From the NCBI GenBank assembly GCA_017456845.1, contig JAFTIP010000026.1, positions 1 to 43,508 on the forward strand: DNA of 43,508 nt, written 5' to 3'. The translations under genes were made by a program, and so were the position numbers. This document shows, one piece after another, positions 1-43,508 of the stretch. Numbering within the stretch: position 1 is the first letter of the stretch; each line of letters starts with the position of its first letter. The DNA is from Ruminococcus sp. Lineage in GTDB: Bacteria > Bacillota > Clostridia > Oscillospirales > Acutalibacteraceae. Below the pieces are notes generated by a model. The model was not told where the DNA came from and made no database searches. It saw nothing but the letters and a program-made list of their open reading frames with translations.

Positions 1-1115
<1,115 letters not shown>

Positions 1116-1157
1116 TTAAATTCACTCCTTAGTGTATTATGTAATATTTAAACTCAA

Positions 1158-1694
1158 TTATGAGTAAACAGACCTCTTCAAAATGCCAACATAAGGAAGA
1201 TTTCTGTAATTTTCCGCATAGTCAAGTCCGTAACCGATTACGAACTCATCAGGAATTTCGGCACCTACATAGTCCACGGGGATTTCTACCACGCGACGTT
1301 CGGGTTTGCTTAAAAGAGTGCATATCTTAACAGAGTTTACACCCTTTGCCTCAAAATACTTAAGAATAAAAGAAAGGGTATTGCCGCTGTCGATAATATC
1401 CTCAACAATGAGCACGTCCATACCTTCAACAGGCTGAGAAACGTCCTTAATAAGGTTAACTCTGCCGTTGCTCTCTGTACTTGAGCCATAGCTTGAAACA
1501 CAGATAAAATCTATCTTGCAGTCAACCTCAAGCTCTTTCATAAGGTCAGCCATAAACACAACGCTTCCCTTTAAAAGTCCTACAAGCAAAAGATTTTTAC
1601 CTTTATAATCTTCGCTGATTTGCGCCGCAATGTTCTTAACCATAATTTTAAGCTCTTCTTCGCTTATAAGAACTCTTTCGCAATCCTTATGCAT
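1158..1694 (-). CDS. hpt: Hypoxanthine phosphoribosyltransferase
   Basis: Cytosolic purine salvage enzyme that converts hypoxanthine or guanine plus PRPP to IMP or GMP. The 178-residue protein starts MHKDCERV and carries the PRPP-binding signature VLIVEDIIDSGNTL in mid-protein, plus the C-terminal DYAENYRNLPYVGILK typical of bacterial Hpt. I chose the ATG at 1694 because AAGGAG sits about 7 bases upstream inside the end of tilS; an upstream in-frame ATG at 1718 would add 8 basic residues and overlap tilS further. The gene overlaps the tilS stop by 8 bases, which suggests translational coupling. The tilS-hpt-ftsH order is conserved in Firmicutes. Confidence 0.96.
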   Translation of the reverse strand: MHKDCERVLISEEELKIMVKNIAAQISEDYKGKNLLLVGLLKGSVVFMADLMKELEVDCKIDFICVSSYGSSTESNGRVNLIKDVSQPVEGMDVLIVEDIIDSGNTLSFILKYFEAKGVNSVKICTLLSKPERRVVEIPVDYVGAEIPDEFVIGYGLDYAENYRNLPYVGILKRSVYS

Positions 1695-3024
1695 AACCCT
1701 TCTCCTTTTCTGTTTCAATCAGAATTCCTTTACCCTTTTGATACATACCGTCAGCAGAAACTCCAATGCACTCTGCCCAGAGGATTTTACCCTTAGACTC
1801 TATCAAAAGCGACTTTTCGCGTTGCTCCGAGGGGATTTTAAGCTCATTCTGCAACTTTCTCAAATCTTTGGTAACAGCTCGCTTTAAAAGTGCAAATCTG
1901 TCGCCGCCTTTTCGGGTGCGAAATAAAGCACCAGAACTAATTTTATCACAGCCTATAACATTTAGTGATAACTTTTTGTTAATAATTTCCTCTTCCGATA
2001 ATTCTTTTACAGAATATACCTTGCCGTTATAGGAAAAACTTTTGTTTATTTCAAACGGGAATTCTCCCTTATCCGTGTAATTTTCCTTAGTAATTCTCAA
2101 TATTCCCTGCTTAATAACCGCGGTATAACCGCAGGCTAAAGGAATAGCACCGCCGCTTTTGAGAGATGCCTTAATAAGCTCAATATGCTTATGCTCAAAA
2201 CCTGCTCCTGCATTTTCCAGAATAAGCTTAATTGAATAGCTCAAAAGTGCAGGATGTGCCTCTGATAAAATCTTAGCGTCAAAGCCAAAGGTCTGAGCAG
2301 CACTTTGAATAAGCTTCTGAGCTTCCTCTTTAATAAAAGACTCTGCCTCATTAAGGCTTTGCCTCAGCCTAAAAAAGTTCTGCTCGGCACCGCTGTTAAC
2401 CTCTTTTAAAACAGGAACAATCTTATGCCTGATTCTGTTTCGGTTGCAGATATCTGCGTCCGCGTTGGTACTGTCGTTAACATAGGAAAGTGAATTTTCC
2501 AACACGTAGGCTTCTACCTCTTCCCGAGTTACATCTAAAAGAGGGCGAATAATTCTGCCCCGCTTGTAAGGAATTGAAGAAAGCCCCGAAAAAGACGCTC
2601 CCCTTGCCATATTGAAAAGAGCTGTTTCCAGAGAATCGCTTAATGTGTGAGCCGTAGCCACAACTGCGTCGTACTTTTCTGAAAGCTCTTCGAAAAATTC
2701 GTATCTGACCCTTCTGCCCACAGTTTCGAAGCTCTCTGAGGTTTCTGTGCAAAGAGCATTTACATCAACACTCCTTAAGAAAAGCTCAACGTTGTTTTCA
2801 TCGCAAAGTTTCTTAACAAAATCTTCATCACGCTGAGACTCCTGCCCTCTTAGATTATGATTGACGTGGGCAGCGTAAACCTTGATATTAAGCTTATCCT
2901 TTAGATAAAGGAGCACAAAAAGCAAGGCTACAGAATCCGCACCGCCCGATAGGGCAACAATTACATTGCCGCCTTTTTCTATCATATTATGAGCATTCAG
3001 GGTATTTAAAACCTTATGCTTCAC
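1687..3024 (-). CDS. tilS: tRNA(Ile)-lysidine synthetase TilS
   Basis: Uses ATP to attach lysine to C34 of the CAU-anticodon tRNA-Ile so that it reads AUA codons. The N-type ATP pyrophosphatase P-loop SGGADS lies at residues 26-31 of the 445-residue product, followed by the RxRYEFFEEL and AHTLSDSLET segments of the catalytic domain. The C-terminal part has the GGDRF motif of the TilS C-terminal domain. The chosen start is the GTG at 3024, preceded by GGAG at a 7-base spacing and overlapping the dnaB stop by 11 bases. The longer in-frame extension to 3138 lies inside dnaB and looks non-coding. Essential in most bacteria. Confidence 0.94.
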   Translation of the reverse strand: MKHKVLNTLNAHNMIEKGGNVIVALSGGADSVALLFVLLYLKDKLNIKVYAAHVNHNLRGQESQRDEDFVKKLCDENNVELFLRSVDVNALCTETSESFETVGRRVRYEFFEELSEKYDAVVATAHTLSDSLETALFNMARGASFSGLSSIPYKRGRIIRPLLDVTREEVEAYVLENSLSYVNDSTNADADICNRNRIRHKIVPVLKEVNSGAEQNFFRLRQSLNEAESFIKEEAQKLIQSAAQTFGFDAKILSEAHPALLSYSIKLILENAGAGFEHKHIELIKASLKSGGAIPLACGYTAVIKQGILRITKENYTDKGEFPFEINKSFSYNGKVYSVKELSEEEIINKKLSLNVIGCDKISSGALFRTRKGGDRFALLKRAVTKDLRKLQNELKIPSEQREKSLLIESKGKILWAECIGVSADGMYQKGKGILIETEKEKGYA

Positions 3025-4390
3025 GGCCAAGCTCCGGGGATGTAAACCGCATAAACTCGCCCTGCCAATGAAGCTTAACCGTTCCTGTTTCACCATGACG
3101 GTTTTTGGCAATAAGGCACTCGGCAGAGTTCTGGTCAACCTCAGAAGTATCGCCGCCGATAACTTTGTTTTTGTCGTAGTAGGCTTCTCTGTAAAGGAAA
3201 AGAATAATATCAGCGTCCTGCTCGATAGAACCCGAATCTCTCAAATCGGAAATCTGAGGGCGGTGGTCCTCTGCTCGTTTTTCACTGGCTCGGGAAAGCT
3301 GTGAAAGACAGATAACGGGAACGCTTAATTCCTTTGCAAGCACCTTAAGGTTTCGTGTAATTTCAGAAATTTCCTGAACTCGGTTATCGGTGTGTCTGCC
3401 TGTTGTCATAAGCTGAAGGTAGTCGATAACCACCAAATCTATATTTTTAAGGCGTCTCAGCTTTGCCTTCATAGCAGGCACGCTGATGCCGGGAGTATCG
3501 TCAAGATACATATCGCACTTTGAAAGCACGTCACCTGCAGAAATAATCCTCTGCCACTCTTCGTCGCTTAGCTTACCAGTTCTAAGCTTTGTACCACCGA
3601 CCAGAGCTTCAGCCGAAAGAAGTCGGCTCACAAGCTGGTCCTTGGTCATTTCCAACGAGAAAAAGGCAACCGTCTTTTTAGATTTCAAGGCAACATTTCG
3701 TGCAATATTAAGCGCAAACGAGGTTTTACCCATACCGGGACGGGCGGCAAGAATAATAAGGTCGCTTCTGTTGAGGCCTGTGGTAATACGGTCAATTTCG
3801 CCAATACCCGAAGCCATAGGCTTTAAGGCATCATCATCCTTATTAAGAGCATCCAACCTGTCAAAGGTTTTTATAATAACTGATTCGATTCTCTCTAAAC
3901 CCTGAATACTTTTGCCCTGACGGATGTCATAAATCATCTGTTCAGCAGCATCCACCAGAAGTGCAGGGTCGTGCTGACCTGAGGTTACGTCCTCAATAAT
4001 TCGCTTACCTGTATTCATAAGCTGACGTCCTTCGAACTTACTTCGAACAAGGTCAGCATATACCTCTACATTAGATATAGAGGGGCAGTTTTCCACAAGA
4101 GCAGCCATATAGGTTTTGCCCTCTGTAGGGTCAAAGTTACGCTCGTGCTTAAGCTCCTCGTAAAGAGTAACAAAATCAATAGAGCGGCCCTGAGTATACA
4201 TAGAAAGCATAGTTGAATAAATAAGCCTATGCATAGACATATGGAAGTACTCAGGCCTTGGCAAAATTTCCGTAACTCTGCCAAAGCAGTCGGGTTCGTA
4301 GATTATTGCACCCAACACCGCCTGCTCTGCTTCGGGACTGTAAGGAATATTCAAGCCGTCAAATTCGGTTTTGACAATATTATTTGCCAT
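3014..4390 (-). CDS. dnaB: Replicative DNA helicase DnaB (DnaC in Bacillus naming)
   Basis: Hexameric 5'-3' helicase that unwinds DNA at the replication fork and binds primase. The 458-residue length is normal. The N-terminal DnaB domain begins IPYSPEAEQAVLGAII. The RecA-like domain has Walker A ARPGMGKTS (about residues 216-224), Walker B LVVIDYLQLM and the DLRDSGSIEQDAD motif. It starts at ATG 4390 with AAAGGA upstream. It lies 24 bases downstream of rplI and overlaps tilS, so it sits in the middle of a co-directional run. Confidence 0.97.
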   Translation of the reverse strand: MANNIVKTEFDGLNIPYSPEAEQAVLGAIIYEPDCFGRVTEILPRPEYFHMSMHRLIYSTMLSMYTQGRSIDFVTLYEELKHERNFDPTEGKTYMAALVENCPSISNVEVYADLVRSKFEGRQLMNTGKRIIEDVTSGQHDPALLVDAAEQMIYDIRQGKSIQGLERIESVIIKTFDRLDALNKDDDALKPMASGIGEIDRITTGLNRSDLIILAARPGMGKTSFALNIARNVALKSKKTVAFFSLEMTKDQLVSRLLSAEALVGGTKLRTGKLSDEEWQRIISAGDVLSKCDMYLDDTPGISVPAMKAKLRRLKNIDLVVIDYLQLMTTGRHTDNRVQEISEITRNLKVLAKELSVPVICLSQLSRASEKRAEDHRPQISDLRDSGSIEQDADIILFLYREAYYDKNKVIGGDTSEVDQNSAECLIAKNRHGETGTVKLHWQGEFMRFTSPELGREA

Positions 4391-4414
4391 TTTAATGCGT
4401 CCTTTTACTTTAAA

Positions 4415-4858
4415 TTAGAGAGCTTCAACCTCAACGGTAAGAGATGCAGAAATACCTGTGTAAAGCTTGATTTCTGCCTTGAATGTGCCGATAGTTTTGA
4501 TATCGCTCATAGAAATTTTACGTTTATCAATATCAAGAGCAAGCTTATTCTTAATCTCGGCACTTACTTCCTTGGATGTAATGCTGCCGAAGAGCTTACT
4601 GCCCTGGCCTGCCTTAGCTTTAATCAGAAGTGTCTGACCGTCAAGCTTTGCCTTAGCGGCATTTGCAGCGGCAATATCCTGCTCTGTTTTGTATTTTTTT
4701 GAGTTCTCGGCATTTTTGAACTCATTCATAACCTGATTGTTAACTTCCTTTGCAAGGCCCTTGGGAATAAGGAAATTTCTTGCATAACCGTCGGAAGCAT
4801 TAACCATTTCGCCTTTTTTGCCTAAGGACTTAACGTCCTGTAATAAAACTAATTTCAT
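4415..4858 (-). CDS. rplI: Large-subunit ribosomal protein L9
   Basis: Binds 23S rRNA and helps maintain reading frame. The 147-residue protein starts [19 protein letters not shown], and the L9 N-domain signature with [13 protein letters not shown] lies at about residues 24-36. A charged connecting helix and the C-terminal domain follow. AGGAGG stands 8 bases before the ATG. It lies between gdpP and dnaB, the usual Firmicutes order. Confidence 0.98.
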
Positions 4859-4873
4859 ATATATAACCTCCTG

Positions 4874-6805
4874 TTATTCGTCAATAGCTTCTATAAGCTT
4901 GTTAACAGCTACCTCAAAGGAGCTTTCTTTAAGCTGAGCCGCCGCCATTGTGTGGTGGCCGCCGCCGCCCATTTTTTCCATAACAACCTGAACGTTTCGT
5001 TTGCCGAAGCTTCGGGCTGAAACATTGATTGTGCCTTCATTTGTGCGGTACATAACAAAGGAAGCTTTAACACCCTTAATAAGCAGCAACTCGTCTGCCG
5101 CCTTTGCGGCTAAGAGCCTTACGTCGCTTACCTCATTTTGCACCAGAACAATGGCACATTCTTTGTATATTTTAGCACTTGAAATAAGCTGATATTTATT
5201 TATGTAGTTATCAATAGAATCAGCAAAATGCTGACGGATAGCCACGGTATCGGCACCTTTTTTGCGAAGGTATGCCGCGGTTTCAAAGGCGGCAGAGCCT
5301 GCGTTAATAACAAAATTCTTGGTATCAAGAATAATGCCTGAAAGAAGTGCCTCCGCCTCAGGCTTGCCTAAGGGGTCTCCCTCGAAATTATCAATAATAC
5401 TTGTGCAAAGCTCAGAAGCTGAGGATGCACCTGACTCGTTTAAGAATACCACCGCATTCTGGATATGGTCAACCTGACGGCGGTGATGGTCGATTACTAT
5501 GCAAGAGCCGCACTGCTCAAAAAGCCGCTTATCCTCAAGCATATTCACCGTCTGGGTATCAACAATAATAAGCAGGGTTTTAGCTGTAACCTGAGTAAGT
5601 GCCTGCTCGGGGCTTACAAAAATGCCCTCGCCTCTGTCTGCCTTATACTTATCAATAAGAGATTTTGCCATAGACGTTTCATAATTTACGGCAATGCAGG
5701 CTTTTTTACCTAAAGAGCGTGTTACTGCCCTGTACATACCAATGGAAGCTCCTATTGAGTCAAGGTCTGAAAACTTATGGCCTGTGATGATAACCTTGTC
5801 GCACTCTGCCACCGCATTTGCCACAGAGTCAGCAATCATTCGGGTTCGCACCTTGGTCTGCTTTTCAACACCTACTGACTTGCCACCGTAAAAGTCAAAG
5901 TCCTTGCCTGTGGCAATTGCCACCTGATCTCCGCCTCTGCCCAGAGCCATATCAAGGGCACGCTTTGCGGAGTTCTGGCTTTTTCTCAGGTTATTTTCGC
6001 CTCTGCCCACACCAATGGATACCGTAGCTTCTACGTCGCCCATTTTTATTTCGTGGATTTTATCAATAATATCAAATTTTTTCTCGATTATCTTTTTAAG
6101 CTCACGCTCTTCAAAGATAATCATATAACGGTTTCCTGCAAGCTTGCGGTAAAGGGCATTGGAGTCCGCCGCCCATTTCTGCAAGGTATCCTCAACTTGA
6201 AGAACGATATGGGCACTTTCCTCTTCGAACTCATCAGCAAAAACCTCGCGGTTATCAAAAACCACCATAGCTACTGACTGGCGGGTTGCCTTGTATTCTG
6301 CATCGACGTTTTTATAGTAGGTATCATCGAAAAGATAAAGAACCGTGCCTGTGCCTGCATCAGCACCAAAGGCAGTAAACATTTTGTTGCCGTGCTTAAC
6401 TGCTGTGCCTTCGCTCTTTACAATGTCTGCAATATCAGCCGAAAAGAACTTATAATCAATATGTACGCCCATAAGGTTATCCTCAGGGCAGATAAGCTTT
6501 TTGAAAGCCTTGTTATAAAACACCAGTTCATCATCCGTACTTAAAACTGCCACAGGAAAGTTAAGCCTGTCGGCAAAGGATGTGTCGGCATTGCGTACGC
6601 TTTTTACGGCATTCCTTAAAGAAAACTGAACGTACTTGGCAAACAAAAAGTAAAGAATTATTGCCGCAATTACTGCCACCAAAGCTACTGAGCCCTGAAT
6701 AAAAAACAGGGTTAAGTCATAAAAGGCGGCGGGGATTGCAAGAATCATCATTGCCACAGCAAACAGCACCAAGTAGGGCACTGTGTGCGAAAATTTATTT
6801 TTCAT
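4874..6805 (-). CDS. gdpP: Cyclic-di-AMP phosphodiesterase GdpP (PAS, degenerate GGDEF, DHH/DHHA1)
   Basis: Membrane phosphodiesterase that hydrolyses c-di-AMP to pApA and so sets osmolyte and cell-wall homeostasis. The 643-residue length fits the family. Two transmembrane helices lie at about residues 8-28 and 32-55, followed by a PAS-like segment and a degenerate GGDEF domain (VSIGVGRGENN). The DHH domain has SDLDSIGAS (about 344-352) and the metal-binding IDHHRR (about 438-443). The DHHA1 domain ends with GGGGHHTMAA (about 612-621). The start has GAGG about 11 bases upstream. It is followed after 15 bases by rplI and preceded by rnjA. The DHH metal ligands are intact. Confidence 0.95.
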   Translation of the reverse strand: MKNKFSHTVPYLVLFAVAMMILAIPAAFYDLTLFFIQGSVALVAVIAAIILYFLFAKYVQFSLRNAVKSVRNADTSFADRLNFPVAVLSTDDELVFYNKAFKKLICPEDNLMGVHIDYKFFSADIADIVKSEGTAVKHGNKMFTAFGADAGTGTVLYLFDDTYYKNVDAEYKATRQSVAMVVFDNREVFADEFEEESAHIVLQVEDTLQKWAADSNALYRKLAGNRYMIIFEERELKKIIEKKFDIIDKIHEIKMGDVEATVSIGVGRGENNLRKSQNSAKRALDMALGRGGDQVAIATGKDFDFYGGKSVGVEKQTKVRTRMIADSVANAVAECDKVIITGHKFSDLDSIGASIGMYRAVTRSLGKKACIAVNYETSMAKSLIDKYKADRGEGIFVSPEQALTQVTAKTLLIIVDTQTVNMLEDKRLFEQCGSCIVIDHHRRQVDHIQNAVVFLNESGASSASELCTSIIDNFEGDPLGKPEAEALLSGIILDTKNFVINAGSAAFETAAYLRKKGADTVAIRQHFADSIDNYINKYQLISSAKIYKECAIVLVQNEVSDVRLLAAKAADELLLIKGVKASFVMYRTNEGTINVSARSFGKRNVQVVMEKMGGGGHHTMAAAQLKESSFEVAVNKLIEAIDE

Positions 6806-6832
6806 AACCTTTTCCTCAAATCTACGGGAGGC

Positions 6833-8821
6833 TTAAACCTCCATCAATATAGGCAGAATCATAGGATATCTGCCTGTTTTCTGGCTGATAAGCTGAGATA
6901 CGCCGTCCTTCACCTTGTTCTTAATGGTTCCCCATTCCTGAATTCTTCTGTCGGCGCAATCCTCCAAAATTGCAAGGCTTAATTTTCTTACCTCGTCAAG
7001 AAGACTTTCGCTTTCCTTAACGTACACAAAACCTCTGGAAACAACATCAGGACCGCTTACAACGTGACCGTCGTAAACGTCAAGGGATGCAACAATAGTA
7101 ATAAGACCATCCTGCCCCAGATGCTTTCTGTCGCGAAGCACAATGCTTCCTACGTCGCCAACGCCTAAACCGTCAACAAAAATCTGTCCAGCAGGAACAT
7201 TCTGAGCTTCTTTCATAAACTTTTCGTGAAGCTCAACGCACTTGCCGTTGTCGCCGATGTAAACATTTTCCTTAGGCATACCCATTGCCACAGCAATATC
7301 CTTATGCTTTCTTAAATGCTTCTGCTCACCATGAACGGGGATAAAATACTTTGGCTTTGTAAGGGACTGAATAATCTTCAGCTCCTCCTGACAAGCGTGA
7401 CCTGATACGTGAACCTCATACATTGACTCGTAAATAACCTTACAGCCTCTTTTAAGAAGCTCGTCAACAAGATTGCCTACGGTACGCTCATTGCCGGGGA
7501 TGGGATTTGCAGAAATAATGATAAAGTCGCCCTCGCCTACACTTACCTTGCGGTGGTCAGAATATGCCATTCGGCTTAAAGCCGACATAGGCTCGCCCTG
7601 ACTGCCTGTAGTAATAAGAACAATCTCGCCCTGAGTATAGCGGTTGAGCATATCAATATTGATTAAAACACCCTCAGGAATATTCAGATAGCCAAGCTCA
7701 GAGGCAACGCTCATATAGTTAAGCATACTCCTGCCCGAGAAAGCTACCTTTCTGCCGTATTTAACAGCACAGTTGATAATCTGCTGAACACGGCTTACGT
7801 TTGACGCAAAGGTTGCAATGATAATACGCTTGCCCTCTGCCTCTTTGAAAAGGCTGTCAAAACTTGCAGAAACAGTAGTTTCAGAGGGAGTATTGCCTGC
7901 TCTGGATGCGTTTGTGCTGTCTGCCATAAGGCATAAAACGCCTTCGTCGCCAAGTCTTGCAAAGGTATTTAAATCTATAGGCTTACCCTCGGTGGGGGTA
8001 TAATCCACCTTAAAGTCGCCTGTATGCACAATTATACCTGCAGGTGTTCTTAAAGCAACTGCAAGAGAATCGGGAATTGAATGGTTAACGTGGATAAACT
8101 CGATTTCAAAACATCCCAGTTTAACTCTGCTGCCTGCCTTAACCTCTCTTAAATCGGGATTTTTGGAGAGGGAATGCTCACGGAGCTTATTTCCGATAAG
8201 ACCCACTGACAAGGGCGAAGAATAAATAGGTGCACTGATTTTTGAGAGAAGATAAGGCAAACCGCCTATATGGTCTTCGTGGGCGTGGGTAATAATAATA
8301 CCCCTGATTTTATCCTTGTTCTGCTCAACATAGGTGAAGTCGGGGATTACAAGGTCAACGCCCAGCATATCACCGTCAGGGAATGCCATACCGCAATCCA
8401 CCAGCACCATATCGCCCTCACACTCAAAAAGGGTCATATTCTTGCCAATCTCGTTAAGACCGCCTAAAAACGCAACCTTTACGGAAGGCTTTGTTTTCTC
8501 AATAAATTCATCAGTAAACTTCTTTTTGCCGTTTGCATTCTGCTTAACGCTCTTTTTATATGCAGGCATTTTCTTCTGAGGAGCCTTTTTTCCATTCATA
8601 CTGTAACCGAGAAAATCACTGCCGTCAGTGCTTAAAAACTCATCCTCAGGCTTTAAATTAAAAGCAAGTTCAACCTTTGGCTCAAACTTTGGCTTATATG
8701 CCTTATAGGGAGGCTTTTTACCCTTTTTGTTGAGAGCCTGACTCTGCTTTTTGCCGCTTTTTGCATTTTGCTGAGGCTTTTTCTTCTGCTTTAATGCCGA
8801 TTCATTTTTGTTATTGCTCAC
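6833..8821 (-). CDS. rnjA: Ribonuclease J with long basic N-terminal extension
   Basis: Metallo-beta-lactamase/beta-CASP nuclease with 5'-3' exo- and endonuclease activity in mRNA decay and rRNA maturation. The zinc motif HAHEDH is at residues 179-184 and the beta-CASP and C-terminal regions follow (HTGDF, STNASR, PIPGNE, HVSGHA, FIPVHGE). The protein has 662 residues, about 100 more than usual. The excess is a Lys/Gln/Asn-rich, low-complexity N-terminus (residues 1 to about 105) ahead of the core, which begins VKVAFLGGLNEIGKN. The start is GTG at 8821, with GGAGG 7 bases upstream. A promoter lies at 8940-8968. Paralogues rnjA and rnjB cannot be separated by sequence alone. Confidence 0.93.
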   Translation of the reverse strand: MSNNKNESALKQKKKPQQNAKSGKKQSQALNKKGKKPPYKAYKPKFEPKVELAFNLKPEDEFLSTDGSDFLGYSMNGKKAPQKKMPAYKKSVKQNANGKKKFTDEFIEKTKPSVKVAFLGGLNEIGKNMTLFECEGDMVLVDCGMAFPDGDMLGVDLVIPDFTYVEQNKDKIRGIIITHAHEDHIGGLPYLLSKISAPIYSSPLSVGLIGNKLREHSLSKNPDLREVKAGSRVKLGCFEIEFIHVNHSIPDSLAVALRTPAGIIVHTGDFKVDYTPTEGKPIDLNTFARLGDEGVLCLMADSTNASRAGNTPSETTVSASFDSLFKEAEGKRIIIATFASNVSRVQQIINCAVKYGRKVAFSGRSMLNYMSVASELGYLNIPEGVLINIDMLNRYTQGEIVLITTGSQGEPMSALSRMAYSDHRKVSVGEGDFIIISANPIPGNERTVGNLVDELLKRGCKVIYESMYEVHVSGHACQEELKIIQSLTKPKYFIPVHGEQKHLRKHKDIAVAMGMPKENVYIGDNGKCVELHEKFMKEAQNVPAGQIFVDGLGVGDVGSIVLRDRKHLGQDGLITIVASLDVYDGHVVSGPDVVSRGFVYVKESESLLDEVRKLSLAILEDCADRRIQEWGTIKNKVKDGVSQLISQKTGRYPMILPILMEV

Positions 8822-8939
8822 AATTTTCCTCCATTTTCTTTAAAAATCAGATACATAATAATTATGTAAATATATAAGTTGCCTTGCTCGCCGCAGCCGA
8901 AATCAAGACATAATTTCCGAACATAAATATACATCATAT

Positions 8940-8968
8940 ATTCTACCCTTTTATTAAGTTTATGTCAA
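8940..8968 (-). promoter_or_regulatory. Sigma-A type promoter for the rnjA operon
   Basis: On the minus strand TTGACA (8968-8963), a 17-base spacer and TAGAAT (8945-8940) form a near-consensus vegetative promoter. Transcription would start near 8933, leaving a leader of about 110 bases before the GTG of rnjA. The leader contains GC-richer sequence around 8880-8900, but I found no convincing hairpin. The 335-base gap 8822-9156 holds this promoter and that of rnhA and is otherwise AT-rich. Confidence 0.8.
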
Positions 8969-9094
8969 GCGAACATTGGATATTTCTACTATTGACCCAA
9001 GCTTAAATTTTATACATTTAATATAAAAATCAGCCCAAAGTTAGCTTTTGCTAACCAAATACATACAATTAGTTAAAAATTAAACAAATAAATG

Positions 9095-9122
9095 TTGCAA
9101 ATAAGCATTTTGGTGTTATAAT
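9095..9122 (+). promoter_or_regulatory. Promoter for rnhA-nifS-nifU
   Basis: TTGCAA (9095-9100), a 16-base spacer and TATAAT (9117-9122) lie 34 bases before the TTG start of rnhA. The same TTGCAA-16-TATAAT arrangement is found upstream of nrdR. AAGGAGG follows at 9142-9148. Confidence 0.7.
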
Positions 9123-9156
9123 ATAGGTTGGTATAATTTTGAAGGAGGTGTGAGAC

Positions 9157-9591
9157 TTGAAAAAGGTTGACATTTACACCGACGGTGCATGCTCAGGAAA
9201 TCCCGGTCCGGGAGGCTGGGGTGCAATACTTTGCTACAATGGTGCGGAAAAAGAAATTTCAGGCGGCGAGCCTCACACAACCAACAACCGTATGGAGCTT
9301 CTGGCTGTAATAAGTGCTTTGGAAAAGCTTAAAGAGCCCTGTGAGGTTACCCTTTACAGCGACAGTCAGTATGTATGCAACGCTTTAGAGCGTGGCTGGG
9401 CAAAAAAATGGCGTGCAAACGGTTGGATGCGTACCAAAAAAGACAAAGCCCTAAACCCCGATTTATGGGAAAGACTATTGAATCTTTGTGACGTTCACAA
9501 GGTAAGTGTAGTCTGGGTAAAGGGTCACAATAATCACCCGATGAACGAAAGATGCGACAGACTGGCAGTAGCCGCTTCGCAGAATCAATAA
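9157..9591 (+). CDS. rnhA: Ribonuclease HI
   Basis: Cleaves the RNA strand of RNA:DNA hybrids. The 144-residue protein has the RNase HI opening [20 protein letters not shown] and catalytic residues D9, E47 (NNRMEL), D69 (YSDSQY) and D134, as well as the KGH ([14 protein letters not shown]) loop. The start codon is TTG, chosen because AAGGAGG ends 8 bases upstream and the family sequence begins exactly there. It is first in a three-gene run with nifS and nifU. Confidence 0.96.
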
Positions 9592-9611
9592 AAGGAGATA
9601 TAGATATATAT

Positions 9612-10793
9612 ATGAGAAAGGTATATGCCGACAATGCCGCTACAACGGCTTTGTCAGAAAAAGTTTTAAATAAAATGATGCCCTACCTCACCACGGTTTA
9701 CGGCAACCCCTCAAGCCTTTATATGATTGGCTCTGAGGCAAAGGACGCCGTAGAAGAGGCAAGAGAAACTGTGGCTAACTTAATCGGTGCAGAGCACCCC
9801 GCTGAGATTTACTTTACATCAGGCGGCTCTGAGAGCGACAACTGGGCTATTAAGGGCGTTGCAACTGCCCTTATGAAGAAAGGCAAAAAGCACATTATCA
9901 CATCCAAGTTTGAGCATCACGCTGTGCTTCATACATGCAAAGCTCTTGAAAAGCAGGGTTTTGAGGTAACTTACCTTGATGTTTACGAAAACGGCATTGT
10001 TAAACCCGAAGACGTAAAGAACGCTTTAAGAGACGACACAGCTTTGGTTACAATTATGTACGCCAACAACGAAATCGGCACAATCCAGCCTATTGCTGAA
10101 ATCGGCAAAATCTGCCGAGAGGCAAAGGTACTTTTCCACACCGATGCAGTTCAGGCTATGGGCAATATTCCCATTAATGTTGTAGAGGATAACATCGACC
10201 TTTTATCTCTTACAGCTCACAAGTTCCACGGTCCTAAGGGTTGCGGTGCTTTATATGTAAGACGAGGCGTTCGCCCCGATATTCTTATTGACGGCGGTGC
10301 TCAGGAAAAAGGCAGACGTGCAGGCACAGAAAACGTTGCAGGCATTGTTGGCCTTGCAGAGGCTCTTAAAATTGCAGTGGAAACCATGGAAGAGCGTAAA
10401 GAAAAGCTCACAAAAATGCGTAACCGCCTTATTGACGGCCTCTTAAAAATTGAACGTTCACGCTTAAATGGTGACAGAGAAAAACGTCTTCCCGGCAATA
10501 TGAATATGTGCTTTGAGGGCATTGAGGGCGAAAGCTTGCTCTTAAAGCTTGACCTTGCAGGAATCAGTGCTTCTTCAGGCTCTGCCTGCACTTCAGGAAG
10601 CCTTGACCCTAGCCATGTGCTTTTAAGCATTGGTCTTCCCCACGAAATTGCACACGGAAGTTTAAGAATTTCTTTCTCTGACAATAATACAGAGGAAGAT
10701 GTTGATTATATTTTAGAAACTGTTCCCGGTATTGTAGAATACCTGAGAAGTTTCTCTCCCCTTTGGGACAAAATCAAATCAGAAGAAAAGTAA
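9612..10793 (+). CDS. nifS: Cysteine desulfurase (NifS/IscS type)
   Basis: PLP enzyme that takes sulfur from cysteine for Fe-S cluster assembly. The 393-residue protein starts [12 protein letters not shown]. The Schiff-base lysine lies in [12 protein letters not shown] (K204) and the persulfide cysteine in SSGSACTSG (C326), the class I loop. The ATG at 9612 follows AAAGGAG at a rather long spacing of 14 bases; an in-frame upstream ATG inside rnhA is unlikely. It is directly followed by nifU, which makes up the ISC pair. It could equally be labelled iscS. Confidence 0.95.
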
Positions 10794-10808
10794 TGGAGGT
10801 TTTTATAC

Positions 10809-11255
10809 ATGGCATATTCAGAAAAGGTTATGGACCATTTCGCAAATCCCCGCAATGTTGGCGAAATCCCCGATGCTGATGGCGTTGGTGAGGTTGGCAA
10901 CTCCAAATGCGGCGACATTATGAGAATGTACATCAAGGTTGAGGGCAACGTTATTACAGACTGCAAGTTCAAGACTTTCGGTTGCGGTGCCGCAATCGCC
11001 ACCAGCTCTATGGCAACCGAGCTTATTAAGGGCAAAACCATTGATGATGCATTAAAGCTCACTAACAAGGCTGTTATGGAGGCTCTTGACGGACTTCCTG
11101 CCGTTAAGGTGCATTGCTCAGTTTTAGCAGAGCAGGCTATAAAGGCAGCTCTTTCTGATTATTACACACGCCTCGGTGTAGACCCTGAGCCTATTGTGGG
11201 CAAGATTCAGGAGTGTGACCACGACCACGGCTGTGGTTGTGAAAGCTGCAGTTAA
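10809..11255 (+). CDS. nifU: Fe-S cluster assembly scaffold NifU/IscU
   Basis: Scaffold on which the Fe-S cluster is built from sulfur delivered by the desulfurase upstream. Its 148 residues carry the three conserved ligand cysteines, in NSKCGD (about C37), TFGCGAA (about C62) and KVHCSVLA (about C105). The tail is a His/Cys-rich stretch (CDHDHGCGCESCS), common in the clostridial NifU-like N-terminal form and possibly metal-binding. GGAGG lies about 10 bases before the ATG. The nifS-nifU spacing is 15 bases, so the two are probably co-transcribed. Confidence 0.95.
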   Translation: MAYSEKVMDHFANPRNVGEIPDADGVGEVGNSKCGDIMRMYIKVEGNVITDCKFKTFGCGAAIATSSMATELIKGKTIDDALKLTNKAVMEALDGLPAVKVHCSVLAEQAIKAALSDYYTRLGVDPEPIVGKIQECDHDHGCGCESCS

Positions 11256-11380
11256 GTGGGTTAACCACCCACAGGGTAATCAGCAAGTCAGCCAGTTGTG
11301 GGCAATTTGCCGTTGGACAGGTTAATTTAAAGATAACCTTTTATCAACGGCGGGTCGATTTTTAAATCTAAGCCCATCAA
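11256..11380 (+). ncRNA. Candidate structured RNA in the nifU 3' region
   Basis: Non-coding stretch between the nifU stop and the terminator with nested complementarity. TGGGC (11299-11303) can pair with GCCCA (11372-11376). Inside it GCCGTTG (11309-11315) pairs with CAACGGC (11345-11351), and AGGTTA (11319-11324) with TAACCT (11334-11339). GATTT/AAATC makes a small second arm at 11357-11368. Upstream, GTGGGT (11256-11261) can pair with ACCCAC (11267-11272), or CCCACA (11268-11273) with TGTGGG (11297-11302). I recognise no known RNA family. It could be a 3'UTR-derived RNA or just a degenerate repeat. Confidence 0.35.
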
Positions 11381-11391
11381 ATAACAAAAAC

Positions 11392-11429
11392 AAACCCTTG
11401 CACTATGTGTTAAGTAGTGCAAGGGTTTT
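11392..11429 (+). terminator. Bidirectional intrinsic terminator between nifU and nrdR
   Basis: Perfect 11-bp stem, CCCTTGCACTA (11395-11405) with TAGTGCAAGGG (11415-11425), with a 9-base loop. It is flanked by A-rich and T-rich runs, so it can stop transcription from both converging genes. Confidence 0.88.
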
Positions 11430-11445
11430 AATTTTTACTTATTAA

Positions 11446-11901
11446 TCATTTACCGCTGTCAAGCTTATTAATCTCTTCACGGAAAGTTCCGATATCAGCA
11501 AAGTTTTTGTAAACAGAGGCAAAGCGGATGTATGCAACGTCATCAAGACTTCTTAATGCATCCATAGCAAGCTCACCGATTTTATCTGAAGTTACTTCAC
11601 GCTCAAGGCTGCTCTGAAGCTTTGACTCAATGCTGTCAATGCATGCTTCAATCTGGTTCATAGAAACAGGGCGTTTCTCACAGGCTCTCAGAAATCCGCC
11701 CATAAGCTTTGAGCGATTGAAAACCTCACGGGATTTATCACGCTTAACAACCACAATAGGCACAGTTTCAATAACCTCATGAGTTGTAAAACGCTTGCCG
11801 CAACCTAAGCATTCGCGGCGGCGGCGGATTCTTTCGCCGTCGTCTGCAGGGCGGGAATCAATAACCTTACTTTCATCATAACTACAATAGGGACATTTCA
11901 T
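11446..11901 (-). CDS. nrdR: Transcriptional repressor NrdR
   Basis: Zinc-ribbon/ATP-cone repressor of ribonucleotide reductase genes that senses ATP/dATP. The 151-residue length is standard. Zinc ligands C3, C6, C31 and C34 (CPYC...CLGC) are followed by GKRFTTHE, then the ATP-cone from about residue 49 (VVKRDKSREVFNRSKL). A GGAGTG site lies 8 bases before the ATG. A single-gene transcript is likely, with its own promoter. No ribonucleotide reductase gene is in the window. Confidence 0.96.
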   Translation of the reverse strand: MKCPYCSYDESKVIDSRPADDGERIRRRRECLGCGKRFTTHEVIETVPIVVVKRDKSREVFNRSKLMGGFLRACEKRPVSMNQIEACIDSIESKLQSSLEREVTSDKIGELAMDALRSLDDVAYIRFASVYKNFADIGTFREEINKLDSGK

Positions 11902-11944
11902 TGGGGCTCACTCCATATATTGTATGTATAGTTCTATATAATAA

Positions 11945-11972
11945 ATTATAACACAACATTTGCCAATTGCAA
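11945..11972 (-). promoter_or_regulatory. Promoter for nrdR
   Basis: On the minus strand TTGCAA (11972-11967), a 16-base spacer and TATAAT (11950-11945) lie 44 bases before the nrdR ATG. Confidence 0.65.
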
Positions 11973-12013
11973 GTTAATAAAAGATAACAAAAGGTTACAA
12001 AGTTATAATAAAA

Positions 12014-12045
12014 ATGCGTGATGCAACCAACACCACGCATTTGTT
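12014..12045 (-). terminator. Terminator after the first BlaR1-like gene
   Basis: ATGCGTG (12014-12020) pairs with CACGCAT (12034-12040). On the minus strand the stem is followed by a T-run (TTTTTATT). It lies directly behind the stop of the M56 peptidase gene. Confidence 0.8.
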
Positions 12046-14192
12046 TATATTCCCTGGGCAAGAGTAAAGGTATCTCCGCTAATTAAGGGGAAGTTTGTAA
12101 AATCGCCTTCAATAAAATGCTCTTGCTGATACCACATAAGGTACTCAAGGCTTTTGTCTCTGCTAAAAACGTATGAGTCGCCGTCTTTTATAAAGTACAT
12201 ATAAATCCAATCGGCATTTTTAGCTCTGAGCACCAGATCCTCGCCGTTATAACTTACGTTGCCTGAAACGAAGTATGTAGAGGTTAAAGCCACACCTTCA
12301 TCATTATTACCTATCCGGACTGTGTGGGCCCCCGATGAGTCAATAACACTAATTTCGGAATACGGATTTAACTCCGAATACTTATTCTCTACCTCATAAG
12401 CCATCATAAATGTCCGCTTATCTTCATTTATACTAAAAAAGGTTCCGGGAAGCCACATATCCACATCGTCACTTTTGTAAACGTAAACCTTATCCTGTAC
12501 AGGCTCTTTCATATAATAGGCACCCTCTCCGCCCGAATATAAAACAAAGGGAAGCTCTGTGCCTACTCTGCTTTCTATAAGATCAAGGCCAAACACATTT
12601 GTAAGAACGGGCGGGTCGCTTTCCATGTTTATTATATCCATATACTGAACTCTGACTATATCGCCTGTAAAAGGTCTATAGCTTGTAGCGGAAAGTTTCC
12701 TTGTGCTTAAAGCAACGTTTTCGAAGGTGTTTTTACTTACGTTTTCGCCCTTTAAGGGAGAAACGTAAATGTAATTTTCGGTAATTTCAGTAACCTCGGC
12801 ATTAAACACAGGGAAAAACTCGTTTATATCAGTGTCAACCGAAAAATGCTCTTGAGCAAGCCTTAGAGCCGCGTTTTTCTGTTCTCTGCCATATCCGGGT
12901 GTATACAGTGCACTTTCATAAAGCTCTGCGGGAAAATTTTCTTCGACCCACACCTGATCATTACGCAAATCCGACACAGAGTAATCTAACAAATGATAAA
13001 TATCATTTTGTTTTTTTAACCTTATTTTTGCCGGCTTATAGCTTTCAAAACGAAGGCTTACTCTGCCTTCAGAAAGCTCATACTCTGCGTAGTACGCCCA
13101 CACGTAAACGGTTACGTCGTCTCTGAAAGTCAGGGTTTTGAGCTCAACGTAGTTTTCTGCACAAAAATGCAAATGACTGTTTTCGGTTTTATTATTTTCA
13201 ACTATTGCCCTTGAAACTGCATCGTCAATGCTGTAGCAAAGGTTTTCATCCTCAGCACTTACGGGGTTTGTAAGAAACCCTAAGGCAAAGGCGGCAACCA
13301 GCACCACCGCCGCAACACTAATCCAGAAGGCAGGCTTTTTGTATGTAGCCACACCCTTTATACGGGACTTTACCCCTACCTCGCCAAAGGCAACGGGGCA
13401 GGCTCTGATTTTCTTTGAGGGTAAGCTTAATTTAAGCAAAACCTCTGAGTATTCCTTTTTACCTTCGTCGTCCATTTTACTTACAACCTTCTGGTCGCAG
13501 GCACTTTCAATATCACGGCAAAGGAGAATATATGCAACCCAGACAAACGGGTTAAACCAATGCAGGGAAAGTATTAAATACCCTAAAGGCTTAAAAAGGT
13601 AGTCGCGACGCTTTATATGGGCGTTTTCGTGAGCAATTACGTAAGCCTTTTCATACTCTGTCAGGGAAGACGGAATATAAATTTTAGGCTTAAAAAATCC
13701 CAACACGAAGGGCGACGGAATATGGTCGTTAATAAAAACGTTGCCGTCTGTGGTTAAAGAAGCCGATAACGTTTTTGTAAGACGAAAATAGCTTACCAGA
13801 CTGATAATAAGCATTACCGCTACACCCACCGCCCATATAAAAGCGGCGACCAAGGAGATTGCCTGCATAGGGTTAATACTTGCTCCTGCAGGGGAAGCAA
13901 GCGTGTTTGATATAATATTTGTAACCTGACCCATATCAATAAGCTCTGCATCCTGAGTAAAAGTCTCAAAGGATACAAACGTCTCTTTGCTTATGGGCTC
14001 AGGGTCGGGTACAAGGCTTAAAAAGCTTTCGAAGGTAAAAGGGCATATAAGCCTTACACCCACAAGCGCCCACAGGGCACAAGAAAGTGCCCGCGGAGCT
14101 TTTTTGAGTAAGGGTCTCAGAATAAGCAAAACCACAATAAGCATACTTGAGACAAGACTCATATTAAGAATAGTAAAGAATATTTCGCTCAT
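12045..14192 (-). CDS. BlaR1/MecR1-like membrane metallopeptidase (M56) with non-penicillin-binding sensor, copy 1
   Basis: Predicted signal-transducing membrane protease that would inactivate its partner BlaI-type repressor. In its 715 residues, transmembrane helices lie at about 5-27, 34-52, 108-132 and 288-307. The M56 zinc motif is HENAH (AYVIAHENAHIKRRDYL), followed by HWFNPFVW and CRDIESACDQKV. The C-terminal half (about 310-715) is extracytoplasmic. It shows none of the SxxK/KTG motifs of the BlaR1 beta-lactam sensor domain and is related to that of copy 2. It overlaps blaI by 4 bases (ATGA). The ligand is unknown; a role in beta-lactam resistance should not be assumed. Confidence 0.85.
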   Translation of the reverse strand: MSEIFFTILNMSLVSSMLIVVLLILRPLLKKAPRALSCALWALVGVRLICPFTFESFLSLVPDPEPISKETFVSFETFTQDAELIDMGQVTNIISNTLASPAGASINPMQAISLVAAFIWAVGVAVMLIISLVSYFRLTKTLSASLTTDGNVFINDHIPSPFVLGFFKPKIYIPSSLTEYEKAYVIAHENAHIKRRDYLFKPLGYLILSLHWFNPFVWVAYILLCRDIESACDQKVVSKMDDEGKKEYSEVLLKLSLPSKKIRACPVAFGEVGVKSRIKGVATYKKPAFWISVAAVVLVAAFALGFLTNPVSAEDENLCYSIDDAVSRAIVENNKTENSHLHFCAENYVELKTLTFRDDVTVYVWAYYAEYELSEGRVSLRFESYKPAKIRLKKQNDIYHLLDYSVSDLRNDQVWVEENFPAELYESALYTPGYGREQKNAALRLAQEHFSVDTDINEFFPVFNAEVTEITENYIYVSPLKGENVSKNTFENVALSTRKLSATSYRPFTGDIVRVQYMDIINMESDPPVLTNVFGLDLIESRVGTELPFVLYSGGEGAYYMKEPVQDKVYVYKSDDVDMWLPGTFFSINEDKRTFMMAYEVENKYSELNPYSEISVIDSSGAHTVRIGNNDEGVALTSTYFVSGNVSYNGEDLVLRAKNADWIYMYFIKDGDSYVFSRDKSLEYLMWYQQEHFIEGDFTNFPLISGDTFTLAQGI

Positions 14193-14554
14193 TTTTCTCT
14201 TCCTATACGGTCTATCATTTCCTTAATTTCTTCAATTTCTGCCTTGCTTAATGCCTTGCGTTTAGTAAACGCCGCCAAAAAAGCAGGCAGTGAGCCTTCG
14301 AAGGTAGCCTCTACGAATTTTTCGCTTTGCAAAGCGTAAAAATCCTCTTTAGAAATCAGAGAAGTAACCACACTTCTCTCATTTTTAAAAATGCCACGGT
14401 CACAAAGCTTTTTTAAAACTGTGTAGGACGTGGACTTTTTCCAGTTAAGCTCGCTCTCGCAAAGCTTAACAAGCTCGCCGGATGTAAGGGGCTCATTTTG
14501 CCATATAAGGTCGGCAAATTTGGCCTCTACAACACCAAGTTTCATTTCATCCAT
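14189..14554 (-). CDS. BlaI/MecI-family winged-helix repressor, copy 1
   Basis: DNA-binding repressor expected to control itself and the M56 peptidase behind it. The 121 residues show the BlaI fold: the N-terminal EAKFADLIWQNEPLTSGELV helix-turn-helix start, NWKKSTSYTVLKKLCDRGIF recognition and wing region, and a C-terminal dimerisation part with LPAFLAAFTK. AAAGGAG lies 8 bases before the ATG. It is about 60% similar by eye to copy 2 at 16878-17240, which points to a tandem duplication. Confidence 0.9.
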   Translation of the reverse strand: MDEMKLGVVEAKFADLIWQNEPLTSGELVKLCESELNWKKSTSYTVLKKLCDRGIFKNERSVVTSLISKEDFYALQSEKFVEATFEGSLPAFLAAFTKRKALSKAEIEEIKEMIDRIGREK

Positions 14555-14593
14555 TTTTACAATCTCCTTTTAGAGTGAATCGGAAACACCCTT

Positions 14594-14618
14594 AGAGGTC
14601 TATCAGTCATCGACCTCT
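14594..14618 (-). promoter_or_regulatory. Hairpin in the leader of blaI copy 1
   Basis: AGAGGTC (14594-14600) and GACCTCT (14612-14618) form a perfect 7-bp inverted repeat with an 11-base loop just downstream of the predicted transcription start. It has no T-run, so a stability or regulatory element is likelier than a terminator. Confidence 0.4.
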
Positions 14619-14625
14619 TTATTAT

Positions 14626-14654
14626 AGTCTACTATCAATAAACCTTTTTGTCAA
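14626..14654 (-). promoter_or_regulatory. Promoter and probable BlaI operator, copy 1
   Basis: On the minus strand TTGACA (14654-14649), a 17-base spacer and TAGACT (14631-14626). Between and overlapping the boxes lies an imperfect dyad, GTCTA (14627-14631) and TAAAC (14639-14643), at the same place as the perfect dyad of copy 2. Repressor binding here would block RNA polymerase. Confidence 0.65.
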
Positions 14655-14671
14655 GAATTTTGTAAAAAATA

Positions 14672-14701
14672 TCCCTGTATTTCATTTACGAAACACAGGG
14701 A
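14672..14701 (-). terminator. Terminator after the second BlaR1-like gene
   Basis: CCCTGT..TTTC (14673-14683) pairs with GAAA..ACAGGG (14690-14700), with one internal mismatch and a 6-base loop. The minus strand continues with ATATTTTTT. It separates the two blaI-blaR1 pairs. Confidence 0.82.
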
Positions 14702-14709
14702 CATTCGGT

Positions 14710-16875
14710 TCAATTATAATATAACTTAACTTCCAAATCGTAATCGTTTTTAAACACTGCGTCTTTAGGCAGTTTATCGGTATATTTTCCGTCAATCTCA
14801 AAAAGATTGGTTTCTAAAAAATCCGAGGCTTTTTTATTAAAAGCATAACCTTCGCCTGTAACATCAAACACAAGCTTTGACCTGCCGTTACCGTTAATAT
14901 AAGAGGCATAATCGTAATAAGCTATGGTGAGTGCATCATCGGTTTTACTGAAAGCTCCCGTTATATAACTGCCGTCAGAATATACGAAGGATGCATAACC
15001 CGTATTGTTGTCAATTAAAACATAGGGCGAAAATCTTTCGTTATACACCTTGGTTGTTCCGTCAGTAACCATGTCAGCCTCCGGCCAAGAACCCTCAGGA
15101 GTGTACCTGTAAACCTCTATATTCTTAAGCTCATCCTCCGTCACGTCAACACCTGCCGAAGCTTTCTTTTCGCCGCTATCAGTAATAATACGGTAAAAAT
15201 CCACACTTGCGGGAGGGTCACGGCGGAAGTTCTCAATTATCAGGCTTATGCCGTTGATTGAACCCAATATAGGCGGGTTAGTGTCATCCATTATCTTGTT
15301 GTAATAAACCGTAACAAGCTCGCCCTCTATAAAGTTATCCTCACCGCCGTGGTAAACATAAATTTTATCAATACTCTGCCCCATAATAATTTCGCCCTCG
15401 GTAGGTGCAATGAGGTAATATTCATCAGTAACCTTTAAGATTTCACCCGTAAAACGTGGGTACTGCTCAGGGTCAGCGGTAGGAGTCTCAATTCCAAAAT
15501 GCTCAGCAGCTAATTTTTGGGTTTCCTCTAAAACACAGTCCTGCGTTGTTCCGTGAAGCACTCTGTTGTGGAGGTGTGTAGGGAATTTTGCCTTTATGCT
15601 GTCGCCGTAGCCGTTGCCGTCTACCGGTTCCCAATACTCCTTAAGCTCATAACCGCCTGAACCATCCTGAGCTTTGGTCATTGTAATCACTTTAGGCCCT
15701 ACACCGCCATCGCCTTCCATAAGCTGTCCGTCTTCAAGAGCATACTCCATATATGCCACCCAAAGGTAATAGGCTTTGGTGTTTCCAAGCTCTTCTACGT
15801 CAAAAATGTAGTGACTTTCGCAGGCAAAGCTATCTTTACCGGGATACATAGGATCAAGGAACTTTTCCTCTTCCATAATCACCTGATGAATAAGCTCTTC
15901 GGGGGTTTTAAAAACTTCGGTTTTCTTTTCCACGGGGTTTGTCATAAACAGTACAGCCACAGCTATTGAGGCAACTACAGCGGTAATAATAATCCAGAAA
16001 GCAGGCTTTTTGTAGTTTAAAACCGACTTCACCCTCGCCTTTACGCTTACCTCGCCAAAGGCAACAGGGCAAGCAGTAAGCATATGCCTTGGTGCACTGC
16101 AGGAAAGCAAAGTATAGGAATAAAGCTTTTTATCTTCTCCCGTCATTTTCTTTACAACATATTCGTCGCAGGCACCCTCAATATCTCTGCAAAGCAAAGC
16201 ATAAGAAAGCCATACAAGGGGATTAAACCAATGAATGGCAAGTATCACAAACCCCAAAGGCTTACACAAATGGTCAAGCCTCTTAAGGTGAGCTTTTTCA
16301 TGGGCGATAACCACCCTTTGCTCTTCCTCGTTAAGATGAGAAGGAATGTAAACTTTAGGCTTTATAACCCCTAAAATAAAAGGGGACTTTATTCCATCGC
16401 AAAGGTAAACATTATCATTTTTACAGATACATGCAAGCATACTTTTACGAAGCTTTATGTAGCTTATAACGCTTGAAAGTGCCATGGCAAAAACACCGCC
16501 TGCCCACACATAGGGCAAGGCTTTACTTGCCAAGCTCCAGAAATCATAATCGGCAGACGCCTGAGTAGTTACCGTCACAGAGGCTTCGGGAGTATTGTAG
16601 CTTACTGTATTGCTGTTTATTCTTGCAGGCTCTGCTATGTTACTGTATTTTTCAGCTTGCTCTGCTATATAGGTTACAGGCTCTTTTTGAGGCACAAGGC
16701 TTAATGTGCTTTCAACGCTAAAGGGACAAATAAGCCTTAGCCCCACCAACGCCCACAAAAAACAGAATATAGCCTTAGGTGCTTTTTTGAACACAAGCCT
16801 TAATACCACTACCGCAAGTATAAGCAAGCTTGAGACCACGCTCATATTTAAGAGGGTAAGTAAAAACTGGTTCAT
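14710..16875 (-). CDS. BlaR1/MecR1-like membrane metallopeptidase (M56) with non-penicillin-binding sensor, copy 2
   Basis: Paralogue of the gene at 12045-14192 with the same plan in 721 residues: N-terminal helices (LLTLLNMSVVSSLLILAVVVL), HEKAH zinc motif (RVVIAHEKAHLKRLDHL), HWFNPLVW, CRDIEGACDEYV, a last transmembrane helix at about 290-310, then a large extracytoplasmic domain. That domain matches copy 1 in segments such as the AEHFG/AQEHF helix and the PPILGSINGISLI-like strand near its middle. No beta-lactam-binding serine motif is visible. It begins 2 bases after the blaI copy 2 stop, so the two are co-translated. Confidence 0.85.
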   Translation of the reverse strand: MNQFLLTLLNMSVVSSLLILAVVVLRLVFKKAPKAIFCFLWALVGLRLICPFSVESTLSLVPQKEPVTYIAEQAEKYSNIAEPARINSNTVSYNTPEASVTVTTQASADYDFWSLASKALPYVWAGGVFAMALSSVISYIKLRKSMLACICKNDNVYLCDGIKSPFILGVIKPKVYIPSHLNEEEQRVVIAHEKAHLKRLDHLCKPLGFVILAIHWFNPLVWLSYALLCRDIEGACDEYVVKKMTGEDKKLYSYTLLSCSAPRHMLTACPVAFGEVSVKARVKSVLNYKKPAFWIIITAVVASIAVAVLFMTNPVEKKTEVFKTPEELIHQVIMEEEKFLDPMYPGKDSFACESHYIFDVEELGNTKAYYLWVAYMEYALEDGQLMEGDGGVGPKVITMTKAQDGSGGYELKEYWEPVDGNGYGDSIKAKFPTHLHNRVLHGTTQDCVLEETQKLAAEHFGIETPTADPEQYPRFTGEILKVTDEYYLIAPTEGEIIMGQSIDKIYVYHGGEDNFIEGELVTVYYNKIMDDTNPPILGSINGISLIIENFRRDPPASVDFYRIITDSGEKKASAGVDVTEDELKNIEVYRYTPEGSWPEADMVTDGTTKVYNERFSPYVLIDNNTGYASFVYSDGSYITGAFSKTDDALTIAYYDYASYINGNGRSKLVFDVTGEGYAFNKKASDFLETNLFEIDGKYTDKLPKDAVFKNDYDLEVKLYYN

Positions 16876-16877
16876 AC

Positions 16878-17240
16878 TCAGCCCTCCTCGTAGGAGTCAA
16901 TCATCCTCCTGATTTCATTAACATCCTCCTGAGAAAGGCTTTTGTTCTTGGTAAATGCCGCTAAAAACGCAGGCAAAGAACCCTTGAAGGAGTCCTCTAC
17001 AAACTCTGTGCTCTGCCTGGAGTAAAATTCCTCACGAGAAATTAGCGCTTTTACTGTGCCACCGTCGTTAACAAAAATTCCTCTTTCGCAAAGGCGTCTG
17101 AGCACCGTATAGGTGGTGGATTTTTTCCAATTCAGTTCATCCAGACTTAAACGCACAAGCTCAGAAGAAGCAAGAGGCTGATTTTTCCAGATAATATCTG
17201 CAAACTGGGCCTCAATTTGACCTAATCTGTAATCGCTCAT
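16878..17240 (-). CDS. BlaI/MecI-family winged-helix repressor, copy 2
   Basis: The 120-residue product starts MSDYRLGQIEAQFADIIWKN and has the same NWKKSTTYTVLRRLCERGIF recognition region as copy 1. I chose the ATG at 17240 because AGGAGG lies 8 bases upstream; an ATG 18 bases further up lies ahead of that ribosome site. It is expected to repress its own promoter through the dyad at 17282-17298. sigG ends only about 85 bases upstream. Confidence 0.9.
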   Translation of the reverse strand: MSDYRLGQIEAQFADIIWKNQPLASSELVRLSLDELNWKKSTTYTVLRRLCERGIFVNDGGTVKALISREEFYSRQSTEFVEDSFKGSLPAFLAAFTKNKSLSQEDVNEIRRMIDSYEEG

Positions 17241-17280
17241 ATAAATACCTCCTGACAATTATTCGGGATTCCCTACCTTT

Positions 17281-17309
17281 AGTTTACATAACGTAAACCA
17301 ATTTGTCAA
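17281..17309 (-). promoter_or_regulatory. Promoter and BlaI operator, copy 2
   Basis: On the minus strand TTGACA (17309-17304), a 17-base spacer and TAAACT (17286-17281). The perfect dyad GTTTAC-ATAAC-GTAAAC at 17282-17298 covers the -10 box and half of the spacer. This is the BlaI-family arrangement of a short palindrome within the core promoter. Confidence 0.75.
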
Positions 17310-17324
17310 GAGGCATTTTACAAG

Positions 17325-18107
17325 TTATAAACCTTTTTTAATATTTTCCAATGCACACTTTTCTATTCTGCTGACCTGTGCCTGAGAAATCCCCACAACC
17401 TCAGCCACCTCCATCTGGGTTTTTCCCTGAAAGTACCTGAGAGCTAAAATCCGCTTTTCACGCTCAGAAAGCTTCGCGATTGCCTCTTTAAGGCTTAATT
17501 CCTCAAGCCAGCTTACGTCGTCGTTTTTGTCTCCTACTTGATCCATAACGTAAACGGTATCGTTGCCGTCGGTAAATACAGGCTCGTAAAGCGATACGGG
17601 CGCTACAACCGATTCCAATGCCATAACCACGTTTTCCTTAGGAATATTCATCTCCTTAGCGATTTCTTCAACCGTAGGTTCTTTGCCGCTTAGGGTTGTA
17701 AGACGCTCTTTAATTTGCATTGCGTGGTAAGCTGTATCTCTCAGACTTCGGCTTACTCTTACGGCACCCGAATCCCTTAAATGCCTTCGTATCTCGCCAA
17801 TAACCATAGGCACACAATAGGTGCTCAGCTTTACTCCTCTGTCGCACTCAAAATTATCAATCGCCTTAATAAGCCCGATAACTCCCACCTGAAAAAGGTC
17901 GTCGGGATTTTCGCCCCTATTAACAAAACGCTGAACCACCGAAAGCACAAGGCGTAAATTGCCCTGCACCATTTTATCTCGTGCCGCTCTTTTTTCGGCT
18001 TCTGTTCCGTTTTTCATAACCTGAAGCAAAGCCTGCTTTTCCTTTTCACTTAACACCTTTAAATTTGCGGTGTTTACTCCGCAGATTTCAACCTTTCCAT
18101 ACTGCAC
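17325..18107 (-). CDS. sigG: Forespore-specific sigma factor SigG
   Basis: RNA polymerase sigma factor for late forespore genes. The 260 residues begin with KVEICGVNT, a hallmark of SigG, then region 2 (GNLRLVLSVVQRF, DDLFQVGVIGLIKAIDNF, STYCVPMVIGEIRRHLRDSGAVRVSRSLRD), region 3 and region 4 (FQGKTQMEVAEVVGISQAQVSRIE). The best start is GTG at 18107; no ATG is in frame nearby, and the only purine run upstream (GGGGG) lies inside a hairpin. In many Firmicutes sigG follows spoIIGA-sigE; here it follows an oxidoreductase gene instead. It shows the organism's lineage is capable of sporulation. Confidence 0.95.
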   Translation of the reverse strand: MQYGKVEICGVNTANLKVLSEKEKQALLQVMKNGTEAEKRAARDKMVQGNLRLVLSVVQRFVNRGENPDDLFQVGVIGLIKAIDNFECDRGVKLSTYCVPMVIGEIRRHLRDSGAVRVSRSLRDTAYHAMQIKERLTTLSGKEPTVEEIAKEMNIPKENVVMALESVVAPVSLYEPVFTDGNDTVYVMDQVGDKNDDVSWLEELSLKEAIAKLSEREKRILALRYFQGKTQMEVAEVVGISQAQVSRIEKCALENIKKGL

Positions 18108-18110
18108 AAC

Positions 18111-18157
18111 AAAACCCCCGTCACTACTTTTTTTTTAGTATTGACAGGGGGGTTTTT
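18111..18157 (-). terminator. Hairpin between the FAD/Rieske oxidoreductase and sigG (terminator or sigG leader)
   Basis: AAAACCCCC plus GTCA (18111-18123) pairs with TGAC and GGGGGGTTTT (18142-18156), with a small bulge and an A-rich loop (minus strand). It follows the oxidoreductase stop by 2 bases and its 3' arm, which contains the only GGGGG before the sigG GTG, ends about 7 bases from that start. It could terminate upstream transcription, mask the sigG ribosome site, or both. Confidence 0.6.
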
Positions 18158-18158
18158 A

Positions 18159-19457
18159 TTAATTCATTTTTAAATCACCATTTGCAGGGCCGTCAAGAAC
18201 TTTTCCGCTTTCAGAAAATCTGGACCCATGGCAGGCACAGTCCCACGTGTGCTCCGCTTTATTATATTTTAAGGCACAGCCTAAATGAGGACATCTTTTT
18301 GTTGTAGGGGTAAGAAGATTTTTGGTAGTCTCAAATCCGTTAACAAGAAGCTGAGGTTTTAAAATGCTTCTTGAAGGCGAAAAAACAGGTGAGAAATCCA
18401 AAGGCTTACCTAAAATCTCTCCGCTTATGATTCGGGCGCTTACCATAGAACCCGTCATTCCCCATTTATTAAAGCCCGTTGCCACATATAAATCAGGAGT
18501 GTTTTTGGAATAGTTCCCTATATATGGAATACCGTCAAGGCTTATGGTATCCTGTGCCGCCCAGTTAAAAGCCTCCTGAGTATTTTTATAATACTCATTT
18601 TTAAACTCCCTCAGCTCAGCAAAGCTTCCGCCCTTCTTTCCTGTACGGTGCCCGCCTCCGCCAAGAAGAAGGCAATCGCCGAAGCTGCTCAGAGAAAAAC
18701 CAGTTTTGCTGTCGTCAACGTACATAGCACCAAGCTTTTCGGCATTTTTAAGAGCAATAACATAGGAGCGATGCTGATAAAGCTTTAAAAAATAGCTCCC
18801 ATGCTTATTAATAAAAGGAAAATGTGTGGCTACAACCACTTTTTTAGCTTTGATTTTGCCAAACTCAGTAATAGCTGTGGTGCCTATCATTTCATTAACT
18901 TTTGTATTCTCAAAAATTTTAAGCTTTTTTGACACAAACTCAGCAAGCTTCAAGGGATTAAACTGCCCCTGATTTTCAAAGCCGATTGCTCCTGAAGCAG
19001 TCAAGGGCAAGGGCAAAACCTCGGAATAAATATAAGGCACGTTCAGTATTTCAAGGGCTTTGGCTTCCTCTTTTAGCTTGTTCATATTATATCTGTAAAC
19101 GAAATTTGCTTTTTCCTCAAAAGTACATCCTGCCGCTTTGCAAAGCTTTTTTAGAGAATTTACCGCCTGAGAATTTGCCTCATAATACATCTGAGCATAT
19201 TCTTTGCCGTAGGATTTCAGAATTTTACTGTAAATAAGCCCGTGCTGAGCGGTAATCTTTGCCGTTGAACGTGCAGTGGTATGAGAGCAAATTCGCCCTT
19301 TTTCAACCACCACACAATCCACCCCTCGCTCTTTTAGAAAGAAAGCTGTCAGAAGCCCCGAAAGCCCTGCACCGATTATAAGTACATCGGTACAGATTTC
19401 ACCTTTCAGTTCATCAAAAGAAGGCAAGGTAAAGCTTTCCTGCCATAAAGATTTCAT
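18159..19457 (-). CDS. FAD-dependent oxidoreductase with C-terminal Rieske [2Fe-2S] domain
   Basis: The 432-residue protein joins a DAO-type FAD domain to a Rieske ferredoxin domain. The dinucleotide site GAGLSG is at residues 29-34, with VVVEKG closing the fold. The Rieske ligands are C389, H391, C407 and H410 (CPHLGC...CACHGSRF). The ATG at 19457 lies 1 base after the stop of the small gene at 19459-19662, so the two are translationally coupled. The substrate is not known. Being linked to a small protein behind a possible forespore promoter and ahead of sigG suggests, without proof, a function in sporulation. The longer reading frame to 19550 overlaps the small gene. Confidence 0.88.
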   Translation of the reverse strand: MKSLWQESFTLPSFDELKGEICTDVLIIGAGLSGLLTAFFLKERGVDCVVVEKGRICSHTTARSTAKITAQHGLIYSKILKSYGKEYAQMYYEANSQAVNSLKKLCKAAGCTFEEKANFVYRYNMNKLKEEAKALEILNVPYIYSEVLPLPLTASGAIGFENQGQFNPLKLAEFVSKKLKIFENTKVNEMIGTTAITEFGKIKAKKVVVATHFPFINKHGSYFLKLYQHRSYVIALKNAEKLGAMYVDDSKTGFSLSSFGDCLLLGGGGHRTGKKGGSFAELREFKNEYYKNTQEAFNWAAQDTISLDGIPYIGNYSKNTPDLYVATGFNKWGMTGSMVSARIISGEILGKPLDFSPVFSPSRSILKPQLLVNGFETTKNLLTPTTKRCPHLGCALKYNKAEHTWDCACHGSRFSESGKVLDGPANGDLKMN

Positions 19458-19458
19458 A

Positions 19459-19662
19459 TCAGTGTTGTTTCTTTCTGAAATCCTCTTTGTCAGCGGCGGT
19501 AAAATCCATATCGCTTTCCATATTTTCCACGCCGAGGTCGTTGTCCACACCGCTGAAAATGGGGAGAATTTCGTTCATATTATCAAAAGGCACTGCGTGA
19601 TAAGACCTGATATAAGGCACAACCCCACCCATATCGTCATTTCGCCATTTCTTTTCTTCCAT
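19459..19662 (-). CDS. Small uncharacterised acidic protein upstream of the FAD/Rieske oxidoreductase
   Basis: A 67-residue product starting MEEKKWRNDDMGG, with an aromatic-rich middle (VVPYIRSYHAVPFDNMNEI) and an acidic C-terminal half; no signal or membrane segment. I do not recognise the family. The ATG at 19662 follows AGAGGTGAT at good spacing. A longer frame to 19887 runs through a terminator and is not credible. Its stop is 1 base before the oxidoreductase start. A promoter-like pair lies 18 bases ahead of its start. Confidence 0.7.
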   Translation of the reverse strand: MEEKKWRNDDMGGVVPYIRSYHAVPFDNMNEILPIFSGVDNDLGVENMESDMDFTAADKEDFRKKQH

Positions 19663-19679
19663 TTTAATCACCTCTACCC

Positions 19680-19709
19680 TATTATGGGTCAAGACAGCAA
19701 AAAAATTCA
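19680..19709 (-). promoter_or_regulatory. Promoter resembling the forespore SigG/SigF class
   Basis: On the minus strand TGAATT (19709-19704), a 17-base spacer and CATAATA (19686-19680). CATAATA is close to the SigG -10 consensus CATAMTA and TGAATT to its -35 box, though a weak vegetative reading is possible. It lies 18 bases before the small protein's ATG. sigG is two genes downstream. Confidence 0.45.
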
Positions 19710-19723
19710 GGAAAGTAAAGGCA

Positions 19724-19757
19724 CAAAAAAAGCTACCAACAGTTGTTGATAGCTTTA
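19724..19757 (-). terminator. Terminator after the lipoprotein gene
   Basis: AGCTA-C-CAAC (19731-19740) pairs with GTTG-A-TAGCT (19745-19754), with one mismatch and a 4-base loop. The minus strand continues with seven T. It lies 18 bases behind the lipoprotein stop. Confidence 0.82.
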
Positions 19758-19774
19758 AGGCACATATTAAGGTA

Positions 19775-20500
19775 TTATAAATTTTCCAGAAATCCTGTAT
19801 CATAGACCAGGTCTTTAAGCTCAGGGATAAACATATTGTTTTCTTCGTCCCTGAAAGCGTAAACACAGTAGCCCACATTTTTGGCAAAGCCTATGGTACT
19901 TGGCATTGAATCAAAGATTTCATTACAGGTTTTCCTTTTGGGAAGAATATTAAAATCCGCTTTGCTCTGAAGGTCATCCAAACCGTAAAAAAGCAGATAT
20001 ACATTTATAACCGTACAGCTTTCTTCGTCCAGCATAATATACTCGCAAAAGCCACCGTCCTCAACATCCTTACTCCAGGACAGAATATAAGTAGGATACT
20101 CAAAGGTATCCTCAAGAAAAACAGGCTTGTTAACCTGACCATTATATGTAATGGAAAACTCACCTATTTTATTCTTGAAGTCCGTGAATTTATCCTCATC
20201 CAACTTGTAGGAAAAATAAATTCCGTAATCATCATAATCAATGACTTGAGCCCAGTAATACTCAAATTCAAGGAGATTTTCGGGAGCTTCCCTTGGAAAA
20301 AGCAACATATATGAGCAATACATATACTCTCCCCAGCCAAGGAGAGTTTCTTTCTGACCTGCTTTAGTGAAGGTTTTATTGGCCTCATATACATTATCGT
20401 ATATCATATGATAATCATCAACCGTGCTATAAGTCTGCACACACCCTGCCATTGAAAAACATAAAGTTAAAACCAGAAGAACGCAAATAAACTTTTTCAT
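19775..20500 (-). CDS. Uncharacterised lipoprotein
   Basis: The 241-residue protein has a clear type II signal peptide: MKKF, a hydrophobic stretch, and lipobox SMAGC, with Cys at about residue 20. The mature part (VQTYSTVDDYHMIYDNV...) is mixed and acidic with several Tyr/Trp; no family recognised. The ATG at 20500 follows AGGAGG at good spacing; the upstream in-frame ATG at 20530 lies ahead of that site. It stands alone between its own promoter and terminator. Confidence 0.8.
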   Translation of the reverse strand: MKKFICVLLVLTLCFSMAGCVQTYSTVDDYHMIYDNVYEANKTFTKAGQKETLLGWGEYMYCSYMLLFPREAPENLLEFEYYWAQVIDYDDYGIYFSYKLDEDKFTDFKNKIGEFSITYNGQVNKPVFLEDTFEYPTYILSWSKDVEDGGFCEYIMLDEESCTVINVYLLFYGLDDLQSKADFNILPKRKTCNEIFDSMPSTIGFAKNVGYCVYAFRDEENNMFIPELKDLVYDTGFLENL

Positions 20501-20520
20501 ACATATCGCCTCCTGAATTG

Positions 20521-20549
20521 ATAATAACAAATTCTATTTTATTAGTCAA
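20521..20549 (-). promoter_or_regulatory. Promoter for the lipoprotein gene
   Basis: On the minus strand TTGACT (20549-20544), a 17-base spacer and TATTAT (20526-20521), 21 bases before the ATG. Just upstream (20555-20578) is a perfect AT-rich inverted repeat, AAAACAATAA with TTATTGTTTT around a 4-base loop, possibly an operator. Confidence 0.65.
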
Positions 20550-20637
20550 CAGTGAAAACAATAAATTATTATTGTTTTTTGAATATACCTTTTAGCCCAA
20601 GATCTCGAAATATGCCGTTTACGGGCATTTTATGCGA

Positions 20638-20666
20638 TAGACATAATGACGATTGAATGGTATAAT
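20638..20666 (+). promoter_or_regulatory. Promoter for the small ORF at 20700
   Basis: TAGACA (20638-20643), a 17-base spacer and TATAAT (20661-20666) lie 34 bases before the ATG. Confidence 0.6.
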
Positions 20667-20699
20667 AATAAAAAACCATTGAATAATAGGTGAACTATT

Positions 20700-20945
20700 A
20701 TGATTGAAAAAGTTGTTCTATATAATGGCGAAAAGCTTATACTCACAAGATTTTGGGCGAATAACGAGCTTTGCCTTTGGATATGTAATTCAAAGCAAAT
20801 CAACATACCAAAAATGAAGTTTGTTGGTGGCTGTGCTGATGAGTATTGCATTTTTATAAAAGATTTAACAAAGAATGAATTACATTCAATAACTTTTCTT
20901 GATGGTTCTCCAATAAACTTTAATGAATTTGATGAAATCGATTGA
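20700..20945 (+). CDS. Small hypothetical protein
   Basis: An 81-residue product, MIEKVVLYNGEKLILTRF..., with regular beta-strand-like alternation and three Cys; no signal peptide or membrane segment. It is not recognised. Support comes from a promoter at 20638-20666 and an AGGTGA site 7 bases before the ATG. Lone small genes in this gap may come from decayed mobile DNA. Confidence 0.5.
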   Translation: MIEKVVLYNGEKLILTRFWANNELCLWICNSKQINIPKMKFVGGCADEYCIFIKDLTKNELHSITFLDGSPINFNEFDEID

Positions 20946-21179
20946 CGGGTTTTGGTTAGCTATGGTTTTAAAAAAGAAATGTGCTAAATGTTCATTCGAA
21001 TATGATTATGAAAGTTTTGCAAACCTAATTTCGTGTTCGGGGAAATACCTTCTCATTCCCTTTTTAGCCATATTAATCACCTCATAGCTATTATTGCAAA
21101 AGCGGTTTTAATAATCAAGGAAAGTAAAGGCATAAAAAATCTGCCCTGCTAACTAAAGCAAGGCAGTAAACAAAAATGT
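20946..21179. other. Gap with broken small-gene remnants
   Basis: Two short open frames oppose each other here. On the minus strand, 21006-21071 encodes 21 residues (MAKKGMRRYFPEHEIRFAKLS) behind a strong GAGGTGAT ribosome site and a degraded copy of the promoter region at 19663-19735. On the plus strand, 20962-21087 encodes 41 residues with a CxxC (KCAKCSFEYDYE) but has no ribosome site. Neither is a convincing gene. They look like remnants. Confidence 0.3.
21141..21166 (-). terminator. Terminator after the hydroxyacid dehydrogenase gene
   Basis: CTGCC and TGCT (21141-21150) pair with AGCA and GGCAG (21157-21166), with a mismatch. The minus strand continues with ATTTTTT. It lies 14 bases behind the stop at 21180. 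Confidence 0.8.
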
Positions 21180-22097
21180 TTAATTTATAACAAATTCCAA
21201 AGGCTCATCTAAAACAAGATGATTCAAATTTGAGCAAATATGAGCATCAAGCCGTTTTTTCACCTCAACAGAAATTGCCGCAACCCCGGGAAGCACCACA
21301 ACATTTCTCAGCCTCCTGAAGGGATTGGTAACGGGATTAGGCAACACCTCGAACATATCGAGCACCGCTCCGCCGATTTTCTTTGACTTAAGAGCCTTGT
21401 ACAAATCTTTTTGGTTAAAAACAGCGTTCCTGCCCACATTAATAATCACAGCTGTTTTCTTCATCTTACATAAAAACGTATCATCGATTATACCTCGGGT
21501 TTGCTCATTATCAGGCAGGGTTGAGATTACGTAGTCGTACTCACAAAGATTATCTATAAGCTCCTCTTTACCGCGGATAATCTTGTTATACTGAGGTTTT
21601 TCGGTACAATAAGAGTCATATCCGTCAATGGTCATACTGAAACCTGAAAGCCTCTGAACAACTGCTGTGCCAATATTGCCTGCTCCCAGTATAACCGCTT
21701 TCTTACCTTCAAGCTCTGTTATATAGGAATAACCGCGAGCAAGCTTAAAGCGACGGTTATTAGGATTAAGTCTGAGCTTTTTTGCCACAGATAAAATACC
21801 ATAAACCACAGTTTCTGCAATGGGTATGCTGTAAACATTGCCTGCATTTGCAACAGAAATATTTTTATCCCGGAAGGTATTTAAAGGAACCTTATCAAAA
21901 CCTGCACTGGTAAGCTGAAAAAGCTTAAGACAAGGCAGATTCATTTCTGCACACACCTCAGCCATAGCACGTGTACCTACTACAGCAATAACGTCATCGT
22001 TGCCGTTAAAATTCTTTAAGGATTTTAAATTGATCTTTCTAACCTCAACATTCTTCGATTTAAAGGATATATCCCTGTCGGTAAGTACAAGTCTCAT
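21180..22097 (-). CDS. D-isomer 2-hydroxyacid dehydrogenase homologue lacking the catalytic His
   Basis: A 305-residue member of the phosphoglycerate/lactate dehydrogenase family. The NAD-binding GAGNIG is at residues 138-143, the substrate Arg at R223 (NVGRN) and the acid partner at E250 (LDMFE). The family's catalytic His, normally in TPH-hydrophobic-AG, is replaced: the segment reads VVLPGVAA, with G271 in its place. It may bind without catalysing, act on another substrate, or use another base. The ATG has AGGAGG upstream. It is a monocistronic gene with its own terminator. Confidence 0.85.
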   Translation of the reverse strand: MRLVLTDRDISFKSKNVEVRKINLKSLKNFNGNDDVIAVVGTRAMAEVCAEMNLPCLKLFQLTSAGFDKVPLNTFRDKNISVANAGNVYSIPIAETVVYGILSVAKKLRLNPNNRRFKLARGYSYITELEGKKAVILGAGNIGTAVVQRLSGFSMTIDGYDSYCTEKPQYNKIIRGKEELIDNLCEYDYVISTLPDNEQTRGIIDDTFLCKMKKTAVIINVGRNAVFNQKDLYKALKSKKIGGAVLDMFEVLPNPVTNPFRRLRNVVVLPGVAAISVEVKKRLDAHICSNLNHLVLDEPLEFVIN

Positions 22098-22217
22098 ATA
22101 ATCCTCCTAATAAATATTTTATTCAATTATACAACAACGAAAGGCTCAATGCAACGCTTAAGCTGCTATTCTTTACCGCCCAAACTCCTTTATTATCAAA
22201 AATTTCGTCTTCAATTG

Positions 22218-22247
22218 AAAAAATTGCATAAAACTATGCAATTTTTT
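22218..22247 (+). terminator. Perfect 13-bp inverted repeat with T-run upstream of the phage-like gene
   Basis: AAAAAATTGCATA (22218-22230) and TATGCAATTTTTT (22235-22247) enclose a 4-base loop. It has terminator shape in both directions, yet it sits between two divergent genes. It could therefore be an attenuator or insulator, or mark an old junction. Confidence 0.5.
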
Positions 22248-22294
22248 GGAGATTCGTACCCCTAAGCAAAAACATTAATTCAGGAGGATTTAAA

Positions 22295-22636
22295 ATGGCA
22301 AAAAGACGCTGTTTCTCAATTGATTTAATTGAAAGCATAGATTTTCGTAAACTTTCAAACGAAGCAATAAATTTATATTTCGGGCTGATGGCTCACGCCG
22401 ACGACGAAGGTGTGGTTATAAACCCCTCTATTCCCCTGTGCCTGTTCAAAATAGACGAAAACACAATAACCGAGCTTATAGAAAAGGGATTTCTGCTTAC
22501 ACTTAAAGATTTGCTTATTATAAGGCACTGGCATGTGCATAACAAAATACAAAGCTCAAAGAAAACAAAATCCACATACACCGAAGAACTGTCTGCCCTT
22601 TGCATAAACAACAGAAAAGAATATGATTTTTTATAA
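22295..22636 (+). CDS. Phage replisome-organiser-like N-terminal domain protein (orphan)
   Basis: The 113 residues (MAKRRCFSIDLIESIDFRKLSNEAINLYFGLMAHADDEGVV...) match from memory the N-terminal winged-helix domain of Firmicutes phage replication proteins. That domain begins MAKRRMFS, has a LYFHL...ADDDG segment and ends near HWxxHNxIQ; here the equivalent is RHWHVHNKIQSSKKTKSTYTEE. The usual C-terminal DnaD-like part is absent. AGGAGG lies 8 bases before the ATG. It lies outside the integrated element, about 260 bases left of its end, so it may be a remnant of a different phage. Confidence 0.65.
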   Translation: MAKRRCFSIDLIESIDFRKLSNEAINLYFGLMAHADDEGVVINPSIPLCLFKIDENTITELIEKGFLLTLKDLLIIRHWHVHNKIQSSKKTKSTYTEELSALCINNRKEYDFL

Positions 22637-22867
22637 AGGTTTTGTCTAATATCTTCGCCCGTTTTCCACCCCACTATAATATAACTAAACGTAATAAAAA
22701 ATAATTAAAAGTAATATAAAAGAAATGAATTGAGGGGAATTGTTAAAGGTTTTTTTCCGCAAACCTCCATGTTGAAAACTTGTTGACAAACAGTCTTTTA
22801 GCCTGTAAAGCTTATAATATTAAAGATGTCACATTCCGGAAAGCGTAGTTATTTCTAAGCAACAAAA
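22637..22867. other. Gene-free stretch left of the integrated element
   Basis: AT-rich, with a small inverted repeat AGGTTT/AAACCT near 22746-22767 and a TTGACA at 22783-22788. The only TATAAT nearby is 24 bases away, too far for a normal promoter. I see no coding frame with a ribosome site. Confidence 0.5.
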
Positions 22868-22895
22868 AAGAGGATACCGTACTTGGTATCCTCTT
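22868..22895 (-). terminator. Original host terminator of tRNA-Leu, now separated from it by the element
   Basis: On the minus strand AAGAGGATACC (22895-22885) pairs with GGTATCCTCTT (22878-22868) in an 11-bp perfect stem followed by TTTTTTG. It abuts the left att repeat. Before integration it stood directly behind the tRNA-Leu 3' end. Confidence 0.8.
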
Positions 22896-22917
22896 GGTGC
22901 GAGTGACGGGACTTGAA
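22894..22917. repeat. attL: 24-bp copy of the tRNA-Leu 3' end
   Basis: Identical to 37718-37741. It contains the 3' strand of the T-arm and acceptor stem of tRNA-Leu including CCA. The rest of the tRNA is missing at this end, as expected for the distal junction of an element integrated into a tRNA gene. Confidence 0.93.
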
Positions 22918-22925
22918 GGAGCCAA

Positions 22926-22947
22926 AAATCGCATTGTAGTGCGATTT
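22926..22947. repeat. Perfect inverted repeat next to attL
   Basis: AAATCGCA (22926-22933) and TGCGATTT (22940-22947) with a 6-base loop, 9 bases inside the left junction. It may be a site for an accessory recombination protein. Confidence 0.5.
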
Positions 22948-23023
22948 CAACGATTGTTAACTCCCAAGACTTTCATAGTCATTCGTCAAATAAATATTAC
23001 CAAAAATCAGATACCAACTCAGG

Positions 23024-23045
23024 TTTATTCCCACTTTATTCCCAA
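23024..23045. repeat. Tandem TTTATTCCCA motifs, putative integrase arm sites, left end
   Basis: Two direct copies, TTTATTCCCA-C and TTTATTCCCA-A, stand head to tail with an 11-base period. The same decamer occurs twice near the right end (37452-37461 and 37538-37547). Repeated short motifs inside both ends are typical of arm-type binding sites of tyrosine integrases with an N-terminal arm-binding domain. Confidence 0.6.
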
Positions 23046-23131
23046 TGAAAAATCTCAATCTTTATCCAAGTATACTACACTTAAATCAGTTTAGCAAGTC
23101 GTGTAAATTATCAGGGCTTTTCAAATCCTGT

Positions 23132-23154
23132 TTACTGTATTATAATTACTGTAT
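23132..23154 (+). promoter_or_regulatory. Direct repeats around the -10 box of the element's regulator gene
   Basis: TTACTGTAT at 23132-23140 and again at 23146-23154 flank a TATAAT (23141-23146), about 30 bases before the XRE gene. A weak TTTTCA lies 17 bases upstream of the -10. The placement suggests an operator for autoregulation. Confidence 0.5.
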
Positions 23155-23182
23155 GATACATTTTTAGTTAGCAGGTGAGAAA

Positions 23183-23623
23183 ATGGCTGAATTAACAGAA
23201 AAGTATGAGAACAAAATTGAAAAAGCAGAAACTTGGGAAGATATGCAAAAGGTATTGAAAGAACTGCCAAAGGTTACATTACGCCAAAGGGTTGAAGAAC
23301 TCTGTGAGAAATACAACAAGAGTTTTTCTTTAATTTGCGGATTTGCTGATATTCCCGAGTCAACCTTTTATGCAACTGTCAACGAAACAAGAACACCTAA
23401 AAAAGAGTTGATTATTAAAACAGCACTTGCCTTGGGTGCAACGATAGAAGAACTAAACGAATTGTTGAAGCTTGCAAAGCTCAAAGAACTTTATGCAAAA
23501 AATAAAGAGGATGCAATTATAATTTATGGTATGAAAAAAGGACTCGACCTTGAAGAAATTGATATGCTCCTGAAAAGCCAAAACTCAAAAATGCGTTTTT
23601 TCAAGGAGAAGGATGATGAATAG
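23183..23623 (+). CDS. XRE-type helix-turn-helix protein paired with the kinase
   Basis: The 146 residues have a charged, probably helical N-terminus (1-35). A helix-turn-helix domain follows (RQRVEELCEKYNKSFSLICGFADIPESTFYATVNETRTPKKE, then the IKTALALGATIEELNELL helix, about 35-95), with a Lys/Asp-rich tail. No signal peptide. The ATG follows GCAGGTGAG. Its stop overlaps the kinase start, so the two are coupled. It is the first gene inside the left end and a likely transcriptional switch, perhaps a kinase substrate. The second part is inference. Confidence 0.78.
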   Translation: MAELTEKYENKIEKAETWEDMQKVLKELPKVTLRQRVEELCEKYNKSFSLICGFADIPESTFYATVNETRTPKKELIIKTALALGATIEELNELLKLAKLKELYAKNKEDAIIIYGMKKGLDLEEIDMLLKSQNSKMRFFKEKDDE

Positions 23624-25316
23624 AAACGAAGAAATCAAACTGGATTTCTTTATGTCACAAATCAAACATCTTGAAGATATAAAGGAAACCGAAAAAACAA
23701 AGCTTAGTGTTGTGTTGTATGAAGCAACTCATACCACCTGTATTCTGAGGGTGTGCAAAAATCGTAATCTTTCTACTGTATGTGATGCTTTGCTTCAAGT
23801 GAAAAACCCCAATGTAGCACTGGTGTATCAATATGTTTATGCAGGTGGAAATACATACATCCTTGAAGAAATGTTAAGCGGTAAAACTATTGAGGGAATC
23901 ATCGAGGATAAAGGGCTGTTTTCGGAAAAAGAAACAGCAAAAATCATTTCAGAGGTTTGCTCAGGTTTAACGGACTTTCATAAAATGCAACCGCCTGTTA
24001 TCCATAACGACATCAACACATCCAACATAATGATTTGTGATGATAATAGAGTTAAGCTCTTTGATTTTGACATTTCACGAACATACAAAAAGGAAGCAAG
24101 TAAAAATACGGAGTTGTTCGGAACTGAGGAATATGCATCTCCCGAACACTATGGATATGGTCAGTCTGAACCCCGAACTGATATATACTCCCTCGGTGTT
24201 ACTATGCACAGGATGCTTTGCGGAGAATACCTTTCGGGTAATCGCAAGTGCCTTTACAAGGGACGAATGAAAAAGATAATTGAAAAATGTATCGAAATTG
24301 ACCCTAAAAAAAGATACACATCCGTACAGCACTTAAAAAAAGATCTTGAGAAAGTCCTGAATAGAAAAAAGACAACTATTAAGTTGATAGCATTACTCTT
24401 GGCTGTTGCTGTTCTTTTTGTTGGTGCGTATTTAGTTTTTGAGAAACACTTTAACGGGAATACTTCTTTAGCACCGCAGGATGAAACCACAAATCAAATA
24501 TCCACAGAAAATTCGGGTAGCATCGTTCCGCAGACTACAAATGTTCAGGAAAAGGAAGAACCTAAAAAGGTAGAAGTTGCCGAAAAGTTAGATGGTGAGC
24601 TTCTTTCCTTAACTTCGCTTAATAACGGAACTATGGCGTATCTGGAAAAAACATCTGATGAATATCACATTAAATCTTCATTGGGAACAGATAAAATTTT
24701 GCCGACTACTCTTGCAATAGAAGAATGTGAGCTTTTATATAACACTTACACTGATAGTCTTTATATAGTCACTACTAATAACGATAAAGGCTATATTTAT
24801 TCTCTGAGCAAGGATTTTGAGATAGACAGCAATCCCGTATACAGTGCACCTCAGTCCTATATATCAGATATTAAGGGTATGTTCTTCTCTGATGGAATGT
24901 TATATTGCAATGCATTCGGAAAAGATTTGATTGATACAGACAGATGGTGCCAAATCGGTTCGGTAAACTGTTCGCCCATTGCAGTAGCAAATGATCGGAT
25001 TTATGACATCAGCAATAACTTCTATATGCTTGATGAATTATCAGTTGATGGTGATTGCTTAAATCAATATGAAATTCCTGGGGACACTTTATTTGACAGA
25101 GTTTGTTTTGCCGATAGCAACACTTTGTATTTAACTGTAAAGAAGGATAATAAAAGCTATGTACATTCTTTTGACGGCGAGGAATTTAATGAATTTGTTT
25201 GTCTGAGCGATTATCAGCATTATACAGATTTCAAGTGTTCGGCAATGACTGTAACCCAAAACAAGATTTGGATGTATGACAGCGAAATGAATGCGATAAA
25301 GAAACTTACAATTTAA
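23616..25316 (+). CDS. Membrane Ser/Thr protein kinase-like protein with an outer beta-rich domain
   Basis: About 566 residues. The cytoplasmic kinase domain (about 1-250) has catalytic HND (VIHNDINTSNIM, near 131), a DFD in place of DFG (LFDFDIS, near 151), SPE (near 176) and YSLGVTMHRMLCGEYL. The N-lobe is unusual: no glycine-rich loop is visible and the VAIK lysine appears as Arg (CILRV). One transmembrane helix at about 257-276 precedes a Thr/Ser/Gln linker and an outer region of repeated beta-strands that may be a propeller. Two ATGs stand in tandem; 23616 has the better spacing (7) from AAGGAG. It could be active on a narrow substrate set or a pseudokinase. Confidence 0.82.
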   Translation: MNRNEEIKLDFFMSQIKHLEDIKETEKTKLSVVLYEATHTTCILRVCKNRNLSTVCDALLQVKNPNVALVYQYVYAGGNTYILEEMLSGKTIEGIIEDKGLFSEKETAKIISEVCSGLTDFHKMQPPVIHNDINTSNIMICDDNRVKLFDFDISRTYKKEASKNTELFGTEEYASPEHYGYGQSEPRTDIYSLGVTMHRMLCGEYLSGNRKCLYKGRMKKIIEKCIEIDPKKRYTSVQHLKKDLEKVLNRKKTTIKLIALLLAVAVLFVGAYLVFEKHFNGNTSLAPQDETTNQISTENSGSIVPQTTNVQEKEEPKKVEVAEKLDGELLSLTSLNNGTMAYLEKTSDEYHIKSSLGTDKILPTTLAIEECELLYNTYTDSLYIVTTNNDKGYIYSLSKDFEIDSNPVYSAPQSYISDIKGMFFSDGMLYCNAFGKDLIDTDRWCQIGSVNCSPIAVANDRIYDISNNFYMLDELSVDGDCLNQYEIPGDTLFDRVCFADSNTLYLTVKKDNKSYVHSFDGEEFNEFVCLSDYQHYTDFKCSAMTVTQNKIWMYDSEMNAIKKLTI

Positions 25317-25340
25317 TACTATTAAATACCTAAGTGTTAA

Positions 25341-25382
25341 GAGCGATTACATGCTGATTTTAGTGTGTAGTCGTTCTTTCTT
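25341..25382 (+). terminator. Terminator after the kinase gene
   Basis: GAGCGATTACA (25341-25351) pairs with TGTAGTCGTTC (25366-25376), including two G-T pairs, followed by TTTCTTTT. The remainder of the gap 25383-25560 is AT-rich and shows no supported gene. Confidence 0.75.
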
Positions 25383-25566
25383 TTATAAAAATAAGATAAA
25401 TCGTATTTTTCTACAAAATGTAGAGAACAAAGAAATGCCATCTGCTACAATAAAGATAGGCAGAAAATTTGTCATATTTTGGGAATTTTACAAGGAACAA
25501 GTCACCTGTCCTCAGACACTACGAAGTTCCGAATTGATGAATTATAATTAAGAAAGGAGATTTCAT

Positions 25567-25860
25567 ATGAGAGGTATGATAGCTATAAATACTAATAAAA
25601 TCAAAGGTGAGTACTTAAACGGTGCTTACAGCGAGCTTGCGGCACTGCTTGGCATAGATGCAGTTCTGAAACTCCACGGAAAATACCGAGGAACACAGCT
25701 TTTCTTTCCTGTTGAGCTTTTCAGTCGGGAATTTATAGTGATGCAGATTGTTGAGGAATACAATGGTCATAACATCAAGGAACTTGCCACTAAGTATGGC
25801 TATACAGAAAAATGGGTTCGTAAGATACTCAAAGACAACATAGACAAAAATTCTAACTAA
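25567..25860 (+). CDS. Mor/Martha-like transcription regulator
   Basis: A 97-residue protein whose YSELAALLGIDAVLKLHGKYRGTQLFFP segment and C-terminal helix-turn-helix (IKELATKYGYTEKWVRKILK) fit the Mor transcription activator family, known from phage Mu middle-operon control. The ATG follows AAAGGAG at good spacing. It lies 19 bases before the giant surface-protein gene and probably shares a transcript. It may control that gene or the element's replication genes. Confidence 0.75.
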   Translation: MRGMIAINTNKIKGEYLNGAYSELAALLGIDAVLKLHGKYRGTQLFFPVELFSREFIVMQIVEEYNGHNIKELATKYGYTEKWVRKILKDNIDKNSN

Positions 25861-25879
25861 AGTTTAAGAGGTGGTTTAG

Positions 25880-28800
25880 GTGGAAAACAAAAACAACAAA
25901 CAAAACGAGCCTAAAAAGAGAATTAGCAAGAAGAATATGATAATAATCTTGTTGATTATCATTATAATTATCTTGCTTCTTTTGGGGTTAGGCTTTGGTT
26001 TATCCAATAACTTTGGGAAAGGAACTATTCCAGTATCTGCTCCAGTAACTACTATTTCTGACGGCTTGTCAGCCTATGAATTAGCAGTACAAAACGGATA
26101 TGAAGGTACAGTAAAGGACTGGCTTGATTCACTTTCAGGTAAATCAGCTTATGAAATAGCAGTTGAAAACGGTTACGATGGAACAGAGAATGAATGGCTT
26201 GATACGCTTAAAGCAAAATCAGGGCAGGATGGAGTAGGTATTAAGACTGCTTCCTTTTCTTCAAAAGGTGAGCTTTTAATCACTCTTTCCGATGATAGTG
26301 TAATTAATCTTGGTGTTGCAGTTGGAAGTGACGGTGCTGACGGCAAAGATGGAGCTGACGGTACTAATGGCAAAGACGGCGTAGACGGCAAAGATGGTAC
26401 AAACGGAACTGATGGTAAGGATGGCACGAATGGTACCAACGGCAAGGATGGAAAAGATGGTACCGATGGTGTGAGTATTTCTTCTGCAAGCATTAATGAT
26501 GACGGACAATTAGTGATCAGTTTTTCTGATGGTAAGAGTGTCAATTTGGATAAAGTTGTTGGTATGAATGGTATCGACGGAATAAGTGTAATCAAATCCG
26601 AAATTAACGAGAACGGAGAATTAGTACTTACATATTCCAATAATCAGGTTGCCAATCTCGGCGTTGTAATTGGAGCTAATGGAAAAGACGGTATTGACGG
26701 TAAAGATGGTACCGATGGTTCAGATGGAGCTAACGGCATAGATGGTGTTGATGGTATTGATGGCATAAGCATCACAAAGAGCGAAGTTAATTCATCGGGA
26801 GAATTAGTTATTACATATTCTGATGGAACAACCGATAATTTAGGTGTGATTATTGGCGTTGATGGTAAAGATGGCACTGACGGAATGGATGGCGAAGATG
26901 GTCAGGATGGTGCTGATGGCGTTAGCGTAATTAATGCTGAAATTAATTCTAAGGGTGAGTTAGTCCTCACATACTCCAATAATGAAACTGCTAATCTCGG
27001 CGTAGTTATAGGTGCAAACGGCAAAGATGGTGCAGATGGTAAGGACGGAGTTAATGGTAAAGATGGAACAGACGGTACCAACGGTATTAATGGTACTGAC
27101 GGAAAAGACGGCATTGATGGTAAAGATGGAATCAGTGTAGTCAAATCTGAAATCAACCCATCTGGCGAACTTATATTAACATACTCCAATGGAAATATCG
27201 ACAATTTGGGATTGGTAGTTGGTACCAACGGAAAAGACGGCACTAACGGTTCAGATGGTAAGGATGGTACTAACGGCATAAATGGTAAAGATGGTGTAGA
27301 CGGCGTTGGCATCAAAACTATCGTAATCAATGAAAATGATGAACTTGAAATCTCTCTTTCAAATGGAACACAGTTAAACCTTGGCTGTATCAAAGGTTCT
27401 GACGGTAAAGATGGCGTTAATGGAAAAGATGGCGTAGATGGTAAAGACGGCATTGACGGTGTTAATGGTACAAATGGCAAGGATGGTAAAGACGGTATCG
27501 GAATAACCAAGACAGAAATCAACACTGACGGAGAGCTTATTATTACATATTCAGATGATACTACTAAAAATCTCGGAATTGTTGTTGGTGCTAATGGTAC
27601 TAACGGCGTTGATGGTGAAGATGGTGTAGGTATCACAAAAATTGAAATCAATGACAATGGAGAACTTGTAATCAATTATTCTGATGATACATCTTCTGTT
27701 CTTGGCGTGATTGTTGGTAAAGACGGAACTAATGGTATTGACGGAACTGACGGCAAAGATGGAGTCGGTGTTGCAAAGACAGAAATAAATGATAATGGCG
27801 AGCTTATAATCACCTACTCCAACGAAACATCTGTTAATCTTGGTGCTGTTGTAGGTCTTAACGGAAAAGATGGTACCGATGGAATAGACGGTATTGATGG
27901 CGTAGATGGTACGGATGGTATAGGAATCACAAAGACTGAAATTAACGAAAACGGTGAACTTGTGATTTCTTATTCTGACAATACAACATCTAATCTTGGC
28001 ATAATCGTAGGTAAAGATGGTGCTGACGGTAAAGATGGAATTGATGGAACAAATGGTGTTAATGGTAATGATGGTAAAGATGGCATCGGTGTTGCCAAAA
28101 CCGAAATCAATGATAAAGGCGAACTTGTCATTACTTACTCAAACAACACTTCGGTTACTCTTGGTACGGTTGTCGGTCTTAACGGCAAAGACGGTATTGA
28201 TGGTGATGATGGTATAGATGGCTCTGATGGAATAGGAATTGCCAAAACTGAAATTAATGATAAAGGTGAATTAGTAATAACCTATTCTGACAATACTACA
28301 TCCAACCTTGGTATAATCATAGGTAAAGATGGTGCTGACGGTAAAAATGGAAATGATGGAAAAGACGGAAAAGATGGTGTTGACGGTAAAAACGGACAGG
28401 ATGGAATCGGAATATCAAATGTTTCTATTAATACCAACGGCGAATTAGTTCTTACATTCTCTGATGATTCATCAATTAACCTTGGTTGTATTGTTGGCGA
28501 GGATGGAACAGACGGAACTGATGGTAAAGATGGCAATAATGGCAAAGATGGAGAAAATGGAAAAGATGGTCTTGACGGCAAGGATGGTGCTGATGGCATA
28601 GGTATCATAAAAACCGAAATTAATGACAATGGCGAATTGGTAATTACATATTCCGATAACACTACCGAGAATCTTGGTATAGTAGTTGGCTCAAACGGTG
28701 CCGACGGAGTTAATGGTACAAACGGAGAGAATGGCGTAGATGGTGCTAACGGTAAAGATGGCATTGGTATAATCAAATCTGAAATCAATGCAAATGGTGA

Positions 28801-30895
28801 ACTTGTTATTACCTATTCTGATAACACCACAGATAACCTCGGTTTAGTAGTTGGTGCTGATGGAAAAGACGGTGTTGACGGCATTAACGGAACAGATGGT
28901 AAGGATGGTGCCGACGGCAAAGACGGAGAAAACGGAAAAGATGGTCAAGACGGCAAAGATGGCACAGGAATAGAAACAGTCAACATATCAGAAAACGGAA
29001 TTTTAACTGTTTTACTTACCAACGGAACCTCATTGAATCTTGGTAACATTAAAGGTGCTGACGGTGTCGGTGTTACATCATCTGTGATAAACACTGATGG
29101 AGAATTGGTGCTTACTTATTCAAACGGCAACAGTACTAACTTAGGTAGAGTTGTTGGCAAAGATGGTGTAAACGGTACTAACGGTAAAGATTGTACAAAT
29201 GGTAAAGACGGAGCAGACGGAAAGAATGGTGCGGATGGTATTGGTATTGATAATGTAACAATATCTGACGACGGAATTCTTACGGTAGTACTCACTAACG
29301 GTACAAGCCTTAATCTTGGCAGTATCAAAGGTGTTGATGGTAAAGACGGAACAAGTATTACTTCTGCAATTATCAACGAGTCAGGAGAATTCGTATTAAG
29401 CTATTCTGACGGCAAGTCAACGAATCTCGGAAGGATTATCGGATCTGACGGCTCAGACGGTGTCGGTATAAGCAATGTACTAATTTCAACTGATGGAGTA
29501 TTAACAGTTGAGCTTACAAACGGCACATGCATTAACCTTGGCAACATAAAAGGCACTAATGGTATTGATGGTAAGGATGGCATAAGTGTTACATCTGCTG
29601 TTATAAATAATTCAGGAGAACTTGTACTGACCTACTCGGATGGTAATTCCACAAACCTTGGCAAAGTTGTAGGTGCTGATGGCAAAGACGGAGAAAATGG
29701 AGCAAATGGTACCAATGGTGCAAACGGTAAAGATGGTGTTGGTATTGATACTGTAATATTATCTGATAGCGGAGAGCTCTCTGTTAAGTTAAGCAACGGC
29801 GTTACTTTGGAACTCGGAAATATTCAAGGTGCTGACGGTGTTAGTGTTACATCATCAACAATTAACTCAAATGGAGAGTTAGTGCTTTCGTATTCCAATG
29901 GTGAAAGAACAATTGTTGGAAAAGTAGTAGGTAATGATGGTGAAGACGGTACAGATGGTGTAGGTATTGAAACTATTACTCTTTCTGCAGAAGGTAATTT
30001 AACAGTAACTCTTACTAACTCTCAAACTTTAAACCTTGGTAATGTTAAGGGCAACAAAGGTGATAAGGGAGATAAAGGTGACAAGGGCGATACTGGCATT
30101 GGTATTTCAGATATGGAAATCGTAAACGGTGAACTTGTTATCACGTACACTAATGGCGAAACAGACAATCTGGGAACAATAGTAAGTAGTTCCGATGTGT
30201 CATCATCAGGATTGGATTTCTATCCTCTTTCGGATGGTACTTATGGTGTGAAAAGTGGAAGGTGTAAATATTTAGATGAAATCATTATACCTGAAACTTA
30301 TAACGGAGCAAAAGTAACACAGATATTGGATTCAGGATTCTCAGATTGTGAGAACCTTACATCAATTTCGATTCCGTCAGGGATAACAACGATCGAAAAA
30401 GATGCATTCCTTAACACTAACAATATTACTACAGTTAAGTATTACGGAACAGTTGCAGATTGGTGTGCTATTTCATTCGCTAACTATGAATCAAGTCCTT
30501 TTTATAGATACGGTGCCGACTTGTATATCAATGATGAGCTTGTAACTACTCTCACTGTTCCCGAAGGTGTAACTGAAATAGGAAGTTATGCATTTTATAG
30601 TTGTTTATCAATTAAAGAAATCAATCTGAGCAGTACTGTAACAACAATCGGGAAATATGCATTTGCTGATTGCCCTTATGTTAAACGACTTGATATTCCT
30701 AACTCTGTTAAATATATCGGCACAGGATCAATTTTTAACTCTGGTATAAATTATGTGCGTTTTGAAAATACAACTGGATGGAAACGTAAGTATGATTCAA
30801 CAGGACAAAATGTAGATAGTGGGACAAAAACATTTGTAAATGGAAGTAGTGCTGCATCAGATTTAAAAAGATCTGATATGTATTATGTTAGATAA
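25880..30895 (+). CDS. Giant surface protein: collagen-like repeats, 26 beta modules, BspA-type leucine-rich repeats
   Basis: 1671 residues. A Lys-rich cytoplasmic N-terminus is followed by one hydrophobic helix (about 20-41), suggesting an N-in membrane anchor. Two copies of a SAYELAVQNGYEGT-type helix follow (about 64-113). From about 118 to 1435 come 26 beta modules of about 30 residues, of the kind EINDNGELVITYSDN then TxNLG, alternating with Gly-X-Y runs rich in GKDGTDG. A late run reads GDKGDKGDKGDTG. The C-terminal 220 residues hold BspA-type leucine-rich repeats (IPSGITTIEKDAF, IGSYAFYSCLSIKEI). There is no LPxTG motif. The start is GTG, with AGAGGTGG before it. Probably an adhesin or fibre on the cell surface. 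Confidence 0.9.
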   Translation: MENKNNKQNEPKKRISKKNMIIILLIIIIIILLLLGLGFGLSNNFGKGTIPVSAPVTTISDGLSAYELAVQNGYEGTVKDWLDSLSGKSAYEIAVENGYDGTENEWLDTLKAKSGQDGVGIKTASFSSKGELLITLSDDSVINLGVAVGSDGADGKDGADGTNGKDGVDGKDGTNGTDGKDGTNGTNGKDGKDGTDGVSISSASINDDGQLVISFSDGKSVNLDKVVGMNGIDGISVIKSEINENGELVLTYSNNQVANLGVVIGANGKDGIDGKDGTDGSDGANGIDGVDGIDGISITKSEVNSSGELVITYSDGTTDNLGVIIGVDGKDGTDGMDGEDGQDGADGVSVINAEINSKGELVLTYSNNETANLGVVIGANGKDGADGKDGVNGKDGTDGTNGINGTDGKDGIDGKDGISVVKSEINPSGELILTYSNGNIDNLGLVVGTNGKDGTNGSDGKDGTNGINGKDGVDGVGIKTIVINENDELEISLSNGTQLNLGCIKGSDGKDGVNGKDGVDGKDGIDGVNGTNGKDGKDGIGITKTEINTDGELIITYSDDTTKNLGIVVGANGTNGVDGEDGVGITKIEINDNGELVINYSDDTSSVLGVIVGKDGTNGIDGTDGKDGVGVAKTEINDNGELIITYSNETSVNLGAVVGLNGKDGTDGIDGIDGVDGTDGIGITKTEINENGELVISYSDNTTSNLGIIVGKDGADGKDGIDGTNGVNGNDGKDGIGVAKTEINDKGELVITYSNNTSVTLGTVVGLNGKDGIDGDDGIDGSDGIGIAKTEINDKGELVITYSDNTTSNLGIIIGKDGADGKNGNDGKDGKDGVDGKNGQDGIGISNVSINTNGELVLTFSDDSSINLGCIVGEDGTDGTDGKDGNNGKDGENGKDGLDGKDGADGIGIIKTEINDNGELVITYSDNTTENLGIVVGSNGADGVNGTNGENGVDGANGKDGIGIIKSEINANGELVITYSDNTTDNLGLVVGADGKDGVDGINGTDGKDGADGKDGENGKDGQDGKDGTGIETVNISENGILTVLLTNGTSLNLGNIKGADGVGVTSSVINTDGELVLTYSNGNSTNLGRVVGKDGVNGTNGKDCTNGKDGADGKNGADGIGIDNVTISDDGILTVVLTNGTSLNLGSIKGVDGKDGTSITSAIINESGEFVLSYSDGKSTNLGRIIGSDGSDGVGISNVLISTDGVLTVELTNGTCINLGNIKGTNGIDGKDGISVTSAVINNSGELVLTYSDGNSTNLGKVVGADGKDGENGANGTNGANGKDGVGIDTVILSDSGELSVKLSNGVTLELGNIQGADGVSVTSSTINSNGELVLSYSNGERTIVGKVVGNDGEDGTDGVGIETITLSAEGNLTVTLTNSQTLNLGNVKGNKGDKGDKGDKGDTGIGISDMEIVNGELVITYTNGETDNLGTIVSSSDVSSSGLDFYPLSDGTYGVKSGRCKYLDEIIIPETYNGAKVTQILDSGFSDCENLTSISIPSGITTIEKDAFLNTNNITTVKYYGTVADWCAISFANYESSPFYRYGADLYINDELVTTLTVPEGVTEIGSYAFYSCLSIKEINLSSTVTTIGKYAFADCPYVKRLDIPNSVKYIGTGSIFNSGINYVRFENTTGWKRKYDSTGQNVDSGTKTFVNGSSAASDLKRSDMYYVR
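26230..30170 (+). repeat. Internal tandem repeat region of the collagen-like gene
   Basis: Imperfect 9-base units encoding G-K/T/V-D alternate with about 90-base units encoding the beta module. Codon-level divergence is high between copies, but modules such as 27960-28020 and 28240-28320 are very close. Such arrays are prone to slippage and recombination, so length variation between strains is expected. They also cause misleading long antisense frames. Confidence 0.85.
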
Positions 30896-30903
30896 ATAGA
30901 ATT

Positions 30904-30940
30904 AACTCCTCATTTGTTTAATGACAGATGAGGAGTTTTT
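30904..30940 (+). terminator. Terminator after the collagen-like gene
   Basis: AACTCCTCAT (30904-30913) pairs with ATGAGGAGTT (30928-30937), followed by TTT. It stands only 23 bases before the DUF960 gene. Confidence 0.8.
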
Positions 30941-30962
30941 ATATATTCAAGGAGGTGAGTAT

Positions 30963-31235
30963 ATGCGGTGCGTTAGTTCTAATTTGTCGAATCGTATTCC
31001 CGAGGAAATTCAGCTTATGATGTGGTATATGGTTGATATGATGGATGAGGACAAAGATTGGTTGCAAACATTCAATCTGACTGTCAAAAACGGAGTACAG
31101 CATATCAAACATCATCAGGAAGAACCTGAATTCAGAGAGGAGTGTGTATTGCTTACAAATAATCCAGTAGAAGAAAAAGTTTATATTATTTTAGAGCCAG
31201 GATTATCAACAATGATACTGGCAGAAGATTATTAA
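30963..31235 (+). CDS. DUF960 family protein
   Basis: The 90 residues (NRIPEEIQLMMWYMVDMMDEDKDWLQTFNLTV...HHQEEPEF...PVEEKVYIILEPGLSTMILAEDY) match the DUF960 pattern known from Firmicutes plasmids, phages and conjugative elements; function unknown. The ATG at 30963 follows AAGGAGGTGA. The in-frame ATG at 30921 lies inside the terminator and is rejected. It starts a tightly packed cassette of short genes. Confidence 0.75.
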   Translation: MRCVSSNLSNRIPEEIQLMMWYMVDMMDEDKDWLQTFNLTVKNGVQHIKHHQEEPEFREECVLLTNNPVEEKVYIILEPGLSTMILAEDY

Positions 31236-31242
31236 TGAAAGG

Positions 31243-31335
31243 ATGATTATTATCAAATATTTTATGATTGGATTTTTCGGAACTTTAGCAGTATTATGCT
31301 TGCTTAATAAAACTAAGAAGGGGGCTAAAGAATGA
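31243..31335 (+). CDS. Tiny predicted membrane peptide (30 aa)
   Basis: MIIIKYFMIGFFGTLAVLCLL followed by a Lys-rich tail: one hydrophobic helix and a positive end. GAAAGG stands directly upstream. Its stop overlaps the next start (ATGA), and it follows DUF960 by 7 bases, so it fits the cassette. Too short for a family call. Confidence 0.5.
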   Translation: MIIIKYFMIGFFGTLAVLCLLNKTKKGAKE

Positions 31336-31448
31336 TTATGGCTTTAACTGTGTCAACAGTATCAGTAACTTGCCTTTTGGAAGGTGCTATGTGTGCAATA
31401 GCTTTGTTTTGTACAGGCAAAAAGCCACATAAGGGGTTACTGAAATGA
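31332..31448 (+). CDS. Tiny predicted membrane peptide (38 aa)
   Basis: One hydrophobic segment (ALTVSTVSVTCLLEGAMCAIALFC) and a Lys-rich tail, the same topology as the preceding peptide. It overlaps both neighbours by 4 bases (ATGA at 31332 and at 31445), which argues that it is translated. Unknown function. Confidence 0.5.
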   Translation: MIMALTVSTVSVTCLLEGAMCAIALFCTGKKPHKGLLK

Positions 31449-31789
31449 TTAAGATTGCCTGTAAAGATGATCTGGATTTAATTGCAGATGTTTGTATTAA
31501 AAAGCACATTGAGAATCAACTAAATTATCTGCTTAATACATATAAATATGAATGCTCCGAAGGTTCTATTGAATCCATCGGAGCGATTTTTTATGTAGAA
31601 AGCTCATCTGATTTTTATGATTATACTCAATTTGGATTATCGTCACCTATAAATGAAGAAAGATTTGAGTATATTGAGCAAATAGCAGGTGGTTATTGTA
31701 GAAGTCTTATAGCTCTAAATAATGAAAATGTTATTGAGATTATAGGCAAAAAAGATGTTTTTGACTCAATAATGGAAGGAGAACTTTAA
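31445..31789 (+). CDS. Hypothetical element protein (114 aa)
   Basis: Soluble, acidic, with several Cys and Tyr; starts MIKIACKDDLDLIADVC. No family recognised. Coupled by ATGA overlap to the peptide upstream, and its stop abuts the TTG start of the DUF1643 gene. Confidence 0.6.
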   Translation: MIKIACKDDLDLIADVCIKKHIENQLNYLLNTYKYECSEGSIESIGAIFYVESSSDFYDYTQFGLSSPINEERFEYIEQIAGGYCRSLIALNNENVIEIIGKKDVFDSIMEGEL

Positions 31790-32398
31790 TTGAAAAATTA
31801 TAAATCAATAGTAGAAACTGAAATTGTAACATCCGATGACGGGTTACAAACATACGAGCTAACAAAAAGATTAGTTGGTTGCGAGGGTGAGTGCGGATAT
31901 CTAATTTCACTTTACCCTACACGAACAGCGGAAAATATTTTCTCTAACGACTCCACCCTCAACCACCTTGTTTCTCACATGCAGGAGTTAGGATTTAGCG
32001 AGCTTCATATTGTTAATCTGTTTTCAAAAGCTGTAACAAGTCAGCGAGGATTAACTATTGATGAAGAAAATATGCAGTATATCGAAAAACTAATTAATAG
32101 CAAGGAGTTTTCTAATTCAAAGTTTGTAATTGCTTGGGGCAATTCAATGCAGAATTCTCAAGCTGTTTCAGATTCCAAAGTGCGTATTTTCAATATGTTT
32201 TTGAAGCATTGTTCCAAAGGTAAGCTCTACCAGATTACAACTATGGATAGAAATATTGAACCTACTCCTGCTCCCCATCCTCTATTTCTCGGAATTCGTG
32301 CAAGTAGTTCTGTTTGGGGGTTGCAAGAATTTAAAATTAAAAAGCCAAGTCAAGCCATCATCGGTAAAGCTAAATCAAATAGCACAAAAGCCAAATAA
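31790..32398 (+). CDS. DUF1643 family protein
   Basis: A 202-residue product. The segments YLISLYPT, STLNHLVSHMQELGFSELHIVNLFSKAVTS, FVIAWGNSM and APHPLFLGI follow the DUF1643 pattern (a compact domain with NLF, AWG and HPLYL motifs) found on bacteria, phages and plasmids; biochemical function unknown. The start is TTG immediately after the upstream stop, with AAGGAGAA 8-16 bases before it. It closes the short-gene cassette that begins at 30963. Confidence 0.7.
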   Translation: MKNYKSIVETEIVTSDDGLQTYELTKRLVGCEGECGYLISLYPTRTAENIFSNDSTLNHLVSHMQELGFSELHIVNLFSKAVTSQRGLTIDEENMQYIEKLINSKEFSNSKFVIAWGNSMQNSQAVSDSKVRIFNMFLKHCSKGKLYQITTMDRNIEPTPAPHPLFLGIRASSSVWGLQEFKIKKPSQAIIGKAKSNSTKAK

Positions 32399-32490
32399 AG
32401 CATAACCCAAAGTTTATTGTTCAGCTCACTCAAAAGAATTCTACAAATTGTAAAACTCTATTCTAAAACTAAAGTGTATACTATAAACAG

Positions 32491-32505
32491 CATCAATCAT
32501 TGATG
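32491..32505. promoter_or_regulatory. Palindrome upstream of small paralogue A
   Basis: CATCAAT-C-ATTGATG is a perfect 7-bp inverted repeat, 28 bases before the ATG at 32533 and just downstream of a TATACT-like box (32477-32482). A candidate operator. Confidence 0.45.
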
Positions 32506-32532
32506 TAAAAAAATTTGAAAGGAGATTTTATA

Positions 32533-32988
32533 ATGAATCTCAAAGTTGAAAAAATTAAAATGTTGGACTATTTTGGAGGTGCTTCTGAATTTTTAATGCT
32601 TTGTGCAAACCACGTAGCATATCAAGAAGAAAAAGACACTAAAACGCCTATGAAAATCGACTGTATTACATCCGAAGGATTAACCACGGGTATAGTTCGT
32701 TCAATGTGTGTATTCGAAAATAAGAATTGCATTGATATTATTATCCACGGTGAACGCTGCTGTATTGAGCTGTCAGATGAAATCTATGAAAGCTTAGTAG
32801 AACTTCAGCATAATATGCTTGAATCCGAAAGCGAATACAGCAAAGACGATATTTTATCATTCAAATTTATCAACGGCAAAATGTTCTTTGTACAGGTTGA
32901 AGAAGGAATGGTAATTGAATTTAAACCCATTGATTATAAAAAGTTTGAGGAAGCTTTACCCTTATTCGAAAAACTGATGGAAAACTAA
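32533..32988 (+). CDS. Element protein, paralogue A of the helicase-flanking pair
   Basis: A 151-residue acidic soluble protein. It shares a plan with the gene at 34866-35336: an N-terminal DYFGG motif with a hydrophobic helix, a central strand pair (CIDIIIHGERCCIELSDE against CYVDVIINEERYLLKLSNEE) and a C-terminal IDYKKFEEALPLFEKLMEN helix against IDYDKYKEVLELIPEF. No known family. The ATG at 32533 follows AAAGGAG. A longer TTG-started frame is less likely. Probably part of the replication module. Confidence 0.7.
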   Translation: MNLKVEKIKMLDYFGGASEFLMLCANHVAYQEEKDTKTPMKIDCITSEGLTTGIVRSMCVFENKNCIDIIIHGERCCIELSDEIYESLVELQHNMLESESEYSKDDILSFKFINGKMFFVQVEEGMVIEFKPIDYKKFEEALPLFEKLMEN

Positions 32989-33016
32989 AAAGAAAATAAA
33001 TAACACAGATGAAAAG

Positions 33017-33058
33017 CCGACAACATTCTCTTGATAGGGAGTGTTGTCGGTATTTTTG
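33017..33058 (+). terminator. Terminator after paralogue A
   Basis: CCGACAACA (33017-33025) pairs with TGTTGTCGG (33042-33050), followed by TATTTTTGTTT. Confidence 0.85.
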
Positions 33059-33397
33059 TTTCGTTAGATTATTTTTTTGATGAATATTTGGAAAATCTTA
33101 CATAATGATATAATTGAGATTTGTCGAATTATCAAATATGAAAATCTAATTGTGTAACATTAAGTAAATATTTGATGAATTTGAGCATATATTAGTAGTA
33201 AGGAAATTTCTTACAATTCCAAATAGCGGATTTATATTACAACGTTGGGGTCTGCTATTTGTTTTATATATACCTTGGGTGGTCAGGGTGGTAAGTGTTT
33301 TGAAAAATAAAGCGTTTGATTTCGTTTTCTCCTTCGTGTTTTTATTTTCACACCCCACCTTTACCACCTGACAAAAATGGTGTTTAAGGAGGCTATA
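33059..33397. other. Gene-free, repeat-rich region before the helicase gene (candidate origin or leader)
   Basis: 339 bases with no supported gene. A promoter-like TTTGGA (33087-33092), 16-base spacer and TATAAT (33109-33114) is present. TTTGATGAAT followed by A/T-TTTG occurs at about 33077 and again at about 33173. AATAGC/GCTATT arms enclose 33224-33261. A long-range pairing joins GTCAGG..TGGTAA near 33283-33295 to TTACCACCTGAC near 33360-33371. Direct repeats plus secondary structure before an SF3 helicase gene fit an element origin. This is inference. Confidence 0.4.
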
Positions 33398-34795
33398 ATG
33401 GAATCCCATATAGTAGAAATTAAAATTAGAGACTATATCAAATCTGATTTTCAGGAAGTTTCAAAAGATGCAACATCAGAAGAAAAAGAACTGTATTTGA
33501 AAAGAATTGGCTTTGAGCAACATCCCAAAGGCGGCTATGAATTTTACTGTAATACTTTTGCTAGATTCTTTCTGAAAAATACTGATGTGGTATCGCTATC
33601 TAATGAAGAAGAACTCGCTTTGTATAATCAGAAAAAAGGAGTGTATGAACTAAAGTGTGAACAAAAGCTTGGAAAGATTATTAAATTTATGATGAATCAG
33701 GTGCTTGATTTATGGATGCCCAGTCATGAACAGTTAGCCTTGAAAGCGATTCGCAGGGATGTGAGTCGGATCGCTACCGCTTTCAATAATGGTGAGTACA
33801 TCAACTTGCAAGACGGTATATTAAATCTTGATGACTTTGAACTGTATGAACACTCCCCAGAATTTTTAAGTACTGTACAGTTACCATTCAAATACAACGA
33901 TAGGATGTATACTCCTGTATTCGAGAAATATATTGCTGATATAGTCTGTGGTAATTATGAACTAGAACATGTACTGCAGGAATTGCTTGGGTATTGTTTA
34001 TGTACCAGCACTGTAGCTGAAAAAGCATTTTTCTTAGTAGGCGGAGGCTGTAACGGAAAAAGCGTCTTTGCAAAGCTGATTCAAATGCTCGTAGGTGAGG
34101 GTAATTATTCTAATACGAGTTTGTCAGCACTAAGCGGAACTTTTGGATTGGCTCAGCTCATAAATTCCAATGTTAATATTTCGGCAGAAAACTCAAGCGG
34201 AAAGGTCAACTCAGAAATTTTCAAGGCAGTTGTAAGTGGTGATACTTGTGAAGTTAATCGCAAATATAAGGATGCTTTGAGTGTAAAGTTACACACTAAA
34301 TTGGTGCTTCTTTTCAACACTTTGCCTGAATGTGATGATTTATCATACGGCTTCTTTAGAAAAATACTTATAATTCCATTTAATAAGACTATTACAAAAG
34401 AAAACATAGATGTAGAACTGATTGATAAACTTGAGCATGAATTGTCTGGCATTTTCCATTGGGCACTAAAAGGTTTACAGCGACTTAGAAAGAATAATTT
34501 TGTGTTTTCTCAATGTGCAGCATGTAAGAGAGAACTTGATAAATACAAAAGGTCACTTAATCCTGTCGCTGAATACATTGTATTCAACCTTAACCTCAAA
34601 AGCGAAAACTCTATGAAAAGAAGCGATATTTACAAAGCTTATACCAAGTATTGTTATGACAATTCTGTTGAGGTTTTACAATGTCAGAAGTTTTGGAAAC
34701 TATACAAGGCGTATTATATCGATAGAGGTATTCCCTTTGTAACATGCAAAATTAAAGGTTATGAATATGTACGAGGCGTCGAATTCGCCAAATAA
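33398..34795 (+). CDS. P4/D5-type superfamily 3 helicase (phage/plasmid primase C-terminal type)
   Basis: ATPase that unwinds DNA at the origin of phages, plasmids and satellites. The 465 residues include a D5 N-terminal region (from about 120), Walker A GGGCNGKS (in FFLVGGGCNGKSVFAKL, about residue 218), the NVNISAENSSGKVNSE Walker B-like region, KLVLLFNTLPE sensor and FFRKILIIPF arginine segment. An N-terminal primase domain is not evident, since only about 120 residues precede the D5 region. The ATG at 33398 follows AAGGAGG. It should drive autonomous replication of the excised element. Confidence 0.85.
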   Translation: MESHIVEIKIRDYIKSDFQEVSKDATSEEKELYLKRIGFEQHPKGGYEFYCNTFARFFLKNTDVVSLSNEEELALYNQKKGVYELKCEQKLGKIIKFMMNQVLDLWMPSHEQLALKAIRRDVSRIATAFNNGEYINLQDGILNLDDFELYEHSPEFLSTVQLPFKYNDRMYTPVFEKYIADIVCGNYELEHVLQELLGYCLCTSTVAEKAFFLVGGGCNGKSVFAKLIQMLVGEGNYSNTSLSALSGTFGLAQLINSNVNISAENSSGKVNSEIFKAVVSGDTCEVNRKYKDALSVKLHTKLVLLFNTLPECDDLSYGFFRKILIIPFNKTITKENIDVELIDKLEHELSGIFHWALKGLQRLRKNNFVFSQCAACKRELDKYKRSLNPVAEYIVFNLNLKSENSMKRSDIYKAYTKYCYDNSVEVLQCQKFWKLYKAYYIDRGIPFVTCKIKGYEYVRGVEFAK

Positions 34796-34800
34796 AAATC

Positions 34801-34832
34801 ACCCTTCTGCCAATTTAGGGTGGAAGGGTGTG
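34801..34832 (+). promoter_or_regulatory. Hairpin between helicase and paralogue B
   Basis: CACCCTTC pairs with GAAGGGTG in a perfect 8-bp stem with a loop of about 15 bases, directly behind the helicase stop and about 35 bases before the next ATG. There is no T-run, so a translational or processing role is likelier than termination. Confidence 0.45.
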
Positions 34833-34865
34833 AACAAAACAAAAACTAAAAGGAGTAATTTTAAT

Positions 34866-35336
34866 ATGAACGAATTTTCAAAAAATCAATTAATTAAGTT
34901 TGAGTACTTCGGTGGAATGGAAAATCTAATTGGCTTATATAAGAGCTATCGTAAATTTATGAAAGAAAAATTATGTATGTTTAATACCGAAAAAAATAAT
35001 TATGGTAAATTAACAGATGTCACAATGGACGGAACATCGTTAGCTGTTATCATCACAGCAACTATGAGCGATAATTTGTGTTATGTTGATGTTATTATCA
35101 ACGAAGAAAGATATTTACTTAAACTTTCCAATGAGGAATTAAAGAGTGTTTTGACAGGCTTGGTAGAGCCCATAGATGATGTTGACGAAGCCCTGAAATT
35201 GCTTTTCGGTCAACCGTATTTTATGTCTGTTGAAAATGGTTTTGCTAAAAACATGAAAATTATTGATTACGATAAATACAAAGAAGTACTCGAACTAATA
35301 CCCGAATTTATCCAAAATAATAAGGAGGTACAATAA
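34866..35336 (+). CDS. Element protein, paralogue B of the helicase-flanking pair
   Basis: A 156-residue protein starting MNEFSKNQLIKFEYFGG. It matches paralogue A in domain order and key segments (YFGG, VDVIINEERYLLKLSNEE, the NGFAKNMKIIDYDKYKEVLELIPEF tail in parts). It lies immediately downstream of the helicase, as paralogue A lies upstream. Unknown fold. The ATG at 34866 follows AAAGGAG; a longer frame to 34761 overlaps the helicase and is rejected. Confidence 0.72.
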   Translation: MNEFSKNQLIKFEYFGGMENLIGLYKSYRKFMKEKLCMFNTEKNNYGKLTDVTMDGTSLAVIITATMSDNLCYVDVIINEERYLLKLSNEELKSVLTGLVEPIDDVDEALKLLFGQPYFMSVENGFAKNMKIIDYDKYKEVLELIPEFIQNNKEVQ

Positions 35337-35338
35337 TT

Positions 35339-36169
35339 ATGCCTATACCAAAGAGAAAAGAAGGTATAAATACAAATCCTTCAACCAGACCTGACTTATG
35401 TGATGAGGATTTAGATTTAAGCATACTGGATGAACTTGACGAAAGTAATGAACTAAGCTCAATTGTAAATGACACCAACAAAGATGATGATGGTGCTGAT
35501 GTAAGTACTCAAACAGTAACTGAAACAAATGTATCTGTAAATGCTGAAATGGAAGAAAATAAGATTGATGAAAGTGTCCCAGAAAAAAGCGAGCCTAACG
35601 AACCACAACCTGTTACCAAACCGCAAAGTAGCAATAATGTATATAATTTTTGCGGTTATAGAATCACCTCGTTAACAGAAAAAGATGCTGAGATTGTAAG
35701 AAGGTATAGATTCAACGAGGAAAACATCAGTAATTATTGTTTGGCTAAAAATACATTTTTTGACTATATTCAAGGTAATGGTGAGGATTTTGTATTCAAA
35801 AAAGAGTGGGGATTTCCATATAGCGGAAGCTACATCGGCTACATTATGAATTGTTCGCCGAGCATGAAACATTGTGGCGAATATTATATTGCGTTTCTAG
35901 CTGATAATTACGATGTTTGTTTATTCAAGTTTACTACAACATTCAGAGATGCAGTTTATAATGGTGTTCAACGTGATTTGGGTTTGACGAGTACTATTTT
36001 CAGACAAGCAGATTATTCTTGTTTAAAAGGATATTTAGTTCTGATATCGGTAGATAATATTACTCTTGAAAGCGGAAATGTATTTTCAAAAATTACTGAG
36101 TTCAAAATCGTAGATGAAAGAATGACAGAAGTCATCGAAAAACTAATTGATGATATGTCAAGACAGTAA
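35339..36169 (+). CDS. Element protein with acidic disordered N-terminus (276 aa)
   Basis: Residues 1-100 are rich in Asp, Glu, Asn, Ser and Pro and probably unstructured. Residues 100-276 form a globular domain starting VYNFCGYRITSLTEKDAEIVRRYRF, with many aromatics and four to five Cys. No family recognised. AAGGAGG precedes the ATG by 9-10 bases, and the stop of paralogue B is 2 bases upstream. The layout resembles a single-stranded-DNA-binding or adaptor protein with a flexible tail, but nothing proves this. Confidence 0.62.
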   Translation: MPIPKRKEGINTNPSTRPDLCDEDLDLSILDELDESNELSSIVNDTNKDDDGADVSTQTVTETNVSVNAEMEENKIDESVPEKSEPNEPQPVTKPQSSNNVYNFCGYRITSLTEKDAEIVRRYRFNEENISNYCLAKNTFFDYIQGNGEDFVFKKEWGFPYSGSYIGYIMNCSPSMKHCGEYYIAFLADNYDVCLFKFTTTFRDAVYNGVQRDLGLTSTIFRQADYSCLKGYLVLISVDNITLESGNVFSKITEFKIVDERMTEVIEKLIDDMSRQ

Positions 36170-36175
36170 AATTCA

Positions 36176-36196
36176 GGGGCAGGGTTTCTCTGCCCC
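36176..36196 (+). terminator. Hairpin between the acidic protein and the integrase
   Basis: GGGGCAG (36176-36182) pairs with CTGCCCC (36190-36196) with a 7-base loop. GC-rich stem without a T-run, so termination is possible but weak. Confidence 0.4.
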
Positions 36197-36245
36197 GATA
36201 TGCTATAAAGCAATAAATAATGATATATTATTCTCTAGAAAGGAG

Positions 36246-37433
36246 ATGGTAGCTATATCCAGTATCAGAAAAGTGAAAAATAAAACTGGTACCCACTATC
36301 AAGTGAGTTATGAACTTCCTCGTTATATTGATGGCAAACGAAGAAGAACTACAAAAACTTTTCCAGATGGAACAACCTTGGCAGAAGTAAAGAGATTCTT
36401 AGCTGAAAAGGAATTGGAATATTCAAGAGGTTCATCGCTAAGCCACGATTACAATTTAACCTTCGGAGAGTTTGCCGATGTGTATTTTTCTACCTATACG
36501 CAATTTCTTAGCCCTACAACACTCAAAGGCTACAAGTCGGCATATTACAACTCGAAGCCCTATGGCTTGCAAAATTACTTTAGAGATGCGAGATTACGCA
36601 AAATTTCACCAAGAAATATTCAGGAATATATTAATTTTCTCTGTTCCCACGTAAGTCCTAAATCAACAAAAAATTACTTAATGCTTCTTAATGTTATTTT
36701 TGCTCTTGCAGTTCAGGAAAATATCATTCAAAGAGAAGCCAATCCTATGTTATACAAAATTCAAAAACCTCGTCAACACAAGAAACCTGTCGAAGCATAC
36801 AATTTGGATGAATTCAACTTGATGTTAAAACTTGCTGATGAAGATGAAAATCCTGATATAAAACTTATAATATATCTTGGATTGCTGTCAGGTATCAGAC
36901 GTGGAGAGATGGCAGGATTACAATGGTCTGACGTGAATTTTGATGAGGGTTATATTTACATCTCTAAAAGTCGTGTGGTAGTTGAGAAAGAGGAATATAT
37001 AAAAGAGCCTAAAACAGAATCAGGTATCCGTAAAATCTTCATTCCAGAAAAACTATTAAATGTACTTAAAGAATACAAACACAGATACTTGTTGAATAAG
37101 CTTAAATACGGCAAAGATTTTATTGACAGCAATTATGTTATCAGTAAAGAAAATGGTGAGGCTTTTAGTCCGAGTGGAATATCAAATAACTATCAGCGAT
37201 TTATGAAAAGGCATAAAGATAAGATTCGTTACCTGAAATTTCACGGACTCAGACATACCTACGCAAGTGTACTGATTGAAAATGGAGAGAACCCCAAGAC
37301 CGTACAGCACAACCTCGGTCATGCAGATGTAGCTTTGACCTTGCAAATCTACTCGCATTCATACGAATCTGCACAACGTAATGCTGCTAAGAAACTTGAT
37401 GAAACCATTAATTTAACTTCAAAAACAGGATAA
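36246..37433 (+). CDS. int: Tyrosine site-specific integrase
   Basis: Catalyses insertion and excision at the tRNA-Leu 3' end. The roughly 395 residues comprise an N-terminal arm-binding domain (KNKTGTHYQVSYELPRYIDGKRRRTTKTF), a core-binding SAM-like domain (TFGEFADVYFSTYTQFLSPTTLKGY) and a catalytic domain. The active site is complete: Arg in SGIRRGE, Lys in the PKTESGIRKIFIP hairpin, HGLRH, LGH and the Tyr of LQIYSHS. The ATG at 36246 abuts AAGGAG with no spacer, which is poor; no ATG, GTG or TTG lies closer to ideal. Translation may be weak by design. It is 284 bases from attR. Confidence 0.93.
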   Translation: MVAISSIRKVKNKTGTHYQVSYELPRYIDGKRRRTTKTFPDGTTLAEVKRFLAEKELEYSRGSSLSHDYNLTFGEFADVYFSTYTQFLSPTTLKGYKSAYYNSKPYGLQNYFRDARLRKISPRNIQEYINFLCSHVSPKSTKNYLMLLNVIFALAVQENIIQREANPMLYKIQKPRQHKKPVEAYNLDEFNLMLKLADEDENPDIKLIIYLGLLSGIRRGEMAGLQWSDVNFDEGYIYISKSRVVVEKEEYIKEPKTESGIRKIFIPEKLLNVLKEYKHRYLLNKLKYGKDFIDSNYVISKENGEAFSPSGISNNYQRFMKRHKDKIRYLKFHGLRHTYASVLIENGENPKTVQHNLGHADVALTLQIYSHSYESAQRNAAKKLDETINLTSKTG

Positions 37434-37451
37434 TCATTATTTTTACGGCAA

Positions 37452-37547
37452 TTTATTCCCATATATCATATAAACACGCTGAAATGCAGTAGTAATGGGA
37501 GGTTCGGGGATTCTAGATAGTTCCCGAAAGTACCCGTTTTATTCCCA
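37452..37547. repeat. TTTATTCCCA motifs near the right end, putative integrase arm sites
   Basis: Copies at 37452-37461 and 37538-37547, in the same orientation as the tandem pair at 23024-23044. The segment between them also holds a short inverted repeat around GGGAGGTTCGGGG and a TTCCCGAAAG. Confidence 0.55.
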
Positions 37548-37622
37548 AATGGCGAATAATCGTTTGAACAGGGAAGTACTGGCGAAAAGCTGAAAGTGAA
37601 TAAAACGGAACATACAAAAACA

Positions 37623-37660
37623 CCGCAACCTCAGATGAATACTGAAGTTGCGGTTGTTTT
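37623..37660 (+). terminator. Terminator after the integrase gene
   Basis: CCGCAAC plus TCA (37623-37633) pairs with TGA plus GTTGCGG (37643-37653), with one mismatch, followed by TTGTTTTTTG. Confidence 0.75.
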
Positions 37661-37689
37661 TTGCCTTGGTAAGTCCTGCTGAAAAAGAA

Positions 37690-37719
37690 AAAAGCTATCA
37701 ACCGAAGTTGATAGCTTTT
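37690..37719 (-). terminator. Element-borne terminator placed behind tRNA-Leu
   Basis: 13-bp perfect stem, AAAAGCTATCAAC (37690-37702) with GTTGATAGCTTTT (37707-37719). On the minus strand the loop is C(TTCG)G, the extra-stable UUCG tetraloop, and TTTTTTCTTTTTC follows. It substitutes for the original terminator now at 22868-22895. Confidence 0.88.
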
Positions 37720-37741
37720 GGTGCGAGTGACGGGACTTGAA
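37718..37741. repeat. attR: 24-bp repeat within the intact tRNA-Leu
   Basis: Identical to 22894-22917. This copy completes the functional tRNA-Leu, so integration did not destroy the gene. Confidence 0.93.
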
Positions 37742-37803
37742 CCCGTACGCGTCTCCACACACGCCCCTCAAACGTGCCTGTCTGCCTATTCCAGCACACT
37801 CGC
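37719..37803 (-). tRNA. tRNA-Leu(GAG)
   Basis: Class II tRNA with encoded CCA. Acceptor GCGAGTG (37803-37797) pairs with CACTCGC. The anticodon arm is CACGT-TTGAGGG-GCGTG, giving anticodon GAG. A long variable arm and the T-loop GTTCAAGTC follow. It is the integration target of the element. Confidence 0.95.
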
Positions 37804-37999
37804 ATTTGCGACTATTGCATTATAGCACTTGGGGGTATTAATGTCAAGACTTATTTTTTAAAAATCGTAGATTTTTTTGCTGAAGTTTGTTATTAGTAAT
37901 CATATTGTCATAATTTGACTTTTAAAGCAAAAGATAATTTTACAGAAAATCCGGTTGCTTTATTTTGGGTAATAGTTTATAATAAACTGAAATAAGCAT

Positions 38000-38076
38000 C
38001 CGCCCGTGGCGCAGTTGGATAACGCAGCAGATTCCGATTCTGAAGACCGGGGGTTCGAATCCCTTCGGGCGGGCCA
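38000..38076 (+). tRNA. tRNA-Arg(CCG)
   Basis: Acceptor CCGCCCG (38000-38006) pairs with CGGGCGG (38066-38072), then G and an encoded CCA. The anticodon loop TTCCGAT is closed by CAGA/TCTG, giving anticodon CCG. The T-loop is TTCGAAT with two G-T pairs in the stem. Confidence 0.93.
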
Positions 38077-38080
38077 AAAA

Positions 38081-38114
38081 ACAGAGTATCACCATTAGGT
38101 GATACTCTGTTTTA
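38081..38114 (+). terminator. Bidirectional terminator after tRNA-Arg
   Basis: ACAGAGTATCACC (38081-38093) and GGTGATACTCTGT (38098-38110) form a 13-bp perfect stem with loop ATTA. A- and T-runs on both sides allow it to serve the ligase gene on the minus strand as well. Confidence 0.9.
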
Positions 38115-38150
38115 CATTTGGTGGGATTAGAGCCCTGAGAGGGTGAGATT

Positions 38151-39788
38151 TTAAAGGGAGTCATCCTCGTTTTCTAATTTTTCTGCCAAATGTTCAAGCT
38201 CTGCGTAAGATATTTTTCCTAAAGCGGTTCTGGGGATTTTTTCTACAAAATATATGCATTTTGGCATTGCTTGTTTCGACACGTAGCTTTCCATATACTT
38301 TAAAAGCTGAGACTGCTTTTCGCCTGTTTTTTCTGCGATACTATTCAATACTGCAAACATAACCGCCCTCTCGGATTTTTTCGTATCTTTTACGCTTACA
38401 GCACAGCACTCTTTTACGTCTTTATGCTTTACAAGTGCGTTTTCAAGCTCAGAAGGATACACGTTATAGCCGTTAGAAACAATTATACGCTTGAGACGAC
38501 CTTTAAAGTAAACATAGCCATCTTCGTCAATACACCCCATATCCCCTGTATGAAGCCACAATCTGCCGTCACAGTGGATTTTAAGAGCGTTTTGGGTTTC
38601 GGCTTCGTCATAAAAATAACCTTTCATAATAGTTTTTCCGCTTATACATATTTCCCCTATGGTACCCTTTTCTGCTTCTTCTAAAGTATTTATTTTAACG
38701 ATTTTATATAAGGTATGAGGATAGGGCTTTCCTATGCTGTTTTTCTTAATTCCCCCTACAGGCATAAGGCATGACGCCGCCACGCACTCGGTTAATCCAT
38801 AGCCCTGACGTATTTTTATTTGTGCACTATGCTTTAAAAGAAAATTGTTAAAAGCTTCTTGAAGCTCTGCACTTAAACTGTCGCCACCCGAAAATACCCC
38901 CTTAAGCCCCCTTAAATCTGCTTTTGCCAGAGGTTTTGAGTTCATAAGAGGGCTTAGCATTGCAGGCACCACGGCTAAGTAATGAGGCTTGTGTTTTCTT
39001 ATAATTTTGCCGGTTTTTTGGACATCAAACCGAGGCACAAGGATACACTCACCGCCGAAATACAGCACCGTGTGAATACAAATTCCCAACCCGAAACCGT
39101 GAAAAACAGGCAGTACAGAAAGCATTTTTACACCTCTTACGTTTTCTTCACAAACTGCCTCGGTGCCGTTTGCTAAAGCATTTAAATTAAGGTTTGAAAG
39201 CTCCACTGCCTTTGGTTTTCCTGTGGTTCCTCCTGAAAAAAGAATCACCGCAGTATCCTGAGGCTTCTGAGGCGTAAGGTATAGCCTTACTTTTGTTTTT
39301 AACTTTAAAAGATCGCTCCACAAAACCGCATTTTCTTTTTTGCTCTTTATAAATACCCCCAATTCATCAAACGCTGAGGTAAGCACAAGTTTTCTTTTCC
39401 CTATTCTTTCAAACACTTTAATAAGTTTTTCGTACACGATGTCCTGAGCGATTATTACATCTGACCTGCATTTTTTTATGCAGTCCTCAAGCTCATATTC
39501 TGCCGATAACGGCGATACAAATGCAGGCACCGCACCTATTCGGTTAAGAGCATAAAGCACGTACACCGCCTGAGGTATATTCGGCAAAGCTACAAGCACC
39601 ACCTCACCTTTTTTTACTCCCAAGGAATAAAGGGAAAGAGACAGTTGGCGTACCTTTTTAAAGAGTGTTTTGTAGCTAATTTTTCTGCCGAAATATGTTA
39701 TTGCCGTTCTATTTAAATTTTCTTTGGCTGTACTTAACACCGCCTCGCTGATGCTCAGGTTTTCCTTTTGAATTTTGTTTTGCTCCAT
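38151..39788 (-). CDS. AMP-forming acyl-CoA synthetase/ligase (ANL superfamily)
   Basis: Activates a carboxylic acid, probably a fatty acid, as an acyl-adenylate and transfers it to CoA or a carrier. The 545 residues show the P-loop-like FSGGTTGKPKAVELS, GYGLTE, the LHTGDMGCIDEDGYVYFKGRLKRII hinge with its Asp and Arg, NGYNVYPSELE, and the C-terminal catalytic lysine in RTALGKISY. The ATG follows AAGGAAATAATT. Its chain-length specificity cannot be read from sequence. It stands alone on the minus strand next to tRNA-Arg. Confidence 0.9.
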   Translation of the reverse strand: MEQNKIQKENLSISEAVLSTAKENLNRTAITYFGRKISYKTLFKKVRQLSLSLYSLGVKKGEVVLVALPNIPQAVYVLYALNRIGAVPAFVSPLSAEYELEDCIKKCRSDVIIAQDIVYEKLIKVFERIGKRKLVLTSAFDELGVFIKSKKENAVLWSDLLKLKTKVRLYLTPQKPQDTAVILFSGGTTGKPKAVELSNLNLNALANGTEAVCEENVRGVKMLSVLPVFHGFGLGICIHTVLYFGGECILVPRFDVQKTGKIIRKHKPHYLAVVPAMLSPLMNSKPLAKADLRGLKGVFSGGDSLSAELQEAFNNFLLKHSAQIKIRQGYGLTECVAASCLMPVGGIKKNSIGKPYPHTLYKIVKINTLEEAEKGTIGEICISGKTIMKGYFYDEAETQNALKIHCDGRLWLHTGDMGCIDEDGYVYFKGRLKRIIVSNGYNVYPSELENALVKHKDVKECCAVSVKDTKKSERAVMFAVLNSIAEKTGEKQSQLLKYMESYVSKQAMPKCIYFVEKIPRTALGKISYAELEHLAEKLENEDDSL

Positions 39789-39894
39789 AATTATTTCCTT
39801 TTTTATTATTTAAGAAAATTATAATTTTAGGGGGTTAAATATCCTATCCTTTTGTGGCGAAAAATGCACCGCAAAATTTTTCTTTATTTTTGAG

Positions 39895-39928
39895 TTAGTT
39901 AGTGGTAGAATAAACCTATGCTAACTAA
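39895..39928 (+). promoter_or_regulatory. Inverted repeat at the metal-binding lipoprotein promoter
   Basis: TTAGTTAG (39895-39902) and CTAACTAA (39921-39928) form perfect 8-bp arms around a possible -10 box TAGAAT (39906-39911), itself 17 bases after a weak TTTATT. The location fits an operator for a metal-responsive repressor such as Zur or AdcR, though the sequence is not one I know as a consensus. Confidence 0.45.
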
Positions 39929-39947
39929 AAAGGAAGTCGCAAAAAAG

Positions 39948-40859
39948 ATGAAAAAGCTAATTTGCCTTATTATGGCGTTATTAATGATATTTATGATCAC
40001 AGGTTGTAGAGAAAGCGAAACTACGAAGGACGGAAAACTCAGCGTGGTTGCAGTTTCCTTTCCTGAATACGACTTTGCAAGGGCTGTGGCAGGTGATTTG
40101 GCCAACATAAAAATGCTTATTCCTCCTGCAGGGGAGGTGCACGGCTACGAGCCTACGGTTTCTGATATAAAAGCTGTAAGCAACTGCGATTTGTTAATTT
40201 ATACGGGCGGAGAATCTGATACTTGGGTAGAAAAACTGCTTGAGTCTTCTAACGGCAAAAATGTTAAAACACTCGCTATGGCTGATTGTGTTGAAACTGT
40301 TGAAATCCATAGCCACAGCCTCGACAAATACACTTTTGATGAGCACGTGTGGACAAGCCCCAAAAATGCAATTTCCATCGTGAATGCCATAAAAAATGCA
40401 CTATCAGAGATTGATACAAAAAACAAAGAAGCCTTTGAGGAAAACTCAAAGACTTACTGCGAAAAACTTACAGAGCTTGATGAAAATATAAGAACAATAA
40501 CAGAGAATACCGATAAAAACACTCTGGTTTTCGGCGACCGTTTTCCCTTAACCTACTTTGCCGAAAGCTATAATCTGAATTATTTAGCAGCTTTTTCGGG
40601 CTGTAGTGAGGATACAGAAGCAAGTGCTTCTACAATTGCGAGTCTTATTGACTTTGTAAAGGAAAATAAAATTCCCGTCATATTTATAAACGAACTTTCA
40701 AACACTGCTATAGCTGACCAAATTGCAAAAGAAACGGGTGCTGAGGTTAAAACCTTTTACTCCTGCCACAAGGTCTCGAAGGATGATTTTGAGAAGGGAA
40801 AAACATATATTGATATTATGAGCAGAAACATCGAAAATCTTAATATTGCACTTAAATAA
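39948..40859 (+). CDS. Zinc/manganese-type ABC transporter substrate-binding lipoprotein (ZnuA/AdcA-like)
   Basis: Extracytoplasmic metal-capture protein for an ABC importer. The 303 residues start MKKLICLIMALLM with lipobox MITGC. Typical segments are VSFPEYDFARAVAG, the first metal His in GEVHGYEPT, the second in FDEHVWTSPKN, and FGDRFPLTYFAESYNL, where many relatives have a His and this clostridial type has Asp. The ENKIPVIFINE segment contributes the last acidic ligand. The ATG at 39948 follows AAAGGAAG. The upstream ATG at 39918 lacks a ribosome site. No permease or ATPase gene adjoins; a terminator follows. Confidence 0.85.
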   Translation: MKKLICLIMALLMIFMITGCRESETTKDGKLSVVAVSFPEYDFARAVAGDLANIKMLIPPAGEVHGYEPTVSDIKAVSNCDLLIYTGGESDTWVEKLLESSNGKNVKTLAMADCVETVEIHSHSLDKYTFDEHVWTSPKNAISIVNAIKNALSEIDTKNKEAFEENSKTYCEKLTELDENIRTITENTDKNTLVFGDRFPLTYFAESYNLNYLAAFSGCSEDTEASASTIASLIDFVKENKIPVIFINELSNTAIADQIAKETGAEVKTFYSCHKVSKDDFEKGKTYIDIMSRNIENLNIALK

Positions 40860-40863
40860 AAAG

Positions 40864-40889
40864 AGCCTTCCTGAATAATCGGGAAGGCT
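40864..40889 (+). terminator. Bidirectional terminator between the metal-binding lipoprotein and ruvX
   Basis: AGCCTTCC (40864-40871) pairs with GGAAGGCT (40882-40889), loop of 10 bases, with AAAA and TTTGATTTT flanks serving both converging genes. Confidence 0.82.
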
Positions 40890-40895
40890 TTGATT

Positions 40896-41297
40896 TTACT
40901 TTAAACTGTCAATATAGCTTTGCAGAATTACAACTGCTGCCACAGAGTCTACAACTGCTTTACGTTTTTTACCGCGGGTGTTGGTATCATTTAAAAAGCC
41001 GTGAGCCATAACGGTAGTGCTCCGTTCGTCTACCATTTGGGTTTTTATTCCTGTTTTTTCAGAAAGAGACTCGGCAAAAGCTCTGGCATTTTGGGCACTT
41101 TCGCCCTCTGTACCGTCCATATTTTTAGGAAGCCCTACTACAACAAGGTCAGCTTTTTTTACTTCTTCTGCTACTTTTTCTAAAAGCACATCATTGCGTT
41201 TTTCAGAAATTACTGTTACAGGATAGGCAAGAAAGCCGTTGTCACAGGCGGCAATACCTGTTCTGGCTTTGCCTAAATCAACTGCCATAATAAGCAT
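40896..41297 (-). CDS. ruvX: RuvX/YqgF-family putative pre-16S rRNA nuclease / Holliday junction resolvase
   Basis: A 133-residue RNase H-fold protein. The family motifs are MAVDLGKARTGIA at the N-terminus (metal Asp), VVGLPKNMDGTEGESAQNARAF, and VDERSTTVMA plus RGKKRKAVVDSVAAVVILQSYID with the terminal metal Asp. It starts 3 bases after the stop of the transglutaminase-like gene, whose 3' end contains its GAGGTG ribosome site, so it is coupled to that gene. Confidence 0.93.
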   Translation of the reverse strand: MLIMAVDLGKARTGIAACDNGFLAYPVTVISEKRNDVLLEKVAEEVKKADLVVVGLPKNMDGTEGESAQNARAFAESLSEKTGIKTQMVDERSTTVMAHGFLNDTNTRGKKRKAVVDSVAAVVILQSYIDSLK

Positions 41298-41300
41298 AAG

Positions 41301-42665
41301 TTACACCTCGTCAGTATACTGCAAAATAACCGTAACAACCTTAAGGTTAGGTTTTTTGCTGATAGAAACGTTGTTTCTGTCAATAAAGTTTTCTTCAAGC
41401 TCTTCGTTAACAGCATCAAGGCACTCAAAGAAAATATAATCGCCGCTGTAGAAAAGCTCATCCAAAGTATCCTCGTAGTCAAGGTCCTGAGAAATACTTA
41501 TGGTAACCGTTTCTGATAAAGAGCCCTGAGCAACTCTTAAGCCTGTTTTTATGTTTTCCTTGGCAATATCCCCAAGGTCGCTTACTATAAGTGAGTTCTT
41601 AACAAAATAATTCTGTGTTGTTGCAGAGCAAACGGGTACAATAATGTTGAAGCTGTCTGCCACACCATCGTCAAGACCGCAAACCTGATCTTCTGTAAGC
41701 TGAGAGTAAACAGGCATAATAGTGTGGTCGTAAATAAGCTGTTCTGTTGTTATATTAAAATAATCGTAACCGCTGCCTTTTTCGGTATCGTTCCAAGTGG
41801 CATCCACATAGTACCACTCGTTGTCGATTTTTACGCAGTTCCACATATGAAGACCATCGTTGCCATTGCCTATAACAGGGTAGCTTTCAATTCCGACTGT
41901 GGAAAGCATCATCTGCATGGCTCTGGTATAACCTTCGCAAACGGCTTTTTGGTTAACCAAAGCACCAAAGCTTGTAAAGCTTAAAAAATCATCGCTGATT
42001 TTCACAACGTCCTCGGCGTAGTTACAATTGCCGATAAGCCAATCGTGAATGTAAATTTCGCGGGAATATTCGGTCATATCTGAAAGAAGCCCCAAGTGAA
42101 GCTCTCTGATTTTCTCATTAAGCTGTGCAGAGCAGCTTTCTATTTCTTCTGCACTTAAAAATGAATAAAGCTGCATAACAGTGTTGCCTGTGGTGTTTGA
42201 ATAGCCGAACTTATTATCAAGCCAGAAAATATGGGGCTTATCAAGGCTGAAAGCCACAATAACCTGACGAAGCTCTGCCTCAGAAAGCTCCACACCCCAG
42301 ATTTTAAGGTCTAAAACATCATAAAGCCCGTCCTCGGACTCCTGAGCTATATAAAAAACGTTTTCCTCCATCTCTTTATAGAGAACACGCTGAGCTTCTA
42401 AAGTTAAGCTCTTATAGCCTTGATTAAGCTCGGTTCCGCCGTATCGAACCGAAACAGGGTAAGATTCTACGTCTGCAAAATCATAGTACACACCTGAGTC
42501 ATCCTTAACAGCCACAGTTTCCAGAACGTAGTCGGAAACAGGTTGAACGGTATTGTCTGCTTCAAGCTCGTTAACATTGTTTTCAGGCGGTTTAGAGCCT
42601 TCGCAGGCAGTAACAAGCATAAAAATGCCAAGTAAAATACAAATCAAAGAAAGTTTTGATTTCAC
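41301..42665 (-). CDS. Lipoprotein with transglutaminase-like cysteine protease domain
   Basis: 454 residues. The signal peptide has lipobox LVTAC. A helical region is followed by a transglutaminase-like core: catalytic Cys in KAVCEGYTRAMQMML, His in GLHMWNCVKI, Asp in WYYVDATWND. After it comes a beta-rich C-terminal domain. Clostridial members are surface proteins of uncertain substrate, probably acting on cell-wall or extracellular peptides. It shares a transcript with ruvX. The ATG follows GGAG in the AT-rich leader. Confidence 0.85.
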   Translation of the reverse strand: MKSKLSLICILLGIFMLVTACEGSKPPENNVNELEADNTVQPVSDYVLETVAVKDDSGVYYDFADVESYPVSVRYGGTELNQGYKSLTLEAQRVLYKEMEENVFYIAQESEDGLYDVLDLKIWGVELSEAELRQVIVAFSLDKPHIFWLDNKFGYSNTTGNTVMQLYSFLSAEEIESCSAQLNEKIRELHLGLLSDMTEYSREIYIHDWLIGNCNYAEDVVKISDDFLSFTSFGALVNQKAVCEGYTRAMQMMLSTVGIESYPVIGNGNDGLHMWNCVKIDNEWYYVDATWNDTEKGSGYDYFNITTEQLIYDHTIMPVYSQLTEDQVCGLDDGVADSFNIIVPVCSATTQNYFVKNSLIVSDLGDIAKENIKTGLRVAQGSLSETVTISISQDLDYEDTLDELFYSGDYIFFECLDAVNEELEENFIDRNNVSISKKPNLKVVTVILQYTDEV

Positions 42666-42728
42666 CTTTTATCTCCTAATAAAACCTGCGCCCTTAATGG
42701 GCTTTTTATATACTCTTCCATATTCAAA

Positions 42729-42759
42729 TTAAGGGACAGCGGTGTGTGCTGTCCCTTAA
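42729..42759 (-). terminator. Terminator after the PEP carboxykinase gene
   Basis: TTAAGGGACAGC (42729-42740) and GCTGTCCCTTAA (42748-42759) form a 12-bp perfect stem with a 7-base loop. The tail on the minus strand (TTTGAATATGG) is short. A second small hairpin, GCCC/GGGC with TTTTT on the plus strand, lies at about 42690-42710. Confidence 0.75.
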
Positions 42760-42785
42760 CTTTTGAAAAAACAAAATTATACCTA

Positions 42786-43508
42786 TTACTTGGAAAGTCT
42801 TTCCTTAAGACCTGCGAGCTGATTTTTGAGCTCCTCGGGGAGTCTGTCGCCAAACTTCTGATAGAACTCTTCAATACCCTCAGTCTCTTTAAGCCACTTA
42901 GCATTGTCAACATAGAGGATATCCTCAAGAACCTTAACGTCCATATCAAGACCTTCGAGGTTGATATCAGATGCAGAAGGAACGTAACCGATAGCTGTTT
43001 CGTTAGCGTTTGCCTCACCGTTGCAACGAGCAACAATCCACTCAAGAACACGGAAGTTGTCGCCAAAGCCAGGCCAGAGGAAGTTGCCTTCGTCGTCAAG
43101 ACGGAACCAGTTAACGTTGAAGATCTTGGGAGCTTTGTCGCCTAAAATCTCGCCCATCTCAATCCAGTGTGCGAAGTAATCGCCCATGTGGTAACCGCAG
43201 AAGGGAAGCATAGCCATGGGGTCACGGCGAACAACACCAACTGCACCTGTAGCAGCAGCTGTTGTTTCGGAAGCCATGATAGAACCTACGAATACACCGT
43301 TGTTCCAATCTCTTGACTGGTAAACAAGGGGAGTTGTCTGTGCACGTCTGCCGCCGAAAATAATAGCGGAAATGGGAACGCCCTTTGTTGAGTCAAACTC
43401 GGGAGAAATGCAGGGACAGTTCTTAGCAGGAGCTGTAAAGCGGCTGTTGGGATGAGCACCCTTCTCAGCAGACTCCTGACCGTTCCAGGGGTTGCCCTTC
43501 CAGTCAAC
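42786..43508 (-). CDS. pckG: Phosphoenolpyruvate carboxykinase (GTP), C-terminal part (cut by window edge)
   Basis: Interconverts oxaloacetate plus GTP with PEP, CO2 and GDP. The visible 240 residues match the GTP-dependent type: KNCPCISPEFDSTKGVPISAIIFGGRRAQTTPLVYQSRDWNNGVFVGS (active-site cysteine and nucleotide loop), then MASETTAAATGAVGVVRRDPMAMLPFCGYHMGDYFAHW, NVNWFRLDDEGNFLWPGFGDNFRVLEWI and the C-terminal helices. The reading frame is open up to 43508, so the N-terminus lies beyond the window. GTP-type enzymes are less usual in Firmicutes than the ATP type. Confidence 0.95.
   Translation of the reverse strand, partial: VDWKGNPWNGQESAEKGAHPNSRFTAPAKNCPCISPEFDSTKGVPISAIIFGGRRAQTTPLVYQSRDWNNGVFVGSIMASETTAAATGAVGVVRRDPMAMLPFCGYHMGDYFAHWIEMGEILGDKAPKIFNVNWFRLDDEGNFLWPGFGDNFRVLEWIVARCNGEANANETAIGYVPSASDINLEGLDMDVKVLEDILYVDNAKWLKETEGIEEFYQKFGDRLPEELKNQLAGLKERLSK

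Follow-up and report, generated by a model that had tools for sequence, protein, structure and literature searches.

SCC elements spread methicillin resistance, and iterons mark their origins. In the available parts of PMC7581432 and PMC10581047, the staphylococcal cassettes (SCCmec patterns 1 and 2) have small DUF960 and DUF1643 ORFs in the recombinase/helicase region, an initiator helicase (Cch2-like primase_Cterm) without a fused primase, a polymerase/SSB partner (CCPol with MP, or LP1413) and variable cargo, with transfer genes absent; DUF960, DUF1643 and the Cch2-type helicase are conserved ORFs of these elements (PMC7581432). SCC-like islands of other Bacillota, including those at ssrA of C. 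difficile and C. perfringens, have a COG3378 or DUF927 helicase with an SSB partner, conflict genes and tandem insertion (PMC10061031, accessible sections). The table entries there list large serine recombinases, an A-family polymerase is carried, "tyrosine" is absent from the main text, and DUF ORFs are noted by the authors, but without SCC synteny. DUF960 and DUF927 genes are also reported for the Enterococcus cassette chromosome (ECC), which belongs to another host group (available text of PMC6222049). McRImecD of Macrococcus has a tyrosine integrase whose target is the 3' end of rpsI, a conserved gene; it lacks transfer genes and excises as a circle, but it is stated to be unrelated to SCC, and neither "DUF" nor "helicase" occurs in the accessible main text (PMC5341023). 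Among the papers listed in searches of the open-licence literature, we found no SCC-like element with a tyrosine recombinase.

Here we describe a 14.8-kb element (22894-37741) of a gut bacterium, contained in a window of 43,508 nucleotides, by which we mean the whole stretch of DNA analysed. We consider it likely that this block is an SCC-like mobile cassette in which the large serine recombinase has been replaced by a tyrosine integrase directed at tRNA-Leu(GAG), with two cargo slots. Its 12 listed genes all lie on the + strand, and its features are as follows.

22894-22917, +, attL, a 24-bp copy of the tRNA-Leu(GAG) 3' end, identical to 37718-37741
23024-23033 and 23035-23044, +, two putative arm-type sites, exact matches to TTTATTCCCA
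23183-23623, +, CI-like HTH regulator, 146 aa (Phage_CI_repr, E 0.0011, short of the Pfam curated cut-off)
23613-25316, +, membrane Ser/Thr kinase, 567 aa (Pkinase, 3.3e-32), overlapping the regulator gene by 11 bp
25567-25860, +, Mor-like transcription activator, 97 aa (Mor, 8.4e-11; phrog_532 late activator, 4.4e-12)
25880-30895, +, cargo slot 1, membrane-anchored collagen-like stalk with a BspA-type LRR tip, 1671 aa (Collagen, 4.1e-49; LRR_5, 1.3e-28)
30178-30895, +, variable tip-coding region, where nucleotide identity to the copy in genome G044 drops
30921-31235, +, DUF960 protein (PF06124, 9e-19)
31445-31789, +, o114, acidic protein of 114 aa (pI 4.27) between DUF960 and DUF1643, from a family of 12 sequences
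31790-32398, +, DUF1643 protein (PF07799, 1.5e-10)
32515-32988, +, paralogue A, 157 aa, 25% identical to paralogue B
33377-34795, +, Cch2-like SF3 helicase without a primase domain, 472 aa (TIGR01613 primase_Cterm, 7.8e-56; D5_N; DUF5906)
34761-35336, +, paralogue B, 191 aa, with a homologue of 91% amino acid identity in an IMG/VR element
35339-36169, +, o276, predicted OB-fold ssDNA-binding-like protein (OB-like structure model)
36246-37433, +, tyrosine integrase (Phage_integrase, 6.7e-24, and a SAM-like N-domain, by Pfam)
37452-37461 and 37538-37547, +, two putative arm-type sites, exact matches to TTTATTCCCA
37690-37719, +, hairpin, 13-nt perfect inverted repeat
37718-37741, +, attR, tRNA-Leu 3' end
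37719-37803, -, intact tRNA-Leu(gag), the integration target

What the initial annotation had listed is found here again: the perfect 24-bp direct repeat at both limits, an intact tRNA-Leu beside a complete tyrosine integrase, an SF3 helicase, two regulators, a membrane kinase, the paralogues A and B (E 3e-13) and a 5-kb surface-protein gene as the main cargo. The absence of virion and conjugation genes, which it had also claimed, was borne out in scans of the listed element proteins by Pfam (12/12), PHROGs (10, without the kinase and the surface protein) and NCBIfam (10, without o114 and the surface protein): among these proteins of at least 97 aa there was no match to capsid, terminase, portal, tail, relaxase, coupling ATPase or excisionase families, nor to T4SS genes, xis, a primase domain or terS, shorter ORFs such as 25351-25551 lying outside the scans. 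By Pfam, the 12 proteins gave no match to a resolvase or a polymerase either.

The backbone is assigned to the SCC type because DUF960, DUF1643 and a primase-less TIGR01613 helicase match the published conserved set (PMC7581432, as far as its text was accessible). The earlier statement that no named element class has this gene set thus needs revision, these three being published SCC genes, and keeps its force in that the match to the class is only partial. The element has a tyrosine Phage_integrase where SCC has the large serine recombinase Ccr, and lies at the tRNA-Leu 3' end instead of rlmH; CCPol and a recognisable DUF950/SAUGI are lacking, and a Mor-like activator, a kinase and collagen-like cargo are added. 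DUF960 and DUF1643 come before the helicase and the recombinase, whereas DUF950-DUF960-DUF1643 follow ccrB in one staphylococcal cassette, a difference in gene order that slightly reduces our confidence in the SCC-like reading. Neither DUF family is exclusive to SCC, as DUF960 has a match in Lactococcus lactis (one of the 14 control genomes) and DUF1643 is mentioned in Stenotrophomonas phages in the literature available.

The helicase retains Walker A in the alignment and is termed Cch2-like by its domain type, not by a tree. When searched by tblastn against phages and plasmids, it gave only records of <60% identity, and no convincing iterons were seen around its gene. Paralogue B, used as a query against 161 genomes of the genus, matched only in the window genome and in G044. 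The OB-like model makes o276 a candidate for the SSB-like protein of an SCC-type backbone, with VIA Z scores of at most 6.4, under the level of a safe fold match (chains pre-ranked by Foldseek). For o114, neither Pfam, PDB sequence nor a fold model of low confidence (mean pLDDT 64.6) gave a known fold or family, and a match to SAUGI (DUF950) was found by neither Pfam nor PDB sequence, the fold model lending no support. That model is helix-rich, presumably unlike the Ugi fold. The only features of o114 that fit SAUGI are its position, its acidity and the published ESI-type pattern, which stands at the aligned place in 4/12 sequences (window, G044, IMG/VR and G037).

The integrase ORF is open from 36147 (36147-37433), and its probable start was placed at 36246 from the alignment with the G037 homologue (72% identity), in which the catalytic residues were also seen by eye. 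TTTATTCCCA has four exact matches compared with 0.25 expected in the 43.5-kb window, all close to the element ends, and the same four are present in the G044 copy. These putative arm-type sites of the integrase are confined to the ends of the element. Their conservation is uneven: the IMG/VR locus and G113 have one exact copy each, and in G037 the only copy is inverted and lies beyond the att core. The hairpin at 37690-37719 would replace the tRNA-Leu terminator.

G044, which belongs to another species (a chromosomal protein is 57% identical to that of the window genome), carries a near-identical element beside the same tRNA gene; the two integrases are identical and the flanking sequences are unrelated. 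Stretches of about 5 kb and 3 kb are 99-100% identical between the two copies, which points to very recent transfer of the element between two species. The alignment spans 22876-37805, so that its limits fall roughly 20 bp or less from the repeat and from the end of the tRNA, and in G110 the left-hand neighbours and the pair of tRNA genes are present and the element is missing; together these two observations place the association of repeat and gene block beyond chance. The initial annotation would have been contradicted by strains having no empty tRNA-Leu site, and such a site exists in G110. Furthermore, none of nine clade loci (0/9) had a second att copy (≤2 substitutions) or a related integrase 3' of tRNA-Leu. 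The empty-site synteny was drawn from the tRNA search, the neighbouring 2-hydroxyacid dehydrogenase being uninformative as a query; all of this rests on draft assemblies, both for the window genome and for its close relatives.

The tRNA repeat, the G044 copy with matching borders, the empty site in G110, the result for the nine clade loci and the confinement of arm sites to the ends all argue for mobility. A decayed prophage remnant, immobile after the loss of its structural genes, would account for the phage-type integrase and regulators and for the scars and tandem remnants seen at the same tRNA in relatives. It is nevertheless very improbable, with integrase and helicase frames open and their motifs conserved, the nearly identical 5-kb and 3-kb stretches placed between different flanks in another species, the backbone conserved across genera and the arm sites kept.

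A tyrosine integrase directed at tRNA-Leu is shared by the window element and four of its relatives. Profile scans of IMG/VR with the integrase and with o114 gave the same two contigs, whereas the helicase scan found no relative there. On one contig a relative of the element lies next to what appears, from ORFs named by inspection, to be a full-length prophage, which uses the same tRNA-Leu site. With an integrase of its own in each part and an att copy between them, these are two tandem elements and not one full-length prophage including the block, the other finding that would have spoken against the initial annotation.

The proximity of a prophage raises the possibility of a PICI-like satellite, induced by a helper phage, replicated by its helicase and packaged into helper capsids via cos/pac without a packaging gene of its own. 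In common with PICI/SaPI, the element has its size class (14.8 kb), a tyrosine integrase, a CI-like regulator accompanied by a Mor-like one (phage late activator family), and a helicase with a PDB sequence match to 7ola "DNA primase" (1.9e-25), which we take to be SaPI rep. In the accessible text on PICI layout (PMC6092414), however, the arrangement is a different one: our element has no divergent regulators, its genes all run the same way with the integrase coming last, and no xis, primase or packaging gene (terS) was found in the scanned proteins. Its backbone is moreover common to serine-recombinase cassettes, and overall we regard a satellite as unlikely. Of the earlier description as a "satellite-like or minimal mobilisable element", the integrated, mobile and tRNA-Leu-bounded character holds, and the satellite half is weakened, since the regulators are not a divergent pair and the scanned proteins gave neither an excisionase nor a primase.

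Somewhat less probable still is an integrative mobilisable element with an unrecognised oriT, which a co-resident ICE or plasmid would mobilise in trans through its conjugation apparatus. Neither a relaxase nor a packaging gene was found, the helicase family occurs on plasmids (85 of the 432 matching records being predicted mobilizable), and the transfer between two species is very recent; nevertheless, the lack of a relaxase match among the scanned proteins also counts against this route.

For an SCC-like cassette with a tyrosine integrase, we propose that the CI-like regulator and the Mor-like activator would control the element, perhaps under the kinase, in which HND replaces HRD, DFD replaces DFG and a membrane segment is present (all seen by eye). 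The integrase would bind core and arm sites and excise the element as a circle, a step likely to require a directionality factor, none being recognised among the scanned proteins. By analogy with SCC biochemistry, the helicase could replicate the circle together with o276 and the host polymerase. Entry into new cells would take a route not encoded by the element, perhaps most likely phage-mediated transfer, and would be followed by integration at tRNA-Leu, as supported by its position there in more than one host.

More distant loci (n=8), found with o276 and o114 profiles, contained a large serine recombinase in every case (8/8), along with DUF1643 (7/8), a Cch-like Rep (6/8), a Mor-like activator (6/8, the G238 homologue being 71% identical to ours at the amino acid level), DUF960 (4/8) and o276 (2/8), self matches being included in these counts (the G238 and G548 recombinases, the G238 Rep, the G548 DUF1643 and one G548 o276 query). 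No integrase of the window type was found in these eight stretches. Pfam agreed for all three serine recombinases and the one DUF1643 tested, and both Cch-like Reps tested had DUF927 and a "Cch helix turn helix" domain. The position held by the tyrosine integrase in the window is taken in G548 by the serine recombinase, downstream of Rep and o276. Both DUF1643 and a Cch-like Rep are missing from the G210 stretch. The backbone is conserved across genera. Six of the distant loci have Reps of the DUF927 type, unlike the helicase of the window, and for the Rep of G548 Pfam gave no match, so that the replication module may also have been exchanged.

On balance, we favour the view that a serine recombinase is not what defines an SCC-type cassette, and that this backbone with a tyrosine integrase forms a tRNA-targeting lineage of gut Clostridia, spreading a stalk with an exchangeable tip between species, where prophage stacking could allow a ride in particles. 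An SCC-related backbone joined to a lambda-type integrase in gut commensals would offer a comparative handle on core versus exchangeable genes. With a prophage lodged at the same tRNA, phage-mediated transfer is open to a direct test, which would bear on how SCC elements move between cells.

We distinguish two cargo slots, slot 1 from Mor to DUF960 and slot 2 from the integrase to attR. The slot 1 protein has 182 G-X-Y triplets across 21 runs and an N-terminal membrane segment seen by eye. Nucleotide identity to G044 is 93-100% left of 30126, falls to 56-63% in three 250-bp bins (30126-30875), and is 75% and then 85-97% to the right of 30875, up to about 32375; the LRR tips share 114/269 residues (42%). 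A large adhesin-like surface protein would here be carried along by the cassette, its tip being exchanged. Slot 2 is empty in the window element. In G113 it holds an SpbK-like TIR gene, cargo of the defence type, and in the IMG/VR element it is occupied by a gene for 252 aa.

The element is bounded by a perfect repeat of the 3' end of tRNA-Leu(GAG), and all 12 of its listed genes are transcribed in the same direction, from left to right:

22894–22917: left copy of the 24-bp repeat, opening the 14.8-kb block
Forward strand, in order: CI-like HTH protein, membrane kinase, Mor-like activator, collagen-like/LRR surface protein, DUF960 protein, o114
Forward strand, continued: DUF1643 protein, paralogue A, P4-type helicase, paralogue B, o276, tyrosine integrase
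37718–37741: right copy of the repeat, with the intact tRNA-Leu(GAG) at this end

The same element is carried by another species of the genus (genome G044). The alignment spans 22876 to 37805 of the window, with unalignable flanks outside, and identity in 250-bp bins reaches 99–100% along about 5 kb on the left side and about 3 kb on the right; a chromosomal 643-aa protein shares only 57% identity between the two hosts. Among the matches listed, at least four of the 161 genomes searched in this genus have the integrase at ≥70% amino acid identity: that of the window, G044, G037 (71%) and G113 (98% over a 110-aa stretch at a contig end). Both the window genome and those of its close relatives are draft assemblies. 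These sequence comparisons indicate that the element is mobile. The orientation of the att core to the integrase is reversed in G037 (locus L021, 11050–12416), and therefore the related element would sit in the opposite orientation at the tRNA; the contig stops before its far end.

The syntenic relative G110 lacks the element but retains the window's surroundings on both sides: the neighbourhood to the left and, to the right, the tRNA pair as far as about 38153. No second att copy (≤2 substitutions) and no related integrase were found 3' of tRNA-Leu in any of the nine clade loci fetched, where 0.9 to 14 kb of this side was available. The empty site of G110 (L082, 14006–14243) holds a partial att copy and hairpins resembling scars of past insertions. 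Also missing from G110 is a stretch of about 3.1 kb left of attL (19757–22864), which may be an older insertion at this tRNA or what is left of one. Among its genes are one resembling 2-hydroxyacid dehydrogenases and an ORF at 22295 whose sole match, to HTH_36, is weak. In G044 the DNA to the left of attL contains a DUF1643 fragment and 180 bp that copy the right end of the element at 82% identity (L019, 9133–9707), left behind by an earlier insertion of a related element at this tRNA. Adjoining the G044 element, a cluster encoding an FtsK/EssC-like ATPase and WXG100-like small proteins (L019, 57–8503) looks on inspection like a type VII secretion locus.

A tyrosine integrase is present in the window element, G044, G037, G113 (as a fragment) and an IMG/VR element. 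In the window it lies directly after the helicase/Rep and o276, the position taken by a serine recombinase in the distant cassette of G548. By both recombinase type and integration site the element falls outside the staphylococcal cassette chromosome (SCC), and a search around its helicase found no convincing iterons of the kind that marks SCC origins. The name that fits it best is an SCC-like cassette with an exchanged recombinase, exchange and independent assembly both being possible origins; searches of open-licence papers showed no tyrosine-recombinase SCC-like element in print. Four copies of the motif TTTATTCCCA, against 0.25 expected, are present in the window as a whole, a pair near each element end. 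This is where a lambda-type integrase would have its arm-type sites, which we infer them to be.

Cargo between Mor and DUF960 varies among cassettes. The window and G044 share a collagen-like stalk there, the IMG/VR element has another ORF unlike the stalk ahead of DUF960, G548 encodes an AMP-binding/acyltransferase protein among others, and further loci have membrane-type proteins, as judged by inspection. G-X-Y triplets number 182 in the stalk protein, and its LRR tip is 42% identical to that of G044 (114 of 269 aligned residues). Divergence peaks at the tip and fades unevenly, with identities of 93–100% to the left and, rightwards, 75% just beyond it, 97% over the DUF960 end, about 85% around o114 and ≥95% from about 31.9 kb; the simplest explanation is that the cassette recombined with another one. 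A second cargo slot lies between integrase and att. It is vacant in the window, contains a 252-aa protein without family matches in the IMG/VR element, and in G113 is filled by a TIR protein (spbK model, 3.3e-72; Pfam TIR_2, 8.2e-6, just under cut-off).

IMG/VR record 3300031555_010910, which shows no difference from a second record across the 16.85 kb that were compared, reads tRNA-Arg, tRNA-Leu(GAG), prophage, att copy and the right half of the cassette to the contig end. The prophage has its own integrase and, named by inspection, lysin-, tail-, portal- and terminase-like ORFs. Compared with the window, the cassette's helicase is 58.7% identical, beside o276 at 96.7% and the integrase at 95.6%, a further exchange of a module; no match to paralogue A was found there. 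Since prophage and cassette share one attachment site, joint excision or hitchhiking is possible, if speculative.

In a PADLOC search of 10 of the 12 element proteins, the kinase matched kinase-containing models and paralogue A matched one model weakly (E = 0.0068). Elsewhere, a 1463-aa protein near o276 in the cassette of G238 (L098, 8617–13008), with metallophosphatase and NACHT/STAND-like matches, is a candidate defence gene, and two genes upstream of the cassette backbone in genome G328 (L120, 6427–8802) have strong PADLOC matches to DolB (5e-133) and NsnA (1e-37).
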